A DNA stretch of 64,000 nucleotides from Rhizobiales bacterium PAR1 (GTDB lineage Bacteria > Pseudomonadota > Alphaproteobacteria > Rhizobiales > Beijerinckiaceae). Every line of letters starts with the position of its first letter. Positions within the stretch are counted from its first letter, which is position 1. The notes beneath the pieces are model-generated. The model was not told the origin of the DNA. It did not search any database and saw only the letters and a list, made by a program, of their open reading frames with translations. Position numbers and translations under genes: made by a program. Below, one piece after another: positions 1-64,000 of the stretch. Where the stretch lies: NCBI GenBank assembly GCA_002256205.1, contig NKIW01000004.1:62001-126000 (forward strand), in the 5' to 3' direction.

Positions 1-1
1 A

Positions 2-325
2 GCGGAAGGGCTTCTGAGCATTCTCGCGAACAGGCGCAGACTGATCATTCTGTGTAATCTGATGGTCTCCGGCGAATTGCCTGTCGGTGAACTTGTCAGG
101 CGCCTTGATCTGGCCCAATCCGCGCTTTCCCAACATCTTGCCTTGATGCGCGCCGCCGGTATTGTCTCGACACGGCGGGAGGGCACGACTATCTATTATT
201 CGCTGACCGACGAGCGGACCCGTGCACTGCTCTACTCCATCAAGAAGCTCTATTTCCATGAGGTATTCAAGGAACTTGAGACCAAGGATGGCTTTTTGGA
301 GAAGCCCTTCGAGGGTAAGAATTAG
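2..325 (+). CDS. ArsR-family repressor, BigR/SqrR-like, 5' end missing
   Basis: The reading frame is open from the first bases of the window, so the true start lies upstream. The visible 107 residues form the winged helix of an ArsR repressor: helix alpha3 and the recognition helix (QSALSQHLALMRAAGIV) followed by the wing (TRREGTTIYYSL). The motif NRRRLIILCNL matches the BigR/SqrR/YgaV branch, which senses persulfide and controls sulfur-detoxification genes. In that branch a second cysteine near the C-terminus pairs with the one in LIILC; here the aligned stretch reads KLYFHEVF, so the second cysteine appears to be missing. Family assignment is firm; the sensing role is inference. A rhodanese gene with a candidate SqrR-like site lies 4 kb downstream. 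Confidence 0.88.
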   Translation, partial: AEGLLSILANRRRLIILCNLMVSGELPVGELVRRLDLAQSALSQHLALMRAAGIVSTRREGTTIYYSLTDERTRALLYSIKKLYFHEVFKELETKDGFLEKPFEGKN

Positions 326-385
326 CGCGGCTTTTTCGGTCCGTCCCGCTTGCAAGGCGCCGGGTAAGCGGGCAAACGACGCGTA

Positions 386-1051
386 ATGGCGAATACCGTG
401 AAATCAGGGGCTCCAAAAAGCAAGACCGCACCGCCGCGCGTCTGGCAACGCATGCTTTCGGGCCGCAGGCTTGATCTTGCCGACCCCTCCCCGCTCGATA
501 TCGAGATCGAGGATATCGCCCACGGCCTTGCGCGCGTCGCCCGCTGGAACGGCCAGACGCTCGGCCCGCACATCTATTCGGTCGCACAGCATTCGCTCTT
601 TGTTGAAGCCATCGCCGACACTCTGAGCCCGCAGGCCGGCGTGCGTGTGCGCCTGGCCGTTCTGCTGCATGATGCAGCGGAATATGTCGTCGGCGACATG
701 ATCTCGCCTTTCAAGGCGATGATCGGCGGCTCATACCGTGAGACAGAAAACCGTATTCTCGATGCGACAATGCGACGTTTCGGCTTGCCTGCTCCGATGA
801 CACGGATTGCCTCGGCCCTTGCCAAGAAGGCGGACCGCGCGGCCGCTTATCACGAGGCGACGCGGCTGGCCGGCTTCACTCCTGCAGAAGCGCGCGAGAT
901 TTTCGGTGACCCCTTGCGACTGAGTTCGGCTGTGCTGGCCCTGGCGGAGCCGATGCCCATCGATGCGGCAAAGGCCGCGTTTCTGGCCCGCTTCACAGCG
1001 CTTGATCGGGCGTTGCAGGCGGGCCAATCTGACGGCAACGCCACGCCGTAA
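386..1051 (+). CDS. HD-domain phosphohydrolase, YfbR-like 5'-nucleotidase family
   Basis: A 221-residue protein of the HD superfamily. The metal-binding pattern is visible as His69 (VAQHS), His95-Asp96 (LLHDAAEYVVGD) and a later Asp in KKADRAA, with Glu99 and Asp104 near the HD pair. This resembles YfbR, which removes phosphate from deoxynucleoside monophosphates, so a nucleotide-pool role in the cytoplasm is likely but the substrate is not shown by the sequence. It is followed 25 bases later by a Cys-phosphatase gene and then a NUDIX-type regulator on the same strand, suggesting one transcript. Confidence 0.88.
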   Translation: MANTVKSGAPKSKTAPPRVWQRMLSGRRLDLADPSPLDIEIEDIAHGLARVARWNGQTLGPHIYSVAQHSLFVEAIADTLSPQAGVRVRLAVLLHDAAEYVVGDMISPFKAMIGGSYRETENRILDATMRRFGLPAPMTRIASALAKKADRAAAYHEATRLAGFTPAEAREIFGDPLRLSSAVLALAEPMPIDAAKAAFLARFTALDRALQAGQSDGNATP

Positions 1052-1076
1052 ACCTCATGCCCCGAAAGAGCATATC

Positions 1077-1598
1077 ATGCCGCGCATTCACGTCTGCTCG
1101 CTTCGCCGCCTTCCGCAGACTGTCGAGGAGACCGGTGCGCGCGATGTCGTCACGCTGATCAAGAACATCGCGCAAGTCGCAACACCGCAACCCGTGGTGC
1201 GTGAGCGCCATCTCGCGCTCGATTTCGCCGATATCGTCGTTCCGACCGAGGGGCAGGTGATGGCAAACGAGACGCATGTCAGCGATCTCCTGCGCTTTGT
1301 GCGGCGCTGGGATCGGGTGGCGCCGCTGGTGGTGCATTGCTACGCCGGTGTCAGCCGCTCGACTGCTGGCGCCTTCATCACGGCCTGCGCGCTGCGACCG
1401 GATCAGCCGGAAGAGGTTTGGGCTGAGGCGATCCGCGCACAATCCCCCACCGCGACGCCCAACCTCCATCTCGTGACGTTGGCGGATCGCCTGCTCGCGC
1501 GGCGCGGGCGGATGATCGCCGCGATCGAGGCCATCGGCCGGGGAGAAGATTGCTTCGAGGGCGTGCCCTTCGCGCTCGATATCGGTCCGGCGGGCTGA
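1077..1598 (+). CDS. Tyrosine/dual-specificity phosphatase-like protein
   Basis: A 173-residue protein with the Cys-phosphatase signature HCYAGVSRS, giving nucleophile Cys88 and phosphate-binding Arg94 (C-x5-R). The start at 1077 is preferred over an upstream in-frame start inside the preceding gene because a purine-rich GAAAGAG lies at 1064-1070. The protein is short and has no signal peptide, so it should act in the cytoplasm. Proteins of this type are commonly annotated as tyrosine phosphatase family in Hyphomicrobiales; the substrate is unknown. It is sandwiched between an HD nucleotidase-like gene and a NUDIX-fold regulator, 3 bases before the latter. Confidence 0.85.
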   Translation: MPRIHVCSLRRLPQTVEETGARDVVTLIKNIAQVATPQPVVRERHLALDFADIVVPTEGQVMANETHVSDLLRFVRRWDRVAPLVVHCYAGVSRSTAGAFITACALRPDQPEEVWAEAIRAQSPTATPNLHLVTLADRLLARRGRMIAAIEAIGRGEDCFEGVPFALDIGPAG

Positions 1599-1601
1599 GT
1601 A

Positions 1602-2597
1602 GTGGCAAGCCTTCAACCCATGACAAGCCTTCAGCCCATCGAAATCAACCTGACCGCTGTTGTCATGGCGGTGCATCAGGACCAGCCGGTGGTCTATGCC
1701 TCCTCGCTTGGCGATAACCTGCCGCTTGGCTTGCCTTCCGGCCCGTTCGACCCGGTGAACCACCGCACGCTGGAGCTGGGTTTGAGGGGTTTCGCGCAGG
1801 ACCAGGCCGGGCTTGACCTCGATTATGTCGAGCAGCTCTACACCTTCGGCGACCGGGGACGGAACCTGATCGATGCCTCGCCAAGCGATGGGTTTGGCGC
1901 GCCGCATATCGTCTCCATCGGGTATCTTGCGCTGACCCGGATTTTTCCCGGCGCGACCGAGCGAACCAATTTCCAGCCGCTCTACACGAGTTTTCCGTGG
2001 GAAGACTGGCGCGGCAGCCGTCCTGCCGTCCTCGACCGGGATATCCTGCCCGCGCTCGCCCGCTGGAGCGAGGAGGCGGAGACCGATACGGGCAATCCCG
2101 ATCGCCGTGCCCTCTCGCGACGCGAGCGCATCGCCCTGCATTTTGGCACCGAGGGCCTGCCGTTCGACGAGGAAAAGGTGCTCGAACGCTATGAGCTTCT
2201 GTATGACGCCGGTTTGGTCGAGGAAGGGAGCCGCGACCGACGCAAGCCGACTCCAGTTGCGGCGCTCAAGCTCGGAAAGGCAATGGCCTTCGATCACCGG
2301 CGCATTCTCGCGACCGCGCTGGGGAGGATTCGCGGCAAACTGAAGTATCGCCCGGTGATTTTCGAGATGATGCCGGAGAGCTTCACGCTCACCGATCTTC
2401 AGCGCAAGGTCGAGGCGATTTCCGGCCAGCACCTGCACAAGCAGAACTTCCGGCGCCTTGTGGAGACCGGCGGACTTGTCGAATCCACTGGCGAGCAGAC
2501 CAATACCGGCGGTCGCCCGGCGGCGCTGTTCCGCTTCCGCCGCGAAGTCCTCACAGAGCGCCCGGCACCAGGTCTGAGGCTGGGGCGGAGCGGGTGA
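1602..2597 (+). CDS. NUDIX-fold transcriptional regulator, NrtR/NadQ-like (COG4111)
   Basis: A 331-residue protein. The N-terminal half has a NUDIX-like fold (LPSGPFDPVNHRTLELGLRG around residues 46-65), but the catalytic REx2EE residues are replaced by RGFAQD, so hydrolysis is unlikely and the domain probably senses a nucleotide. The C-terminal part (about 235-315) looks like a winged helix. This architecture is that of NrtR and of the alphaproteobacterial NadQ family, regulators of NAD synthesis. Translation may begin at GTG 1602 or ATG 1620. No nad genes are in the window, so the target is inferred from family only. Confidence 0.8.
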   Translation: MASLQPMTSLQPIEINLTAVVMAVHQDQPVVYASSLGDNLPLGLPSGPFDPVNHRTLELGLRGFAQDQAGLDLDYVEQLYTFGDRGRNLIDASPSDGFGAPHIVSIGYLALTRIFPGATERTNFQPLYTSFPWEDWRGSRPAVLDRDILPALARWSEEAETDTGNPDRRALSRRERIALHFGTEGLPFDEEKVLERYELLYDAGLVEEGSRDRRKPTPVAALKLGKAMAFDHRRILATALGRIRGKLKYRPVIFEMMPESFTLTDLQRKVEAISGQHLHKQNFRRLVETGGLVESTGEQTNTGGRPAALFRFRREVLTERPAPGLRLGRSG

Positions 2598-2658
2598 TCC
2601 ACATGGAAAAGCCGGCGCGCCCGTTTCCCCTGCCTCTGCTTTCGGCTAGGGTTTCCCC

Positions 2659-2913
2659 ATGAGCAACACTCTTCCCCCTGACATCGCCGCCCTGCCGTTC
2701 GAAAAGGCCATGAGCGAGCTTGAAGCCATCGTCTCTGAACTGGAGCGTGGCGAGATCAGCCTCGACAAATCCATCGAGAAATACGAGCGCGGTGAGCATC
2801 TCAAGAAGCGCTGCGAGGCGCTGCTGAAGGAAGCCGAGATGCGGATTTCCAAGATTTCGCTCAGCGCCAATGGAGAGCCGGTCGGCGCGGTGCCGCTGGA
2901 CCCGGAAAAATAA
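2659..2913 (+). CDS. xseB: Exodeoxyribonuclease VII small subunit
   Basis: An 84-residue protein with the family core (LPFEKAMSELEAIVSELERG and LDKSIEKYERGEHLKKRCE) predicted as a helical hairpin. It binds the large subunit XseA to form the nuclease that degrades single-stranded DNA from both ends into oligonucleotides. Length is normal. In many alphaproteobacteria xseB lies close to dxs, and here dxs follows after three short genes. The downstream pirin gene starts 58 bases later. Confidence 0.96.
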   Translation: MSNTLPPDIAALPFEKAMSELEAIVSELERGEISLDKSIEKYERGEHLKKRCEALLKEAEMRISKISLSANGEPVGAVPLDPEK

Positions 2914-2971
2914 GGGTATCTCTTCACGAACCCGCTCCTCCGGCCGATATCCGATCACAGGAGGGTCTCAC

Positions 2972-3892
2972 ATGTCCCATCTTCCCGTTGACGATCCCGA
3001 ACCCGGCAATGCGTGGTCCTGCGAGGCCATCGAGCAGGTAATTGTGCCGCGCGTTTCCGATATCGGCGGCTTCGAGGTGCGGCGTGCCCTCCCCTCCATC
3101 GGACGCAAGATGGTCGGGCCCTTCGTTTTCTTTGATCAGATGGGGCCATCGGAGTTCCTGCTCGGACAAGGGCTTGATGTGCGCCCGCATCCGCATATCG
3201 GGCTTTCGACCGTCACCTACCTTTTTGATGGCTCGATCCAGCATCGCGACAGCCTCGGCGTCGTGCAGGAAATCCGCCCCGGCGCGCTCAACCTGATGAC
3301 AGCCGGCCGCGGCGTGGTGCACTCCGAGCGTTCCAGCGTCGAGGCCAGGCAAGCGCCTCAGCGACGGCTGTTTGGCATTCAGCTCTGGGCGGCGCTGCCG
3401 AAGAGCCACGAGGAAACAGAGCCCGCGTTCATCCACCACGAGGAGGCTGATCTGCCGCGCATTGTCGGCGAGGGCAAGCGCGTGCGCCTCATCATGGGCT
3501 CAGCCTATGGCCAGACCTCGCCGGTCGAGTTTCCGCATTCCGCGCTTTACGCCGAGGCGATTCTCGCGCCCGGTGCGATCCTGCCGCTCGATGACGACTA
3601 TGACGAGCGCGCGGTTTTCGTCGTCTCCGGCGAGATCGATATCGCCGGTGATACCTTTGGGCCGGGACGGCTGCTCGTCTTCAAGCCCGGCGACCGCATC
3701 TCCATTCTCGGCCTGACAAACGCCCGCCTGATGATCCTCGGTGGCGACCCGATGGATGGCAAACGTCATATCTGGTGGAATTTCGTGTCCTCGCGGAAAG
3801 AGCGGATCGACCAAGCCAAAGCGGATTGGGCTGCAGGTCGCTTCGACAGCGTGCCGGGCGAGAGCGAATTCATCCCGCTACCCGGCACCTGA
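2972..3892 (+). CDS. Pirin family protein (cupin)
   Basis: A 306-residue bicupin of the pirin family. The metal ligands known from human pirin are conserved: His73 and His75 (RPHPHIGL), His117 and Glu119 (VVHSERS). Bacterial pirins bind iron and some oxidise quercetin, but the physiological role here cannot be told. The start at 2972 is chosen because a strong AGGAGGG lies just upstream at about 2958-2964; an in-frame upstream start would overlap xseB. It ends 5 bases before the converging AhpD-like gene. Confidence 0.92.
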   Translation: MSHLPVDDPEPGNAWSCEAIEQVIVPRVSDIGGFEVRRALPSIGRKMVGPFVFFDQMGPSEFLLGQGLDVRPHPHIGLSTVTYLFDGSIQHRDSLGVVQEIRPGALNLMTAGRGVVHSERSSVEARQAPQRRLFGIQLWAALPKSHEETEPAFIHHEEADLPRIVGEGKRVRLIMGSAYGQTSPVEFPHSALYAEAILAPGAILPLDDDYDERAVFVVSGEIDIAGDTFGPGRLLVFKPGDRISILGLTNARLMILGGDPMDGKRHIWWNFVSSRKERIDQAKADWAAGRFDSVPGESEFIPLPGT

Positions 3893-3897
3893 CGGCT

Positions 3898-4248
3898 TCA
3901 GGTTGGCTTTTGGGCCTCGAATTGCAGGAACGCGCTCATCGCATCCGCCGCCGTCATCAGCGACGGGCCGCCGCCCATCTGAACCGCGACAGCGAGGACT
4001 TCCGCGAGTTCCTGCCGCGTTGCGCCAAGCTTGACCAGCGCTTCGGCATGAAAGCCGAGACAGGCATCGCAACGCGCCGCAACACCCAGCGCCATCGCAA
4101 TGAACTCTTTGGTCTTCTTGTCGAGAACGCCGTCTTTCATCGCCTCCCGCGTGAGTTGGCTGAAGCCAGCTAGCGGTTCGGGAACGTCCTTGCGCAACTC
4201 GCGCAGGCCGGCGGAGGTGCTGCGGGTGATATCGAGGTAATCCTTCAT
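3898..4248 (-). CDS. Carboxymuconolactone decarboxylase family protein (AhpD-like)
   Basis: A 116-residue all-helical protein. The AhpD-type redox motif is intact: Cys60, Cys63 and His67 in RCDACLGFH. Such proteins act as peroxidase partners or thiol-disulfide exchange proteins; a decarboxylase role is unlikely given the CxxC. Start at 4248 was chosen because the protein begins with the conserved MKDYLD and AAAAGGCT lies upstream; longer forms would run through the promoter. It is transcribed divergently from a rhodanese gene, and the 91-base gap holds palindromes. Confidence 0.9.
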   Translation of the reverse strand: MKDYLDITRSTSAGLRELRKDVPEPLAGFSQLTREAMKDGVLDKKTKEFIAMALGVAARCDACLGFHAEALVKLGATRQELAEVLAVAVQMGGGPSLMTAADAMSAFLQFEAQKPT

Positions 4249-4291
4249 GATGAGCCTTTTACGGTGTTGCGAAACAGGGATACCCTGACTA

Positions 4292-4314
4292 CATATTCCA
4301 AAATATGAATTCAT
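4292..4314. promoter_or_regulatory. Palindromic operator candidate, ATTC-N8-GAAT
   Basis: In the AT-rich gap between the divergent AhpD-like and rhodanese genes there are two overlapping palindromes: CATATT-CCAA-AATATG at 4292-4307 and ATGAATTCAT at 4305-4314. The combined site contains ATTC-N8-GAAT at 4295-4310, the consensus reported for the persulfide-responsive repressor SqrR. Binding is inferred, not shown. Confidence 0.5.
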
Positions 4315-4339
4315 AAATGACCTATCGCAAGAGGCTGCC

Positions 4340-4732
4340 ATGCGCGAGATCGATGTTCGCACCGCCCATCAATGGATGCTCAATGGCGACGCCGAGATCA
4401 TCGATGTGCGCGAGGCGGGCGAATATGCCGCGATCCATATTCCCGGCGTGAAGCACGTTCCGCTCGGCGGTATCGCGGCTGCGGGCCTGCAGCCGGATGG
4501 CAGCAAGAAACTGCTGTTTATCTGCGCGGCAGGCGGGCGCAGCATGCGCGCTTGCGGGATGGTTTCCGCCCGGGCGGGACAAGTCTATTCGGTTGCCGGC
4601 GGCATGGGCGCCTGGAAAAACGCAGGCTTGCCCACGGAGGGCAAGGGCGGGTTTGCGCTCACCCCGCGCGTCCTTGTTATCGCGCTCATCATTGTCGCGC
4701 TCTATCTCATCCTGAAGGGCTTCATCCGCTAG
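4340..4732 (+). CDS. Membrane-anchored single-domain rhodanese
   Basis: A 130-residue protein with one rhodanese domain (1-100), active-site Cys62 in the loop CAAGGRS, and one C-terminal membrane helix at about 110-127. Rhodaneses move sulfane sulfur from persulfide to an acceptor. With the membrane helix at the C-terminus and no signal peptide the catalytic domain should face the cytoplasm. The gene is divergent from an AhpD-like redox gene and may be controlled from the palindrome between them. Confidence 0.92.
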
Positions 4733-4809
4733 GCGCACGCTGTGTCAAAGTTGCATTCCGCGTAGAAGGACCAATTGCCCGGCGCGCGAAACGGACTATA
4801 ACCTCCGGC

Positions 4810-6732
4810 ATGTCACAGCGCCCAGCCACCCCGCTCCTTGATCTCGTCACGATCCCGTCAGACCTGCGCAAGCTGGATGCCAGCCAGCTCGGGCAGGTGG
4901 CGGATGAATTGCGTGCGGAGATGATCGACGCCGTCTCGGTAACCGGCGGGCATCTCGGGGCCGGACTTGGCGTTGTCGAACTCACCGTGGCGCTCCACCA
5001 TGTGTTCAATACGCCGGATGACCGGGTGATCTGGGATGTGGGCCACCAGGCCTATCCGCACAAGATCCTGACTGGGCGGCGGGATCGCATCCGCACCCTG
5101 CGGCAGGCAGGCGGTCTCTCCGGCTTTACCAAGCGGACCGAAAGTGAATACGACGCCTTCGGCGCGGCGCATTCCTCGACCTCGATTTCCGCCGGCCTCG
5201 GCATGGCAGTGGCGCGTGATCTTCAGGGCGGCAAGAACCACGTCATCTCGGTGATCGGTGACGGCGCGATGAGCGCGGGCATGGCCTATGAGGCGATGAA
5301 CAACGCCGGAGCGATGCACTCGCGGCTGATCGTTATTCTGAACGACAACGATATGTCGATTGCCCCGCCGGTGGGCGGCATGTCCGCCTATCTCGCGCGC
5401 CTCGCCTCCGGCAAAACCTATTTAAAGCTTCGCGATTTCGGCAAACAGCTCACGGCGCAATTGCCGAAGCGGCTCGATAGCGCGATCACCCGCGCGGTTG
5501 AACATGCACGCGGCTATGTCACCGGCGGCACGCTGTTCGAGGAACTCGGCTTTTATTACGTCGGGCCGATTGACGGACATAACCTCGATCACCTTCTTCC
5601 GGTGCTCCGCAATGTGCGCGACGCCGAGGTCGGCGCGCCGATCCTTGTCCATGTCGTCACGCAAAAGGGCAAGGGCTATGCCCCGGCCGAGGCGAGCGCG
5701 GACAAGTATCACGGTGTCGTCAAGTTCGATGTCGTGACCGGCAAGCAGGCGAAGGCCCCCTCGAACGCACCGAGCTACACCAAGGTTTTCGCACAAAGCC
5801 TGATCAAGGAAGCGCAGGCGGACGAGAAGATCGTCGCGATCACCGCCGCGATGCCGTCGGGAACCGGGCTCGACCTTTTCGGGCAGGCATTTCCAAAGCG
5901 CACCTTCGATGTCGGCATCGCCGAGCAACACGCCGTGACCTTCGCGGCAGGCCTTGCGACCGAGGGCTACAAGCCGTTCTGCGCGATCTACTCGACCTTC
6001 CTTCAGCGCGGCTACGATCAGGTCGTGCATGACGTCGCACTGCAGAACCTGCCGGTGCGCTTCGCGCTTGATCGTGCCGGTCTTGTCGGTGCCGACGGGC
6101 CGACGCACGCGGGCAATTACGATGTCGCCTATCTCGGTTGCATCCCCAATATGGTCATTATGGCGGCGGCCGATGAGGCCGAGCTTTGCCATATGGTCGC
6201 GACCGCAGCCGCGCATAACAGCGGCCCGATCGCCTTCCGCTATCCGCGCGGCGATGGTGTCGGCGTCGAGATGCCGGAAAAGGGTGAAGTGCTCGAAATC
6301 GGCAAGGGCCGCGTGATCCGCGAAGGCAACCAGATCGCGATCCTCTCGCTTGGGACGCGCCTCGCCGAGGCGCAAAGGGCCGCCGATGAGCTGGAAAAGC
6401 AGGGCCTCTCGACGACTATCGTCGACGCGCGTTTCGCCAAGCCTTTCGATACGGAACTGGTGCGCCGCCTTGCCCAAACGCATGGTGTGCTGCTCACGGT
6501 CGAAGAAGGCTCGGTCGGCGGCTTTGGCTCGCTCGTCGCGCAATTCCTTGCCGAAGAAGGCCTGCTCGACGGCGCCTTGCGCTTCCGTAGCCTTGTCCTC
6601 CCCGATATCTATCAGGATCAGGACAAGCCGGAGAGGATGTACGCCGAGGCGGGGCTTGATGCGAAGGGCATCGTCGCCAAGGTGCGCTCGGCCCTCGGCA
6701 TCGACCGGGCGGAGAAGATCGCGCGGGCTTAA
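4810..6732 (+). CDS. dxs: 1-deoxy-D-xylulose-5-phosphate synthase
   Basis: A 640-residue thiamine-diphosphate enzyme that condenses pyruvate with glyceraldehyde 3-phosphate, the first step of the MEP isoprenoid pathway. Visible signatures are [20 protein letters not shown] near residue 44, [10 protein letters not shown] (76-85), the thiamine-binding GDGAMSAG near 155, and the [15 protein letters not shown] loop near 420. Length is normal. The start at ATG 4810 matches the family; the frame is open further upstream but runs through the rhodanese gene. ispE and a polyprenyl synthase of the same pathway lie further along the window. Confidence 0.98.
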
Positions 6733-6782
6733 CTGCCCTTCGCGTCAACCTCGCGTCCACTTTTTCCCGCCATGCTTCCGAA

Positions 6783-7451
6783 ATGGCTGAATCGGACCTT
6801 TACCCTCCCGTGAAGCGCTTTCTTGAGGCGCAGGGCTACGCTGTCAAAGGCGAGGTCAGGGAATGCGATGTCGTCGCGGTGCGTGGCGATGAAGCACCGG
6901 TGATTGTCGAACTCAAGACCGGTTTTTCGCTCCAACTCCTGCTGCAAGGCGTTGATCGCCAGGCGATGACGGATGCGGTCTATCTCGCTTTCGGCCCGCC
7001 CAAGCGCCGCCAGCGGAGCGATATTCTCAAACTGTGCAAGCGCCTTGGCCTCGGCGTTCTGGTGGTGACAGGTGATTTTGTCGAACCGCTCGCCGATCCC
7101 GAACCTTATCAGCCCCGACGCAATGCGCGGCGCACGACCATGCTCCTGAAGGAATTCGCGCATCGAGTCGGCGATCCGAATACCGGTGGCACGACGCGAC
7201 GGCCGCGCATGACGGCCTACCGACAGGATGCCCTGCGTATGGCCGGGTTCATCGGCGCGAACGGTCCGGCGAAGGTCGCGGTGCTGCGCATCGAAACCGG
7301 CGTCTCCCGAGCCGCAGGCATCCTGCAAAACGATGTCTACGGCTGGTTCATGCGCGAGAGCCGCGGAATTTACACACTCTCGCCGAAGGGGATCGGCGCG
7401 CTGACCACGTATCAGGACGTCGTCAGCGGCCTTGGCGTTGCACGTTCCTGA
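6783..7451 (+). CDS. DUF2161 family protein, PD-(D/E)xK nuclease fold
   Basis: A 222-residue protein. The N-terminal part shows the PD-(D/E)xK arrangement, Asp29 in ECDVVAVR and Glu43-x-Lys45 in VIVELKTG, typical of DUF2161. The C-terminal third (about 145-215) resembles a winged helix. The family has no established function; nuclease or nucleic-acid binding activity is an inference from the fold. It sits between dxs and the Tat-exported superoxide dismutase, separating dxs from tlyA, which are usually close neighbours. Confidence 0.78.
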   Translation: MAESDLYPPVKRFLEAQGYAVKGEVRECDVVAVRGDEAPVIVELKTGFSLQLLLQGVDRQAMTDAVYLAFGPPKRRQRSDILKLCKRLGLGVLVVTGDFVEPLADPEPYQPRRNARRTTMLLKEFAHRVGDPNTGGTTRRPRMTAYRQDALRMAGFIGANGPAKVAVLRIETGVSRAAGILQNDVYGWFMRESRGIYTLSPKGIGALTTYQDVVSGLGVARS

Positions 7452-7454
7452 GAA

Positions 7455-8180
7455 TCAGATCGTCAGCGTGCCGGCTTTGGCGGCGGCATAGCGCTGGCCG
7501 ATCACGCTCCAGTTGGCGACATTCCACCACCCCTTGAGGTAATCCGCGCGGCGGTTCTGGTGCTTGAGGTAATAGGCGTGTTCCCACACGTCATTGCCGA
7601 ACAACACGCGCTGGCCGTCCATCAGCGGGGTATCCTGATTGGGCTTGGAGACGAGCGCGAGCTTACCGTCCTTGTCCACGGTCACGAACACCCAGCCGGA
7701 GCCGAACACGCGTCCACCAGCGGCGTTGAACTGGTCCTGCAATTTCTCGAGACCACCGAAATCGCGATCAATCGCGGCCTTCACGTCGCCTTCCGGCGCC
7801 TTGGCCCCGCCCGGCGCCATGATCTGCCAGAACATCGCGTGGTTGGCATGCCCCCCGAGGTTGTTGCGCACGCCAGTGCGGATCGCATCCGGCACATCAC
7901 CGAGCTTGGCGAGCACTTCATGCACGGGCGCGGCAGCGATCTGGGCGTTATCCTTGGCGAAATTGTTGAGGTTGCCGACATAGGCCGCATGGTGCTTGCC
8001 GAAGTGGATTTCCATCGTCGCCGCATCGATATGCGGTTCGAGCGCGTTGAAGGCATAACCGAGCGTGGTTTGGGTAAAAGGGCCAGTGGCCTGCGCAAAC
8101 GCGCGCGGCATGGCCGGCAGCGTGAGCGCGCCGGCAGCGCCGACCATAAACAAGCGACGGGAAAGGGTAAAACCGGACAT
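7455..8180 (-). CDS. Fe/Mn superoxide dismutase with Tat signal peptide
   Basis: A 241-residue protein. Residues 1-29 form a twin-arginine signal (SRRLFMVGAAGALTLPAMP, cleavage near AFA-QA), so it should be exported folded to the periplasm. The mature part is an iron/manganese dismutase with ligands His59 (MEIHFGKHH), a His in NHAMFW, and Asp and His in NDVWEHAYY. It converts superoxide to peroxide and oxygen. The start at 8180 is supported by GGAGGAAGT just upstream. Metal choice cannot be decided by reading. Confidence 0.93.
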   Translation of the reverse strand: MSGFTLSRRLFMVGAAGALTLPAMPRAFAQATGPFTQTTLGYAFNALEPHIDAATMEIHFGKHHAAYVGNLNNFAKDNAQIAAAPVHEVLAKLGDVPDAIRTGVRNNLGGHANHAMFWQIMAPGGAKAPEGDVKAAIDRDFGGLEKLQDQFNAAGGRVFGSGWVFVTVDKDGKLALVSKPNQDTPLMDGQRVLFGNDVWEHAYYLKHQNRRADYLKGWWNVANWSVIGQRYAAAKAGTLTI

Positions 8181-8300
8181 AATGACTTCCTCCAAATGGG
8201 GAAAGACGCAGGCCTCGCCGGGCGAAGCGCGATCTTCCCTCTTGTGATTAGCACTACATGGACGCATACCGGCAACCGTCAAGCAGCCCAAATTGATGTG

Positions 8301-9053
8301 ATGCGTCAGAGAATTGATCAACTTCTTGTCGAGAGGGGCATCTTCGAGAGCCGCGCACTCGCGCGCAGCGCGATCGAGGCCGGGTTGGTGCGCGTAGCGG
8401 GTGCAATCATCGACAAGGCTTCGCGGACTGTTGCCGCCGATGCCAAGATCGAATCGTCGCGACCGTTTGAAACCGTTTCCCGCGCCGGGCTGAAACTGGC
8501 CGGCGCGCTGGATCATCTGAAAATTGCGCCAACGAGCTTCGATTGCCTTGATCTCGGCGCCTCGACAGGCGGGTTTACCGATCTTCTGCTCCAGCGCGGC
8601 GCTGCGCGGGTCTATGCGGTGGATGTCGGGCATGGCCAGCTCCACGCAAAGCTTCAGGCCGATCCGAAGGTCATTAACCTCGAGGGGCTTGATGCCCGCG
8701 CGGTGGATGACAACCACGTGCCGGAACTGGTGGACCTCGTGGTCGCGGATCTCTCTTTCATCGGGCTCGCGAAGGCGATACCGGCGGGCCTCGCACGGCT
8801 CAAGCCCGGCGGTCTTGTCATCGCGCTGATCAAGCCGCAGTTTGAGGCCGGACCGAACGCGGGCAAGCGCGGCATCATCCGCGATGAAACGCTGCATCAG
8901 GCGATCATCGCGCGCGTTTCTGCGGAGGTCGCTGCGCTCGGGGTGCATGTCTCCGAAACGATCCCCTCCCCCATCGAAGGCGGCGACGGCAACCGCGAAT
9001 TCCTGCTGATTGGCCGCAAGGCCGCATCCCCCCTCGAAAGGACCATCCCGTGA
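8301..9053 (+). CDS. tlyA: TlyA family rRNA (cytidine-2'-O)-methyltransferase
   Basis: A 250-residue protein with an N-terminal S4 RNA-binding domain (about 3-65) and a C-terminal FtsJ-type methyltransferase domain with the SAM loop LDLGASTGGFTD at 83-94, VVADLSF and IKPQFE. TlyA proteins 2'-O-methylate ribosomal RNA; some are also called hemolysins for historical reasons. The ATG at 8301 fits the family N-terminus (RIDQLLVERG). It overlaps the next methyltransferase gene by 4 bases, indicating coupled translation. Confidence 0.94.
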   Translation: MRQRIDQLLVERGIFESRALARSAIEAGLVRVAGAIIDKASRTVAADAKIESSRPFETVSRAGLKLAGALDHLKIAPTSFDCLDLGASTGGFTDLLLQRGAARVYAVDVGHGQLHAKLQADPKVINLEGLDARAVDDNHVPELVDLVVADLSFIGLAKAIPAGLARLKPGGLVIALIKPQFEAGPNAGKRGIIRDETLHQAIIARVSAEVAALGVHVSETIPSPIEGGDGNREFLLIGRKAASPLERTIP

Positions 9054-10300
9054 GCGAAGCCCTGCTGGACATCGAAACCATGGGCCTCAAGGGCGATGGC
9101 GTCGCGCGCCACGAGGGCGAGCGCGTGCACGTGCCTTTCACGTTGCCGGGCGAGAAGGTGCACGTCAGCCTTGGCACCGGACGCGCAGACCTTGAAGAGA
9201 TCGTGACGCCCAGCGCCGACCGCATCGCGCCCGCGTGCCCCCATTTTGGCACCTGCGGCGGCTGCGCGCTGCAACATTGGGCACCCGAGGCTGTGGCGCG
9301 CTGGAAGCGCGAGCGCATTCTCTCCGCGCTCCGCTTTGTCGGGCTGGAAGCGCCGGTCGGTGAAACGCTTCCCGCTTATGGCGCGGGCCGTCGCCGAGTA
9401 ACGCTGCATATCCGCCGGATCGAAACACCGAGCCAGACGCGTATTCTCGCTGGCTTCATGCGTGCGAAAAGCCATGACCTGATCGACCTCGACACCTGCC
9501 CGCTGCTGGTGCCGGAACTGGCACCCGCGCCGGACCTCGCGCGGAAAGCCGGGATGATCCTGCGCGGCATCGGCAAGCCGCTTGATTTTCAGGTCACGGC
9601 TTCGATCGAAGGGCTCGATTGCGACATTCGGGGCGCCGGCCCCATCGGAGAAGGGCTGCGGCAGAAGCTCGTGGCCTTCGCGGTGGAAGAAAAACTCGCG
9701 CGGCTCACCTTGCATGGCGAGCGTCTCATGGAAGCGCGTGTGCCACGCATCAGCTTCGAGGATCAGCCCACGATGGCGGCCTTCCTGCCGCCAGGGTCGT
9801 TCCTGCAGGCAACCGGCGCTGCCGAGGCACAACTTTCCGTGCTGGCGCTCGAAGGTCTCTCCGGCGCGAAGCAGGTCGCCGACCTCTTCTGCGGGCTCGG
9901 CCCTTTCGGGCTGCGTCTATCGCGCAAGATGAAGGTGATCGGCTACGATTCGGACAAAGCCGCCATAGAGGCGTTTCAACGCTCGATCCGCGCCAATCCC
10001 GGCGGCAAGCCGGTTTCCGCCGAGGCGCGCGATCTCTTCCGTCGCCCGCTTTACGCGCCCGAACTCAAGCCATTCGACGCTGTGCTGCTCGATCCTCCCC
10101 GGCAGGGCGCGGAAGCGCAGGTGAAGGAGATTGTGAAATCGAAGCTCACGCGGCTTGTCTACGTCTCCTGCGATCCCGAGAGTTTTGCGCGCGACGCCAA
10201 ACTCCTCTGCGACGCAGGCTTCAAGATCAGCAAGGTCACGCCGGTCGATCAGTTCCGGCATTCGCCGCATGTGGAGCTCGTGGCAGAGATGGCGCGCTAG
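9050..10300 (+). CDS. RumA/TrmA-like Fe-S RNA (uracil-5-)methyltransferase
   Basis: A 416-residue class I SAM methyltransferase with an N-terminal TRAM-like domain. Four cysteines for a 4Fe-4S cluster are present: Cys63, Cys69, Cys72 (CPHFGTCGGC) and Cys150 (LDTCPL). The SAM loop is VADLFCGLGPFGLRL and the catalytic cysteine lies in YVSCDPESFARD with the general-base Glu in HVELVAEM. The family methylates uridine in rRNA or tRNA; the exact target is not evident. GTG start overlaps the tlyA stop; its own stop shares CTAG with the converging small gene. Confidence 0.9.
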   Translation: MSEALLDIETMGLKGDGVARHEGERVHVPFTLPGEKVHVSLGTGRADLEEIVTPSADRIAPACPHFGTCGGCALQHWAPEAVARWKRERILSALRFVGLEAPVGETLPAYGAGRRRVTLHIRRIETPSQTRILAGFMRAKSHDLIDLDTCPLLVPELAPAPDLARKAGMILRGIGKPLDFQVTASIEGLDCDIRGAGPIGEGLRQKLVAFAVEEKLARLTLHGERLMEARVPRISFEDQPTMAAFLPPGSFLQATGAAEAQLSVLALEGLSGAKQVADLFCGLGPFGLRLSRKMKVIGYDSDKAAIEAFQRSIRANPGGKPVSAEARDLFRRPLYAPELKPFDAVLLDPPRQGAEAQVKEIVKSKLTRLVYVSCDPESFARDAKLLCDAGFKISKVTPVDQFRHSPHVELVAEMAR

Positions 10301-10494
10301 TCGCCGCCTCCCCCATCACCCCCACCGCCGGAATCGCTTCCGGACTCTGCGCTGCTGTCTCCGGAATAGGTCCAGCTGCCATCGCTTCCGTCGCTGCCTT
10401 CCCCGCGCTTCTTGCCAAAAGCGGACTTGAAGGCGTGAAAAATGACAATGCCGGGAACCCCAATGCAGACCAAAGTAACCAGCGCATCCATCAT
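10297..10494 (-). CDS. Small membrane protein with Gly/Ser/Asp-rich tail
   Basis: A 65-residue protein of unknown function: one membrane helix at about 3-20, a basic patch (FGKKRG) and an acidic, low-complexity tail rich in Ser, Asp and Gly that ends GGGGDGGGGD. GGGAG precedes the start by a suitable distance. It is convergent with the RNA methyltransferase gene and the two stop codons overlap in CTAG at 10297-10300. Likely real because of the RBS, the membrane helix and the absence of any other gene there; similar short tails are common in alphaproteobacteria. Confidence 0.6.
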   Translation of the reverse strand: MMDALVTLVCIGVPGIVIFHAFKSAFGKKRGEGSDGSDGSWTYSGDSSAESGSDSGGGGDGGGGD

Positions 10495-10536
10495 GGCGAA
10501 CTCCCGAACGTTGAAACAGGATTGCTGGTAGCCTTC

Positions 10537-11178
10537 CTAAAACAACGTATCCTTCGGCACTGTGTCCAGTGGCACAAGTTCGAGCGCCTCATCATTCAAC
10601 GGCTGGAGCAGGCGCACCACATTGAGGTGAGGTGTATCCGGCGAGAGCCAGGCATCAAAATCGCGCGGCTCCAGAATGACCGGCATGCGGTCATGGATCG
10701 CCGAGATGGTCGCATTCGCGGAGGTCGTGAGGATCGCGGCGGTATCGATTTCGGAGCCTTCCGCGTTCTGCCAGCATTCCCAAATGCCGCCGAGCGCAAT
10801 CGGCCCTTGCATCGGGCGACGAATGAGGAAGGGGCGCTTCTTCTTGCCCTTGGCATCGAGCGCCTGCCATTCGTAAAAACCGTCGGCAATGAAGAGGCAG
10901 CGCCGACGCTTGATCGCGTTGCGAAAGCTTGGCTTCTCAAACACGGTTTCAGCGCGCGCGTTGATGAGCAGCGGGAACTCCCGCTCATTCTTCACGAAGC
11001 CGGGAATGAACCCCCAGCGTACCAGCCCGAAGCGGCGCTCACCCTGCTCCAGCCTTACGATCGGGACCGGCTGTGTCGGGCGTACATCGGTCCGGGGCGG
11101 AAAATTTGGCTGATCCTTGTACTGGAAATAGGCCCTGACGGCATCCGGCGGCAGGGTGATTGCGTAGCGCCCGCACAT
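10537..11178 (-). CDS. SOS response-associated peptidase, SRAP/YedK (HMCES) family
   Basis: A 213-residue protein with all SRAP landmarks: Cys2 at the mature N-terminus (MCGRY), Asn73 (LINARAE), Glu103 (GFYEW) and the catalytic His in AIHDRMPVI. Cys2 forms a thiazolidine crosslink with abasic sites in single-stranded DNA, protecting them during replication. The requirement that Met1 be removed to expose Cys2 fixes the start. It is upstream of the small Gly-rich membrane protein on the same strand. Confidence 0.95.
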   Translation of the reverse strand: MCGRYAITLPPDAVRAYFQYKDQPNFPPRTDVRPTQPVPIVRLEQGERRFGLVRWGFIPGFVKNEREFPLLINARAETVFEKPSFRNAIKRRRCLFIADGFYEWQALDAKGKKKRPFLIRRPMQGPIALGGIWECWQNAEGSEIDTAAILTTSANATISAIHDRMPVILEPRDFDAWLSPDTPHLNVVRLLQPLNDEALELVPLDTVPKDTLF

Positions 11179-11260
11179 TCTATTTCAGGTCCTCGCATAA
11201 GCTTGGGCAGCCGTTCGGCCTATGGAAGAGAGCACCCTGCTTGGGGGCAGCCGACCCAGC

Positions 11261-12262
11261 CTAGAGCCAGCGCTTCCACTTGAAAAACGCGTAGGTGCTG
11301 GTGGCGGCAAGTACCATCATCACCACAGCCATCGGATAGCCAAAGGACCACTCGAGTTCGGGCATGTTCTTGAAATTCATGCCGTAACTCGACGCGATCA
11401 GCGTCGGCGGCATGAAGACCACGGCGGCAACCGAGAAGATCTTGATGATCTTGTTCTGGTCGAGGTTCACGAGACCCAGCACCGCATCGAGCAGAAACTG
11501 GATCTTGCTCGACAGGAACGTCGCGTGATCCTCAAGGCTCTGAAGGTCGCGCAGGGTGGTGCGGACTTCGGCGCGGAGATCATCCGGCAACGTGGCACCC
11601 GCAGTATTGGCGCTCAGGAACAGCAGCATGCGCTCGATGGAGACGAGGCTTTCGCGCACTTTCGAGATGCGGTTGCCCTCCATACCCATGGTCTGGAGGG
11701 TTTTCCGGAAATCCTCCGAGCTGGTGCTCTGCGCGCTCGACGGGCCGAAGACGATCTCGGAAACTTCATCGATCCGTTCGCCCGAGAGGCGCAGGATCTC
11801 GGCAGCCCGGTCGATCACCGTTTCGAACAGCGAGATCAGCACATGATCGCCCGAGCGCAGGCACTCGCCGGGACGTGCGAGGCGGTTCACGAACATCTGG
11901 AACGAGCGCGGCTCGTCGTAGCGCACGGTAATCAGGCGGTGGTCCTTCAGGATGAAGGAAATCGGCGCGAGTTTCGGGCTTTCGGTGCCGGACTGGCAGA
12001 GGATGCGCGCCGACATGTAGCGTACGCCATTCTCGACATAGAGCACCTCGGAAGGCTCGATGTTCTGCGATTCCTCGCGGGTCGGGATTTCGATCCCGAG
12101 CGCCAGCTCGACGCGATGATCCTCCTCGCGCGTCGGTTCGATGAGGTCGATCCACATCGAGCCTGTGGGCACCTTGTCGCCAGCCGCCAGCATATGCCGA
12201 TCAAGGCGGCGCTGCCCCTTGATTTCGGCATCTTCGGCTTCCGGTTGGTGAACGATGATCAT
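11261..12262 (-). CDS. corA: CorA family magnesium/divalent cation transporter
   Basis: A 333-residue protein: a large N-terminal cytoplasmic domain with the long stalk helix, then two C-terminal membrane helices. The selectivity signature GMN is at about 294-296 (SSYGMNFKN), followed by MPELEWSFGYP, and the protein ends in a basic tail (KWKRWL). It should form a pentameric Mg2+ channel in the inner membrane. It lies downstream of the SDR gene on the same strand with a 67-base gap, so it may be the last gene of that cluster or separate. Confidence 0.94.
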   Translation of the reverse strand: MIIVHQPEAEDAEIKGQRRLDRHMLAAGDKVPTGSMWIDLIEPTREEDHRVELALGIEIPTREESQNIEPSEVLYVENGVRYMSARILCQSGTESPKLAPISFILKDHRLITVRYDEPRSFQMFVNRLARPGECLRSGDHVLISLFETVIDRAAEILRLSGERIDEVSEIVFGPSSAQSTSSEDFRKTLQTMGMEGNRISKVRESLVSIERMLLFLSANTAGATLPDDLRAEVRTTLRDLQSLEDHATFLSSKIQFLLDAVLGLVNLDQNKIIKIFSVAAVVFMPPTLIASSYGMNFKNMPELEWSFGYPMAVVMMVLAATSTYAFFKWKRWL

Positions 12263-12329
12263 GCCGCAGCCTCACTGGCAATCCTGGAGACTGCTTTCCG
12301 ACCTTCGCCGGGGAGATGCAAGCAGAAAG

Positions 12330-13196
12330 TCAGCCTTTCAACGGTCCATAGCTGACACCAGATGGCGGTTTGATGTCATCAGGCACGAAGAAGTCCGGCG
12401 CGAGCGCCTGAGTAGGGTCGGCACGGTACTGGTCGAAGTCGGTGACGCCCTCGCCGGCCATGAAGGTGTCATCGATCAGGAAGTTGCCGGAGAAGGTTTT
12501 CGCGTCCTTGTTGAAGATCATGTAGGCCGCGTCCGCGAGGATTTCGGGCGTGCGGCTGGAGCGCATCAACTGGTCGCCGCCGAGGATGTTCTTGACCGCC
12601 GCCGTCGCAATCGTCGTGCGCGGCCAGAGCGCGTTCACGCCGATCTTGCCCTTGGTCTCACCCGCAAGGCCGAGCACCACGAGGCTCATGCCGAATTTCG
12701 CCATGGAATAGCCGGTGTGTCCCGCAAACCACCGGGTTTTCATGTCGAGCGGCGGCGAGAGCATCAAGACATGCGGATTCTCAGCCTTGGCGAGATAGGG
12801 CAGCCCGCAGCGCGAGACGAGATAGGTGCCGCGCGCGTTGATCTGGTGCATCAAATCGAAGCGCTTCATGTCGAGGCTCGCGACCGGCGCAAGATTGATC
12901 GCGCTAGCGTTATTCACGACAATATCGATGCCGCCAAAATGCTGCGCCGCCTTCGCGAAGGCGGCTTCGGTCGCCGCGTCATCGCGGATATCAAGCTGGA
13001 GCGGCAGCGCCTTACCGCCGGCCTTCTCGATCTCGTCAGCGGCGGTGAAGATCGTGCCTTCGAGCTTCGGGTGCGCCTCGGCAGTCTTCGCGGCGACGAC
13101 GATATTTGCGCCATCTCGTGCCGCTCGGAGCGCGATCGCAAGGCCGATGCCGCGCGAGGCGCCGGTGATGAACAGCGTTTTGCCCTTTAGGCTCAT
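12330..13196 (-). CDS. Short-chain dehydrogenase, HSDL2-like
   Basis: A 288-residue NAD(P)-dependent SDR: TGASRGIG at 11-18, NNAS at 95-98 and the catalytic YSMAK with Tyr163 and Lys167. The extended C-terminal part and the LSPPLDMKTRWFAGHTGYSMAK region resemble HSDL2-type reductases, which are linked to fatty-acid metabolism. It is encoded 75 bases downstream of a crotonase and an acyl-CoA dehydrogenase on the same strand, so it probably acts in the same fatty-acid oxidation cluster. Confidence 0.9.
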   Translation of the reverse strand: MSLKGKTLFITGASRGIGLAIALRAARDGANIVVAAKTAEAHPKLEGTIFTAADEIEKAGGKALPLQLDIRDDAATEAAFAKAAQHFGGIDIVVNNASAINLAPVASLDMKRFDLMHQINARGTYLVSRCGLPYLAKAENPHVLMLSPPLDMKTRWFAGHTGYSMAKFGMSLVVLGLAGETKGKIGVNALWPRTTIATAAVKNILGGDQLMRSSRTPEILADAAYMIFNKDAKTFSGNFLIDDTFMAGEGVTDFDQYRADPTQALAPDFFVPDDIKPPSGVSYGPLKG

Positions 13197-13271
13197 GATG
13201 GCGTTTCCCTCTCGTTGCGCCGTTTCGGCGGAATTCTTGGCGCCGTTTCGGCGAATTTCTGGTGTAAACTT

Positions 13272-14024
13272 TCAGCTCTTGGAGCGGCTGAGAAAAGTCT
13301 CGAAGGCCGCCCGCGCTTCTGCGGATTTGAGGCGCTCGGCAAAGAGCCGCGCCTCCTCGTCGATCCGCGCGAGCAGTGCCGCCGGATCGCCCTTCAGCAG
13401 CCGACGCGAGATCGCCACCGCTTCGCGCGGTTTTGCGGCGATTGCGGCTGCCGCCTTGAGCGCGGCTTCTTCCAACACCTCGGGGGCAACCACGCGGTTG
13501 ACGAGTCCGGTTTCCGCCGCGCGCGCGGCGGTAAAGCGTTCCCCCATCACCAGCATTTCAAAGGCAAGGCGATGGCCCATCAGTTCCGGCACGATGAGGC
13601 TCGAACCGGCTTCCGGCACCAGCGCAAGATCAACGAAGGGTGTTGCGAACACCGAGCGTTCGGAGGCGACAGCATAATCGCAATGCAGGATCATCGTCGT
13701 GCCGATGCCGATGGCGCCGCCATCGACACCCGCGACCAGCGGCTTCGCGTTCGACACCAGCGCCTTGAGGAACTTGATGACAGGCGATCCCGCCATGCCG
13801 CTCATCGCGATGGCGAGGAAGTCCTTGATGTCATTGCCTGCACAAAAAATGCCGGGCTGACCGAGAACGAGCGTCGCCGCGATCCCGGCATCGGCATTGG
13901 CCTCGGCGAGGCCTGCCGAGAGCGCGTCGTACATCGCGCCGGTCAGCGCGTTTTTCTTCTCAGTGCGGTTCAGCGTGAGCACAAGCACCGCGCCTTCGCG
14001 GCGCATCAGGACATCATCGACCAT
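13272..14024 (-). CDS. Enoyl-CoA hydratase/isomerase (crotonase) family protein
   Basis: A 250-residue crotonase with the oxyanion-hole segments FCAGNDIKDF (60-69) and VDGGAIGIGTTM. The position that holds the first catalytic Glu of classical hydratases (GQPE) reads ATPF, while Glu138 in VPEAGSS and Glu156 in LAFEM are present. That pattern fits delta3-delta2 enoyl-CoA isomerases better than a standard hydratase, so the exact reaction is uncertain. Only 9 bases separate it from the upstream acyl-CoA dehydrogenase gene, indicating an operon. Confidence 0.9.
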   Translation of the reverse strand: MVDDVLMRREGAVLVLTLNRTEKKNALTGAMYDALSAGLAEANADAGIAATLVLGQPGIFCAGNDIKDFLAIAMSGMAGSPVIKFLKALVSNAKPLVAGVDGGAIGIGTTMILHCDYAVASERSVFATPFVDLALVPEAGSSLIVPELMGHRLAFEMLVMGERFTAARAAETGLVNRVVAPEVLEEAALKAAAAIAAKPREAVAISRRLLKGDPAALLARIDEEARLFAERLKSAEARAAFETFLSRSKS

Positions 14025-14033
14025 GGTGGTTCC

Positions 14034-15809
14034 TTATGCGAAAGCAGCGTTGATGGCATCGGCACCATCAAGCACAGCGGATTCGAGCCCTGTTGCAGCG
14101 GTGGCGAGATTTTCGGCGAAGAAACGCGCATCCCGGATGCGGGTGGTGTGGCGCGGATCGCTCTCGCCAACCGACAGCGCAACCCGAGAGGCGAGCGCTT
14201 GCTCGGCAAGATACGCACCACCTGAAGCCAGCGCGAACAGCCGCAGGTAAGGCGTGGCGCCGGCCAGTGCGGCATTGGGCGCGGACTTGAGGTTCGCGAG
14301 CATGAAATCGGTCGCGCGTTCGAGGGCATCGACCGCCGTCTCCAACCGTTCGCCAACGCGCTGGAAGCCCGGATCGTTGATCGTGCGCGCCTGCTTGGCC
14401 GATTGGCGATAGCCGGCGATCATGGTTTTCACACGCTGGCCATCCGAGAGCGGCAGCTTGCGGGTCACAAGATCAATCGCCTGAATGCCGTTGGTGCCTT
14501 CGTAGATCGCGAGAATGCGGGCATCACGGTAATGCTGCGCCGCGCCAGTTTCCTCGACAAAGCCCATGCCGCCGTGGATCTGGACGCCAGTCGAAGCCAC
14601 TTCAATACCAATATCGGTCGAGAAGGCTTTCGCTACCGGGGTCAGCATCGAGGCTTCCTCGTGCGCGATGCGCCGCGCCTCCGGGTCTTCGAGCCGGTGA
14701 TAGCGGTCAAGCGCCGCCGCCGTCACGAGGCAGAGCGCACGGCCCGCCGCCGTTTTCGCGCGCATCTCAAGGAGCATGCGTTTCACATCCGGGTGCTCGA
14801 TGATCGGCGAGGCCGAGGGCGCACCAACGGCACGGCCCTGTTTGCGATCCTGCGCATAGCCGAGCGCCTGCTGATAGGCGCGTTCTGCCACGGCTACGCC
14901 CTGCACACCCACCGCGAGGCGGGCATTGTTCATCATCGTGAACATGCAGTTGAGGCCCTTGTTCTCCTCACCGACGAGGTAGCCAATCGCACCGCCGTTG
15001 TCCCCGAAGATCATCGTCGCGGTCGGCGAAGCGTGGATGCCAAGCTTGTGCTCGAGCGCGTGGCACCGGAGATCGTTGCGCGCGCCGAGGCTGCCATCGG
15101 CATTGACGAGGTATTTCGGCACCAGAAACAGCGAGATGCCGCGTGTTCCCGGAGGGGCGCCGGGCAGGCGAGCGAGGAAGAGATGGACGATATTCTCCGT
15201 CATCTCGTGGTCGCCGTAGGTGATGAAGATCTTCTGGCCGAAGATGCGATAGGTGCCATCGCCCACCGGCTCGGCGCGCGCTGTGAGCAGCGCGAGGTCC
15301 GAACCCGCCTGCGGCTCGGTGAGGTTCATCGTGCCCGTCCACTCGCCAGAGATCATCTTGGCGAGGAAGGTGTTCTTGAGAAAATCCGAGCCATGCGCGG
15401 TCACGGCCTCCACCGCGCCCATCGTCAGCAGCGGATTGAGCGAGAAGGCGCAGTTTGCGGAGTTCCAAATTTCCGTGCAGGCGATGTTGAGCAACACCGG
15501 CAGGCCCTGCCCGCCGAACGCCGGGTCGGCCGCAATCGAGCCCCAGCCACCGGCGGCCCAATCGCGATAGGCTTCGGTGAAGCCTGCAGGTACCACGACT
15601 TTGCCATCGACAAGGCGGGAAGTTTCCTTGTCGCCGATGCGGTTAAGCGGCGCGATGCGCTCCTCGGCGAATTTCGCCGCTTCTTCGAGCACCGCCTCGG
15701 CGACGCCCTCGGCGAGATCGGCATAAAGCCCGTCAGCAATGCCGCGTTCCATGCCGGCGGCATGACGCATGGCGAAAAGGATATCCTCAACCGGGGCGCG
15801 ATAGGTCAC
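14034..15809 (-). CDS. Acyl-CoA dehydrogenase, long (DmdC/FadE-type) form
   Basis: A 591-residue FAD enzyme: N-terminal helical domain, a middle beta domain with MNLTEPQAGSDL and the FAD/substrate region QIHGGMGFVEETG, the catalytic base in YEGTNGIQAIDL near 435, and an extra C-terminal domain (about 470-590) characteristic of the 590-residue class. It desaturates an acyl-CoA and hands electrons to ETF. First gene of a minus-strand cluster with the crotonase and SDR genes. A palindrome 123 bases upstream is also found before the ETF:quinone oxidoreductase gene. Confidence 0.95.
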   Translation of the reverse strand: MTYRAPVEDILFAMRHAAGMERGIADGLYADLAEGVAEAVLEEAAKFAEERIAPLNRIGDKETSRLVDGKVVVPAGFTEAYRDWAAGGWGSIAADPAFGGQGLPVLLNIACTEIWNSANCAFSLNPLLTMGAVEAVTAHGSDFLKNTFLAKMISGEWTGTMNLTEPQAGSDLALLTARAEPVGDGTYRIFGQKIFITYGDHEMTENIVHLFLARLPGAPPGTRGISLFLVPKYLVNADGSLGARNDLRCHALEHKLGIHASPTATMIFGDNGGAIGYLVGEENKGLNCMFTMMNNARLAVGVQGVAVAERAYQQALGYAQDRKQGRAVGAPSASPIIEHPDVKRMLLEMRAKTAAGRALCLVTAAALDRYHRLEDPEARRIAHEEASMLTPVAKAFSTDIGIEVASTGVQIHGGMGFVEETGAAQHYRDARILAIYEGTNGIQAIDLVTRKLPLSDGQRVKTMIAGYRQSAKQARTINDPGFQRVGERLETAVDALERATDFMLANLKSAPNAALAGATPYLRLFALASGGAYLAEQALASRVALSVGESDPRHTTRIRDARFFAENLATAATGLESAVLDGADAINAAFA

Positions 15810-15931
15810 GTTTTACCTCCCACGCGGCGTCGCTCTTCCGGGAGCGCCCGCGCCTTTCTTGTTTGATGCCGCTATCGCAAACCGCTAGAAACCGGAAAAG
15901 GCGCAGTTGCTCGGAGCATCAAGGTTGCTAT

Positions 15932-15949
15932 TAGTTTACATATGAACAA
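15932..15949. promoter_or_regulatory. Imperfect palindrome upstream of acyl-CoA dehydrogenase
   Basis: TAGTTTA-CATA-TGAACAA, an inverted repeat with 7-base arms and two departures from perfect symmetry. A perfect version, TAGTTCA-CATA-TGAACTA, lies upstream of the ETF:quinone oxidoreductase gene at 32613-32630. The form suits a dimeric (for example TetR-type) repressor. The regulator is not in the window. Confidence 0.55.
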
Positions 15950-16084
15950 TCGAGATGCAAGACCCAAGATTGATCCAGAACCCTGAACACAGGATCGATG
16001 GTGCCGCCTCGGGCTTGCAAGTCAAAGCTTCTCCCTAGAAAGGAAGCTACACGTTATCTTCCACGAGGGCAGCAGGTTGACTGT

Positions 16085-16116
16085 CAATCACCAGACATTG
16101 CAATCACCAGACATTG
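16085..16116. repeat. Perfect tandem duplication, 2 x 16 bp
   Basis: The unit CAATCACCAGACATTG occurs twice without a spacer at 16085-16100 and 16101-16116, ending 25 bases before the Sua5 start codon. Identity is complete, so the duplication is probably recent. It could be a slippage product or could double a protein-binding site. Confidence 0.9.
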
Positions 16117-16141
16117 CGCACGATACCTAAGGCCACGCCAA

Positions 16142-17125
16142 ATGCCTGAAGCCACGCCAGTCCACACGCGCGCACTCGGCACCTCCGCAGCGGAAATCGC
16201 GGAGGGTGGGCGCTTGCTCGCGGCGGGGTGCCTCGTCGCCTTCCCGACCGAGACGGTTTACGGCCTTGGGGCCGATGCGACCAACCCTGCCGCGATTGCC
16301 AGCCTCTACGCCGCCAAGGGCCGCCCGAGCTTCAACCCGTTGATCGCGCATGTTGCCCACGTCGAGGATGCCTTTGCGCTGGGGGATTTCCCACCCTCGG
16401 CACGCAAGCTGGCAGAAGCCTTCTGGCCCGGAGCGCTGACGCTGGTGGTGCCGGTTTCGGAAAACTCGCCGGTCTGCGAACTCGCGCGCGCCGGGCTTGC
16501 CTCGATTGCGATTCGCGTGCCGGATCATCCCGTAGCAACTGCTCTGATCAAGGCGGCTGGAAGTCCCATTGCCGCGCCAAGCGCCAACCGCTCCGGACAT
16601 GTCTCGCCGAGCACAGCAGCGCATGTCCATGCCGATCTCGACGGCATCATCGAAGCGGTGCTCGATGGCGGACCGACGCGGATCGGCGTGGAATCCACCA
16701 TTCTCGGCTGTCTCGACGACACTGTGGTGATGCTGCGTCCCGGCGGCATTGCGCGCGAGGCGATCGAGACCATTTTAGGCACCCCCCTTGCCGAGGGAAA
16801 AGGCGACGAAGCCGCGCCGCTCGCGCCGGGACGTCTCACCTCGCATTATGCGCCGAGACAGGTCCTTCGGCTCGATGCGCAGGGCATTCAGCCCGGCGAG
16901 GCCTGCCTCGCGTTCGGCCTTCCCCTGCCGGCAGGGGCAACACCCGCCCTCACGCTCAACCTCTCGGAACGCGGCGATGTCGCGGAAGCTGCCGCGAACC
17001 TCTACCAGCACCTGCGGGCGCTTGACGCGATGGACGCGCAAGGCATTGCTGTTGCTGACTTTCCCCGGCGCGGGCTTGGCGAAGCGATCCACGATCGGCT
17101 AATGCGGGCCGCCGCACCACGCTAG
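16142..17125 (+). CDS. L-threonylcarbamoyladenylate synthase, Sua5 type
   Basis: A 327-residue protein with the YrdC/Sua5 catalytic domain (about 15-200; PTETVYGLGADATN, KGRPSFNPLIAHV, APSANRSGHVSPS) and the C-terminal Sua5 domain (about 240-325) linked by the segment LAPGRLTSHYAPR. It makes threonylcarbamoyl-AMP from threonine, bicarbonate and ATP for the t6A37 modification of ANN-decoding tRNAs. Start at ATG 16142 fits the family; an upstream in-frame start would read through the tandem repeat. Confidence 0.95.
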   Translation: MPEATPVHTRALGTSAAEIAEGGRLLAAGCLVAFPTETVYGLGADATNPAAIASLYAAKGRPSFNPLIAHVAHVEDAFALGDFPPSARKLAEAFWPGALTLVVPVSENSPVCELARAGLASIAIRVPDHPVATALIKAAGSPIAAPSANRSGHVSPSTAAHVHADLDGIIEAVLDGGPTRIGVESTILGCLDDTVVMLRPGGIAREAIETILGTPLAEGKGDEAAPLAPGRLTSHYAPRQVLRLDAQGIQPGEACLAFGLPLPAGATPALTLNLSERGDVAEAAANLYQHLRALDAMDAQGIAVADFPRRGLGEAIHDRLMRAAAPR

Positions 17126-17224
17126 TGCCACCTTGCGCTATCAGTAGTAATGCGGAGTGCGTTCGTGCAAACACTGTGGCATTTTGCAAGCTCATTAGTG
17201 CAATTCTGACGTTGGCTGGCCTTC

Positions 17225-18139
17225 ATGCAACCTCTCGCCTGGGACGATTTCCGCCTCGTCCGAGCTATCGCGGATCACCGGTCGCTAGGCGGCGCTGCCG
17301 AGGCGCTGGGCGTCAACAATTCCACCGTATTTCGACGGCTGAATTCGCTCGAGGAGCATCTCGGCGTGCGTATCTTCGAACGCGCGCGCTCGGGCTATCT
17401 CCTCACCTCCGCTGGCGAAGAGATGGTGACGCTGGCCATGCGCATGGCCGAATCAATTCTCGAATTCGAGCGGCGCATCGCGGGACAGGATGTTCGCCCT
17501 TCCGGCGAATTACGCGTGACGACGACCGACACGATCTTCAGCCATCTCGTCGCGCCGATGTTCTGCGCCTTTCGCCAGCGCTACCCCGAGATCACGCTCG
17601 ATTTCGTGATCGACAACCGCGCGCTAAACCTCTCGCGCCGCGATGCCGATGTCGCGATCCGCGCCTCGGTTGACCCGCCACAGAGCCTTGTCGGGCGCCG
17701 GGTCGGCACCATCGCCTGGGGCGCCTATATCTCGAAGGTTGCTGTGGCCGAAACCAAACCTGACCTTGAGAACGTGACCGCGCTCTGCGCGCCGCCGACG
17801 CGCTGGGTCGGCCTTGGCGATCCGCTGATCGGCACCGCCGGCGGGCGCTGGCTCGCCAATAATGTCGTGCCGGAAGCGATCGCGGTGAAGGTCAACGCGG
17901 TGGCGACGTTGGCCAGCGCGATTGATGCCGGGCTTGGAATCGGCCTGCTGCCCTGCTTCATCGGCGACCAGTTGGAAAACGCGATCCGGGTGCCGGCGAT
18001 CAAGCCCAGTTCGGAAACCGGGATGTGGGTGCTCACCCATCCGGATCTGAAGAAGGCTGCGCGCGTCCGGGCCTTCCTCGATTTCTTCGGGGCGGAACTT
18101 GCCAAGAAGCGCAAGCTCATCGAGGGCGAGGGAACCTGA
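17225..18139 (+). CDS. LysR-family transcriptional regulator
   Basis: A 304-residue regulator with an N-terminal helix-turn-helix (about 6-64; SLGGAAEALGVNNSTVFRRLNSLEEHLG) and a periplasmic-binding-like effector domain (about 90-295). The recognition helix has VNNSTVFRRL rather than the common LSQSAVSRQI. It is followed, in convergent orientation, by an MFS transporter gene; there is no divergent neighbour to suggest a target because the upstream Sua5 gene is on the same strand. Confidence 0.92.
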   Translation: MQPLAWDDFRLVRAIADHRSLGGAAEALGVNNSTVFRRLNSLEEHLGVRIFERARSGYLLTSAGEEMVTLAMRMAESILEFERRIAGQDVRPSGELRVTTTDTIFSHLVAPMFCAFRQRYPEITLDFVIDNRALNLSRRDADVAIRASVDPPQSLVGRRVGTIAWGAYISKVAVAETKPDLENVTALCAPPTRWVGLGDPLIGTAGGRWLANNVVPEAIAVKVNAVATLASAIDAGLGIGLLPCFIGDQLENAIRVPAIKPSSETGMWVLTHPDLKKAARVRAFLDFFGAELAKKRKLIEGEGT

Positions 18140-18214
18140 TTTCCTAGATCCCTCGCAACGATTGGCGACGCCATGCTGCTTGGCGTCGCATTTGCTCCTA
18201 CAAAGACATAGGCG

Positions 18215-19516
18215 TCAGGTCGCGGCCTGAATCTGCCAGCGCCCCGGTGCTGCGCGCTCGATAATCGGCAGATTGATGAGCGCCGAGGCGAGACCGAGGG
18301 CAATCGACAGCCACCAGACGATGTCATAGCTCCCGGTTTTCTCGAACAGGATGCCACCAAGCAGCACGCCGAGAAATCCGCCGACCTGATGCGAGAAAAA
18401 GGCGAACCCATAGAGCATCGCCATGTAGCGCGGGCCGAACATCAGGCTGACGAGCGCCGCCGTAGGGGGAACCGTTGACAGCCAGAGCAGGCCCGTCAGC
18501 GCCCCGAAACTGAGCGCCGCCACCACGCCAACCGTGAGGGGGAGCGTGCCAATCGACGTCAGTCCGAACACCGACACAGGCACGGCCGCGAAGGGAATCG
18601 AGGCCAGCAACCCCAGTGTCACCACCGAGCGCGCGGTATAGATGATCGCGAGAATCCAGCGCTTCGGCATCCGGTTCGAGAGCCACCCCGCGCTCAGCGA
18701 GCCGGCGATATTGAACACACCGACGAGCGCCAGCGTCCAGCCGCCGACCTCGGGCGGAATGCCGATATCCTTGAAATAGCTCGGTAAATGCACGGTAATG
18801 AAGGCAAGCTGGAAGCCACAGGTGAAAAAGCCGAGCACCAGCAACACGTAAGAGCGGTGTCCGAAAGCCTGTGTGAGCGCCTGCATGATGCTCTGGCTTT
18901 CCGCCGCGCTTTGCGCGCCCGCCGCCGGTTTGGTGTTCGGCGTGGTCGCGACGGCAAGCGCAAACGGCAGGATCAGCAGCGTGATCGCAGCGAAGATCAG
19001 CAGCGCATTCTGCCAGCCGTAATCGCGGATCAGGCCGACGCCGATCGGCGAGAACAGGAACTGCCCGAAGGAGCCCGCCGCAGTGCCTGCGCCGAAGGCC
19101 ATCGCGCGCTTTTCAGGCGGCAACAGCTTCGAGAAGGCCGCAAGCACGAGGTTGAACGACGAGCCCGCAAGGCCAAAGCCGATCAGCACGCCCGCCGAGA
19201 GGTTGAGCGTGAGCGGGTCGGTCGCCACCGTCATGGTCGCGAGGCCCGCCGCATAGAGCAGCGCGCCGACGCAAAGCACCTTGAGGGTCCCGAAACGGTC
19301 GGCAATCGCGCCCATGAAGGGCTGGCCGACGCCCCAGAGCAGGTTCTGGAGCGCCAGCGCGAAGGAGAACACATCGCGCCCCCAGCCATTGGCGGAAATG
19401 ATGGGCTGCTGGAAGAAGCCCATCGCGGAACGCGGGCCGAAGCCGATGGTCGCAATCGCGCAACCGCACAGGATAATAAGCCCGGCGGGTACCGCGCGGG
19501 AAACAGATGTGTTCAT
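18215..19516 (-). CDS. MFS transporter
   Basis: A 433-residue protein with about 12 predicted membrane helices in two halves, separated by a loop at about 195-220. The A-loop motif reads GAIADRFGTLKV near residue 69-80 and a second-half copy is GWLSNRMPKR. It resembles the monocarboxylate/oxalate-formate group of the major facilitator superfamily, but the substrate cannot be deduced. The gene is preceded upstream by a nested inverted-repeat element that separates it from glyS. Confidence 0.9.
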   Translation of the reverse strand: MNTSVSRAVPAGLIILCGCAIATIGFGPRSAMGFFQQPIISANGWGRDVFSFALALQNLLWGVGQPFMGAIADRFGTLKVLCVGALLYAAGLATMTVATDPLTLNLSAGVLIGFGLAGSSFNLVLAAFSKLLPPEKRAMAFGAGTAAGSFGQFLFSPIGVGLIRDYGWQNALLIFAAITLLILPFALAVATTPNTKPAAGAQSAAESQSIMQALTQAFGHRSYVLLVLGFFTCGFQLAFITVHLPSYFKDIGIPPEVGGWTLALVGVFNIAGSLSAGWLSNRMPKRWILAIIYTARSVVTLGLLASIPFAAVPVSVFGLTSIGTLPLTVGVVAALSFGALTGLLWLSTVPPTAALVSLMFGPRYMAMLYGFAFFSHQVGGFLGVLLGGILFEKTGSYDIVWWLSIALGLASALINLPIIERAAPGRWQIQAAT

Positions 19517-19648
19517 GGGAAAAACTCCAAAGTTGGCGCCAGCTTAGGAGCGTTTTCCGGCTTTGGCGAGAGGGGCGCCCCTCAAGCTTCGGTGAATTGA
19601 AAGCAGGATGCATGAGCCGGGCTCATGTTCCCTCCCCGCATGTCCCCC

Positions 19649-19755
19649 GGTGTCATTCCCGACCGAGCGCAGCGAGGAGCGGGAATCCAGGACGGATCCA
19701 CCGCACACAAGAACTGGATTCCCGCTCGCGGCTTTGCCGCGTCGGGAATGACACC
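19649..19755. repeat. REP-like nested inverted repeat (GTCATTCCCG type)
   Basis: A 107-base element with perfect outer arms GGTGTCATTCCCGA (19649-19662) and its complement (19742-19755), and perfect inner arms GCGGGAATCCAG (19679-19690) and its complement (19714-19725). Short G+C-rich stems lie between the arms, so the whole can fold as a cruciform. This type of sequence is dispersed in many Hyphomicrobiales genomes. It begins 6 bases after the glyS stop codon and could also end that transcript. Confidence 0.85.
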
Positions 19756-19760
19756 CGGCT

Positions 19761-22052
19761 TTACCCCGCGATCTTGCCGAAATCCGCGACCTGACGCGTC
19801 ACGCGGCGGAGGGCCGCGAGCAGCGCGAGGCGGTTCTGCCGGATGGCCGGATCGTCGGCATTGACCATCACCGCCTCGAAGAAGGCATCGACCGGCGCGC
19901 GAAGCTTGGCCATGGCGCGCATCGCGGCTTCGAAATCCTGCTTCTGAAGCGCGATGGCGGCCGCTTCGCCCACGATCGAGAGCGCATCGTGCAGCGCCTT
20001 TTCGCTCGCCTCGGCGAGCAAGGCGGGGTTGGCAGCGGCTTCGAATTTGCCTTCGCCGTCCTTCTTTTCCTCGGCGCGGAGGATGTTCGCGGCGCGCTTG
20101 CACCCGGCGAGCAGCGATTTTCCATCCTCGGTTTCGAGGAATTTGCCGAGCGCTTCAACGCGGCGGACGACGAGCAGGAGATCGTCATTCGCTTCGCCAT
20201 TGGCGAGCACAGCATCGACGAGGTCATGCCGCGCACCTTGGTCGCGGAGCATGACCTTCAGGCGATCATGGAAGAAGGAAAGGAGATCATTGGAACGATC
20301 AATTTCCCATGATTGCGGGGGAACTGTCGATTTTTCATCTTTTAAAAGCGTAACGAGACGCTCAATCGTTTCTCCAAATTCCTTGAAAGCCGGGTTTTGA
20401 ATTGCTCCCAAGATTGCCTCAGATGGAAGAGAGACTTTCCTTGAGCGGCTTACCTCAAAAAGTTGGGCCATTACGAGGCGACCCGAAAAAACTGTAATTT
20501 GGCGTAAACCGCCAGCCAGCCCATTCTCGACAATCAGCCGAATAACCCCCAACGCCGCTCTTCTGAGCGCATAGGGGTCCTTCGAGCCGGTGGGCTTTTC
20601 GTCAATCGCCCAAAAGCCGACGAGGGTATCGAGCTTGTCCGCGAGTGCGACGGTGACGGAGACCTTGTCGGTCGGCACCGAGTCCGTCGGCCCGACAGGC
20701 TTGTAATGCTCCTCGCAGGCCGCTGCTACCGAAGCAGGAAGGCCGAGAATCGTCGCGTATTTGCGGCCCATCAGGCCCTGAACTTCCGGGAATTCGCCGA
20801 CAACCTCGGTCTGCAAATCGGCCTTGCAGAGCCGTGCCGCGAGATCGACCTCGGCTTCGTCAGCGCCGGTGACCTTGCAGAGTTCCTTCGCCAACGCGCG
20901 GATGCGCTCGATGCGGTCCCACTGGCTGCCGAGCTTCTCGTGGAAGGTGACGTTCTTGAACTTTTCGAGCCGCTTGAATTCCGGGTCTTCCTTCCAGACC
21001 TTGCGGTCGGTGTCCCAGAAGAATTTCGCATCCGAGAGGCGGGCGCGGATAACGCGCTCATTACCGGCAATGATAGTCTTACCGCCGTCTTTCGCGATGA
21101 TATTCGAGATCAGCAGGAAGCGGTTCGCAAGTTCTCCCCCCATCGCCTTCGCTTCTGCCGTGCCATCGGCTTTTTTCAGCACGAAGCACTTCTGGTTGGC
21201 GCGGATCGTGGCGCGGATCACCTCGCCCGGCACATCGAGGAAGGCTTCCTCGAACGAACCCATCAGCACCACTGGCCATTCAACAAGGCCTGCGACTTCC
21301 TCGAGCAGGCCCTCATCCTCGATGACCTCCAGGCCTTGCGCGAACGCGAGGTTCTTTGCCTCGTGGCGGACGATATCCTTGCGACGATCCGCATCAAGCA
21401 CGACCTTGGCGGCTTCGAGCTTGGTGACATAGTCATCGAAGCGCCGCACCGTGATCGCGCCGGGCGCCAAAAACCGGTGACCATAGGTGACATTGCCGGC
21501 TTTCAACCCATCGACCTCGAAGGGCACGATCTCCGGTTCTTCCGTCTCGGCGCCGAAGGTCGCGACGATGGCGCGCAACGGGCGCACCCATCTCAGCGAA
21601 GACGACGAGGTGCTCGCCGCGCCCCAGCGCATCGATTTCGGCCAGGGGAAGGTGCGGATGATGCCGGGCAGGATTTCCGCCAGCACATCAAGCGTCGCGC
21701 CGCCCTTCTTCTCGATCACGGCGACATAGAACTCGCCCTTCTTCGGATCGCTCTCGATTTTCGCCTGCGCGATATCCGTGAGGCCCGCGGACTTCAGAAA
21801 GCCCTGCACCGCAGCATCCGGCGAGCCGACACGCGGCCCCTTCTTCTCCTCGCGCGTATCGGGCTGGCGCACCGGCAAGCCGACGATATTCAATGCGAGG
21901 CGTCGCGGCGTCGCAAAAGCCTTCGCACCCTCATAGGTGAGGCCGCGATCAACCAGCGCGTTGGTCACGAGACGCTTGAGGTCCTCCGCCGCCTGCCGCT
22001 GCATGCGGGCCGGAATTTCCTCGGAGAAGAGTTCGAACAGAAGATCGGGCAT
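19761..22052 (-). CDS. glyS: Glycyl-tRNA synthetase beta subunit
   Basis: A 763-residue subunit of the alpha2-beta2 glycyl-tRNA synthetase, recognised by the N-terminus [14 protein letters not shown] and the C-terminal HD-like/anticodon region ([22 protein letters not shown]). It binds tRNA-Gly while GlyQ makes the adenylate. It is somewhat longer than the usual 690-710 residues: a stretch of about 75 residues near 500-585 (from [10 protein letters not shown] to EIDRSNDLL) is encoded by DNA at 20281-20520 of about 46% G+C, far below the flanks. It looks like an insertion or a replaced segment. glyQ is upstream, separated by three small genes. Confidence 0.95.
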
Positions 22053-22076
22053 GGGTTCAAGGCCGTAGTTGAAGAG

Positions 22077-22565
22077 CTATTGGCTCTTAAAGCGTGAAAT
22101 CGGGAAGAGAAGCGGTTGAGATTCGTGCATCTGGTCGCGATACCCTTCTTCCCAAGGAAACTTGCCATTGGACGGGTCGGGCAGAACGCATTGAAGAACA
22201 GGGAAGGGCTTTCGGTCGTAATACCAGTCCGTCCAAGTCAAATGGTGCAGGGCCGCTTTCTGGTCTAGCTGATCAACAAAAATCACAGGCCAATTGCCGA
22301 CGAACCCCTCGTACCGCTCCCCCGGCTCGAATGTTTCACCCGCCGCAAGGCGAGCTGCGTATTCATTGACCAGAAAGTGCCCGACCTCCGGCGAAAGGCC
22401 GAAGACTATCAGCTCCGCGTGCCCAACACGCCTGAAAATCCCACATGAATAGTGGAACATCGGCTCGGTATCAGGATCATCGGGATAGATAATCCGAACA
22501 ACCCAGCCGAATTTTTCGACATCATCGAGAAATTTCTGATCTGCCGGGTTGGAAGCGACGGGCAT
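22077..22565 (-). CDS. DUF4262 domain protein
   Basis: A 162-residue cytoplasmic protein matching DUF4262: FGWVVRIIYPDDPDTEPMFH, YSCGIFRRVGHAELIVFGL, and the HLTWTDWYYDRKPFPVLQC segment. The family has no known function and is scattered in bacteria. The gene is about 54% G+C by my count, lower than its neighbours, which suggests it was acquired and inserted between the CDGSH gene and glyS. It starts 8 bases after the CDGSH stop codon. Confidence 0.82.
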   Translation of the reverse strand: MPVASNPADQKFLDDVEKFGWVVRIIYPDDPDTEPMFHYSCGIFRRVGHAELIVFGLSPEVGHFLVNEYAARLAAGETFEPGERYEGFVGNWPVIFVDQLDQKAALHHLTWTDWYYDRKPFPVLQCVLPDPSNGKFPWEEGYRDQMHESQPLLFPISRFKSQ

Positions 22566-22573
22566 GGATTCTA

Positions 22574-22816
22574 TCAAAGCTTCTTGTGGGCGCCGTCGCA
22601 GAGCGGGGCGTTGGCGGTCTGCTTGCAGGTGCAGAAGAACACCTTCTTGTCTTCGGTCGCGGTCCACTGCTGCGGCGAGAACTTGCCCTCGGCCTTATGC
22701 GCGCCATCGCAGAACGGCTGGTTCTTCGATTGGCCGCAAGTGCACCACCAGTAATCCTTGCCGGCGGTGACATCGACGCCAATCGGGGCGGTTCCGGCAA
22801 CATGGGCTTTGGTCAT
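22574..22816 (-). CDS. CDGSH iron-sulfur domain protein, dual cluster
   Basis: An 80-residue protein with two CDGSH-type motifs, each ligating a 2Fe-2S cluster by three Cys and one His: Cys25, Cys27, Cys36, His40 and Cys62, Cys64, Cys73, His77 (CDGAH in both). Such miner-type proteins are small electron or cluster carriers. AGGAG lies 7-8 bases before ATG 22816, so this start is preferred over ATG 22822. Adjacent to the DUF3828-like and DUF4262 genes. Confidence 0.92.
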   Translation of the reverse strand: MTKAHVAGTAPIGVDVTAGKDYWWCTCGQSKNQPFCDGAHKAEGKFSPQQWTATEDKKVFFCTCKQTANAPLCDGAHKKL

Positions 22817-22840
22817 GGTCATTCTCCTGTTCAAAGGGCC

Positions 22841-23326
22841 TTATTGGCCTTTAGCGCCGGCGATCAGCATGGTGGAAAGCCGCCAGCCGAATTCCTTGGC
22901 CGGGTTCACGATATCGTCGATTTTCCACTCATTCCCATCGAGCATCACCTCGTAGAAAAGCGTCACCTCGGGCTCAGTCTTGAACTGTTTGAACTTCACG
23001 ACCACCACCGCATAGCCGGCGCCGCGCGGCTCAACCGCATACTTAAGGGTCTTGCGGAAATCGTCGTCCGAATCCTGGCCTGCGATGATTGGGTCGAAAT
23101 CGAGACCGGACACCGGCTCGTTGAGCTGTTTCGACTTCTTGGTCGCTGCCGCATAAAGCGCGCGGAGCTTCTTCGTATAAGGGCGCTGCACATCCTTGAC
23201 CTTGGGGTCATAGACACGTTTCACCGCTGCGAGGGGATTATCAAGCACAGGCGAAGCGCTCTGTGCGAATGCGGGGAACGCAAGGGCCAAGAGACTGGTG
23301 GTGAGGAACGCGCGGCGGTGCATCAT
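22841..23326 (-). CDS. Exported protein, DUF3828-like
   Basis: A 161-residue protein with a signal peptide (about 1-22, [20 protein letters not shown], cleaved after AFA) and a small domain with the hydrophobic strands [11 protein letters not shown] and [20 protein letters not shown], resembling DUF3828. It probably works in the periplasm; function unknown. Its ATG overlaps the glyQ stop codon (ATGA), so the two are translationally coupled. Confidence 0.8.
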
Positions 23327-24315
23327 GCCCCACCCGCTTCGGTCTTCACCCAAGCCGCGCCGCAGGCCTTGGCGAGTTCACGCACCTTGAGGATGTAGCT
23401 CTGCCGTTCTGTCACCGAAATCACGCCGCGCGCGTCGAGCAGGTTGAAGGCGTGCGACGCCTTGATGCACTGATCATAGGCCGGGAGCACCTGACGATGC
23501 CGCTCGCCCTCGCCACGCTCGCCTTTCGAGAGCAGCGAGAGGCATTCCTTCTCGGCTTCGGCAAAATTTCGGAACAGTTTGTCGGTATCGGCGTATTCGA
23601 AGTTATGGCGGGAGTATTCTTCTTCCGCCTGCTTGAACACGTCGCCGTATGTGACCTTCTGATCCCCTTCGAGACCGTTGAAGTTCAGCTCAAAGCCGTT
23701 ATCGACGCCCTGCAGATACATCGCCAGGCGCTCGAGGCCATAGGTCAGCTCCCCCGCGACCGGCGCGCATTCCTGCCCGGCGACCTGTTGGAAGTAGGTG
23801 AATTGGCTAACTTCCATGCCATCGCACCAGCATTCCCAGCCGAGGCCCCAGGCACCGAGCGTCGGGCTTTCCCAATCGTCCTCGACGAAGCGCAGGTCGT
23901 GCAGCGCAGGGTCGATGCCGATGGCGTAGAGGCTTTCGAGGTAGAGTTCCTGGAGGTTCGGCGGGCTCGGCTTCAGGATCACCTGAAACTGGTAGTAATG
24001 CTGGAAACGATTGGGGTTCTCGCCATAACGCCCATCCTTCGGGCGGCGTGAGGGCTGGACATAGGCGGCATTCCAAGGTTTCGGGCCGAGTGCACGCAGC
24101 GTCGTCGCCGGGTGGAAAGTCCCCGCGCCGACTTCCATGTCGTAGGGCTGGAGGATCACGCAGCCCTTTTCCGCCCAGAAGCGCTGGAGCGTCAGGATCA
24201 GCCCCTGAAACGAGCGTTCGGGACGGAGAGGAGCAGGCAGGGTCGCAGAAGCTGTCACGGGGAATGGTCTCGCGTACAAAGCCGCGGCTGTGATGGCCGA
24301 CGGCGAAAATTCCAT
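23323..24315 (-). CDS. glyQ: Glycyl-tRNA synthetase alpha subunit
   Basis: The catalytic class II subunit that makes glycyl-adenylate. Core motifs are [36 protein letters not shown] and [11 protein letters not shown]-type sequence ([15 protein letters not shown]). The form from ATG 24315 has 330 residues; homologues start near [13 protein letters not shown], so a GTG at 24258 giving 311 residues is a real alternative. Neither start has a strong Shine-Dalgarno sequence. It is the first gene of the minus-strand cluster that ends with glyS. Confidence 0.95.
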
Positions 24316-24493
24316 CGATTTCGCTTAGCGAGCAGCCCGCTTCGCCGCAAGCCTTTCCTGTCAAACAAACCTTTCCTGCCAATTGCATTGCCATTCAGCC
24401 CTGTGCGGGAACGCACTTCGGCCCGAAGCGATCGGCGGCATGGTGTTTCTCAAGGGGCGGCGATGACCTCCCCGCACCAACAGGAGAAACCCC

Positions 24494-24937
24494 ATGAACA
24501 CCCAGATGAAGACCTCAAACCGCAAAACCCGCTTCAGCCACTTTGCCCTGGCGCTTTCACTCTCCCTCGGCACTGTCGGTGGCATGATGGGCTTTATTGC
24601 CATCACCGAACCTGCCTTTGCTGCCGCAGCCGGCGGCGGTGGTGGAGGTGGCGGTGGTGCTGGTGGCGGCGCCAACGGCGGCGGCGAAGCCAGCGTTATG
24701 AGTGTGTCACGCGGCCCCGCGCTGCCCAACAATCCGCCGATTGTGCGCCGTTCCACACCTGTCACGGCGAACGGTTGTACTACCGCACGCAACACACCAG
24801 ACCTGCAGAACTGCCATTATGGCGAACGTGGCACCCCGCGCATTGTCAACATCCACGGCTTTGCCAACTGCGCGGTGATCGGCCAATTGCCCGGCGCGAA
24901 TGGACGCGGCGAGTTCTACTGCCTCCGTCCGATGTAA
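24494..24937 (+). CDS. Secreted glycine-rich small protein
   Basis: A 147-residue protein of unknown function: basic N-terminus, hydrophobic segment at about 17-40 with cleavage likely near AFAAAA, then a low-complexity run of glycine and alanine (about 46-66) and a C-terminal part with four cysteines (GCTTAR, NCHYG, NCAVIG, YCLRP) able to form two disulfides. AGGAG precedes the start. It is followed by a clear terminator at 24981-25010, so it is a single-gene unit. Confidence 0.75.
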   Translation: MNTQMKTSNRKTRFSHFALALSLSLGTVGGMMGFIAITEPAFAAAAGGGGGGGGGAGGGANGGGEASVMSVSRGPALPNNPPIVRRSTPVTANGCTTARNTPDLQNCHYGERGTPRIVNIHGFANCAVIGQLPGANGRGEFYCLRPM

Positions 24938-24980
24938 CGGCGCATCTGCCTCTCTGGAACCTCCCGCCAGATCTCCCGAA

Positions 24981-25010
24981 AAGGCCCCGGCTCGTTGCCG
25001 GGGCCTTGTT
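24981..25010 (+). terminator. Rho-independent terminator
   Basis: Perfect 10-bp stem AAGGCCCCGG / CCGGGGCCTT (24981-24990 and 24998-25007), 7-base loop, followed by GTT. It ends the transcript of the glycine-rich secreted protein. The T-tract is short, so efficiency is uncertain. Confidence 0.75.
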
Positions 25011-25190
25011 CTGGTCGGAGCCTCGTCATGATCAAGGCCTTGTCGCGCGGGCCTTTGCTTGACCGATGTCGACCGCTGCGCCCGAGATCAGGGGCAGCCC
25101 TCGAAGGGCATGATCCGGTCCCTCTGTTTCGCTGCCGTTCATCTTTCCCGACGTAGCGTTGGCTCCGGGCGACTTGATGGGAGAAAGACA

Positions 25191-25514
25191 ATGGTTAGAG
25201 CTACCCACTTCATTCTTGCGGCACTCTTCGCCGCCGTTCTCGGTGTTGCTGGCCTTGCGCCTGCCCGCGCCGCAACCATGCCGGCGGGCTCTGTTCTGTC
25301 GGTCGATCAGGCCTCAAAGCCGCAGACTGAAAGCGTGCGCTATTACGGTCGCCGCGTGCATTATGGCCGCCCGGTCTATCGCCGCGCCTATTACCACCGC
25401 CCGGTTCGCTACTATCGTGCGCCGGTCGTCTACCGCCGCTGCGCGATGCGTCCGCGCGTGGTCTGGACGCCCTATGGCTATGTGCGCCGCTGGGTTCGCG
25501 TTTGCCGCTACTGA
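25191..25514 (+). CDS. Small secreted Tyr/Arg-rich protein
   Basis: A 107-residue protein with a signal peptide (about 1-28, ending APARAA) and a mature part dominated by Tyr, Arg, His and Val (YYGRRVHYGRPVYRRAYYHR). Two cysteines near the C-terminus could pair. GGGAGAAAG lies 5 bases upstream of ATG 25191. Short envelope proteins of this type are frequent in Hyphomicrobiales but have no assigned function. A terminator follows at once. Confidence 0.8.
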   Translation: MVRATHFILAALFAAVLGVAGLAPARAATMPAGSVLSVDQASKPQTESVRYYGRRVHYGRPVYRRAYYHRPVRYYRAPVVYRRCAMRPRVVWTPYGYVRRWVRVCRY

Positions 25515-25536
25515 TCGGCACCGAAAATCACGAGAG

Positions 25537-26307
25537 CTAACGGGCGGATTTTCCGCCCGTTTTCATGTCGAGACGCGCGCGGCCAGTATGAAGCGCCGCC
25601 GCCTCTTCGAGAAACCCTCCATCGGCGCCATGCAGAACCAGCGGCGGCAGGATGGCGAGCGGTGCACGGGAGCCTTTCTTGCCCGACACCAGCACCCGGA
25701 TCGCCGGCGAAGCGGCATCTGGATGGATAAGACGCAAGCGGATCTCGCCCAGTCGGAGCGTGAACGCCGCCAGAAGCGCTTCCAGCGTATCCGCGCGATG
25801 GATCACGATCAGATGCCCTTTAGGCGCGAGAATCGTAACCGCATTTTTCACCCAGTCGTCGAGCGTCCCGTCGAGCACATGGGCGCTCGCACGTCCCGGC
25901 GTGGTGGAAACGCGGATGGCGCGCGCATCGAAAAACGGCGGATTGCTGAGCACACAGTCGAAGGCCTCCCGCAAATCAGGTTCCGCACCGAGCCGGAAGG
26001 CATCGACCTCCCGCGCAACGACGCGCGCCTGCATTCGGTTGAGCACGGCGTTATCGCGGGCCAGTGAAGCCAGCGCCGGTTCGCGCTCAAGGAGGGTGAT
26101 GCCAGCCTCCGGATTATGCAACGCGGCGCCAAGCCCGACAGCCCCGGTCGCTGCACCAAGATCGGCGATGCGCCGGCTTTCGGGCTGTACAGCAGCGGCG
26201 AGCAGCACGGCATCGGTTCCGGCGCGATGGCCCTTTTCGGGCTGGCGCAAGATCAGGCGACCGCCGTAGAGCGCATCCTGCGTCACGCCGTCCGGAAGCG
26301 TGCCCAT
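25537..26307 (-). CDS. TrmN6-like tRNA1(Val) (adenine-N6)-methyltransferase family
   Basis: A 256-residue class I methyltransferase with SAM loop ADLGAATGAVGL (48-59) and the amino-methyltransferase motif NPPF at 122-125 (SNPPFFDARA), as in TrmN6, which methylates N6 of A37 in tRNA1(Val). GGGAG lies 8 bases upstream of ATG 26307, supporting this start over longer forms that would overlap the polyprenyl synthase leader. Divergent from the polyprenyl diphosphate synthase gene. Confidence 0.86.
   Translation of the reverse strand: MGTLPDGVTQDALYGGRLILRQPEKGHRAGTDAVLLAAAVQPESRRIADLGAATGAVGLGAALHNPEAGITLLEREPALASLARDNAVLNRMQARVVAREVDAFRLGAEPDLREAFDCVLSNPPFFDARAIRVSTTPGRASAHVLDGTLDDWVKNAVTILAPKGHLIVIHRADTLEALLAAFTLRLGEIRLRLIHPDAASPAIRVLVSGKKGSRAPLAILPPLVLHGADGGFLEEAAALHTGRARLDMKTGGKSAR
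25540..25564. terminator. Bidirectional terminator overlapping a CDS end
   Basis: Stem ACGGGCGGA / TCCGCCCGT (25540-25548 and 25552-25560), loop TTT, followed by TTTTC. It ends the Tyr/Arg-rich gene. The same bases encode the last residues (KTGGKSAR) and stop of the converging methyltransferase gene, so the hairpin is shared with coding sequence. Confidence 0.8.
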
Positions 26308-26468
26308 GCCCATCTCTCCCGGTGTCACGCCGACATCCCCATCCAAAAAGCGTCCTGCAGACCGTTGCGGCAAAGGCGCAAGTTGCATTTCGCGTCGCGA
26401 GCGTGCAAGCGTATTTGCCGAACCAGACATCCTTTCCGCCGCCATCCGGCAGCCGGAAGGGTACTCTC

Positions 26469-27497
26469 GTGGGGGAACAGGTTGTGGGCGTAGTCGTATC
26501 CTTCGGCGAAAAGCCAGGCGCCGAAAGTATTGATCATCTCGTCGCGCTGGTGCGTGATGACATGGTGCGCGTGAATGAGACGATCCTGTCGCGGACAGGC
26601 TCGGATGTCACAATGATCCCGGAAGTCGCGCAGCACCTGATTTCCTCGGGCGGCAAGCGCCTTCGTCCGATGCTGACGCTCGCAACGGCAATCCTGAGCC
26701 GCTACCCCGGTCAGGGGCATATCAAGCTCGCGGCCTCGGTCGAGTTCATGCACACGGCGACGCTGCTCCATGACGATGTCGTCGATGAGAGCGATCTGCG
26801 CCGGGGCAAACCATCGGCGCGCAAGGTCTGGGGCAACGAGGCGAGCGTGCTCGTCGGCGATTTCCTGCTTGGCCAAGCCTTCAAGATGATGGTCGAGGTC
26901 GGCTCGCTCCAGTGCCTCGACGTGCTGTCCACCGCCGCCGCCGTGATCGCGGAAGGCGAGGTGATGCAACTCGCAGCTGCCAAGAATACCTCGACTACCG
27001 AGGACGATTATCTTGCGGTGATCCGCGCCAAGACCGCCGCGCTGTTTGCCGCAGCGGCGGAAGTCGGTCCCATTTTGGCCGATGCACCCGAGGATGCGCA
27101 GAAGGCCTGCCGCTCCTACGGGCTCAATCTTGGCATTGCCTTCCAGCTCATCGACGATGCGCTTGATTACGGCGGAACCAGCGCCAAGCTCGGCAAGAAT
27201 GTTGGCGACGATTTCCGCGAGGGCAAGATCACGCTGCCGGTGGTGCTCGCGTTCCGGCGGGGCTCGGATGAGGAGCGTGCGTTCTGGAAGGCGTCACTCG
27301 AAGGCGGCAACACTGATGATGCCGCGCTCGCCAAGGCGCGTGAATTACTCAAGAAGCATCGTGCGCTGGAAGACACGGTCGAGCGCGCCCGCCATTACGG
27401 CGCGATGGCCAAGGACGCGCTGGCACTATTCCCGGCCTCGCCCATGCGCGAAGCCCTCGGCGAAGTCGTCGATTTCTGCGTCAGTCGAGCGCATTAG
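26469..27497 (+). CDS. Polyprenyl (octaprenyl/decaprenyl-type) diphosphate synthase
   Basis: A 342-residue trans-prenyltransferase with both aspartate-rich motifs, DDVVD at 102-106 (DDVVDESDLRRGKPS) and DDALD at 229-233. It elongates farnesyl or geranyl diphosphate with IPP to build the side chain of ubiquinone; chain length cannot be read from the sequence. The GTG at 26469 is preceded by GGAAGGG at a good distance. dxs and ispE of the same pathway are also in the window. Confidence 0.93.
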   Translation: MGEQVVGVVVSFGEKPGAESIDHLVALVRDDMVRVNETILSRTGSDVTMIPEVAQHLISSGGKRLRPMLTLATAILSRYPGQGHIKLAASVEFMHTATLLHDDVVDESDLRRGKPSARKVWGNEASVLVGDFLLGQAFKMMVEVGSLQCLDVLSTAAAVIAEGEVMQLAAAKNTSTTEDDYLAVIRAKTAALFAAAAEVGPILADAPEDAQKACRSYGLNLGIAFQLIDDALDYGGTSAKLGKNVGDDFREGKITLPVVLAFRRGSDEERAFWKASLEGGNTDDAALAKARELLKKHRALEDTVERARHYGAMAKDALALFPASPMREALGEVVDFCVSRAH

Positions 27498-27503
27498 GCC
27501 ACG

Positions 27504-28019
27504 TCAATCTGCCGGAGGCATATCCTTCAAAAGGAAGAGATCCGTATCATCGGGCTTTGCGCCAGCCGCTGTCAGCATGGCATGGACCTGCCCGCGATGA
27601 TGGGTCTGATGGTTGAAGAGATGCGACACCAGAAACCAGTTGGGCTTGGAAACCTCGCGCCCGGCTGCCCCGGAATACCAGCTCATATCGCCAGCGAGCC
27701 ACTCCTCCGAGAGGCCATCGGACCAGATGACGATGGCCTCGTCTACCGCAACGCGCTCGCGCTTGAGCATATCCCACTCCGGCAAGCGCTTTGTTGAGTC
27801 CGCAATCCCGCCAACCGGTTTTGGCGTTCCGGCGAAACGATGCATCCAGACGCCATCGCCCCACAGGAGGTGATTGAGCGTGCCTTCAATGGAGGCAAAA
27901 AAAGCTCCGCGGTCCTTGCGGCGCTCCTCCGGAGAAAGCATATCCGCCGCCGTATAGAGCGACCGATTTTGCCAGCGGTTATAACGGGCCATGGTGCGGA
28001 CAAACTGAAGTGAAATCAT
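27504..28019 (-). CDS. DinB family protein
   Basis: A 171-residue four-helix protein of the DinB/YfiT superfamily. The metal ligands are His in LNHLLWGD and the pair in LFNHQTHHRGQVH, the usual three-His arrangement. Many members are thiol-dependent transferases (for example with bacillithiol or mycothiol), but the substrate here is unknown. GGGAG lies 8 bases before ATG 28019. It converges with the polyprenyl synthase gene, with 6 bases between the stops, and lies downstream of ispE. Confidence 0.9.
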   Translation of the reverse strand: MISLQFVRTMARYNRWQNRSLYTAADMLSPEERRKDRGAFFASIEGTLNHLLWGDGVWMHRFAGTPKPVGGIADSTKRLPEWDMLKRERVAVDEAIVIWSDGLSEEWLAGDMSWYSGAAGREVSKPNWFLVSHLFNHQTHHRGQVHAMLTAAGAKPDDTDLFLLKDMPPAD

Positions 28020-28041
28020 CGTCACGGCTCCCTGCTATTTT

Positions 28042-28905
28042 TTAATGCGGCACCTGAATCCGGCAGGGCTGCAACCACCATAGACCCTCGCGCATCCGCA
28101 GCACCTCGGCGGCGCGCAACACATCGGCCTCACTCTCGAAGAGGCCGAAACAGGTCGCGCCGGAGCCGGACATCCGGGCAACCTGGCAGCCGGCGGCTGC
28201 GCTCAACGCCTTGAGAACACGCTCGATTTTGGGAGCGATCGCCTTGGCGGGCGCCTCCAGGTCATTGCGGGTCTCTGCCGCGAGCCGGGCGAACCTGTCG
28301 CCGCCGGAAGATGCGCCTGCGGGTTGCAGGAGACGCTGGCCGGGCTGAAGTCCAAGGCCCGAGAAAACCGCGCGTGTTTCCACCGCCACACCCGGATTGA
28401 TCAACAACGCAGGGGTATCCGCATGCGCAAGCACCGGCCCAAGCTCATGGCCGATGCCGCGCATCAGTCGCGGCCGGACCTCGACGCAGACCGGCACATC
28501 CGCACCCAGTTCGCGTGCAATCGCCAGCACGCGCGGATCTGTTGCATCCATCTGGTTGGCGCGGCACAGGAGCCTGAGTGCTGCTGCGGCATCGGATGAC
28601 CCACCGCCGAGGCCAGAGGCGACCGGTAGGTTCTTGGTCAGGGAGAAGCGTCCCGCTCGTGCGGCAGGAAAGGCGGCGAGAAACAGCCGCGCCGCGCGCA
28701 AGACGAGGTTATCATCCTCCGCCACGAGCCCGCCGGCCATCGGGCCATCAATCGTCAGGGAGAGACGCGCCGCCAATTCCAGCGCGAGATCATCACCGAC
28801 ATCGGCAAAGCCGACGAGGCTTTCAATGAGGTGATAGCCATCATCCCGCCGTCCGAAGACATGCAGGAAGAGGTTGATCTTGGCCGGTGCGCGATCGTGA
28901 TGCAC
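28042..28905 (-). CDS. ispE: 4-(cytidine 5'-diphospho)-2-C-methyl-D-erythritol kinase
   Basis: A 287-residue GHMP kinase. Hallmarks are the N-terminal APAKINLFLHV, the ATP loop LPVASGLGGGSSDAAAALR and the C-terminal MSGSGATCFGLF. It phosphorylates CDP-methylerythritol in the MEP pathway, the fourth step after dxs. It follows the TPR gene with 33 bases between them on the minus strand, an arrangement seen in many Hyphomicrobiales. Confidence 0.96.
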   Translation of the reverse strand: MHHDRAPAKINLFLHVFGRRDDGYHLIESLVGFADVGDDLALELAARLSLTIDGPMAGGLVAEDDNLVLRAARLFLAAFPAARAGRFSLTKNLPVASGLGGGSSDAAAALRLLCRANQMDATDPRVLAIARELGADVPVCVEVRPRLMRGIGHELGPVLAHADTPALLINPGVAVETRAVFSGLGLQPGQRLLQPAGASSGGDRFARLAAETRNDLEAPAKAIAPKIERVLKALSAAAGCQVARMSGSGATCFGLFESEADVLRAAEVLRMREGLWWLQPCRIQVPH

Positions 28906-28938
28906 GGCAGTCCGGTATCCCGTTTGCGCAGATGTGCT

Positions 28939-30774
28939 CTAGCCGCCGTTCGGCTTGGGGGCCGCGGCGTTGGCCGCCGGGCCTTCCTCAAGGCCAAGGT
29001 CAAGCTTCTTCTTGATCTTCTCGATCTCTTCCGGCTCGGGGTTCAGCGTCAGCGTCTGGCTCCACTTGAAGCGAGCCTCGCGCTTGCGTCCGACCTTCCA
29101 GTAGGCATCGCCGAGATGATCGTTGATCGTGGGGTCACCCGCCTTAAGCATGATCGCGCGCTCAAGTTCGCGCACGGCATCCTCGAACTTGCCGAGGCGG
29201 TAAAAAGCCCAGCCGAGAGAATCGACAATGGCGCCATCGCCCGGCGCGAAGGCCACGGCCTCGCGGAGCATGTCGAAGGATTTGTCGATATTCATGTGAT
29301 TATCGACCCAGGAATAGGCGAGGTAATTCATCACCTGCGCCCGTTCGGCGGCTTCGCGCGGGCTGCGCGGCTTCACCGGCAGCAGGTCGAGCGCGCCGAG
29401 GAAATCCGGCTCGGCCTTGTCCCACTGCTTCGAGCGCTCGTACCCGATCGCGCGGCCGAACAGCAGGGGCCAATGGCGCTGCTCCAGCTTGGCGACCGAT
29501 TTGAGCGCGACGTCATAGACCTTTACCGAATCCGCCCAACGCTTCTTGGAACGCAGGATGGCGCCGAGCGTATCCGCCGCTTCGAGATCATCGGGGTGAG
29601 CCGCCAGCAGCGTCTGAAGAACGTTGATGGCCTCGTCCGATTTTTCGAGCCGCTCCAGCGCCGCTGCGCGACCGATCGCAGCACGGTTGGCGAGCGGGGA
29701 AGAGGCCGGAACCAGCTCGTAAAGGCTCGCGGCACGGGCATTCTGGCGCAATTGCTCGAAGAATTCGGCGAGCGTGACCGCAATCACCTCATCCTTCGGA
29801 TTGAGATAGCGCGCGAACTGAAGGTAGATCACCGCCGTCATCGGATCCCGCGAGGCAGAGCCCACAACGCCGAGACCGTAGAAGACTTCTGCCGCGCCCT
29901 CGGAAACTGTGCTGACCAGCGGCGGCAGCGATTCACCCTTGTCGAGCGCCTCGATCTGGCGGCTGAGATAGGGCTGAGCCGGGTTGCGAGCACGCCACTG
30001 CGCGATCACTTCCTTGGCTTCGGGGATCTTGCCTTGCCGCGAAAGGATGCGCGCATAGGCATCGACCACGCGCATGACGCCGACATCGCTCTTGAAGGCG
30101 CTGGCAAGGCGGGTCTCGGCCTCGTTCTGGCGTTTACCGACCTCAGAGATCAATCCGCCGAAGAAATCGCGATAGCCACGCAATTCGTTCTGCTTGAAGC
30201 GATCAACGCCTTGCAGCGCAGCACCGACGTCGCCCGCACCGACCTGTGCCCAGGCACGAAGCAGGGCAATGGTAAGATCGGGCTCGGTGCGGGAATTGCC
30301 GCCAGCGCGTTCAAAACTCACACGGGCCTTATCGAATTGTCTGGCACCGAGCGCCTTCACACCTAGCGCGACCTGCGCCAACGCCTGCGTCCGATCCTGC
30401 CTGACCAGCCGATCCGCGAGCTTGAAGGCTTCGTCAAGATTGCCATCAACCAGAGCGGCGATGAAGGCCTGGTCCATCAGGCCGGCATTGCGCGGATCAG
30501 CCTTCAGGGCTTCGCGGAAATACTCCGCAGCGGCAGCGGTGTCATGCTCGGTATTCGCGACGACACCCGCGAGAAAGAGGCCAGATGCGCCGTAACCGCT
30601 CGTCGCCCGTTCGGCGGGTGTCGCGGCGGAAGCCTGCGCAAGCCCCAGTAGCAGCGCCGCGGTCGCGAGCGCGGCACCGAACGTCTTGCGTTGACGGGCC
30701 GGCATCACCTGCGCCTGGGAGCGAGCCGTCTTCTTTTCGGAACTACCGTACATTCTTGTGAGCCAATCCCGCAT
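28939..30774 (-). CDS. Exported TPR-repeat protein
   Basis: A 611-residue protein with a long N-terminus, a signal-like segment (about 31-51, FGAALATAALLLGLAQASAAT) and many tetratricopeptide repeats, such as AAAAEYFREALKADPRNAGL near 80 and AVRELERAIMLKAGDPTINDHLGDAYWKVGRKREA near 545-580. TPR proteins scaffold complexes; the partner is unknown. A shorter form starting at Met24 would place the signal peptide at the very N-terminus. The C-terminus is a low-complexity Ala/Pro/Asn tail. Confidence 0.88.
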   Translation of the reverse strand: MRDWLTRMYGSSEKKTARSQAQVMPARQRKTFGAALATAALLLGLAQASAATPAERATSGYGASGLFLAGVVANTEHDTAAAAEYFREALKADPRNAGLMDQAFIAALVDGNLDEAFKLADRLVRQDRTQALAQVALGVKALGARQFDKARVSFERAGGNSRTEPDLTIALLRAWAQVGAGDVGAALQGVDRFKQNELRGYRDFFGGLISEVGKRQNEAETRLASAFKSDVGVMRVVDAYARILSRQGKIPEAKEVIAQWRARNPAQPYLSRQIEALDKGESLPPLVSTVSEGAAEVFYGLGVVGSASRDPMTAVIYLQFARYLNPKDEVIAVTLAEFFEQLRQNARAASLYELVPASSPLANRAAIGRAAALERLEKSDEAINVLQTLLAAHPDDLEAADTLGAILRSKKRWADSVKVYDVALKSVAKLEQRHWPLLFGRAIGYERSKQWDKAEPDFLGALDLLPVKPRSPREAAERAQVMNYLAYSWVDNHMNIDKSFDMLREAVAFAPGDGAIVDSLGWAFYRLGKFEDAVRELERAIMLKAGDPTINDHLGDAYWKVGRKREARFKWSQTLTLNPEPEEIEKIKKKLDLGLEEGPAANAAAPKPNGG

Positions 30775-30892
30775 TCGCGACGAGTCGCGTCAAGTCAATC
30801 ATTGAACCGGTTAGCACCGAAACAAGGCCGCAGAAAGGCCCCCGGCACGAGATATCCGGCGAGAGAGATCTCGGGGCTGGTTCACCGTCGCT

Positions 30893-32569
30893 TCACATAT
30901 TCGGGTAGGTCGGCCCGCCACCGCCCTCGGGCGCAATCCAGTTGATGTTCTGGCTCGGGTCCTTGATGTCGCAGGTTTTGCAGTGGACGCAGTTCTGCGC
31001 GTTGATCACGAAGCGCGGATCGGTCTTGTTGACCTCATCGCCATAGAGCACCTCATAGACGCCCGCCGGGCAATAAAGCCGCGCCGGTTCGCCGTAGATC
31101 GGCAGGTTTTTCGACAGCGGGATCGAGGGGTCCCTCAGGGTGAGGTGGATCGGCTGATCCTCCTCGTGGTTCGTGCCCGAGAGGAAAACACTGGAGAGCT
31201 TATCGAAGGAGATCACGCCATCCGGCTTCGGATAGGTGATCGGTTTCACCTCGCCAAGCGGCTTCAGCGAGGCTGCATCGGTCTTGCCGTGCTTCAGGGT
31301 GCCGAAGAAAGACAAGCCGAGCAGCTCGTTCGTCCACATATCAAGCGCACCGAGCGGAATGCCGATCCAGGTGCCGAACTTCGACCACAACGGCTTGACG
31401 TTGCGGACCTTCTTCAGATCCTTGCCGATCTCGCTTCCGCGCCAGCCGGCATCATAGGCTGTCAGTTCGTCATGCGCGCGGCCTGCTGCGAGCGCGGTGG
31501 CAATATGCTCCGCCGCCTGCATGCCCGAGAGCATCGCGTTATGGCTGCCCTTGATGCGCGGCACATTCACGAAGCCCGCCGAGCAGCCAATCAGCGCGCC
31601 GCCGGGGAAGGAAAGCTTCGGCACGGACTGATAGCCACCCTCGGTGATCGCACGGGCGCCGTAGGAGAGGCGTTTGCCGCCCTCCAGCACCTCACGGATC
31701 ATCGGATGCTGCTTGAAGCGCTGGAATTCATCGAAGGGCGAAAGCGTCGGGTTCTGATAATTCAGATGCACGACGAAGCCGATGGAGACCAGGTTTTCGT
31801 CAAAATGATAAAGGAACGAGCCGCCGCCGGTCTTCGAATCGAGCGGCCAGCCGAAGCTGTGCTGCACGAGACCTGGCTGATGCTTTTTCGGGTCGATCCG
31901 CCAGAGTTCCTTGATGCCGATGCCGAATTTCGGCACATCGCGGCCCTTGGCAAGGTCGAACTTCGCGATGAGCTGCTTGGAGAGATGTCCGCGCACGCCC
32001 TCGCCAAAGAGGGTATACTTGCCGAGCAGCGCCATACCACGCGTGTAGGTGTCCTTCATCTCGCCATCACGGCCTATGCCCATGTCACCGGTCGCGATGC
32101 CGATGACGGCACCTTCATCATTGTAGAGCACTTCCTGAGCGGCAAAGCCGGGATAAATTTCAACGCCAAGGGCTTCTGCCTTGGTCGCGAGCCAGCGGCA
32201 GAGATTGCCAAGCGAAATGACGTAGTTGCCGTGATTGTCGAGCAGCTTCGGCATCGCGATATTCGGCAGCCGCATCGCGCCCGCCGGGCCGAGGAAATAG
32301 AAGCGGTCATCCGTGACAGGCGTTTTGACCGGGCAATCCGGATCGTTGCGCCAGTCCGGGATCAATTTATCGAGGCCGACAGGATCGATCACCGCGCCGG
32401 AAAGGATGTGCGCGCCGACTTCGGAGCCCTTTTCCACAAGAACAACGGAAATCTCCTCGCCCTTCTCGGCGGCAAGTTCCTTCAGCCGGATCGCCGCAGA
32501 AAGCCCTGCCGGGCCGCCGCCCACGATAACGACGTCGTATTCCATGGCATCGCGTTCCGGCAGTTCCAT
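30893..32569 (-). CDS. Electron transfer flavoprotein-ubiquinone oxidoreductase
   Basis: A 558-residue enzyme that passes electrons from ETF to ubiquinone. The N-terminal FAD site is VVIVGGGPAGLSAAIR (about 13-28), and the C-terminal 4Fe-4S cluster is bound by cysteines in LYCPAGVYE and NCVHCKTCDIKDPSQ. The start at 32569 has GAAGGGA upstream and keeps the conserved MEYDVVIVGG close to the N-terminus. A perfect 18-base palindrome 44 bases upstream matches one before the acyl-CoA dehydrogenase gene. Confidence 0.97.
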   Translation of the reverse strand: MELPERDAMEYDVVIVGGGPAGLSAAIRLKELAAEKGEEISVVLVEKGSEVGAHILSGAVIDPVGLDKLIPDWRNDPDCPVKTPVTDDRFYFLGPAGAMRLPNIAMPKLLDNHGNYVISLGNLCRWLATKAEALGVEIYPGFAAQEVLYNDEGAVIGIATGDMGIGRDGEMKDTYTRGMALLGKYTLFGEGVRGHLSKQLIAKFDLAKGRDVPKFGIGIKELWRIDPKKHQPGLVQHSFGWPLDSKTGGGSFLYHFDENLVSIGFVVHLNYQNPTLSPFDEFQRFKQHPMIREVLEGGKRLSYGARAITEGGYQSVPKLSFPGGALIGCSAGFVNVPRIKGSHNAMLSGMQAAEHIATALAAGRAHDELTAYDAGWRGSEIGKDLKKVRNVKPLWSKFGTWIGIPLGALDMWTNELLGLSFFGTLKHGKTDAASLKPLGEVKPITYPKPDGVISFDKLSSVFLSGTNHEEDQPIHLTLRDPSIPLSKNLPIYGEPARLYCPAGVYEVLYGDEVNKTDPRFVINAQNCVHCKTCDIKDPSQNINWIAPEGGGGPTYPNM

Positions 32570-32612
32570 CTTATTTTCCCTTCGCAACGGACCCATTCAT
32601 CGGCTTTCCCAA

Positions 32613-32630
32613 TAGTTCACATATGAACTA
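32613..32630. promoter_or_regulatory. Perfect palindrome upstream of ETF-QO
   Basis: TAGTTCA-CATA-TGAACTA: 7-base perfect arms with a 4-base spacer, 44 bases upstream of the ETF-QO start and 110 bases upstream of the uracil-DNA glycosylase start. A variant with two changes lies before the acyl-CoA dehydrogenase operon at 15932-15949. Confidence 0.65.
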
Positions 32631-32739
32631 TATTCAACCCTGCCCGCCTTAAAACCTCTTGCTTGTTCTGGATATTGCGCCGCTCTACAAAAGCAAGAAC
32701 CTATCGCAAGGATGCCAACCATAAAAAAGGGAGGGGCAT

Positions 32740-33543
32740 ATGCAGATCGAAGCCGCCTCCCCCCGCCAGATGCTCGAGTTCCTGCTCGCGGCGGGCGTCG
32801 ATGTTGCGATTGGCGATGAGCCGGTCAACCGGTTGGCACCGCCCCCGGTTCAGGCGCCGTCGGCAGAAGCTGCGACGGACCGGCAAGGGCGCACGCCACC
32901 TGCTGCGCCAACGGCGCTGCGCCCTGCCCCAACTGCGCCGGATGACGCGCTGATGGCAGCACGGGAACTCGCCAAATCCGCTCCTGATCTCGAAACACTG
33001 GAAAAGCTGCTGGCGGGTTTTGACGGCTGCGCGCTCAAATCCACAGCGTCCCGACTGGTTTTCGCTGACGGCACGCCCGGCGCGAAGATCATGATCATCG
33101 GTGAAGCGCCGGGGCGCGATGAGGATGAAATCGGCCGCCCCTTTGTCGGGCGCGCCGGGCAACTCCTCGACAAGATGCTGCACGCTATTGGGCTGGATCG
33201 CTCCGGCGTCTACATCGCCAACATTGTGCCGTGGAGGCCACCGGGAAACCGGACGCCCACGCCGCAGGAAATTGCGATCTGCCTGCCGTTCATCCAGCGA
33301 CAGATCGAACTTTCCGCGCCGGAGGTTCTGGTCACCATGGGCGCGCCGGCGACGCAAAATCTCCTGAGCCAGAAAGATGGCATCCTGCGCCTGCGCGGCC
33401 GCTGGTTTGACTTCCCGGTCGGCGGGCGGAAAATTCCCGCACTCGCGACACTGCATCCGGCGTATCTCTTGCGTCAGCCGGGCCAGAAGTCGCTGGCGTG
33501 GCGTGATTTGCGGGCATTGATGGCGCGCTTGCGTTCTCCCTGA
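32740..33543 (+). CDS. Family-4-like uracil-DNA glycosylase, Fe-S cysteines incomplete
   Basis: A 267-residue protein. Residues 1-90 are a variable Pro/Ala-rich extension; the catalytic domain has GEAPGRDEDEIGRPFVGRAG (121-140) and the C-terminal TLHPAYLLRQP. It removes uracil from DNA. Family-4 enzymes hold a 4Fe-4S cluster with four cysteines; here Cys97 and Cys181 are kept, but the partner positions read Lys100 and Trp165 (GCALK, VPWRPPG), so a normal cluster is unlikely. The 3' end and stop codon are duplicated just downstream. Confidence 0.9.
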   Translation: MQIEAASPRQMLEFLLAAGVDVAIGDEPVNRLAPPPVQAPSAEAATDRQGRTPPAAPTALRPAPTAPDDALMAARELAKSAPDLETLEKLLAGFDGCALKSTASRLVFADGTPGAKIMIIGEAPGRDEDEIGRPFVGRAGQLLDKMLHAIGLDRSGVYIANIVPWRPPGNRTPTPQEIAICLPFIQRQIELSAPEVLVTMGAPATQNLLSQKDGILRLRGRWFDFPVGGRKIPALATLHPAYLLRQPGQKSLAWRDLRALMARLRSP

Positions 33544-33599
33544 GAACGCTGACGTGGCGTGATTTGCGGGCATTGATGGCGCGCTTGCGTTCTCCCTGA
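33491..33599 (+). repeat. Duplication of the glycosylase 3' end, 2 x 53 bp
   Basis: Positions 33491-33543 (the last 17 codons and stop of the uracil-DNA glycosylase gene) are repeated at 33547-33599 with one mismatch (G at 33496, A at 33552). Three bases (GAA) separate the copies, giving a period of 56. The second copy lies beyond the stop and is not translated. Confidence 0.95.
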
Positions 33600-33719
33600 T
33601 CCGGCGTTCAGCCTCCATATAGCAAGAATGCGATTTTGTTTCGCACGAAGGCTTGGTATCAGCGTCGTGATACCGCCTGCCAAAGTGCCGCCTTCGACGG
33701 CTGATCCGGGAGACTTCTT

Positions 33720-34625
33720 ATGCGCCTCGATGACATTCAGGAATCCGACAGCATCGAAGATCGCCGAGGCGAAGGCGGCGGTGGCGGGGGGTTCCGCATG
33801 CCGGGCGGCGGTGGCGGGCTCGGCTTTGGCGCCATCGCGCTGCTGACGGTTGTCGGCTGGGCGCTCGGCATCAATCCGGCGCTGTTGATCGGCGGGGCGG
33901 AAATCGTCACCGGCGCGCGCAATGGCGGCCAGACCATCCAGCGCCAGAGCGGGCAGCCGCCGGCGTCCTCGCCGCAGGAAGAACAGATGCGCCAGTTCGT
34001 CGCGCGCGTGCTCAAGACCAATGAAGACGTCTGGACGCAAATTCTCCCTCAGCAGCGCAATGTCCCCTTCCGGAAAGCTCCACTTGTGCTTTTCCGTGGC
34101 GAGACCAACTCCGGTTGTGGCGACGCTCAATCGGCGATGGGCCCGTTCTATTGCCCTACAGATCGCAAGATCTACCTCGACATGAGCTTTTTCGAGGAGA
34201 TGCGCACGCGCTTCCGCGCGGGTGGCGATTTTGCCTATGCCTATGTTGTAGCGCATGAAATGGGCCATCACATCGAAAACCTGCTGGGCATTCTTCCGAA
34301 GGTTCAGCAGGCGCAGCAGCGCGTCTCACGCAAGGAAGCGAACTTGCTTTCGGTCCGCGTCGAGTTGATGGCGGATTGCCTCGCGGGCGTCTGGGCCTAT
34401 CACGCCAACCAGAATTGGCGTGTTCTCGTTCCGGGCGATATCGAAAAGGCTATGGCTGCGGCGACGGCAATCGGTGATGATCGGCTCCAGAAGCAGGCGC
34501 AGGGCTATGCTGTGCCGGACAGCTTCACCCACGGCTCCTCGGAACAGCGCACGCGCTGGCTCCAGCAAGGCCTGCGTTCTGGGCAAATCCAGGCTTGCGA
34601 TACATTCAACACGCAAGCCCTGTAA
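33720..34625 (+). CDS. Neutral zinc metallopeptidase, YpfJ family
   Basis: A 301-residue membrane-anchored peptidase: a Gly-rich N-terminal tract (about 18-34), one membrane helix (36-58), then the catalytic domain with the HExxH zinc motif His179-Glu180-His183 (AHEMGHHIEN) and the downstream ELMADCLAGVWAYH. Two cysteines (GCGDA, YCPTD) could pair. The active domain should lie in the periplasm. Substrate unknown. moaB follows 14 bases after its stop. Confidence 0.92.
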   Translation: MRLDDIQESDSIEDRRGEGGGGGGFRMPGGGGGLGFGAIALLTVVGWALGINPALLIGGAEIVTGARNGGQTIQRQSGQPPASSPQEEQMRQFVARVLKTNEDVWTQILPQQRNVPFRKAPLVLFRGETNSGCGDAQSAMGPFYCPTDRKIYLDMSFFEEMRTRFRAGGDFAYAYVVAHEMGHHIENLLGILPKVQQAQQRVSRKEANLLSVRVELMADCLAGVWAYHANQNWRVLVPGDIEKAMAAATAIGDDRLQKQAQGYAVPDSFTHGSSEQRTRWLQQGLRSGQIQACDTFNTQAL

Positions 34626-34639
34626 GTTTGAGCATACCG

Positions 34640-35203
34640 ATGTCTCGCATCGACGAAACCAAGACCTTCATCCCGCTCAACATCGCGGTGCTGACGGTTT
34701 CGGATACGCGCACGCCGGCGGATGACAAATCGGGCGATACGCTCGCCCAGCGCCTCACAGAGGCGGGGCATCACCTCGCGGATCGCGCCATCGTGCCGGA
34801 TGATATCGCCGCGCTGCGCGGCAAGGTCTCCGGCTGGATCGCGGACAAGGGCATCGACGTTGTGATCACCACCGGTGGCACTGGCTTCACAGGCCGCGAT
34901 GTGACGCCGGAAGCGCTCGAACCGCTGTTCGAGAAGCGGATGGATGGGTTTTCCGTCCTGTTCCACCACATCTCGATCCCCAAGATCGGCACCTCGACGA
35001 TCCAGTCGCGCGCGACAGCGGGGGTCGCGGGCGCAACCTATATTTTCTGCCTTCCGGGCTCGCCCGGCGCCTGCAAGGACGCATGGGATGGCATTCTTGC
35101 GAGCCAGCTCGATTATCGCCACCGCCCGTGCAATTTCGTCGAGATCATGCCACGGCTCGATGAGCATTTGCGCCGCGTCAAGGCGCAGGGCGCGACGGTC
35201 TGA
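34640..35203 (+). CDS. moaB: Molybdenum cofactor biosynthesis protein B
   Basis: A 187-residue MoaB/MogA fold protein with TVSDTRTPADDKSGD, the TTGGTGFTGRDVTPEA loop and PGSPGACKDAWDGIL. It belongs to the molybdopterin adenylyltransferase group (MPT adenylylation before Mo insertion), although MoaB proteins of some bacteria are inactive. ATG 34640 fits the family; an upstream in-frame start would overlap the peptidase gene. No other moa genes are in the window. Confidence 0.94.
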   Translation: MSRIDETKTFIPLNIAVLTVSDTRTPADDKSGDTLAQRLTEAGHHLADRAIVPDDIAALRGKVSGWIADKGIDVVITTGGTGFTGRDVTPEALEPLFEKRMDGFSVLFHHISIPKIGTSTIQSRATAGVAGATYIFCLPGSPGACKDAWDGILASQLDYRHRPCNFVEIMPRLDEHLRRVKAQGATV

Positions 35204-35215
35204 AAGGCTTCTTCC

Positions 35216-35524
35216 ATGATGAAATTTTCTGCCCTGCTCTTCGGAGCGCTTCTTGTCGCCACGCCGGTTACCGCCCAGCAGCCGAACCGCGCGCTCATCC
35301 TCGAATGCATGGCCTGCCATGGCGATGACGGCATCGCCAAGGACAAGGACGTCCCGCATCTTGCCGGCCAGAGCTACGACTACCTTCTCCGGCAGATGCG
35401 CAATTTCCAGAGCGGCAAGCGCCCGCACAAGGAAATGAAGGTGATGAGTCGCCTGATGGATGACAGCGAAATGCAGGAAATCGCGGACTATTATTCCCGC
35501 CTGCCGCGTGACCCGAAAAGCTAG
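35216..35524 (+). CDS. Single-heme class I cytochrome c
   Basis: A 102-residue periplasmic protein: signal peptide 1-20 (ending TPVTA), heme-binding CMACH with Cys31, Cys34 and His35, and a candidate methionine ligand in KVMSRLMDD. It resembles c4/c553-type cytochromes and SoxX-like small carriers. The electron partner is unknown. The stop overlaps the converging gene in CTAG at 35521-35524. Confidence 0.92.
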   Translation: MMKFSALLFGALLVATPVTAQQPNRALILECMACHGDDGIAKDKDVPHLAGQSYDYLLRQMRNFQSGKRPHKEMKVMSRLMDDSEMQEIADYYSRLPRDPKS

Positions 35525-36063
35525 CGCAGGTCGATGCGCGTTACCGAAGCCTTCAGTCGCACCAGCATCTGGCCATAGTGCTGGGCAAAAGGGTCAGCCT
35601 TGGCCTGCGCCAGCTCGCGCGCACGCCCCGGCGGCAGGAGCAACGCCGATTCCCGCGTGACACGCCCCGTCAGGTTGTTGAATACATCGCCAAGCGCCCG
35701 CAGGGGGGACACAAACCCCGAACGCAAGGCAGGCTCCGTTGCCGCTGGACGATTGCCCAGAACCGGCAGCTTATCGGTCAGCAGAGGCCAGAAATCCGGC
35801 CCCAGCTGGAGGCCTGCGTCAATCACGAGAATGCCGGCACCGGGCGCGTTGGTGACAGCACGGGCAAAGCCCTCAGCCCAGGTTTCCGCGACCAGTACCC
35901 GGCAGCCCGCCGCATCGGCAATTGAGGTAATGTCCTCGCTATGACGGCGCGCGACCAGCATCGCCGTGCCAACCAGCCCCTCAACCACCCCGCGCACCAG
36001 CGGGCCGAGTGTTGCCGTGAGCTGGATCGGCTCACCACGCACATCAATCACCGCTGTCAGCAT
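35521..36063 (-). CDS. Degenerate GT2-like glycosyltransferase fold protein
   Basis: A 180-residue protein. The N-terminal half reads like a GT-A glycosyltransferase (AVIDVRGEPIQLTATLGPLVRGVVEGLVGTA, then IADAAGCRVLV, WAEGFARAV and GILVIDAGLQLGPDFW), but the acidic DDGS-type nucleotide-sugar residues and the DxD motif are not seen (LVARRHS and DAGLQL instead). It is therefore probably catalytically inactive or divergent. Function unknown; it converges with the cytochrome c gene. Confidence 0.6.
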   Translation of the reverse strand: MLTAVIDVRGEPIQLTATLGPLVRGVVEGLVGTAMLVARRHSEDITSIADAAGCRVLVAETWAEGFARAVTNAPGAGILVIDAGLQLGPDFWPLLTDKLPVLGNRPAATEPALRSGFVSPLRALGDVFNNLTGRVTRESALLLPPGRARELAQAKADPFAQHYGQMLVRLKASVTRIDLR

Positions 36064-36252
36064 GGCCGGAACCGCAGGACCTTCGAATGAACGCGTAAAC
36101 TGGTACAGAGAAGCCTCATTCTATTATGTTGCAACGCAGCATGATATTTTGCAAGCCCGATTGCGCGAGGGACTGCGGCTAATTCGCGCCGATTGCTGCT
36201 TGACTCGGCTTGTCAAATTTGTTCCATTTTTGTTCTCATTTGGGATACAGAA

Positions 36253-37413
36253 ATGTCTGCCTTTCCGCCGCCTTCCCTCCACGACCCTGCGTTTCAAGAC
36301 CTGGCACCGCAGGATCTGACGCGTCTGGCGCGTGTCACAACACCGTTGGCCGAAGCACATCGGCACGGGCGTGGTGCGGTCACCAATGCCGGCGGGCGGT
36401 TCGAAAAGCTTCAGACCGAGGCTTTCGATGATGGTTGGGCGCTGGAGGAGGAACTCCCGCCCTTCCGGACCCAGACGACGATGGAGCGTGCCGTCACGAT
36501 CATCACGCGCAATACCTCGCCGGATATTCCGTTTGACCGCTCGATCAACCCTTATCGTGGCTGCGAACACGGCTGTTCCTATTGTTTCGCGCGACCGAGC
36601 CACGCCTATCTCGGGCTTTCGCCCGGGCTTGATTTCGAATCTCGTCTCTATGCCAAGCCGAACGCGGCAGAATTGCTGGAACGCGAACTCGCCTCGCCGA
36701 AGTATCAGGCGAAAGAGATCGCGCTCGGGGCGAATACCGATCCTTACCAGCCGATCGAGCGGCAATACAAAATCACGCGCCAGATCCTTGAGGTGCTGGC
36801 GCGGGCTGATCATCCGGTCACGATTGTCACCAAATCCGCTCTGGTAACACGCGACATCGATATTCTCGCCCCTATGGCGGTCAAGGGGCTGGTGCGGGTC
36901 GCAATCTCGGTGACAACACTCGACGGCAAGCTTGCCCGCGCCATGGAGCCACGCGCGCCGACGCCGAAGCGACGGCTTGAAGCCCTCCGGCAACTCAAAG
37001 AGGCGGGAATCCCGACCGCCGTTTTGATGGCGCCAATCATCCCGGCCATCAACGACCACGAAATCGAGATGCTACTCGAGGCCGCGGCGGCGGTTGGCGT
37101 GCGCGATGCTGGCTATGTGCTGCTGCGGCTGCCGCTTGAGCTGCGCGAACTTTTCCGCGAGTGGCTGCTGACGCATTACCCTGGCAAGCTCAGGCATGTG
37201 CTTTCGATTGTGCAATCGACGCGCGGCGGGGCGGATTATTCGGCAAAATTCGGCGAAAGACAGGTCGGGACCGGTGTCTTCGCCGAGTTGATCGCCAAAC
37301 GCTTTCGTCTGGCGTCCGAACGGCTCGGCCTCAAGCGGCGCTCGGGCGGCAAGCTCCGAACCGATCTCTTCCACCCGCCCGTGCTGCCGGGCGGGCAGAT
37401 GTCACTGTTCTGA
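36253..37413 (+). CDS. PA0069 family radical SAM protein (SplB-like)
   Basis: A 386-residue radical SAM protein with the cluster motif Cys104-x3-Cys108-x2-Cys111 (GCEHGCSYCFARPSHAYLG) and a TIM-barrel core (VTIVTKSALVTRDIDIL, VRVAISVTTLDGKLARAMEPRAP). The group resembles spore photoproduct lyase but its substrate is not established. ATG 36253 is chosen because MSAFPPP begins a plausible soluble N-terminus; a longer form would add a hydrophobic stretch. It ends in a duplicated TGATCA sequence. Confidence 0.88.
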   Translation: MSAFPPPSLHDPAFQDLAPQDLTRLARVTTPLAEAHRHGRGAVTNAGGRFEKLQTEAFDDGWALEEELPPFRTQTTMERAVTIITRNTSPDIPFDRSINPYRGCEHGCSYCFARPSHAYLGLSPGLDFESRLYAKPNAAELLERELASPKYQAKEIALGANTDPYQPIERQYKITRQILEVLARADHPVTIVTKSALVTRDIDILAPMAVKGLVRVAISVTTLDGKLARAMEPRAPTPKRRLEALRQLKEAGIPTAVLMAPIIPAINDHEIEMLLEAAAAVGVRDAGYVLLRLPLELRELFREWLLTHYPGKLRHVLSIVQSTRGGADYSAKFGERQVGTGVFAELIAKRFRLASERLGLKRRSGGKLRTDLFHPPVLPGGQMSLF

Positions 37414-37441
37414 TCAGGCCTTGGTTCTGATCAGGCTTTGA
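37408..37441. repeat. Imperfect tandem duplication, 2 x 17 bp, at convergent stops
   Basis: TTCTGATCAGGCCTTGG (37408-37424) is followed by TTCTGATCAGGCTTTGA (37425-37441), 15 of 17 identical. The first TGATCA supplies the stop of the radical SAM gene and the second supplies the stop of the opposing membrane-protein gene. Confidence 0.85.
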
Positions 37442-37895
37442 CCACCAGAACCCGCAGAAGGACCGCCGTCGTGATCACCGATGCGAGCAGAATGGCAAAC
37501 CGCCACATCAGCCCGCGCCAGTTGATGGTTCCGGGTTCGCCGCTCGGGGCCAGCGGGGCATCGACCCAGAGACCGAAGAAAGGCCAACGCGCTTTGCGCT
37601 TTGGCGGGGCCACAGGCAGAAGTGTTGGCAAAGCCAGCGATGAAGCCTCGGCGCGATAGCTTGCAAGGCGCGGCTCGGAGAGTTCGCCGACGAGAAAAGC
37701 GGCCTCTTCCGCCGGTTCTGGCCCACGCCCGGCCGTTCGGTCGAAATCGGCGCGAAAGGCCAGCAGCGCGCGACGATGCAGTGCATAGGCGAGAAGGCCG
37801 GTTGAATCGTCGGGTGCCAAGATAAAACGAGCGAAAATCTGCGCCTCATCCAGCATGCCCGGCGGATGTATTGTCGCCTCTGTCGGTTCCGCCAT
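37431..37895 (-). CDS. Hypothetical tail-anchored membrane protein
   Basis: A 154-residue protein of unknown family. The first 90 residues are predicted helical and soluble (ALHRRALLAFRADFDRTAG), followed by a Pro/Lys-rich linker and one C-terminal membrane helix (about 131-150, FAILLASVITTAVLLRVLVV). It should be anchored in the inner membrane with the bulk in the cytoplasm. Convergent with the radical SAM gene and divergent from rnhB. Confidence 0.7.
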   Translation of the reverse strand: MAEPTEATIHPPGMLDEAQIFARFILAPDDSTGLLAYALHRRALLAFRADFDRTAGRGPEPAEEAAFLVGELSEPRLASYRAEASSLALPTLLPVAPPKRKARWPFFGLWVDAPLAPSGEPGTINWRGLMWRFAILLASVITTAVLLRVLVVKA

Positions 37896-37999
37896 GCTGA
37901 TCTCCGGCCCTCGCGACGCCTTGCCTCACGCCGCGTCCTCCGGCTTATACCAGATCAGAGCACGGCGACCATGCTGTCGCCATCAATTGAGGAGGAGGC

Positions 38000-38662
38000 A
38001 TGCGATCCCCCACGAGCAAGGCGTCCGTAGCGATGGAACGGCCCGGAGCGATCGAAAAGCGCTGGCATCTGCGCGGTTTCCTCCGCCTTGCCGGGGTGGA
38101 TGAAGTCGGGCGAGGTCCGCTCGCCGGGCCGGTTGTTGCGGCAGCCGTCATCCTGCCGGAGGGATTTGACGGGGAGGGCATTACCGATTCCAAGGCGCTC
38201 TCGGCCATTCGACGCGAGGCGCTTGCGGCCCGAATCACCGGAACGGCGCTTGTTGGCCTTGCCTATGTCCCGGCGCCGGTCATCGACCGGTTCAATATCC
38301 ATGGCGCGACGCTCATCGCGATGCGACGCGCGGTGCTCGCGCTGCCTGTTCTGCCCGATGCGGTACTCTGCGACGGCAAATTCGTCCCAAAAGACCTGCC
38401 CTGCCCCGGCGAAGCCGTGGTGAAGGGCGATTCCAAGGTCACGGCCATCGCGGCGGCCTCTATTGTCGCCAAGGTCGCGCGTGACCGGCTTATGGAAACA
38501 GCCTCAAACCACTTTCCCGGCTATTTTTTCGAAAAAAATGCGGGCTATCCGGCACCCATCCACAAGGCAGCCATCACGGAAATCGGCCTCTGCCCGCTCC
38601 ACAGGCTCAGTTTTGCCCCCTGCCGCGCGGTTTTGGAAGGCCCCGGCGGCGAGGCGTTCTGA
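38000..38662 (+). CDS. rnhB: Ribonuclease HII
   Basis: A 220-residue type 2 RNase H that removes ribonucleotides from DNA. The active-site segment AGVDEVGRGPLAGPVV gives Asp34 and Glu35; further acidic residues lie in LCDGKF and ARDRLM, and GDSKVTAIAAASIVAKV is typical of the family. A strong GGAGGAGG lies just before ATG 38000. It is 92 bases upstream of ccrM on the same strand. Confidence 0.96.
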   Translation: MRSPTSKASVAMERPGAIEKRWHLRGFLRLAGVDEVGRGPLAGPVVAAAVILPEGFDGEGITDSKALSAIRREALAARITGTALVGLAYVPAPVIDRFNIHGATLIAMRRAVLALPVLPDAVLCDGKFVPKDLPCPGEAVVKGDSKVTAIAAASIVAKVARDRLMETASNHFPGYFFEKNAGYPAPIHKAAITEIGLCPLHRLSFAPCRAVLEGPGGEAF

Positions 38663-38736
38663 AACGGGACAGACAGCGTGAATCACCCGTAAACCTCGCC
38701 TTCACTCGAGGCTGGCATCGTCCAACCTGTCGTTAA

Positions 38737-40982
<2,246 letters not shown>

Positions 40983-41077
40983 GCCTCTGTTTCGCAGGAA
41001 GCTTGGGCCGCGCCAAGCTATTCGGGCTTAGCCGCCTGTGAACAGACGTTCTGTCGCAGAAAAGGTCAGAGGCATTT

Positions 41078-41653
41078 ATGGCCAGTCCGGCAAAACCACC
41101 CGCCCGCCCCTACAAGCGCGGCGCTGTCGCGCTGGGTTCGCTGATACCGGAGGCGGTTGCGCCGATCCTGAGCCAGCGCGGCTTCGCCTCGACCGCGATC
41201 CTGACCGAATGGCGCGAAATCGTCGGCCCGCACCTCGCTCAATGGACCAACCCGATCGAGATCCGCTGGCCACGCCGCCCGCACGAGGGCGCGGAGCCTG
41301 CGAAAACGCTGGCGCGCCCAAGCCGCACCAAGACCGACAATGCCACCCGTGCGACCCTCGTGATCGGCTGCGCCAGCGCGTTTGCGCTCGATATCCAGAT
41401 GGCGACGCCCGCGATTATCGAGGCCGTCAACCGGCGTCTCGGCTACGGCTGCATCGGCTCGATCCAGATTTTGCAAGGGCCGCGCAAGGCGCCGGTTGCC
41501 CCTCCCGCCTCACGAAAGGTTGATCCCACTCTGGTCAAAACCGTGGAGGGAACGCTGGGAGATATCGAAAACGCCGAACTTCGGCAGGCTCTCGCGACAC
41601 TCGGCGCGGAAATCGCCGCACGGTCGCCACAAAGGCGGGCAAATAAGCCATAA
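41078..41653 (+). CDS. DUF721/DciA-like protein
   Basis: A 191-residue protein of the DUF721 family, some members of which (DciA) load the replicative helicase DnaB. The N-terminal ALGSLIPEAVAPILSQRGF and EWREIVGPHLAQWTNPI and the central LVIGCASAFALDIQMATPAIIEAVN match the family. The C-terminal 50 residues are low-complexity and basic. Divergent from mutY. Helicase loading is inferred from family; dnaC/dnaB are not in the window. Confidence 0.85.
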   Translation: MASPAKPPARPYKRGAVALGSLIPEAVAPILSQRGFASTAILTEWREIVGPHLAQWTNPIEIRWPRRPHEGAEPAKTLARPSRTKTDNATRATLVIGCASAFALDIQMATPAIIEAVNRRLGYGCIGSIQILQGPRKAPVAPPASRKVDPTLVKTVEGTLGDIENAELRQALATLGAEIAARSPQRRANKP

Positions 41654-41781
41654 AGGTAATGTTGAGTTTCTCCCGGCGAGGCGCTCTCCTCCACTGCCGG
41701 GCTTGCGTTTGGCAGGCCAATGGAAATATCTGGAGAAAACCGGGCGATCAGGCATGAAACCCGGCAGCATGGAGAGACTGA

Positions 41782-42474
41782 ATGACCGCGCGCCTTCCGC
41801 TCCTCACGGGTTCCAAATCCCGCCGCTCGCTTGCCAAGGCGCTTCTGGCCGGTGGTATGACTCTCGGCCTTGCTGCGCTCAGCACCGCCCCGGCAGCGAT
41901 GGCGCAGGGTAAGAAGCCTGACGCGGCGAAAATGGCCGAACTGCTCAAGGCCAGTTCTCTTGGTGACAAGGTGCTCGGCAAGGAAGACGCTCCGGTCACG
42001 ATTGTGGAATATGCCTCGCTGACCTGCTCGCATTGCGCGGCGTTCCATGACGAGACCTTCCCGAAGCTCAAGGAAAAATACATCGACACCGGCAAGGTTC
42101 GGCTTATTTTCCGTGAATTCCCGTTCGATCCGCTCTCCACTGCCGCATCGATGATCGCACGTTGCTCGACCGAGGCCCGGTATTTCCCGCTCGTGTCGGT
42201 CTTCTTCAAGCAGCAGCAAGGCTGGGCCGGTTCGGACAAGCCGCTCGAAGCCATGCTCGCAATCGCCCGGCAGGCGGGTTTCACACAGGAAAGCTTCGAA
42301 GCTTGCTTGAAAGATCAGAAAATCTATGACGGCCTAAATGAGCAGAAGAAGCGCGGCGCAGAAGTCCATGGCGTCAACGCCACGCCGACCTTCTTCATCA
42401 ACGGCGAAAAGAAGAGCGGCAATATGCCGATCGAGGATTTCGACAAGCTCATTGAGCCGTATCTGAAGCCATAA
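41782..42474 (+). CDS. DsbA-family thiol-disulfide oxidoreductase, exported
   Basis: A 230-residue periplasmic protein: signal peptide about 1-41 (cleaved after AMA), then a thioredoxin fold with an inserted helical domain. Active-site Cys82-x-x-Cys85 is CSHC, and the cis-proline loop is NATPTFFING. It resembles DsbA/BdbD-type oxidants. smc follows 52 bases later. Orders DUF721-dsbA-smc are common in alphaproteobacteria. Confidence 0.94.
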   Translation: MTARLPLLTGSKSRRSLAKALLAGGMTLGLAALSTAPAAMAQGKKPDAAKMAELLKASSLGDKVLGKEDAPVTIVEYASLTCSHCAAFHDETFPKLKEKYIDTGKVRLIFREFPFDPLSTAASMIARCSTEARYFPLVSVFFKQQQGWAGSDKPLEAMLAIARQAGFTQESFEACLKDQKIYDGLNEQKKRGAEVHGVNATPTFFINGEKKSGNMPIEDFDKLIEPYLKP

Positions 42475-42526
42475 CCGGAGCCGGGGTGCGCTTCGCGCGT
42501 CGGACCGAGCAAAACGGGAACGCAGC

Positions 42527-45500
42527 GTGAAGTTTGAACGCCTCCGACTGGCTGGCTTCAAGACCTTCGTCGAACCGACGGAGTTGACGATTGCGCCCGG
42601 TCTCACCGGCGTTGTCGGCCCGAACGGCTGCGGCAAATCCAATCTCGTCGAAGCGCTGCGATGGGTGATGGGGGAGACCTCGTCCAAATCCCTGCGCGGC
42701 GGCGGGATGGACGACGTGATCTTCGGCGGTTCGACCACCCGGCCCGAGCGCAACCACGCCGAAGTATCGATCCGGATTGGCTCGGCACCGGCCGACCTGC
42801 CCGGACACCTCGCCGGCGCTTCCGAAATCGATATTTCCCGCAAGATCGTCCGGGAACAGGGCTCGACCTACCGGATGAACGGGCGCGAGGTACGCGCTCG
42901 CGACGTGCAGATCCTTTTTGCCGATGCGGCGAGTGGCGCGCGTTCGCCGAGCCTCGTCCGGCAAGGGCAGATCGGCGAGATCATCGCGGCAAAGCCTCAG
43001 CACAGACGCCGGATTCTCGAGGATGCGGCCGGCGTCGCGGGCCTCCACGCCCGCCGCCACGAGGCCGAACTGCGCCTCAAGCAAGCCGAGGACAATCTCA
43101 ACCGCACCGAGGATGTGCTCGGGCAGCTGGACCGCCAGATCAGTGATCTCAGGAAGCAGGCGCGCCAGAGCGAGAAATACAAGCTGATCGCCGCCGAGAT
43201 CCGCGATCTTGAGCTTTTGCTGCTTGCTTCGGGCTTTGAGCGCGCCAATCGCGAGGCGAGCGTCTCCCGCCGCGACCATGATCTGTCGGTGCGGGCCATT
43301 GCGGTTGCGATGGCAGAACAAGGCGAAGCCGAACGTAAACGCGCCATCGCCGAACACGAAATCGACGGTCTGCGGCGCCTCGCGGCAGAGAAATCCGCTG
43401 CGCTTCAGGCCCTGCTGGTCGCTCGCGAGACGCTTGATTCCGAAATGCGGCTTGCCGCCTCGCGGCTGAAAGAGATCGAGACGCGGAAGGCGCAGGCGAT
43501 CCGCGATGTCGAGGCTGCGCGGCAAGTTCTCGCCGATGCCGATGCGACCGCCTCCCGCCTTGCCGAGGAAGATACTGATCTGGTTTCGAAAATCGCTACT
43601 GAAGAAGCAGGCATCCCAGCAGATCAGGAGGCCATCCGGCGGTCGGAAACCGTACGGGTTCAGGCAGAAACCGCGCATGGAGCCTTGCAAACCGAGGCGG
43701 CCGAAACGCTCGCAGCCCTTCGCGCCGCCGCACAGCGCGTGCAGGAAGCCGAAGCGCGGCGGGACAGACTTGCACGCGGCCTCGCCGATGCGGAGCGCGA
43801 ACTTGGCGCGCTCGCGGCAGGAGATGAGGCGCTTCAGCGCATTGCCAGCTTGCAAGCTACGGCGGACGCACGACTTGCCGACTATGAGAAGGCGCTAACA
43901 ACCGCCGAGGCGGCGGAAAAGCAGGGGCACGCGACGCGCGCCGCCGAGCAGGCCGCGCGCCCCAAGCTGGCTGAGGCCGAACGCCTGCTCCAGCGCCTCG
44001 AAACCGAGGCGCGAACCATCCGCAAGCTTGTGGATAACTCTGAGCCAGATCTCTGGACGCCCGCAGTCGATCTCATCACGGTTCAGCCGGGCTATGAGGC
44101 GGCGCTGGCCGCCGCGCTCGGGGATGATCTCGAAGCTGCGGTCGAGGCGGGTGCCGCAAGGCATTGGGGTGAAACCGCACTTGATACGGCGAGCTTGCCG
44201 CCCCTCCCCGAGGGTGCGGTGCCGGTCAGCAGCGTGGTCACGGCGCCAGCGGCGCTCCAGCCACGCCTCAGCCAGATCGGGCTGGTAACGCGCGATCAGG
44301 GCGTGGCCTTGCGCAAGCATCTGAAGCAGGGCCAGCGGCTCGTAAGCCGTGAAGGCGATCTCTGGCGCTGGGATGGCTTTGTTGCCCGTGCTGAAGCTCC
44401 CAGCGCGGCCGCGCGACGTCTTGCCGAGCGCAACAGGCTTTCCGAGATCGAAGCGAATGCCGTGGCGGCAAAAGGCCGCCGCGATGAGGCGCGCAGCGTG
44501 CTCGACGCCGCGCTTTCCGCGATGCGCAAGGCGCAGGAGCAGGAATCGGCGGCGCGCGAGGCCATCCGACGCGCCATTCAGGCCCGTGATACCGCCAGTG
44601 CCGAGCTTCAACGCGAGATGCGCCGCTCGGAAGAAGCGCGCTTGCGGCTCGAGGCCTTGCGCCACCGTGTCGAAGCCCTCAAGGCGGATCGGGACGAAGC
44701 CGAGGCGCAGCTTCAAGCCGCCACGACGGCTCGCTCTGCCTTGCCGGCAGCGGAGGATTTCGCGCCGAGAATCTCCAGCCTCGCCGCTGAGGCTGCGTCC
44801 GCACGCCGTGCGGAATCCGAGGCGCAACTCGCGGCTAGCCAGCGCAAGTCGCGGTTTCAAGCTGCGCAGGAGCGTCGTGGGGCCATCGCACGCGAAAGGA
44901 CGGCATGGGGTGAGCGCACTGAGCGCGCGCGCCTTGCCACCAGCGAACAGGCCGAGCGTCTCGAAGCCCTCCGCGCCGAGGGCCAACGCCTCGAAGGTGT
45001 GCCGGACGAACTCGCTGCCCGCCGCCGTACGCTTGAAACCGAGATTGAATCGGCCCGCTTCACACTGCGGGAGGCGGAAGATGCTCTCGCTGTGGGTGAA
45101 ACCGCGCTGCGGCAAGCCGATGATACCGCGCGGAAGGCCCTCGCCACCCTCTCTGATGCGCGCGAAGCCAGTGCCAGGCTCGAGGCCCATGCCGCGCATA
45201 CCGCCGAGCGCCTGGCGCATGTGACGCGGCAGATAGAGGAGCGGATCGATGGACCAATTGCTGGCCTTTCGGCGACGCTCGCCACGCTGGAGACGATGAA
45301 GAATCGCTCGCCCGAGGAGATCGAGGCGCGGCTTTTTGACCTCCGATTGGATCGCGACAAGCTCGGTGTCGTCAATTTGCGTGCTGATATCGAACTCGCG
45401 GAGATCGAAAACGAACGCGGCAGCCTCGCCAAGGAGCGCGAGGATGTCATTGAGGCGATCCGCAAACTGCGCCGCGCCATCGATTCGCTGAATTCGGAGG

Positions 45501-45988
45501 GCCGCACGCGCCTCAGGGCTGCGTTCGATGTCGTCAATGGCCATTTCGGGCGGCTGTTCGAGCGGCTTTTCGGGGGCGGCTCGGCGGAATTGCAGCTCAT
45601 CGAGGCGGATGATCCGCTCGAAGCCGGGCTAGAAATCCTTGCCAAGCCACCGGGCAAAAAGCCGCAGCTTCTCTCCCTTCTCTCCGGTGGCGAGCAGGCT
45701 CTGACCGCAACAGCGCTGATTTTCGCGGTGTTTCTGACCAATCCTTCGCCGATCTGCGTGCTCGACGAGGTCGATGCACCGCTCGACGATTCGAACGTCG
45801 AACGTCTGTGCGACCTCCTGCGGGACATGGCGCGCGAGACCGAGACGCGATTCATGGTGATTACCCACAACCCGATCTCGATGGCGCGGATGGATCGGCT
45901 CTATGGGGTCACGATGGTTGAGCGTGGCGTCAGCCAGCTGGTTTCGGTCGATCTGACCGAAGCGGAAAAGCTCGCTGAAGCGGTTTGA
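42527..45988 (+). CDS. smc: Chromosome segregation protein SMC
   Basis: A 1153-residue SMC ATPase: Walker A GPNGCGKS at 31-38, two long coiled coils (about 165-495 and 650-1000) separated by a hinge (about 505-630, DLWTPAVDLITVQPGYEAALAAAL), the ABC signature LLSGGEQ near 1049 and Walker B LDEVDAPLDD near 1078. It organises and separates the chromosome with ScpA and ScpB. Length is normal. Confidence 0.98.
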   Translation: MKFERLRLAGFKTFVEPTELTIAPGLTGVVGPNGCGKSNLVEALRWVMGETSSKSLRGGGMDDVIFGGSTTRPERNHAEVSIRIGSAPADLPGHLAGASEIDISRKIVREQGSTYRMNGREVRARDVQILFADAASGARSPSLVRQGQIGEIIAAKPQHRRRILEDAAGVAGLHARRHEAELRLKQAEDNLNRTEDVLGQLDRQISDLRKQARQSEKYKLIAAEIRDLELLLLASGFERANREASVSRRDHDLSVRAIAVAMAEQGEAERKRAIAEHEIDGLRRLAAEKSAALQALLVARETLDSEMRLAASRLKEIETRKAQAIRDVEAARQVLADADATASRLAEEDTDLVSKIATEEAGIPADQEAIRRSETVRVQAETAHGALQTEAAETLAALRAAAQRVQEAEARRDRLARGLADAERELGALAAGDEALQRIASLQATADARLADYEKALTTAEAAEKQGHATRAAEQAARPKLAEAERLLQRLETEARTIRKLVDNSEPDLWTPAVDLITVQPGYEAALAAALGDDLEAAVEAGAARHWGETALDTASLPPLPEGAVPVSSVVTAPAALQPRLSQIGLVTRDQGVALRKHLKQGQRLVSREGDLWRWDGFVARAEAPSAAARRLAERNRLSEIEANAVAAKGRRDEARSVLDAALSAMRKAQEQESAAREAIRRAIQARDTASAELQREMRRSEEARLRLEALRHRVEALKADRDEAEAQLQAATTARSALPAAEDFAPRISSLAAEAASARRAESEAQLAASQRKSRFQAAQERRGAIARERTAWGERTERARLATSEQAERLEALRAEGQRLEGVPDELAARRRTLETEIESARFTLREAEDALAVGETALRQADDTARKALATLSDAREASARLEAHAAHTAERLAHVTRQIEERIDGPIAGLSATLATLETMKNRSPEEIEARLFDLRLDRDKLGVVNLRADIELAEIENERGSLAKEREDVIEAIRKLRRAIDSLNSEGRTRLRAAFDVVNGHFGRLFERLFGGGSAELQLIEADDPLEAGLEILAKPPGKKPQLLSLLSGGEQALTATALIFAVFLTNPSPICVLDEVDAPLDDSNVERLCDLLRDMARETETRFMVITHNPISMARMDRLYGVTMVERGVSQLVSVDLTEAEKLAEAV

Positions 45989-46086
45989 GCCGTCACGCAC
46001 CGCAAATCTGCTGCGCTGCGGCAACAAATTGTGCCTCTTGAACTATTGCCTGAGCCCCCATGAGGCTTTTGAGCCACGATCTCACC

Positions 46087-46115
46087 TTGACACTGGCATT
46101 CACGCCTGATTAACA
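46087..46115 (+). promoter_or_regulatory. Possible promoter of the F0 ATP synthase operon
   Basis: TTGACA at 46087-46092 (in CTTGACA, the common alphaproteobacterial -35) and TTAACA at 46110-46115 with a 17-base spacer, about 130 bases upstream of atpI. The -10 match is weak. It is the best candidate in the 252-base gap after smc; nothing else coding is seen there. Confidence 0.35.
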
Positions 46116-46240
46116 GCGCCACGACAGTGGGTTCGTGAAGGCGGACGTCACCGTTGCCGTGTTGCGCCTTTGCAAAGGGGTGTGGCACTTCTGGACAGAG
46201 ACTTGCTGGTCAAGGATTTGCCGGACAGGAGAGCGAAGCC

Positions 46241-46603
46241 ATGGCCAAGCCGGAACCACCCTCGCCCGAGACGGGCAAGACGGAACCGGGCACCGAGGCG
46301 GAACATCTCCGGTCGAAGCTTGAGGCTCTCAAGGCGGAACTGGGCGAGGTCATCGCCACAGACACCGCCGGCAAGAAAGCCACGGGAAGCGGCAATGACA
46401 GTGCCATGGGCGTTGGGATGCGCGCAGGCTCTGAATTGACGGCGGGCGTCCTGGTCGGATGCGGGGTCGGGTATGTGCTCGATCGGCAGTTCGATACCTC
46501 GCCGATCTTCCTGATCGTCTTTCTGATGGTCGGGTTCGCGGCAGGGTTCTGGAATATCTACCGGATGGGTGTCACCAAGACGCCAACCGGAGGCGGGAAG
46601 TGA
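46241..46603 (+). CDS. atpI: F0F1 ATP synthase assembly protein I
   Basis: A 120-residue protein: a charged N-terminal half and two membrane helices (about 62-82 and 88-108, AGVLVGCGVGYVLDRQF and IFLIVFLMVGFAAGFWNIYRM). AtpI assists c-ring assembly. First gene of the F0 operon. ATG 46241 follows AGGAGAG at a good distance; a longer in-frame start is less likely. Confidence 0.92.
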   Translation: MAKPEPPSPETGKTEPGTEAEHLRSKLEALKAELGEVIATDTAGKKATGSGNDSAMGVGMRAGSELTAGVLVGCGVGYVLDRQFDTSPIFLIVFLMVGFAAGFWNIYRMGVTKTPTGGGK

Positions 46604-46688
46604 CCCGCTGAACCGACATTTTTGCCATCTCCGAATGGCTGGACGTGAGAATACCGCCGGCAGGCGGGCTGAACAGAGGAAGAGAAGC

Positions 46689-47447
46689 GTGGCGAGCGGA
46701 AACGAAATCGATCCGATGCACCAGTTCGAGATCAACAAGATTGTTGATCTGCACTTTCTCGGTCACGATATCTCCTTCACCAATTCCTCGCTGTGGATGG
46801 TGATTGTCGTTGCCGTCGTCAGCCTGATCACGCTGGTTGGCACTTCGAGCCGCTCGATCGTTCCGGGTCGCCTCCAGACGCTGGCGGAAATGGCCTACGA
46901 GTTCGTGGCGAACCTACTCACCGGCGTGACCGGCAAGGAAGGCATGCGCTTCTTCCCGCTGGTATTCTCGCTGTTCATGTTCGTGCTGACGGCGAACTTC
47001 CTCGGCCTGATCCCCGGTGCCTTCACCGTTACCAGCCACATCATCATCACCGCCTGCTTCGCACTTCTCGTGATCGGCACCGTGATTGTGGCCGGCGTTG
47101 CCAACCATGGCTCGCATTTCCTGCATCTGTTCGTGCCGTCGGGCCTTCCGGGCTGGCTGCTGCCGTTCATCGTGCTGATCGAGATCATCTCGTTCCTGTC
47201 GCGCCCGATCAGCCTCGCGCTGCGTCTTTTCGGCAACATGCTTGCCGGCCACGTTGCGCTGAAGCTCTTCGGCGCCTTCACGGTTGGCCTTCTGGGCGCC
47301 GGCGCTGCTTCGGTTCTCGCGCCGCTGCCGCTGATCACCGCTGTTGCGCTCACCGCGCTCGAATTCCTCGTTGCTTTCCTGCAGGCCTATGTTTTCACGA
47401 TCCTGACCTGCGTTTACCTCAACGATGCGCTGCATCCGGGCCACTAA
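46689..47447 (+). CDS. atpB: F0F1 ATP synthase subunit a
   Basis: A 252-residue integral membrane protein with five or six helices that carries protons to the c-ring. The essential arginine lies in [14 protein letters not shown] near residue 179. GTG 46689 is preceded by GAGGAAGAG; the N-terminus is hydrophilic. It is followed by atpE 59 bases downstream. Confidence 0.96.
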
Positions 47448-47506
47448 GCCCAGACACAGCCGGAGCCTTTACCCCCCTTTCGACCGTTCCACCCAAGGAG
47501 ATGACA

Positions 47507-47749
47507 ATGGAACTCGTTGCTGCCGCCACTCTCGCCAAGTACATCGGTGCTGGTCTCGCCTCGATCGGCATGGGCCTCGCCGCCATCGGCGTGGGCGCCA
47601 TTTTCGGTAACTTCCTCTCGGGCGCCCTGCGCAACCCGTCGGCCGCTGACGGCCAGTTCGGTCGCGCGTTCATCGGCGCGGCGCTCGCCGAAGGTCTTGG
47701 CATTTTCGCCTTCGTCGTCGCGCTCATCCTGCTCTTCGTTGTGAAGTAA
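47507..47749 (+). CDS. atpE: F0F1 ATP synthase subunit c
   Basis: An 80-residue hairpin of two membrane helices with the conserved polar loop [10 protein letters not shown] and the proton-carrying Glu62 ([11 protein letters not shown]). It oligomerises into the rotor ring. ATG 47507 has AAGGAG six bases before it. Several RNA hairpins lie directly downstream, before atpF'. Confidence 0.97.
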
Positions 47750-47765
47750 GCATCCCCTCGGGGAG

Positions 47766-47855
47766 CGGCGGTCCTTCGGGACCACCGGCGCGTTTTCTGC
47801 GAATGGCGGCTTCGCCATTCGCCCGTGTTGACAAATGGCGAGTTTCGCCATGTGT
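47766..47855 (+). promoter_or_regulatory. Three tandem RNA hairpins between atpE and atpF'
   Basis: Hairpin 1 (47766-47787): GGTCC stem closed by a UUCG tetraloop and extended by CGG/CCG. Hairpin 2 (47799-47822): perfect 10-bp stem GCGAATGGCG / CGCCATTCGC, loop GCTT. Hairpin 3 (47831-47855): ATGGCGA / TCGCCAT, loop GTT, extended by ACA/TGT. No T-tract follows, so they are more likely stability or attenuation elements than terminators. Confidence 0.7.
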
Positions 47856-47935
47856 CCCAGATTCCGGATGGCGTCGCCGTCATCCCCTGAGCCTGTATTC
47901 TGCAGGCTTTCCGTTCCAATGCTCGGGAGCGTTCG

Positions 47936-48490
47936 ATGCGCCTTATCGCTACGCCTTTCATCGTGGCTACGACCGCCACCTCGGCTTTCGCTGCCGAAGG
48001 TGGGTTTCCGCCCTTTGATTCGCACACTTTTGCCGGTCAGATCTTCTGGCTCGTGATCACGTTCGGCCTGCTTTATGTTCTCATGAGCAAGGTCGCACTG
48101 CCGCGCATCGGCTCGATCCTCGAGGAGCGTCAGGGCACGATCGATACCGCGCTTGCTGCGGCGTCGAAGGCCCAGACGGCTGCGGAAGCCGAAGCTGCTG
48201 CATTGGAACAGGCCCTTGTGAAGGCCAAGACCAACGCTCAGGCGATTGCTTCGGAAGCCAGTGCCAAGAGCGCCAAGGAAATCGACGCCAAGCGCCATGC
48301 AGTCGAGAGCGATCTCTCGGCCAAGATGGTGGCAGCCGAAGCCAGCATCACCGCAACCAAGGCGAAAGCCATGGCGAATGTCACCGACATCGCCAAGGAA
48401 GCCGCTTCGGCCATGATCGAGCGCCTCACCGGCAAGGCTCCTACCGCTGCGGCGGTGGGCAAGGCCTTCTCGGCGGCCAGCGGCGAATAA
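47936..48490 (+). CDS. F0F1 ATP synthase subunit b' (second peripheral stalk subunit)
   Basis: A 184-residue subunit: a possible short signal-like N-terminus (ATPFIVATTATSAFA), one membrane helix (about 34-52, QIFWLVITFGLLYVLMSK) and a long alanine-rich coiled coil (about 60-175). It forms the peripheral stalk with AtpF; photosynthetic and alphaproteobacterial operons carry both b' and b. It follows atpE with a 186-base gap filled with hairpins and precedes atpF by 13 bases. Confidence 0.93.
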   Translation: MRLIATPFIVATTATSAFAAEGGFPPFDSHTFAGQIFWLVITFGLLYVLMSKVALPRIGSILEERQGTIDTALAAASKAQTAAEAEAAALEQALVKAKTNAQAIASEASAKSAKEIDAKRHAVESDLSAKMVAAEASITATKAKAMANVTDIAKEAASAMIERLTGKAPTAAAVGKAFSAASGE

Positions 48491-48503
48491 GGAAGGATCA
48501 CCA

Positions 48504-48974
48504 ATGTTCGGACCTGAATTCTGGGTTGGCGCCGCCTTCTTCATCTTCCTCGGCATCCTTGCCTGGCAGGGCGTTCCGAAGAAGATTCTCGCCAGCATCG
48601 ACGCGCGCGGCGAAAAGATTGCCGCACAGCTTGGCGAAGCCGAGCGTCTGCGCAATGAGGCTGCGGCTCTCCTGAAGACCTACGAAGCTAAGCGCGCGCA
48701 GGCTGAGAAGGACGCAGCGGAGATCGTTGCTGCCGCCAAGGCCGAGGCGATCCGCCTCGAAGCTGAAGCCAAGACCAAGCTGGAAGATTTCGTCAAGCGT
48801 CGCACGGCGCAGGCGGAAATGAAGATCCAGCAGGCTGAGGCGCAGGCCACTGCGGAAGTGCGCAGTGCTGCCGTTGACCTCGCGACCAAGGCTGCAGCTT
48901 CCATTCTGGCGGCGGGCAAGGCGGATGACGCATTCTCTGCTGGCCTTGCGGAAGTGAAGGCCAAGCTCAACTAA
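48504..48974 (+). CDS. atpF: F0F1 ATP synthase subunit b
   Basis: A 156-residue stalk subunit with one N-terminal membrane helix (about 5-22, WVGAAFFIFLGILAWQGVP) and a charged coiled coil of about 130 residues. It pairs with b' to hold F1 against the rotor. Last gene of the F0 operon; the F1 genes are elsewhere, as is usual in alphaproteobacteria. A strong terminator follows. Confidence 0.96.
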   Translation: MFGPEFWVGAAFFIFLGILAWQGVPKKILASIDARGEKIAAQLGEAERLRNEAAALLKTYEAKRAQAEKDAAEIVAAAKAEAIRLEAEAKTKLEDFVKRRTAQAEMKIQQAEAQATAEVRSAAVDLATKAAASILAAGKADDAFSAGLAEVKAKLN

Positions 48975-48998
48975 GCTTCTCCATCCAAGCACTATTCA

Positions 48999-49025
48999 AA
49001 GGCCGCTTTCGAGCGGCCTTTTTTG
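48999..49025 (+). terminator. Rho-independent terminator of the F0 operon
   Basis: Stem AAGGCCGCT / AGCGGCCTT (48999-49007 and 49012-49020), 4-base loop TTCG, followed by TTTTGTTTTG. Classical form. Confidence 0.95.
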
Positions 49026-49084
49026 TTTTGGGAAGGTTTTAGCGTCAGGTTCAAGGCATCGCGATCCCGGAGGAGTGCTGTCCG

Positions 49085-49876
49085 ATGTTCAGGCGCCTGC
49101 CAACCCTGTTTGTTGCCCTGCTGTCGATTGCATTTCCCGCCCGCGCGGGAGATTGGGTGGCCGTTCCCGCCCGCAACGGTGTCTCGCTGAAATCCTACCT
49201 GATGAAGCCTTCAGGCCTCGGCCCTTTTCCGGCGATTGTCGCACTGCATGGCTGTGGCGGTCTGGGCTCGGGCGGTGATCTCAACACGCGTCATCAGGAC
49301 TGGGGAAACCGTCTTGTCGCAGCCGGTTTTGCCGTGATTTTCCCCGAGAGCTTCGCCTCGCGCGGGCTCGGTGGCCAGTGCAATGTACGCGAGCGCTCAC
49401 TGCGGTCAAAGGATCGCGCCGAGGATGCCTTCGCTACGGCAGAGTGGCTGGCCATTCAGCCCGATATCATGCGCAGCAAGATTGGCCTTCTCGGCTGGTC
49501 CAACGGCGGCACCGCGACCCTGAGTGCTAGCCGTGATATCCGCGCACCGAAAGGCGTCGAGTTTCGCCATGCCATCGCGTTTTATCCCGGTTGCAAGGTC
49601 ATGGCGGAAGAGGGTTTTCGCCCGCGCATTCCCGTGACGATCTTTCATGGCCTCGCCGATGACTGGACGCCTGCCGAGCCTTGCCAGAAGCTCAATGGGG
49701 TCACCTTTGTCGGATATCCCGGCGCTTACCACGATTTTGACTTCCCGGACCTGCCGATCCGCACGCGCAAGGCGGCCTATTCGGTTCGCGAGGACGGGAT
49801 CGTCACGGTTGGAACGGACCCCGCAGCGCGCGTCAATGCGATGAGCCGTGCGTTCGCGATCTTCAAAGGCATGTAA
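49085..49876 (+). CDS. Exported dienelactone hydrolase family protein
   Basis: A 263-residue alpha/beta hydrolase with a signal peptide (1-21, ending FPARA). The nucleophile is Ser139 in GWSNGG, the acid is Asp192 or Asp193 (GLADDWTP) and the base His216 (GAYHDFD); the oxyanion side has ALHGCGG. The family nucleophile is often cysteine, so this is a serine-type member. Substrate unknown, location periplasmic. It converges with gcvH. Confidence 0.9.
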   Translation: MFRRLPTLFVALLSIAFPARAGDWVAVPARNGVSLKSYLMKPSGLGPFPAIVALHGCGGLGSGGDLNTRHQDWGNRLVAAGFAVIFPESFASRGLGGQCNVRERSLRSKDRAEDAFATAEWLAIQPDIMRSKIGLLGWSNGGTATLSASRDIRAPKGVEFRHAIAFYPGCKVMAEEGFRPRIPVTIFHGLADDWTPAEPCQKLNGVTFVGYPGAYHDFDFPDLPIRTRKAAYSVREDGIVTVGTDPAARVNAMSRAFAIFKGM

Positions 49877-49897
49877 AGAAAAAGGGCAGCGCCCCTT
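49876..49897 (-). terminator. Probable terminator of gcvTH
   Basis: Read on the minus strand, AAGGGGC-GCT-GCCCTT is followed by TTTCTTT. The stem has one bulge. It lies between gcvH and the end of the converging hydrolase gene. Confidence 0.5.
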
Positions 49898-49933
49898 CTG
49901 GAACGCGGCCCTGACGTTGGCTGCTGACGGCGA

Positions 49934-50302
49934 TTAGTCGCCGATCAGCGCCTTGTAGGCGGCTTCATCCATGAGGCCGGCGAGTTCACCCTTGTCGGCG
50001 AGCTTGATCTTCATGAACCAGCCCTTGCCTTCCGGGTCTTCGTTGATCAGCGCGGGGCTATCCGGCAGTCCAGTATTGATCGCGACGATCTCGCCGCTCA
50101 CCGGAGCATAAACGTCAGAGGCGGCTTTCACGCTCTCGACGACAGCCGCTTCGGCGCCCTGCTTGAACTTCTGGCCGACGCCCGGCAACTCGACGAACAC
50201 CACGTCGCCGAGCTGCGCCTGCGCGTAGTCCGTAATGCCTACGGTGGCGGTATCGCCTTCAAGGCGGAGGTATTCGTGATCCTTGGTATAATAGGTCGTC
50301 AT
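49934..50302 (-). CDS. gcvH: Glycine cleavage system H protein
   Basis: A 122-residue carrier with lipoyl attachment at Lys59 (VESVKAASD). It shuttles the aminomethyl group from GcvP to GcvT. It follows gcvT by 24 bases on the minus strand, in the transcript controlled by the glycine riboswitch; GcvP is not next to it. Confidence 0.98.
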
Positions 50303-50326
50303 GATGGTCTCCCTTGAAGGCAGGTG

Positions 50327-51463
50327 TTAGCGGAAATAACGATGCGGTATGAAGGGCATGGCGACAATCTTTGCCGGCAGCTCCTTGCCGCGGACAACCA
50401 GTGTCACCGGCGTGTCGACCTTGGCGAAGGCCGTCTCGACATAGCCCATGGCCACCGGGCCATTCTGACTCGGCCCGAAGCCGCCGGAGGTGATGATGCC
50501 GATTTTCCAGCCATCCACGAAAACCTCGGTGCCCTCGCGTGCGGGCTGACGCCCTTCCGGCAGGATGCCGACGCGCAGACGAGACGGGCCGTCCTTCAGC
50601 TCGCGCTGGATGCGGGCGGCACCGGGAAAGCCCCCCTCCTCGCGGCGGCGCTTCTGGATCGACCAATTGAGGTCCGCCTCAATCGGTGAGGTCGTGGTGT
50701 CGATGTCGTGGCCATAGAGGCAAAGACCGGCTTCAAGGCGGAGCGAATCACGCGCGCCGAGGCCGATTGGCTTCACCCGTGCATCGCCGAGCAGGCGGGT
50801 GCAGAAGGCTTCAACCGCCTTGGCGGGGATCGAAATCTCGACGCCATCTTCGCCGGTATAGCCCGAGCGCGAGATGTGGAGATGCACGCCATCGACCTCG
50901 GCGTAGTGATAGGTCATGAACGGCACAGTGCGGATGGCCGGGACGATGCCGGCCAGAACCTCGACCGCTTTCGGCCCCTGCAACGCGATCAGCGCGAGAT
51001 CCGCCTCGATGCGAAGGCTCACGCCCGCCGGTAAGCGGGTCGCGATATGGGCGTAATCGGCATCCTTGCACCCGGCATTGACGACGAGATAGGCCCAGCC
51101 CTCGTGGCCTTCATAAGCTGAGCGGGTGATCATCAGATCGTCAAGAATACCGCCATCCTCAGCGAGAAGCTGCGAATAACGCTGCTGGCCGGGCTTGAGA
51201 TTGAGGATATCCGCCGGCACGAGCGTTTCGAGCGCCCGGGCGGTTTTCTCCCAGGTGTCGGAATGCACAAAGCACTGGCCCATGTGCGAAACATCGAACA
51301 GACCGGCGTTTTCGCGTGTCCAGAGATGTTCAGTCAGAATGCCGTCCTTGTACTGAACCGGCATCGAATAGCCCGCGAAGGGGACCATCCGCGCGCCTTG
51401 CGCGATATGCCAATCGTTCAGTGGGGTATACTTCAGATCATCGCTCGAGGGAGATGAAGCCAT
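50327..51463 (-). CDS. gcvT: Aminomethyltransferase, glycine cleavage T protein
   Basis: A 378-residue enzyme that transfers the methylene group from lipoylated GcvH to tetrahydrofolate, releasing ammonia. Family segments: MVPFAGYSMPVQY, FDVSHMGQ, RSGYTGEDGVEI and ARDSLRLEAGLCLYGHDID. The start at 51463 is chosen because upstream codons overlap the riboswitch. Expression should rise with glycine. Confidence 0.97.
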   Translation of the reverse strand: MASSPSSDDLKYTPLNDWHIAQGARMVPFAGYSMPVQYKDGILTEHLWTRENAGLFDVSHMGQCFVHSDTWEKTARALETLVPADILNLKPGQQRYSQLLAEDGGILDDLMITRSAYEGHEGWAYLVVNAGCKDADYAHIATRLPAGVSLRIEADLALIALQGPKAVEVLAGIVPAIRTVPFMTYHYAEVDGVHLHISRSGYTGEDGVEISIPAKAVEAFCTRLLGDARVKPIGLGARDSLRLEAGLCLYGHDIDTTTSPIEADLNWSIQKRRREEGGFPGAARIQRELKDGPSRLRVGILPEGRQPAREGTEVFVDGWKIGIITSGGFGPSQNGPVAMGYVETAFAKVDTPVTLVVRGKELPAKIVAMPFIPHRYFR

Positions 51464-51527
51464 CAATCTTACGGCTCGCGCCGCCTCCGTGACACAGGGT
51501 TGAGCCCGCCCCGACATGGTGCGCGCT

Positions 51528-51716
51528 GCCCCCTCTGTCACGGTACCTGAGAGATTTCACGGGGATGCCCGCTTACTCCGTCGGTGGATGCTCGCTTGCG
51601 GCAGCATCGCTTTCCAGAGCGGCTTTTCTCGCGCGGTCCGTGGTGCCTGAGCGTTTCCGGGGCGGTTGCGCCTTCGGCGGCGGCGACCACCGGTCACCGC
51701 TCTCTCCCGCGCGGGA
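51528..51716 (-). promoter_or_regulatory. Tandem glycine riboswitch upstream of gcvT
   Basis: On the minus strand two aptamers follow each other. The first (about 51716-51631) shows GGGAGAGAGC, CGCCGAAGGCGCAACCGCC and GGAAACGCTCAGGCACC; the second (about 51627-51528) shows CCGACGGAGTAAGC and ATCTCTCAGGTACCGTGACAGAGGG. The gcvT leader is the standard location. Exact edges are approximate. Confidence 0.93.
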
Positions 51717-51775
51717 GATGGCCTATGCGGCCATCGGTAACGGTTTTGACCCGAGTGTCAACGACACCTTGCGTG

Positions 51776-52408
51776 TCAACGACGCCTTTTCTTCTTGCCC
51801 GGCGCGGCGCGTCCGCCCTGCGGGTCGAGCCCGACGACAATCGAATAGGCCTCGCCCGGATCCTCGGCGGTAATCGGCACATTGATCGCGTCATCAATCA
51901 CGACGAAGGTTGCCTGCGTATCGTCTGCCGGAACGGTTACGCTGGTCGGCATCAGGCGCGTATAGACCGTATTGCCGTTGGCGCGGACGGCAATGCGCAC
52001 CGGAACCGTGAAGGTGCCGGACTTGCCGGCGTCGCCCAGCAGCAGACGCCCGCGAATGCCGACCTTGATGTTCATGGTATTGCCGCTGGCCCGGCACTCA
52101 CGTGCAAGATCATAGATCGCAGCCTGATGCGAAATCCCCCGCGCCTGCGACGCATCGCCGACACGATAGGCCGCCGTACCATCAAGGATCGAGGTTTCCG
52201 GGCAGCCATACTCACGCTGCGCCTCGGCTTTCTGCTCGGGCAGCTTGGAGCCGGAGAACAGCAGGCGTTCGGTCAAGTTCTTCTCCGTGGGGCTTGCCTC
52301 ATCACTCTTGCTGGCGCAGCCCGCCAGCGCGAGAGCCGGAAGCAGCAGACAGAGAGCGAGGCGCGCAGCGCCAAACGAGGGTCGGAAGAAGGAAGAACTG
52401 ATACTCAC
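51776..52408 (-). CDS. Lipoprotein of unknown function
   Basis: A 210-residue lipoprotein: GTG start at 52408 with AAGGGG upstream, hydrophobic signal and lipobox LAGC with lipidated Cys31. The mature part includes two further cysteines (YGCPETS, ECRASG) and beta-rich segments (MNIKVGIRGRLLLGDAG, FTVPVRIAVRANGNTVY), ending in a basic KKKRRR tail. Function unknown. It is followed upstream by IalB on the same strand, 13 bases apart, suggesting one transcript. Confidence 0.82.
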   Translation of the reverse strand: MSISSSFFRPSFGAARLALCLLLPALALAGCASKSDEASPTEKNLTERLLFSGSKLPEQKAEAQREYGCPETSILDGTAAYRVGDASQARGISHQAAIYDLARECRASGNTMNIKVGIRGRLLLGDAGKSGTFTVPVRIAVRANGNTVYTRLMPTSVTVPADDTQATFVVIDDAINVPITAEDPGEAYSIVVGLDPQGGRAAPGKKKRRR

Positions 52409-52421
52409 GAACGCGATCCCC

Positions 52422-52979
52422 TTATTGCAACAATGCGAAACCCTGCTCGAACCCACCGAGCGTCACCGGCAAACCACGCCCCTCTTCAGGGGTCAGGAAC
52501 ACGGCGAAGAGCGCAACCTTGCCCTTACGGAAGGCTTCGATCAAGGTATTATCCATATCGACCTCGGCGACACAGCCCGACTCAAGGCAGCGGACAAAGC
52601 CGGTTGAGCCAATTTCCTTGTCGTCGATCTTGAGACCAAGGCCGCGTGGCAGGAGAATGCCTAGCGGCGCAATGACACGCAGCACCGGACGGCGCACGAC
52701 GGCGGCGCCAGGATCTTTCTTGCGCAGCTCGGCGGTTGCTGCCGTATCTTCGACCTTGAGAACCACCACAGCGAGATTGAGGTCGGACTGATCGAGTACA
52801 TTCTGGATCAGGATACATTGCTCGGCGCCATTCGCGGAGGGTTTGTCGCAGCGATGCTGCCAATCCCCGAACTTGGCCTTCATGGTGCCTTGCGCGGAGG
52901 CGGCACCTTGCGCCAGCATGATGAGCGCGCCCGCGAAGGCGGCGCGAATCAACGACCGGAACTGCGTCGAATTGCTCAC
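52422..52979 (-). CDS. Invasion-associated locus B (IalB) family protein
   Basis: A 185-residue exported protein: signal peptide about 1-29 (ending ASA), then the IalB domain (GDWQHRCD, EQCILIQNV, RVIAPLGILLPRGLGLKID, FVRCLESGCVAEVDMD) with four cysteines that probably pair. IalB-like proteins are common in Hyphomicrobiales, pathogens or not; their molecular job is unclear. GTG start at 52979. Confidence 0.92.
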   Translation of the reverse strand: MSNSTQFRSLIRAAFAGALIMLAQGAASAQGTMKAKFGDWQHRCDKPSANGAEQCILIQNVLDQSDLNLAVVVLKVEDTAATAELRKKDPGAAVVRRPVLRVIAPLGILLPRGLGLKIDDKEIGSTGFVRCLESGCVAEVDMDNTLIEAFRKGKVALFAVFLTPEEGRGLPVTLGGFEQGFALLQ

Positions 52980-53329
52980 GGCGAATGCGCTCCCAGACTC
53001 TTTCTCTTGGCTCGGCTTTGGCCTAACAGAGAAGAAAGGGCTGTCAAGGAAGCTGGCAACTTTCGACGGTCACTTCCCTACGGAAAGAGAACGGCATCTG
53101 CGCATTCTCCCGTTGTCTTTGCTTTGCGCGAGGGCAATACTGGCGTATGGGAAGCTCGTAAGTGCGACGTGCAGAGGCTTGCAACGGGCGCGTGAGTATG
53201 AAAGTGAAAGCGTCCGCATGCCTACCAACGCATGTGCACATTTTCCGGGTTCTCTGGCCGCCCCGGTGCAGGCTGTGAACCTGATCGAGCGGTAGGGGCT
53301 CACCGGGTCTTTAGGGAGTGGCATTCGCC
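52980..53329. other. 350-base intergenic region before coxB
   Basis: No gene is seen between the divergent IalB and coxB starts. The region must hold two promoters; I could not find a convincing -35/-10 pair, repeat or terminator. Confidence 0.6.
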
Positions 53330-54244
53330 ATGGCTTTGACTTTGATCAATTCCGCCAAGCAGCGCGCTGGAGCGCTGTTGCGCACTGTTTCCGCGGTTGG
53401 CGTGGCAGGTATTTTCGCGCCAGTTGCGGCGAATGCTTCGAACGGGCATTCCGTTCCGTGGCAGATGGATCTCCAGACGGCGGTGACGCCGGTGGCTGAG
53501 TTCATTCACAGCTTTCACAGCTGGCTGGTCGTGACCATCACGGTCATCACGCTGTTCGTGCTCGCGCTGCTCATCCTCGTGGCGGTCAAGTTCAACGCGA
53601 AAAAGAACCCGGTTCCCTCGCAAACGACGCATCACGTCGGCCTTGAAATCGCCTGGACGCTGATCCCGGTGTTGATCCTCGTTGTGATCGCGATCCCGTC
53701 GTTCCGTCTGCTCAAGGAGCAGATCGCGGCCCCGAAGGCGGACCTGACGATCAAGGCGACCGGCCTCGCCTGGTACTGGAAGTTCGAATACCCGAAGGAT
53801 GCTGGCGGCGGTTTCGAATTCGAGACCCGCATGCTCTCTGACGAGGATCGCGCCAAGGCGATCGCTTCGGGCAAGGCCACCAAGGAGCAGATGCCGCGCC
53901 TTCTGGCGGTCGACAATGAAGTCGTCGTGCCGGTCAACAAGGTTGTCGTGATGCAGGTGACCGGCGGTGACGTGATCCACGCCTTTTCGGTGCAGCCGTT
54001 CGGCGTGAAGATCGACGCGGTTCCGGGGCGCCTGAACCAGACCTGGTTCAAGGCCACCAAGGAAGGCATCTATTACGGCCAGTGCCAGGAACTTTGCGGC
54101 AAGGACCATGCCTTCATGCCGCTCGCCATCCGTGTTGTCTCGGAAGAGAAGTACAACGCTTGGCTGGCCGACGCGAAGAAGAAGTTCGCTGCGATCGGCG
54201 ATGCGCCGGTCCAGACCGCCGAAACCACGATTTCCGCGCGCTAA
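53330..54244 (+). CDS. ctaC: Cytochrome c oxidase subunit II
   Basis: A 304-residue CuA-containing subunit: signal peptide, two membrane helices (about 62-90 and 102-122), and a periplasmic domain with the CuA ligands in VIHAFSVQ and GQCQELCGKDHAFM. It receives electrons from cytochrome c. The ATG at 53330 is preferred; a GTG at 53318 is possible, with AGGGAG overlapping it. First gene of the cox operon. Confidence 0.96.
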   Translation: MALTLINSAKQRAGALLRTVSAVGVAGIFAPVAANASNGHSVPWQMDLQTAVTPVAEFIHSFHSWLVVTITVITLFVLALLILVAVKFNAKKNPVPSQTTHHVGLEIAWTLIPVLILVVIAIPSFRLLKEQIAAPKADLTIKATGLAWYWKFEYPKDAGGGFEFETRMLSDEDRAKAIASGKATKEQMPRLLAVDNEVVVPVNKVVVMQVTGGDVIHAFSVQPFGVKIDAVPGRLNQTWFKATKEGIYYGQCQELCGKDHAFMPLAIRVVSEEKYNAWLADAKKKFAAIGDAPVQTAETTISAR

Positions 54245-54284
54245 GCCGCAGAATTGAACGAAGCTCGACAGGAGTTACACGAAA

Positions 54285-55898
54285 ATGGCTGAAGCCCACG
54301 CTGCGGATGACCATTCGCACGACCTTCCCAAGGGATGGCGTCGCTACGTCTATTCGACCAACCACAAGGATATCGGAACGCTTTACCTGATCTTCGCGAT
54401 CATCGCGGGTCTCGTCGGCGGTTTCCTCTCGGTCATGATGCGCCTCGAGCTTCAGGAACCGGGTCTCCAGTTCTTCTCGAATCCGCATACCTTCAACGTG
54501 TTCGTGACCGGTCACGGTCTCATCATGATCTTCTTCATGGTCATGCCGGCGCTGATCGGCGGTTTTGCCAACTGGTTCGTCCCGATCATGATCGGCGCGC
54601 CGGATATGGCCTTCCCGCGCATGAACAACATCTCGTTCTGGCTGCTTCCGGCCGCGCTCGGCCTGCTGCTGATCTCGATGTTCGTTGAAGGCGCCCCTGG
54701 CGCCAACGGTGTCGGCGGCGGCTGGACGATCTATCCGCCGCTCTCGACCTCGGGCCAGCCCGGCCCGGCGATGGATTTCGCGATCCTCTCGCTGCATATC
54801 GCGGGTGCCTCGTCGATCCTCGGTGCGATCAATTTCATCACCACGATCTTCAACATGCGCGCACCGGGCATGACGCTGCACAAGATGCCGCTGTTCGCCT
54901 GGTCGGTGCTGGTAACGGCCTTCCTGCTGGTGCTCTCGCTTCCGGTTCTCGCCGGCGGCATCACGATGCTGCTGACGGACCGCAACTTCGGCACGACCTT
55001 CTTCGCGCCGGAAGGTGGCGGTGACCCGATCCTGTTCCAGCATCTGTTCTGGTTCTTCGGCCATCCGGAAGTCTACATCCTGATCCTGCCGGCCTTCGGC
55101 ATCATCAGCCATATCGTTGCGACCTTCTCGCGTAAGCCGGTGTTCGGCTATCTCGGGATGGCCTATGCAATGGTCGCCATCGGCTTCGTCGGCTTCGTCG
55201 TGTGGGCACACCACATGTACACCACCGGCATTTCGCTTGCCGCACAGCAGTACTTCGTTGCCGCGACGATGGTCATTGCTGTTCCGACAGGTGTGAAGAT
55301 CTTCTCCTGGATCGCGACGATGTGGGGTGGTTCGATCACCTTCCGCACGCCGATGATCTGGGCGATCGGCTTCATCTTCCTGTTCACCGTCGGTGGCGTG
55401 ACCGGCGTGGTGCTGGCGAACGCCGGTGTCGACCGCGTGTTGCATGACACCTATTACGTTGTGGCGCACTTCCACTACGTGCTCTCGCTTGGTGCCGTGT
55501 TCGCGATCTTTGCGGGTTGGTACTACTGGTTCCCGAAGATGTTCGGCTATGTGATCCCGGACTGGATCGGCAACCTGCATTTCGCCATCGCCTTCATCGG
55601 GGCGAACGTGCTGTTCTTCCCGCAGCACTTCCTGGGTCTTGCCGGCATGCCGCGCCGCTACGTCGATTACCCGGATGCCTATGCGCCGTGGAACTACATC
55701 TCGTCGCTCGGCTCCTACATCTTCGCGTTTGGCCTGCTCGTGTTCTTCTACGGTATCTTCTACGCCTTCGCGAAGAAGGTTCCGGCGGGCAACAACCCGT
55801 GGGGTGAAGGCGCCAATACGCTCGAATGGACGCTGACGTCGCCGCCGCCGTTCCATCAGTTTGAGACGCTGCCGCGCATCACTGGCTCGTCGCACTAA
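54285..55898 (+). CDS. ctaD: Cytochrome c oxidase subunit I
   Basis: A 537-residue protein with 12 membrane helices that holds heme a, heme a3 and CuB. Key segments: [12 protein letters not shown] (heme a ligand), [17 protein letters not shown] (CuB His with the Tyr crosslink), [10 protein letters not shown] (CuB His pair) and [12 protein letters not shown] (heme ligands). The PEVY segment indicates an aa3-type A1 oxidase. Confidence 0.99.
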
Positions 55899-56046
55899 AT
55901 CGAGAAATCCGGGGGCCCTCCCAAGGGCCTCCGGGTCTCTTCCGGCAAGCAGCGGCAGGATCGCTTCTTTCCCGTAGAGACCCATCCGGCAAAGCCGGAA
56001 CCGGTTCTTTCAAGAGCCCTTCGGGGACAAGTGACAGGGTATACCG

Positions 56047-57003
56047 TTGAGTGAATTGGGTGCCGAGCTTCGGCGTGAGAGCCTGATCTCGAACGCTGAT
56101 CCGGAAGATTTTATCGCGCTGCTCAAGCCGCGCGTGATGAGCCTTGTTGTCTTCACCGCGCTCGTCGGGCTGGTGATCGCGCCAGGGACAATCCACCCCG
56201 TGATCGGTTTTATCGCGATCTTCGCGATCGCGATTGGCGGTGGCGCGTCGGGCGCGCTCAACATGTGGTACGAAGCCGATACCGACGCCCTGATGCGCCG
56301 GACAATGAACCGCCCGATCCCCGGCGGTCGCGTCAGCCGCGGGGAAGCGCTGTCCTTCGGGCTTTTCCTCTCGGTTTTCTCGGTGATGGTGCTCGGTCTT
56401 GCGACAAACTGGGTCGCGGCGGGACTGCTGGCTTTCACGATTTTCTTCTATGTCGTGGTCTACACCATCGGTTTGAAGCGCTACACCGCGCAGAACATCG
56501 TGATCGGCGGCGCTGCCGGCGCGTTGCCGCCCGTGATCGGCTGGGCGGCAGTGACAGGCAATGTTGCGCTTGAACCGATGATCCTTTTCGGCATCATCTT
56601 CCTCTGGACGCCGCCGCACTTTTGGGCACTGGCCCTCGTCAAATGCGAGGATTATGGCCGCGCGGGCATCCCTATGTTGCCGAATGTCGCCGGTGTTGAT
56701 GCGACGCGCCTGCAAATCTTGCTCTACACGCTGGTGCTGGTTCCTTGCGGTCTTGCACCGCTGTGGTTCGGCTTTGCGGGTATGGTCTATGCCGCAGCGG
56801 CGGTTCTCGGCGGTGCGATGATGCTGTACTGGGCTGTTGCGATTTATCGCGTCCGCGAGGAAGAGGCCTTCCGCAAGGCCTGCTGGCGGATGTTCGGCGG
56901 CTCGATCGTCTACCTCTTTGCGCTGTTCGCCTCTCTGCTGCTCGAATGGCTTGGCGGTCGCCTCATGCCGTTCGCCGCGCTGACGAAGGGCTATTTCACA
57001 TGA
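56047..57003 (+). CDS. ctaB: Protoheme IX farnesyltransferase (heme o synthase)
   Basis: A 318-residue membrane prenyltransferase with eight or nine helices, [17 protein letters not shown] near the N-terminus and the prenyl-diphosphate binding [15 protein letters not shown], and the second motif in [11 protein letters not shown] region. It farnesylates heme b to heme o, needed for heme a. Translation starts at TTG 56047, an uncommon choice. It overlaps coxF by 4 bases. Confidence 0.96.
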
Positions 57004-57170
57004 GCGCGTCCGAGACCCCTCCGGGCGGCGTACGCCTGACGCCTGAGGAAAAGCAGCGCCAGAACAAGCGCAGTCGCGCAATTGGCTATGCGATTGCCGG
57101 GCTCTGTTTGCTGTTCTACGTGATCACGGTCTTCAAGATGGGGCCGGCGATCATGAGCCGGTCGTTGTGA
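57000..57170 (+). CDS. coxF: CoxF, small cox-operon membrane protein
   Basis: A 56-residue protein: a hydrophilic N-terminus ([17 protein letters not shown]) and one membrane helix (about 28-48). Its ATGA start overlaps the ctaB stop. Small CoxF proteins at this place are typical of alphaproteobacterial cox operons; their role is thought to be in assembly but is not well known. Confidence 0.88.
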
Positions 57171-57177
57171 GGCTCTC

Positions 57178-57834
57178 ATGACCGCACCGCGCCAGACCGA
57201 TCCCGTCAAAAACGCTCTCCCTGCCCCGGTGGAGATTAACGAGGCACGCAACCGCCGCGTAGCCTGGATCGTGACGGCCTCGGTGTTTTTCATGCTCGGC
57301 GCCTCATATGCAGCCGTGCCGCTCTACGATCTTTTCTGTCGCGCCACCGGCTACGGCGGGACGACTCAGGTCGCGACCCGTGCGCCGGACAGGATTAGCG
57401 ATCGCGTTTTCACCATCCGCTTTGACGCTAATGTCGCCGCCGGATTGGGCTGGCGCTTCGAGCCGGAGGTTGGCTCGGTGACCGTGCGAGCGGGCGAGGT
57501 GAAAACGGTTGCCTACACGATCCGCAATCTCAGGGCCGAAGCCTCGACCGGCATTGCCTCTTATAACGTGACGCCGGAAACGACAGGTGGTTTCTTCAAC
57601 AAAATCACCTGCTTCTGCTTCACCGAGCAGACCCTCGCGCCGGGCGAAGCCCGCACCGAGGAAGTCGTCTTCTTTGTCGATCCGGATATTTCGAAAGACA
57701 AGGAACTCAACGACATCACGACGATAACGTTGTCGTATACGTTTTTTCCGGCAAAAAGCGCGACCAAGCCGCTCGCAGACGCCGGACCACTGGCCGAGCC
57801 GCGCGCCAAGGCGCCCGGATCGGTATTGAAATAG
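57178..57834 (+). CDS. ctaG: Cytochrome c oxidase assembly factor CtaG (Cox11)
   Basis: A 218-residue membrane-anchored copper chaperone: one N-terminal helix (about 27-46) with [15 protein letters not shown] after it, and the copper-binding CFCF motif (ITCFCFTEQ) in the periplasmic domain. It delivers copper to the CuB site of subunit I. It precedes coxC by 16 bases. Confidence 0.97.
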
Positions 57835-57850
57835 GAAGGGGGCCCAAGAC

Positions 57851-58717
57851 ATGGCCGATGCACACGCCAAGAACCACGATTATCATATCCTGCCCTTGAG
57901 CCCTTGGCCGTTCATCGGCTCGCTCTCGGCCTTCACCATGGCGGTTGGCGCCGTGATGTGGATGAAGAAGATGACGATGGGCGGCCTGCCGCTCGGCGGC
58001 TGGCTCTTCTACGCAGGCCTGTTCGGCGTGCTCTACACCATGTACGGCTGGTGGAGCGATGTCGTTCACGAGGCGAATGCTGGCGATCACACCCGCGTGG
58101 TGCAGATGCACCATCGCTATGGCATGATCCTTTTCATTGCCTCGGAAGTGATGTTCTTCGTGGCCTGGTTCTGGGCCTATTTCGATGCTGCTTTCTACGC
58201 CAACGAGGCGATCCAGTATTCCCGCACGGAGCTGACCGGCGGGCATTGGCCGCCGAAGGGCATCGCGGTTTTCAATCCGTTTGAATTGCCGTTGTTCAAT
58301 ACTCTGATCCTGCTGACCTCGGGCACGACCGTCACCTGGGCGCATCACGCGTTGCTGCATGATGATCGCGAAGGCCTCAAGAAGGGCCTGTGGCTCACGG
58401 TGGCGCTCGGCGCGCTCTTCACCTGTGTGCAGGTCTATGAATATGGCCATGCGCACTTCAATTTTGCGGGCCATATCTACGGCGCGACATTCTTCATGGC
58501 GACCGGTTTCCATGGTTTCCATGTGCTAGTCGGCACCATCTTCCTCGCGATCTGCCTGATCCGTGCCTACAAGGGCGAGATGACTTCGAAGCAGCATCTC
58601 GGCTTCGAGTTTGCCGCCTGGTACTGGCATTTCGTTGACGTGGTGTGGCTTTTCCTCTTCGCTGCGATCTACGTCTGGGGTTCCAACTTCGGCGCGGCTG
58701 CAGCGGCTGGCCACTAA
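57851..58717 (+). CDS. ctaE: Cytochrome c oxidase subunit III
   Basis: A 288-residue protein with seven membrane helices; family segments are [42 protein letters not shown] and the [14 protein letters not shown] and [11 protein letters not shown] helices. It stabilises subunit I and the proton uptake path. A terminator lies just downstream. Confidence 0.98.
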
Positions 58718-58739
58718 GCCTGCTGCGCTTCAGAGCTTC

Positions 58740-58765
58740 AAGGGCGGCGATGAGCCGCCCTTTTT
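58740..58765 (+). terminator. Rho-independent terminator after coxC
   Basis: Stem AAGGGCGGC / GCCGCCCTT (58740-58748 and 58754-58762), loop GATGA, followed by TTTA. It separates the cox structural genes from DUF983 and surf1, which may thus be less expressed. Confidence 0.88.
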
Positions 58766-58793
58766 ACTTTCATGACGCGGAAGGAAATAAGCG

Positions 58794-59165
58794 ATGCGCT
58801 ATGATGGCCCCGAGGCGGATGCCGTTTCCGCCGGTCTTTCCGGTCGCTGCCCGCGCTGCGGCGAAGGCAAACTTTTCGATGGCTTCCTGACCACCGCCCC
58901 CTCCTGCCGTGCGTGTGGCCTCGACTACAAATTCGCCGATTCGGGCGATGGCCCGGCGGTTTTCGTGATCCTGATTGCCGGCTTTATCATCGTTGGACTG
59001 CTGCTCTGGACCGAGGTGAACTACGAGCCACCGTTCTGGGTCCATCTCGTGATTTTCCTGCCGCTGACGCTGATTGTTTGTCTCGGCATGTTGCGCCCCC
59101 TCAAGGGCGTAATGATCGGCCTGCAGTACCGCAACAAGGCCGAGCAGGGCCGGCTGGAGGATTAG
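58794..59165 (+). CDS. DUF983 family protein
   Basis: A 123-residue protein with two CxxC pairs (Cys19/Cys22 in CPRCGEG and Cys38/Cys41 in CRACGL), a likely zinc ribbon, followed by two membrane helices (about 55-72 and 80-100). The family sits between coxC and surf1 in many alphaproteobacteria and is presumed to act in oxidase maturation, but its function is unproven. Confidence 0.93.
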   Translation: MRYDGPEADAVSAGLSGRCPRCGEGKLFDGFLTTAPSCRACGLDYKFADSGDGPAVFVILIAGFIIVGLLLWTEVNYEPPFWVHLVIFLPLTLIVCLGMLRPLKGVMIGLQYRNKAEQGRLED

Positions 59166-59170
59166 GCTTC

Positions 59171-59959
59171 ATGTCGCTTCGCCTCAAAGCCTTCATTGGC
59201 CTCATCGCCCTGATGACCTTGGTGCAAGTCGGTCTCGGGGTCTGGCAATGGAACCGCCGAGGCGAGAAGCTGGCGCTGATCGCCGCGATTGAGGCTTCGG
59301 CTGCGGGGGCGCCAAAGCCGCTGGCCGGTTCGGCTCTGTGGGACCGCGTGAGTATCACCGGTCGCTTTCTGCACGAAAAGACCGCCTACGTTCGTTCCTC
59401 TCGACCCGATCCCAAGCCGGGCGCGCGTGATTCGCAAGGCCGCACGTTGGCTGCGGGCTCATTTGGCGTTGTCGTGATGACACCCTTCGTGACGCAGACC
59501 TGCGATTCCTCGGGCAAGTGCACGCTGACGACGCTTTATGTGAACCGCGGTTTTGTTCCCACCCCGCCGGACGGCAAAATCCCGGCCTTCCCGCGGCCGG
59601 ATGATACCGTCACGCTGGTCGGGTTCCTGCGCCCGAGCGAGAAGACGAGCTGGTTGCAGCCGGGGAATGATCCGGTGCGCGGGATCTATTTTTTCCGCAC
59701 GATCGAGGAGATGGCCAGAGCGGCAGGGCTGTTCGGGGCTGAGGCCATGCCTTCGCCTTATGGTCGCTTCCTCGACCGCCAAGCGGATACCGGGGAAGTC
59801 GCCGCGCCGTTGGGCATCGAGGTGCAGGACTTCCTCAAAGCCATCCCGAACAACCATTTCGAATATGCGCTGACATGGTGGGCACTGGCCGCAACCAATG
59901 TCCTCGTGATGATTATTTTTCTTGCGACCCGACGGAAGAGAGAAGCGGAGGGCGGCTAG
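59171..59959 (+). CDS. SURF1 family oxidase assembly protein
   Basis: A 262-residue protein with an N-terminal and a C-terminal membrane helix (about 5-24 and 238-256) and a periplasmic domain between them. Typical segments are LGVWQWNRRGEK, the LYVNRGFVP strand and NNHFEYALTWWALA. SURF1 helps insert heme a into subunit I. ATG 59171 follows the DUF983 stop by 5 bases. Confidence 0.94.
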   Translation: MSLRLKAFIGLIALMTLVQVGLGVWQWNRRGEKLALIAAIEASAAGAPKPLAGSALWDRVSITGRFLHEKTAYVRSSRPDPKPGARDSQGRTLAAGSFGVVVMTPFVTQTCDSSGKCTLTTLYVNRGFVPTPPDGKIPAFPRPDDTVTLVGFLRPSEKTSWLQPGNDPVRGIYFFRTIEEMARAAGLFGAEAMPSPYGRFLDRQADTGEVAAPLGIEVQDFLKAIPNNHFEYALTWWALAATNVLVMIIFLATRRKREAEGG

Positions 59960-60103
59960 TATCGAGCGCTGCCTTGCGCTGCGTCCCATTACCCCTTTTT
60001 GGATGTAAAATAGCCCCTCGCCTGTGCTGAAAATGCGTTTTAGCTCATGCGGGAATCCGAAGCAGGCTGACAAGCGCCTCGAATTTCGCTATGGCCCCTG
60101 CCC

Positions 60104-61504
60104 ATGCGCTACATCTCGACACGGGGCGAGGCCCCAACCCTCGATTTCGCCGATTGCCTGCTTGCCGGCCTTGCCCGCGACGGGGGTCTTTATGTGCCTG
60201 AGACATGGCCTCAGATCAGTGCGAAAGAAATCGCGGCCTATGCGGGCCAGCCGTTTCACGCCGTCGCTTTCGATGTCATCCGGCGGTTCACGGGTGGATC
60301 GATTCCCGACGCTGTACTGGCTGAGGCAACCAAGGCAGCTTACGCGAGCTTTGCGCATGAAGCGGTAACCCCGCTTCAGCAGATCGGCCCGAACCGCTTC
60401 GTACTCGAACTTTTCCACGGCCCGACGCTGGCGTTCAAGGACGTTGCGATGCAGCTTCTGGCGCGGCTGATGGACTACGCGCTTGAACGCAAAGGCACGC
60501 GCGCCACTATCGTCGGCGCCACCTCCGGCGATACCGGCGGCGCGGCGATCGAAGCCTTTCGCGCCTCGAAGCGGGCAGATGTTTTCATCCTCTTTCCTGA
60601 AGGGCGCGTTTCCGACGTCCAACGCCGGATGATGACGACGCCGACCGAGGGCCATATCCACGCGATCACAATTCCCGGCACCTTCGACGACTGCCAGAAT
60701 CTGGTCAAAGGCCTGTTCAACCACCTCGCCTTCCGCGATGAAGTGCGGCTTTCCGGTGTCAATTCGATCAACTGGGCGCGGATTGTCGCGCAGGTGACGT
60801 ATTATTTCGTCGCTGCCGTAGCGCTCGGTGCGCCGCATCGCAAGGTGGCCTTCTCGGTCCCGACCGGTAATTTCGGCGATATTTTCGCTGGTTACGTCGC
60901 CAAGAAGATGGGTCTGCCGATCGAGACGCTGGTGATCGCCACCAACGTCAACGATATTCTCGCACGGACGCTCTCCACGGGTCGCTATGAAATGGCGGGC
61001 GTCGAGGCCACCTCCTCGCCCTCGATGGATATCCAGATTTCCTCGAACTTCGAGCGGCTGCTATTCGAATCATCGAACCGCGATTCGGGCGCCGTGCAGC
61101 GTATGATGGCTGGCCTCAAGCAATCCGGCGCATTCACTCTGCCGGAGGCGACGCTTTTGGCCATTCGCGCCGGGTTCAGGGCCGACCGCGCGAGCGAGGC
61201 AGAGGTCGCCGAAGCGATTCGCACCGTGAAGGCCAAGTCCGCCTATGTGCTTGATCCGCACACCGCGACCGGCATTGTCGCGGCGAATAAAGCAGGGTTT
61301 GACCCTGCCGTTCCGGTCGTGATGCTCGCAACGGCCGCTCCGGCGAAATTCCCGGACGCGATGCGCGCCATCGACGGTATCGAGGCGCCCTTGCCGGCAC
61401 GCCTCAAGCACCTGATGACCGACAAGGAGCGGATGAGCCCGGTTGCCAATGATCCCGAAGCGCTCGAAAGCTTCATCCGCGCGCATGCGGCAAAGGTTGG
61501 CTAG
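60104..61504 (+). CDS. thrC: Threonine synthase
   Basis: A 466-residue PLP enzyme (fold type II) that makes threonine from O-phosphohomoserine. The cofactor lysine is Lys112 (LAFKDVAMQ), with ATSGDTGGAAI and the VPTGNFGDIFAGY loop. Length is that of the longer bacterial form. A 144-base gap after surf1 suggests its own promoter. It is followed after 3 bases by the GNAT gene. Confidence 0.97.
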   Translation: MRYISTRGEAPTLDFADCLLAGLARDGGLYVPETWPQISAKEIAAYAGQPFHAVAFDVIRRFTGGSIPDAVLAEATKAAYASFAHEAVTPLQQIGPNRFVLELFHGPTLAFKDVAMQLLARLMDYALERKGTRATIVGATSGDTGGAAIEAFRASKRADVFILFPEGRVSDVQRRMMTTPTEGHIHAITIPGTFDDCQNLVKGLFNHLAFRDEVRLSGVNSINWARIVAQVTYYFVAAVALGAPHRKVAFSVPTGNFGDIFAGYVAKKMGLPIETLVIATNVNDILARTLSTGRYEMAGVEATSSPSMDIQISSNFERLLFESSNRDSGAVQRMMAGLKQSGAFTLPEATLLAIRAGFRADRASEAEVAEAIRTVKAKSAYVLDPHTATGIVAANKAGFDPAVPVVMLATAAPAKFPDAMRAIDGIEAPLPARLKHLMTDKERMSPVANDPEALESFIRAHAAKVG

Positions 61505-61507
61505 GCG

Positions 61508-62107
61508 GTGTGGAGGCTGTTTTCAGCCTTTTCCGCCGGGTTCAAACCGCAGGATCTCACCATGGATATCGGCGTTTTGCGCCTGCGTGCGCCGTTGCGC
61601 TCGGACTTCGAGGCCTGGGCGGACTTGCGCGCGCGGTCGCGGGATTTTCTCCAGCCCTGGGAGCCCACCTGGCCTGAGGACGACCTCACCCGTGCGGCGT
61701 TTGACCGCAGGATCACGCGGTACAACGAAGAAATCCGGAGTGATCTTTCCTACCCGTTTTTCCTGATTGATCGCGGGAACAATACGCTTCTGGGCGGCCT
61801 CACGCTCACCAATGTCCGGCGGCGTGCCGCGATGAGCGTCACTCTCGGCTACTGGATGGGGGCGCCGCACGCCGGCAAGGGGCTGATGTCCGCGGTTTTG
61901 CCTTCGGTTTGCCGTCTGGCCTTTGGCGGCCTCAAGTTCGAGCGCATCGAGGCCGCCTGCCTTCCGGAGAATGCCGCATCGATCCGCGTTCTTGAAAAGG
62001 TCGGATTTCAGCGCGAAGGCTTTGCGCGACGCTATCTTTCCATCGCAGGCGCCCGGCGGGATCATATCCTTTTCGGGCTCCTGAAGTCCGATCTCAAACC
62101 CGAATAG
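61508..62107 (+). CDS. GNAT acetyltransferase, RimJ/RimL-like
   Basis: A 199-residue acetyltransferase: the acetyl-CoA loop appears in GYWMGAPHAGKGLMSAVL and the C-terminal ENAASIRVLEKVGFQREGFARRYL is typical of RimJ/RimL-like N-terminal or protein acetyltransferases. Starts at GTG 61508 or ATG 61562 (MDIGVLRLRAP) are possible; the latter is closer to the usual N-terminus. Substrate unknown. It abuts thrC. Confidence 0.9.
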   Translation: MWRLFSAFSAGFKPQDLTMDIGVLRLRAPLRSDFEAWADLRARSRDFLQPWEPTWPEDDLTRAAFDRRITRYNEEIRSDLSYPFFLIDRGNNTLLGGLTLTNVRRRAAMSVTLGYWMGAPHAGKGLMSAVLPSVCRLAFGGLKFERIEAACLPENAASIRVLEKVGFQREGFARRYLSIAGARRDHILFGLLKSDLKPE

Positions 62108-62176
62108 CGGGGGACGATGCTGGAGGTCGATATCTCCCTGCTTGCCCGTTGCTTGCCCGCCCGCTACTGCTCACCC

Positions 62177-64000
62177 ATGGTCGTTGCTTCGCCGAGTTTT
62201 TCTTGCGACATGCGTGCGTCCGGCATCGCCTCAGCGATGACGGCGGCTTTGTGCCGTGCGTTTGCTACGCTTGGCCTTTTGGTTCTGCTGACCCTCGCAC
62301 CGGCGCTGGCACTGGAAGCGGTGCGTGTGGTGCCGCAGGTTGACGCCATCGACCTTCTGCCGGTCACGCAAACGCAGCAGTCGCGCGACGACCGCATCGA
62401 AATCCAGACCGCCCGGGACGCCAACGGCATCGTTCGCCGCATTGAGGTGCAGGCGCGCGAACCGGGGTCACGCCCGCGCTGGATCGCCTTCGCGCTCGCC
62501 AATGAGACCAACGAGCAGATCGAGCGCCTGCTGGTCGCACCGCGCTTCAAGCTCGCGGGCTCCGGCGTATTCTGGCCCGATCTTGCCTCCTCCCGCATTG
62601 AGGCAATCACCGCGAGCCACGGCTACAAACCCGAACGCGAGGAAGCGACCGAGGCGGATATTTTCGTCATTACCCTCGATCCCGGCGCCGTTGTGACCTT
62701 CGTGGCGGAGCTGAAAGGCAGCCGTCTGCCGGAACTCACGCTCTGGGACCCGGATTCCTATAAGGACAAGCTCAATTCGCTGACGTTGTTCCGCGGCATC
62801 GTAACCGGCATTGCCGCGCTGCTCGCCATCTTCCTCACCATCGTGCTGGCGCTGCGTGCGGCGCTGATCTTCCCCGCTTCGGCAGCACTCGCATGGGCGG
62901 TTCTCGTCTATCTCGGGATCGATTTTGGCTTTATCGGGCGGTTTTTCGGGCTCCGCCCGGAGATCGAGAATATCTATCGCGCCGGTGCGGAAGCCGTCCT
63001 CGGCGGTACGCTCCTGATCTTCCTTTTCGCCTATCTCAACCTCAACCGCTGGCATGCGCGCTATGCGCATATCACGCTGGTGTGGCTCGGGCTGCTCGGC
63101 GCGCTGATCGCGCTCTCCTCGATTGATCCGGCCGTGGCCTCCGGCATTGCGCGCATCTCCATCGCCGCGATTGCAGTCATCGGCTTTGTGCTGATCGTCT
63201 TCCTCGCGCTCCATCGTTATGATCGCGCGACGATGCTGGTGCCGACCTGGTTCATGCTGCTGATCTGGGTGATCGCGGCAGGGCTCGTGATCAACGGCCA
63301 GATCGTCAACGATATCGCCACACCGGCGCTGCTTGGCGGGCTCGTGCTGATTGTGCTGCTGATCGGCTTTACCGTCATGCAGAATGTCTTCACCTCCAGT
63401 TCTGTCGCGACCGGCGCGGTGCCGGATGCCGAGCGCAAGGCACTGGCCTTCGTCGGCGGCGGCGATCTCGTGTTCGACTGGGATGTCGGTGACGATCACC
63501 TCCATGTCAGCCCCGATCTTGAAGCCCATCTCGGGCTTGAACGCGGCGAGTTGGAGGGCCGCGCCTCAGCGCTGCTCGACATCATCCATCACGTCGACCG
63601 CGACCGCTATCGCACCATTCTCTCGGCGCTGATCGAGCAGCGGCGCGGCCGCATCGCACAGGATCTCCGGTTGGTGGCCCGCGATGGCTCCATCGTCTGG
63701 TATCGGCTGAAGGCCCGCCCGGTCGTCAATCGCGAAGGCGAGGTCGTGCGTGTCGTCGGCACGCTCTCGGATGTCACGACGATCCATCTCGCTCAGGATC
63801 GCCTGCTGCATGATGCAATCCATGATCACCTGACCGGCCTGCCGAATCGTCGGCTGCTGCTGGACCGCATCGAATCCGCACTGGTGCTCTCGCGCAGCGG
63901 TGGGCCAAAATCGCCGCGTCCGAGCATGATCGTGGTCGATATCGACCGCTTCAAGCAAGTCAACGAGCAGATCGGCTTCAACGCGGGTGACATGACGTTG
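62177..64000 (+). CDS. 7TM-PAS-GGDEF signalling protein, 3' end missing
   Basis: The frame stays open from ATG 62177 to the window edge, 608 codons. Order: hydrophobic N-terminal segment (about 25-46), an extracytoplasmic domain (about 50-200), several membrane helices (about 204-415), a PAS domain (about 425-540, DLVFDWDVGDDHLHVSPDLE, then VWYRLKARPVVN) and the start of a GGDEF domain (about 549 on, DHLTGLPNRRLLLDRI, VVDIDRFKQVN). Homologues of this layout often continue with an EAL domain. It should make and/or break c-di-GMP in response to an envelope signal. ATG 62210 or 62237 are alternative starts. Confidence 0.88.
   Translation, partial: MVVASPSFSCDMRASGIASAMTAALCRAFATLGLLVLLTLAPALALEAVRVVPQVDAIDLLPVTQTQQSRDDRIEIQTARDANGIVRRIEVQAREPGSRPRWIAFALANETNEQIERLLVAPRFKLAGSGVFWPDLASSRIEAITASHGYKPEREEATEADIFVITLDPGAVVTFVAELKGSRLPELTLWDPDSYKDKLNSLTLFRGIVTGIAALLAIFLTIVLALRAALIFPASAALAWAVLVYLGIDFGFIGRFFGLRPEIENIYRAGAEAVLGGTLLIFLFAYLNLNRWHARYAHITLVWLGLLGALIALSSIDPAVASGIARISIAAIAVIGFVLIVFLALHRYDRATMLVPTWFMLLIWVIAAGLVINGQIVNDIATPALLGGLVLIVLLIGFTVMQNVFTSSSVATGAVPDAERKALAFVGGGDLVFDWDVGDDHLHVSPDLEAHLGLERGELEGRASALLDIIHHVDRDRYRTILSALIEQRRGRIAQDLRLVARDGSIVWYRLKARPVVNREGEVVRVVGTLSDVTTIHLAQDRLLHDAIHDHLTGLPNRRLLLDRIESALVLSRSGGPKSPRPSMIVVDIDRFKQVNEQIGFNAGDMTL

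Follow-up and report, generated by a model that had tools for sequence, protein, structure and literature searches.

The window (the whole stretch of 64,000 nucleotides that was analysed) contains two similar 18-base palindromes, each located within a divergent intergenic region. The palindromes, the adjoining genes and a regulator gene encoded elsewhere in the source genome are as follows:

32613-32630: putative operator palindrome TAGTTCACATATGAACTA, 17 bases from the listed start of the ETF-QO gene
30893-32596, minus strand: electron transfer flavoprotein-ubiquinone oxidoreductase (ETF-QO), presumptive target; Pfam PF05187 (Fer4_ETF_QO) and PF21162 (ETFQO_UQ-bd)
32740-33543, plus strand: family-4 uracil-DNA glycosylase (UDG), divergent neighbour of ETF-QO; TIGR00758 above cut-off
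15932-15949: putative operator palindrome TAGTTTACATATGAACAA, 123 bases from the listed start of ACAD1
14034-15809, minus strand: acyl-CoA dehydrogenase ACAD1, leading the presumptive target cluster; Pfam PF00441, PF12806, PF02770 and PF02771
13272-14024, minus strand: enoyl-CoA hydratase, 9 bases downstream of ACAD1; NF004681 above cut-off
12330-13196, minus strand: SDR family oxidoreductase; NF006133 above cut-off
15998-17125, plus strand: L-threonylcarbamoyladenylate (threonylcarbamoyl-AMP) synthase, divergent neighbour of ACAD1; TIGR00057 above cut-off
G000:C19:41556-42056, some 20 kb to the left of the window: MarR protein of 167 amino acids (L035), proposed regulator

An earlier note on this DNA had reported the palindromes at these positions, with 16 of 18 bases identical including the CATA, and had placed one upstream of ETF-QO and the other upstream of an acyl-CoA dehydrogenase/crotonase/SDR cluster. 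Coordinates and identity were verified and the domain and family matches agree with the gene assignments. From the gene spacing, the enoyl-CoA hydratase and SDR genes are presumed to belong to the same operon as ACAD1. The UDG and threonylcarbamoyl-AMP synthase genes are probably not the intended targets of the palindromes.

With up to three mismatches allowed, TAGTTCACATATGAACTA was found at two places in the window, which are the two sites, and at none in 100 shuffles, the pattern having been picked after the sites had been seen. A blind search for look-alike 18-base palindrome pairs (7 or more of the 9 positions paired in each, no more than two mismatches between the copies) found none in the window because the site at 15932 has just 6 of its 9 positions paired; among simulated windows with the same dinucleotide frequencies, 21 of 40 contained at least one such pair. 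Thus, the pair by itself is weak, and it gains its weight from the rest of the genome and from relatives.

The motif scan of the source genome gave eight places compared to none for the reversed control. Strong sites are located before five genes, encoding ETF-QO, ACAD1, a second acyl-CoA dehydrogenase (ACAD2), EtfB and a FadD-type ligase. Weaker sites precede the FadL, DUF2780, DUF2147 and Mpo1-like genes. A degenerate consensus with three mismatches matched eight times versus five control matches, and therefore the weakest of these sites rest on the relatives. By function this is a fad-type regulon, with one operator common to genes for fatty-acid uptake, activation and oxidation. The sites that had been expected before etfAB and fadD were indeed found; the one before fadL is weak here and present in relatives, and no site was seen before a thiolase gene. 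The small regulon of two sites described in the earlier note is a regulon but a larger one, with five strong sites and three weaker kinds backed by relatives.

In the scan of named genomes, which yielded at least 118 loci, 54 of the 55 loci with Hyphomicrobiales titles among the matches listed have the motif before these same gene kinds. Sixty genomes of the window's own family contained 108 forward motif sites versus five control matches. Of these sites, 80 distinct ones outside the source genome were examined in 81 rows (one site was entered twice), and in 69 rows the site precedes a recurring target; ETF-QO is the downstream gene in 17 rows and ACAD1 in 12. The remaining rows comprise nine without a match, two (L201 and L214) that matched only Lrp-type regulators, and one (L220) with a 27% match to ACAD2 only, in which the protein resembles an acyl-CoA dehydrogenase by eye. 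The motif is thus enriched before fatty-acid genes and conserved in relatives rather than scattered. No occurrence at one mismatch was found in 116 genomes from other families of the order, and in this sample the close consensus is confined to the window's own family. Across 125 site contexts (each with 60 flanking bases on either side and a target no farther than 700 bases away, without duplicates), many of which come from related species, the motif keeps an extended, symmetric consensus, AGATAGTTYAYATRTRAACTATCT. Loss of the target genes does not fully account for loss of the motif: five motif-negative genomes (G155, G132, G124, G156 and G170) retain an ACAD2-like gene, whose product shows 60-65% identity across 65 N-terminal residues, and the 400 bases upstream of these genes contain no site nearer than seven mismatches. 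Taken together, these sequence comparisons give good support to the window palindromes being operators of a fatty-acid beta-oxidation regulon.

The regulator had been predicted to lie outside the window, and the best candidate is indeed the MarR protein encoded about 20 kb to its left. It contains a MarR winged-helix domain (PF12802, 68.1 bits with a cut-off of 27; PF01047, 62 bits with a cut-off of 24.6). In the family sample, 35 of the 40 genomes with the motif contain a close orthologue (E < 1e-40, a cut-off chosen after seeing a gap between 1e-42 and 1e-21), compared to none of the 20 without it (Fisher p = 1.3e-11); counted by genus, the figures are 24 of 28 versus 0 of 13 (p = 1.4e-7). 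These p-values ignore kinship, and the co-occurrence can be inflated by shared ancestry. One motif-negative genome, G148, shows a distant match when E values up to 1e-15 are admitted. Well-placed sites without a close orthologue occur in G138 (92% complete, 430 contigs), G157 and G172, and G136 and G142 were likewise counted as motif-positive and have no close orthologue. Two further MarR proteins, both early candidates by motif similarity, were profiled as controls with E up to 1e-15, and neither tracks the motif: L038, which has TAGTTTCATTTGAAACTA before its gene (p = 0.17), and L041, which has two tandem GTTCAATATTGAAC palindromes before its gene (p = 0.29) and is too rare, with 4 of 60 genomes, for a strong control.

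Orthologue loci were inspected for 30 of these 35 genomes. In nine loci, a site with four or fewer mismatches is present in the 200 bases ahead of the MarR gene, compared to none at 96,590 other positions in the same loci; the other 21 lack such a site there, as does the source-genome copy. MarR regulators typically have a site ahead of the gene that encodes them or between divergently transcribed genes, although this is not universal. An acyl-CoA ligase gene adjoins the MarR gene in 12 loci and is divergent in all 12. Among the matches listed from outside Hyphomicrobiales, 9 of 63 loci have the palindrome at a distance of 13-66 bases in front of a MarR gene. The recognition helix TKGN[VI]SGL is nearly invariant in the 30 orthologues and a short core of it is common to eight of nine distant MarRs; over 12 residues, identity is highest in L134 (10), L142 (8) and L055 (6), with 1 to 5 in the other MarRs of the source genome. 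The earlier note had anticipated the motif before a gene for a TetR or similar regulator, and no TetR gene of this kind appeared: against a matrix built from the five strong sites, 13 TetR loci of the source genome reached at best 4.7, compared to about 30 for the strong sites themselves, and no TetR gene adjoins a site in the 118 named loci among the matches listed. From these several agreeing lines we infer that the MarR protein binds the operators.

The palindrome appears to overlap the promoters of its targets. Of the 125 contexts, 31 have a TTG at -18 on the gene strand and one has it on the mirror strand, so that the average -10 hexamer falls inside the palindrome. ACAD2 contributes most of this signal, and the two window sites do not show it, the only promoter-like match there being on the UDG strand; a single fixed -35/-10 register therefore holds on average and not at these two sites. 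With the operator over the -10 region, a bound MarR would most likely repress by blocking RNA polymerase. Fatty acids would enter via FadL and be activated by FadD-type ligases, and the resulting fatty acyl-CoA most likely binds MarR, which would then leave the operators. Ligase, acyl-CoA dehydrogenases, EtfAB and ETF-QO would then be made together, providing one electron route from acyl-CoA to quinone. We consider this proposal as a whole, with MarR-bound operators of a beta-oxidation regulon and repression relieved by fatty acyl-CoA, to be probable.

It is unlikely, though worth weighing, that the MarR protein activates its targets or senses a signal other than acyl-CoA, for instance free fatty acid or the redox state. 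The average position of the -10 hexamer inside the palindrome suits a repressor, and the neighbouring acyl-CoA ligase and the list of targets suit acyl-CoA, in line with known acyl-CoA-responsive regulators. Rather less probable still is a real regulon that is read by another regulator (another MarR, a TetR protein like PsrA or FadP, or a member of a further family such as GntR), the proposed MarR being merely similarly distributed. The well-placed sites in G138, G157 and G172 and the missing site at the source-genome MarR gene would fit such a reader, and the regulator comparison covered MarR and TetR proteins. However, the orthologue follows the motif across the family whereas two other MarRs do not, sites lie upstream of nine of 30 orthologues and nowhere else in those loci, and acyl-CoA ligase genes adjoin 12 of the 30; moreover, where a gene of either type stands beside this palindrome in other phyla, among the matches listed, it encodes a MarR and never a TetR protein, and the 13 TetR loci have no comparable site.

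It is hardly credible that the resemblance of the palindromes is due to chance, or that they are plain promoter elements with no regulator of their own. Look-alike pairs do arise in about half of the simulated windows (21 of 40) and the motif partly overlaps the average -10 element, but neither origin would match the symmetric AGATAGTTYAYATRTRAACTATCT consensus over 125 contexts, the tie to one pathway, the absence, at one mismatch, in 116 genomes outside the family but within the order, and the ratio of 108 sites to five control matches in the family.

The proposed MarR regulon can be set beside known systems. ETF genes belong to regulons of the PsrA/FadP type. Excerpts of a comparative survey describe PsrA and FadP as dedicated regulators with palindromic sites before beta-oxidation genes across the genome, and restrict FadR to gammaproteobacteria and FadP to betaproteobacteria (PMC5343134). 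As far as these excerpts go, the PsrA and FadP regulons of gamma- and betaproteobacteria resemble the present one in their dedicated regulator and in palindromic sites before dispersed beta-oxidation genes; however, PsrA and FadP are TetR proteins, whereas the candidate here is a MarR and the TetR loci lack a comparable site. The coordinated control of fatty acid uptake, activation and oxidation is shared with FadR of E. coli and its relatives, which is a GntR-family protein unlike the candidate and whose signal is acyl-CoA. FabT, HpaR and CouR belong to the same MarR family as the candidate, and FabT and CouR have acyl-type effectors. The candidate scores far below the cut-offs of the subfamily models for FabT (31.1 of 200 bits) and HpaR (31.4 of 121.2 bits) and thus falls outside both, it matches HpaR and CouR chains weakly, and its targets, in contrast to theirs, are fatty acid degradation genes. 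Its best solved relative is 3boq (E = 7.5e-16), named only as a MarR-family regulator. In the open PMC literature, outside which most subscription papers lie, the matches listed included no MarR-type protein that controls fatty acid breakdown in Alphaproteobacteria.

It seems likely that a MarR-type repressor replaces FadR, PsrA and FadP as the main controller of fatty acid catabolism throughout the family, that DUF2780 and DUF2147 are new parts of fatty-acid use, and that MarRs of other phyla read the same palindrome. Two protein families of unknown function, DUF2780 and DUF2147, would thereby be tied to fatty acid metabolism. The bacterial family is a large one with soil, plant-associated and methylotrophic members, and it would gain a concrete operator, a regulator candidate and a list of targets. 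The operator-regulator pair might also serve as an acyl-CoA sensor. The alphaproteobacterial family concerned includes Methylobacterium, Microvirga and Bosea.

Two similar 18-base palindromes lie 16.7 kb apart in the window, one (32613-32630) before the gene for electron transfer flavoprotein-ubiquinone oxidoreductase (ETF-QO) and one (15932-15949) before an acyl-CoA dehydrogenase cluster, and both were confirmed in the sequence as the earlier note had described them. The genes behind them are:

30893-32596, minus strand, ETF-QO
14034-15809, minus strand, acyl-CoA dehydrogenase (ACAD1)
13272-14024, minus strand, enoyl-CoA hydratase
12330-13196, minus strand, SDR

The pattern of the pair was absent from 100 shuffles of the window. 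Look-alike palindrome pairs of some kind occurred in 21 of 40 simulated windows, and thus the pair needed support from elsewhere. A separate observation concerns the threonylcarbamoyl-AMP synthase ORF (15998-17125), whose annotated start probably lies too far upstream, as relatives show homology only from about residue 48-77 onwards.

The window corresponds to C19:62001-126000 in a genome of 4.2 Mb. Scanning this whole genome with TAGTTCACATATGAACTA (up to three mismatches) revealed eight places, compared to none for the control, the same pattern reversed. The degenerate consensus TAGTTYAYATRTRAACTA gave eight matches versus five in the control, so that sites with three mismatches must be backed by relatives. 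Of the sites in this genome, the best five stand in front of ETF-QO, ACAD1, another acyl-CoA dehydrogenase (ACAD2), etfB and one ligase.

Sites elsewhere in the genome (contig:position)
C19:442246, strong, before ACAD2
C4:22303, strong, before etfB
C15:160066, strong, before a ligase (best models long-chain-fatty-acid--CoA ligases; the piece ends at the locus edge and scores under full-length cut-offs)
C18:29925, weaker, before a DUF2780 protein
C18:36289, weaker, before an Mpo1-like protein
C18:402076, weaker, before a DUF2147 protein
C18:266910, weaker, before FadL (shorter 14-base pattern, which also has one to two control matches)

Among 81 family rows, relatives back the sites before DUF2780 (five rows), DUF2147 (two) and FadL (three); the Mpo1-like site has no counterpart there.

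Across the order (120 genomes), matches to the consensus with no more than one mismatch were confined to the window's own family (three of four genomes), with none in the 116 genomes of other families, where the reversed control matched in four. Of 60 family genomes, 40 carried sites with up to two mismatches, amounting to 108 sites versus five for the control. A recurring target was located downstream in 69 of the 81 family rows examined: ACAD2 (26), ETF-QO (17), ACAD1 (12), DUF2780 (5), FadL (3), fadD (2, one site counted twice), DUF2147 (2), etfB (1) and one row whose site separates a MarR gene from an acyl-CoA ligase; the remaining 12 were not assigned to recurring targets. The named genome collection, scanned with TAGTTYACATATRAAC, yielded at least 118 loci, 55 of them Hyphomicrobiales by record title (Methylobacterium, Methylorubrum, Microvirga, Bosea, Salinarimonas, Rhabdaerophilum, Methylovirgula, MAGs). 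Among the matches listed, the best downstream reference match was a fatty-acid target in 54 of these 55 (ACAD2 31, ETF-QO 14, ACAD1 5, etfB 2, fadD 1, FadL 1); in the odd one, L102, the site lies 105 bases from the piece end, beside the uracil-DNA glycosylase gene known from the window as the neighbour of ETF-QO. Three of the 63 other listed loci, titled Proteobacteria or Alphaproteobacteria, had ACAD2 or ETF-QO, and the other 60 listed had none of the reference targets. The proposal of a fatty-acid-oxidation regulon is therefore upheld by sites before genes of the same pathway, both in the own genome and in relatives.

In relatives, the operator repeatedly precedes genes for small proteins, DUF2780-like at L207, L211, L217, L227 and L238 and DUF2147-like at L208 and L223, which suggests that both may contribute to fatty acid use in a way not yet recognised. 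One of the 12 remaining rows, L244 (G169:C25:163099-163116), has the close site TAGTTCTTATATGAACTA between a crotonyl-CoA carboxylase/reductase and a methylmalonyl-CoA-mutase-like gene, hinting that the regulon in this genome may extend to acetyl-CoA assimilation. At L246 (G145:C316:10432-10449) a perfect consensus lies 21 bases before the gene of a 320-aa protein that is nitronate monooxygenase-like by eye and matched no NCBIfam model at E up to 1e-30.

The regulator was expected outside the window, and a candidate is indeed found there: the MarR gene L035 (C19:41556-42056). Model searches of this genome gave 13 matches to TetR and 22 to MarR, part of the MarR set being Lrp- or ArsR-like in sequence. 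L035 orthologues (E below 1e-40) were present in 35 of the 60 family genomes, all 35 motif-positive (counted per genome, kinship ignored), and in none of the 20 motif-negative ones. In the order sample such matches were restricted to the four family genomes; best identity in the other genomes was 39%. A site (up to four mismatches) lay just upstream of the MarR match in nine of 30 orthologue loci, with none elsewhere in these loci (96,590 positions); 21 loci lacked it, as does L035 itself in the own genome, and three motif-positive genomes with well-placed sites had no close orthologue. A ligase like that at L213 adjoins the MarR gene in 12 of the 30 loci, always divergently; the L213 protein itself scores above the cut-off of a long-chain-fatty-acid--CoA ligase model, and at L213 the operator sits between the two genes. 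The palindrome also adjoins MarR genes in unrelated phyla: among the matches listed, it stands 13-66 bases in front of one at nine of the 63 non-Hyphomicrobiales loci (L134, L142, L073, L060, L101, L055, L080, L123, L172; MAGs or genomes titled Armatimonadetes, Thermoflexus, Marinimicrobia, Pseudomonas, Thalassolituus (2), Oceanospirillaceae, Oleibacter and Dysgonomonas). The 30 orthologues have an almost invariant recognition helix, whose core, [IVL][STA]GL, also occurs in eight of these nine distant MarRs, compared to none of 13 other MarRs of the own genome. Because of the co-occurrence, upstream sites, divergent ligase, distant MarR adjacency and shared helix, we propose L035 as the regulator. 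The comparative data support a common and conserved operator, its target set and a regulator gene whose distribution follows that of the operator.

The extended consensus, AGATAGTTYAYATRTRAACTATCT, was derived from 125 aligned contexts. TTG at -18 was present on the gene strand in 31 of these versus one on the mirror strand, and a 17-base spacer from it places a -10 hexamer, TAYATR, within the palindrome, an arrangement that would suit a repressor covering the promoter. The signal is mostly contributed by ACAD2 contexts; since the ACAD1 group has TT at -11/-10 instead and the two window sites lack the -18 signal, the register varies. The MarR protein would probably repress its targets through this overlap. 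In FadR-like control of fatty acid genes the signal is acyl-CoA, and some MarR proteins respond to acyl-CoA thioesters; together with the ligase neighbour and the pathway, this makes acyl-CoA the likely signal.

Regulators of fatty acid degradation named in PMC5343134 are FadR, described there as absent outside gammaproteobacteria, PsrA, and FadP, described as unique to betaproteobacteria. These are GntR and TetR proteins, whereas the candidate here is a MarR protein, and it scores far under the cut-offs of the FabT and HpaR models. We regard the system as a fad-type regulon under a putative MarR-family regulator.

A further MarR gene of the own genome, L041 (C15:323019-323498), has the tandem palindromes ATGTTCAATATTGAACAT and TAGTTCAATATTGAACAA upstream (322936-322973); it is divergent from a gene that is alpha/beta-hydrolase-like by eye, and its orthologue occurs in just four of the 60 family genomes.
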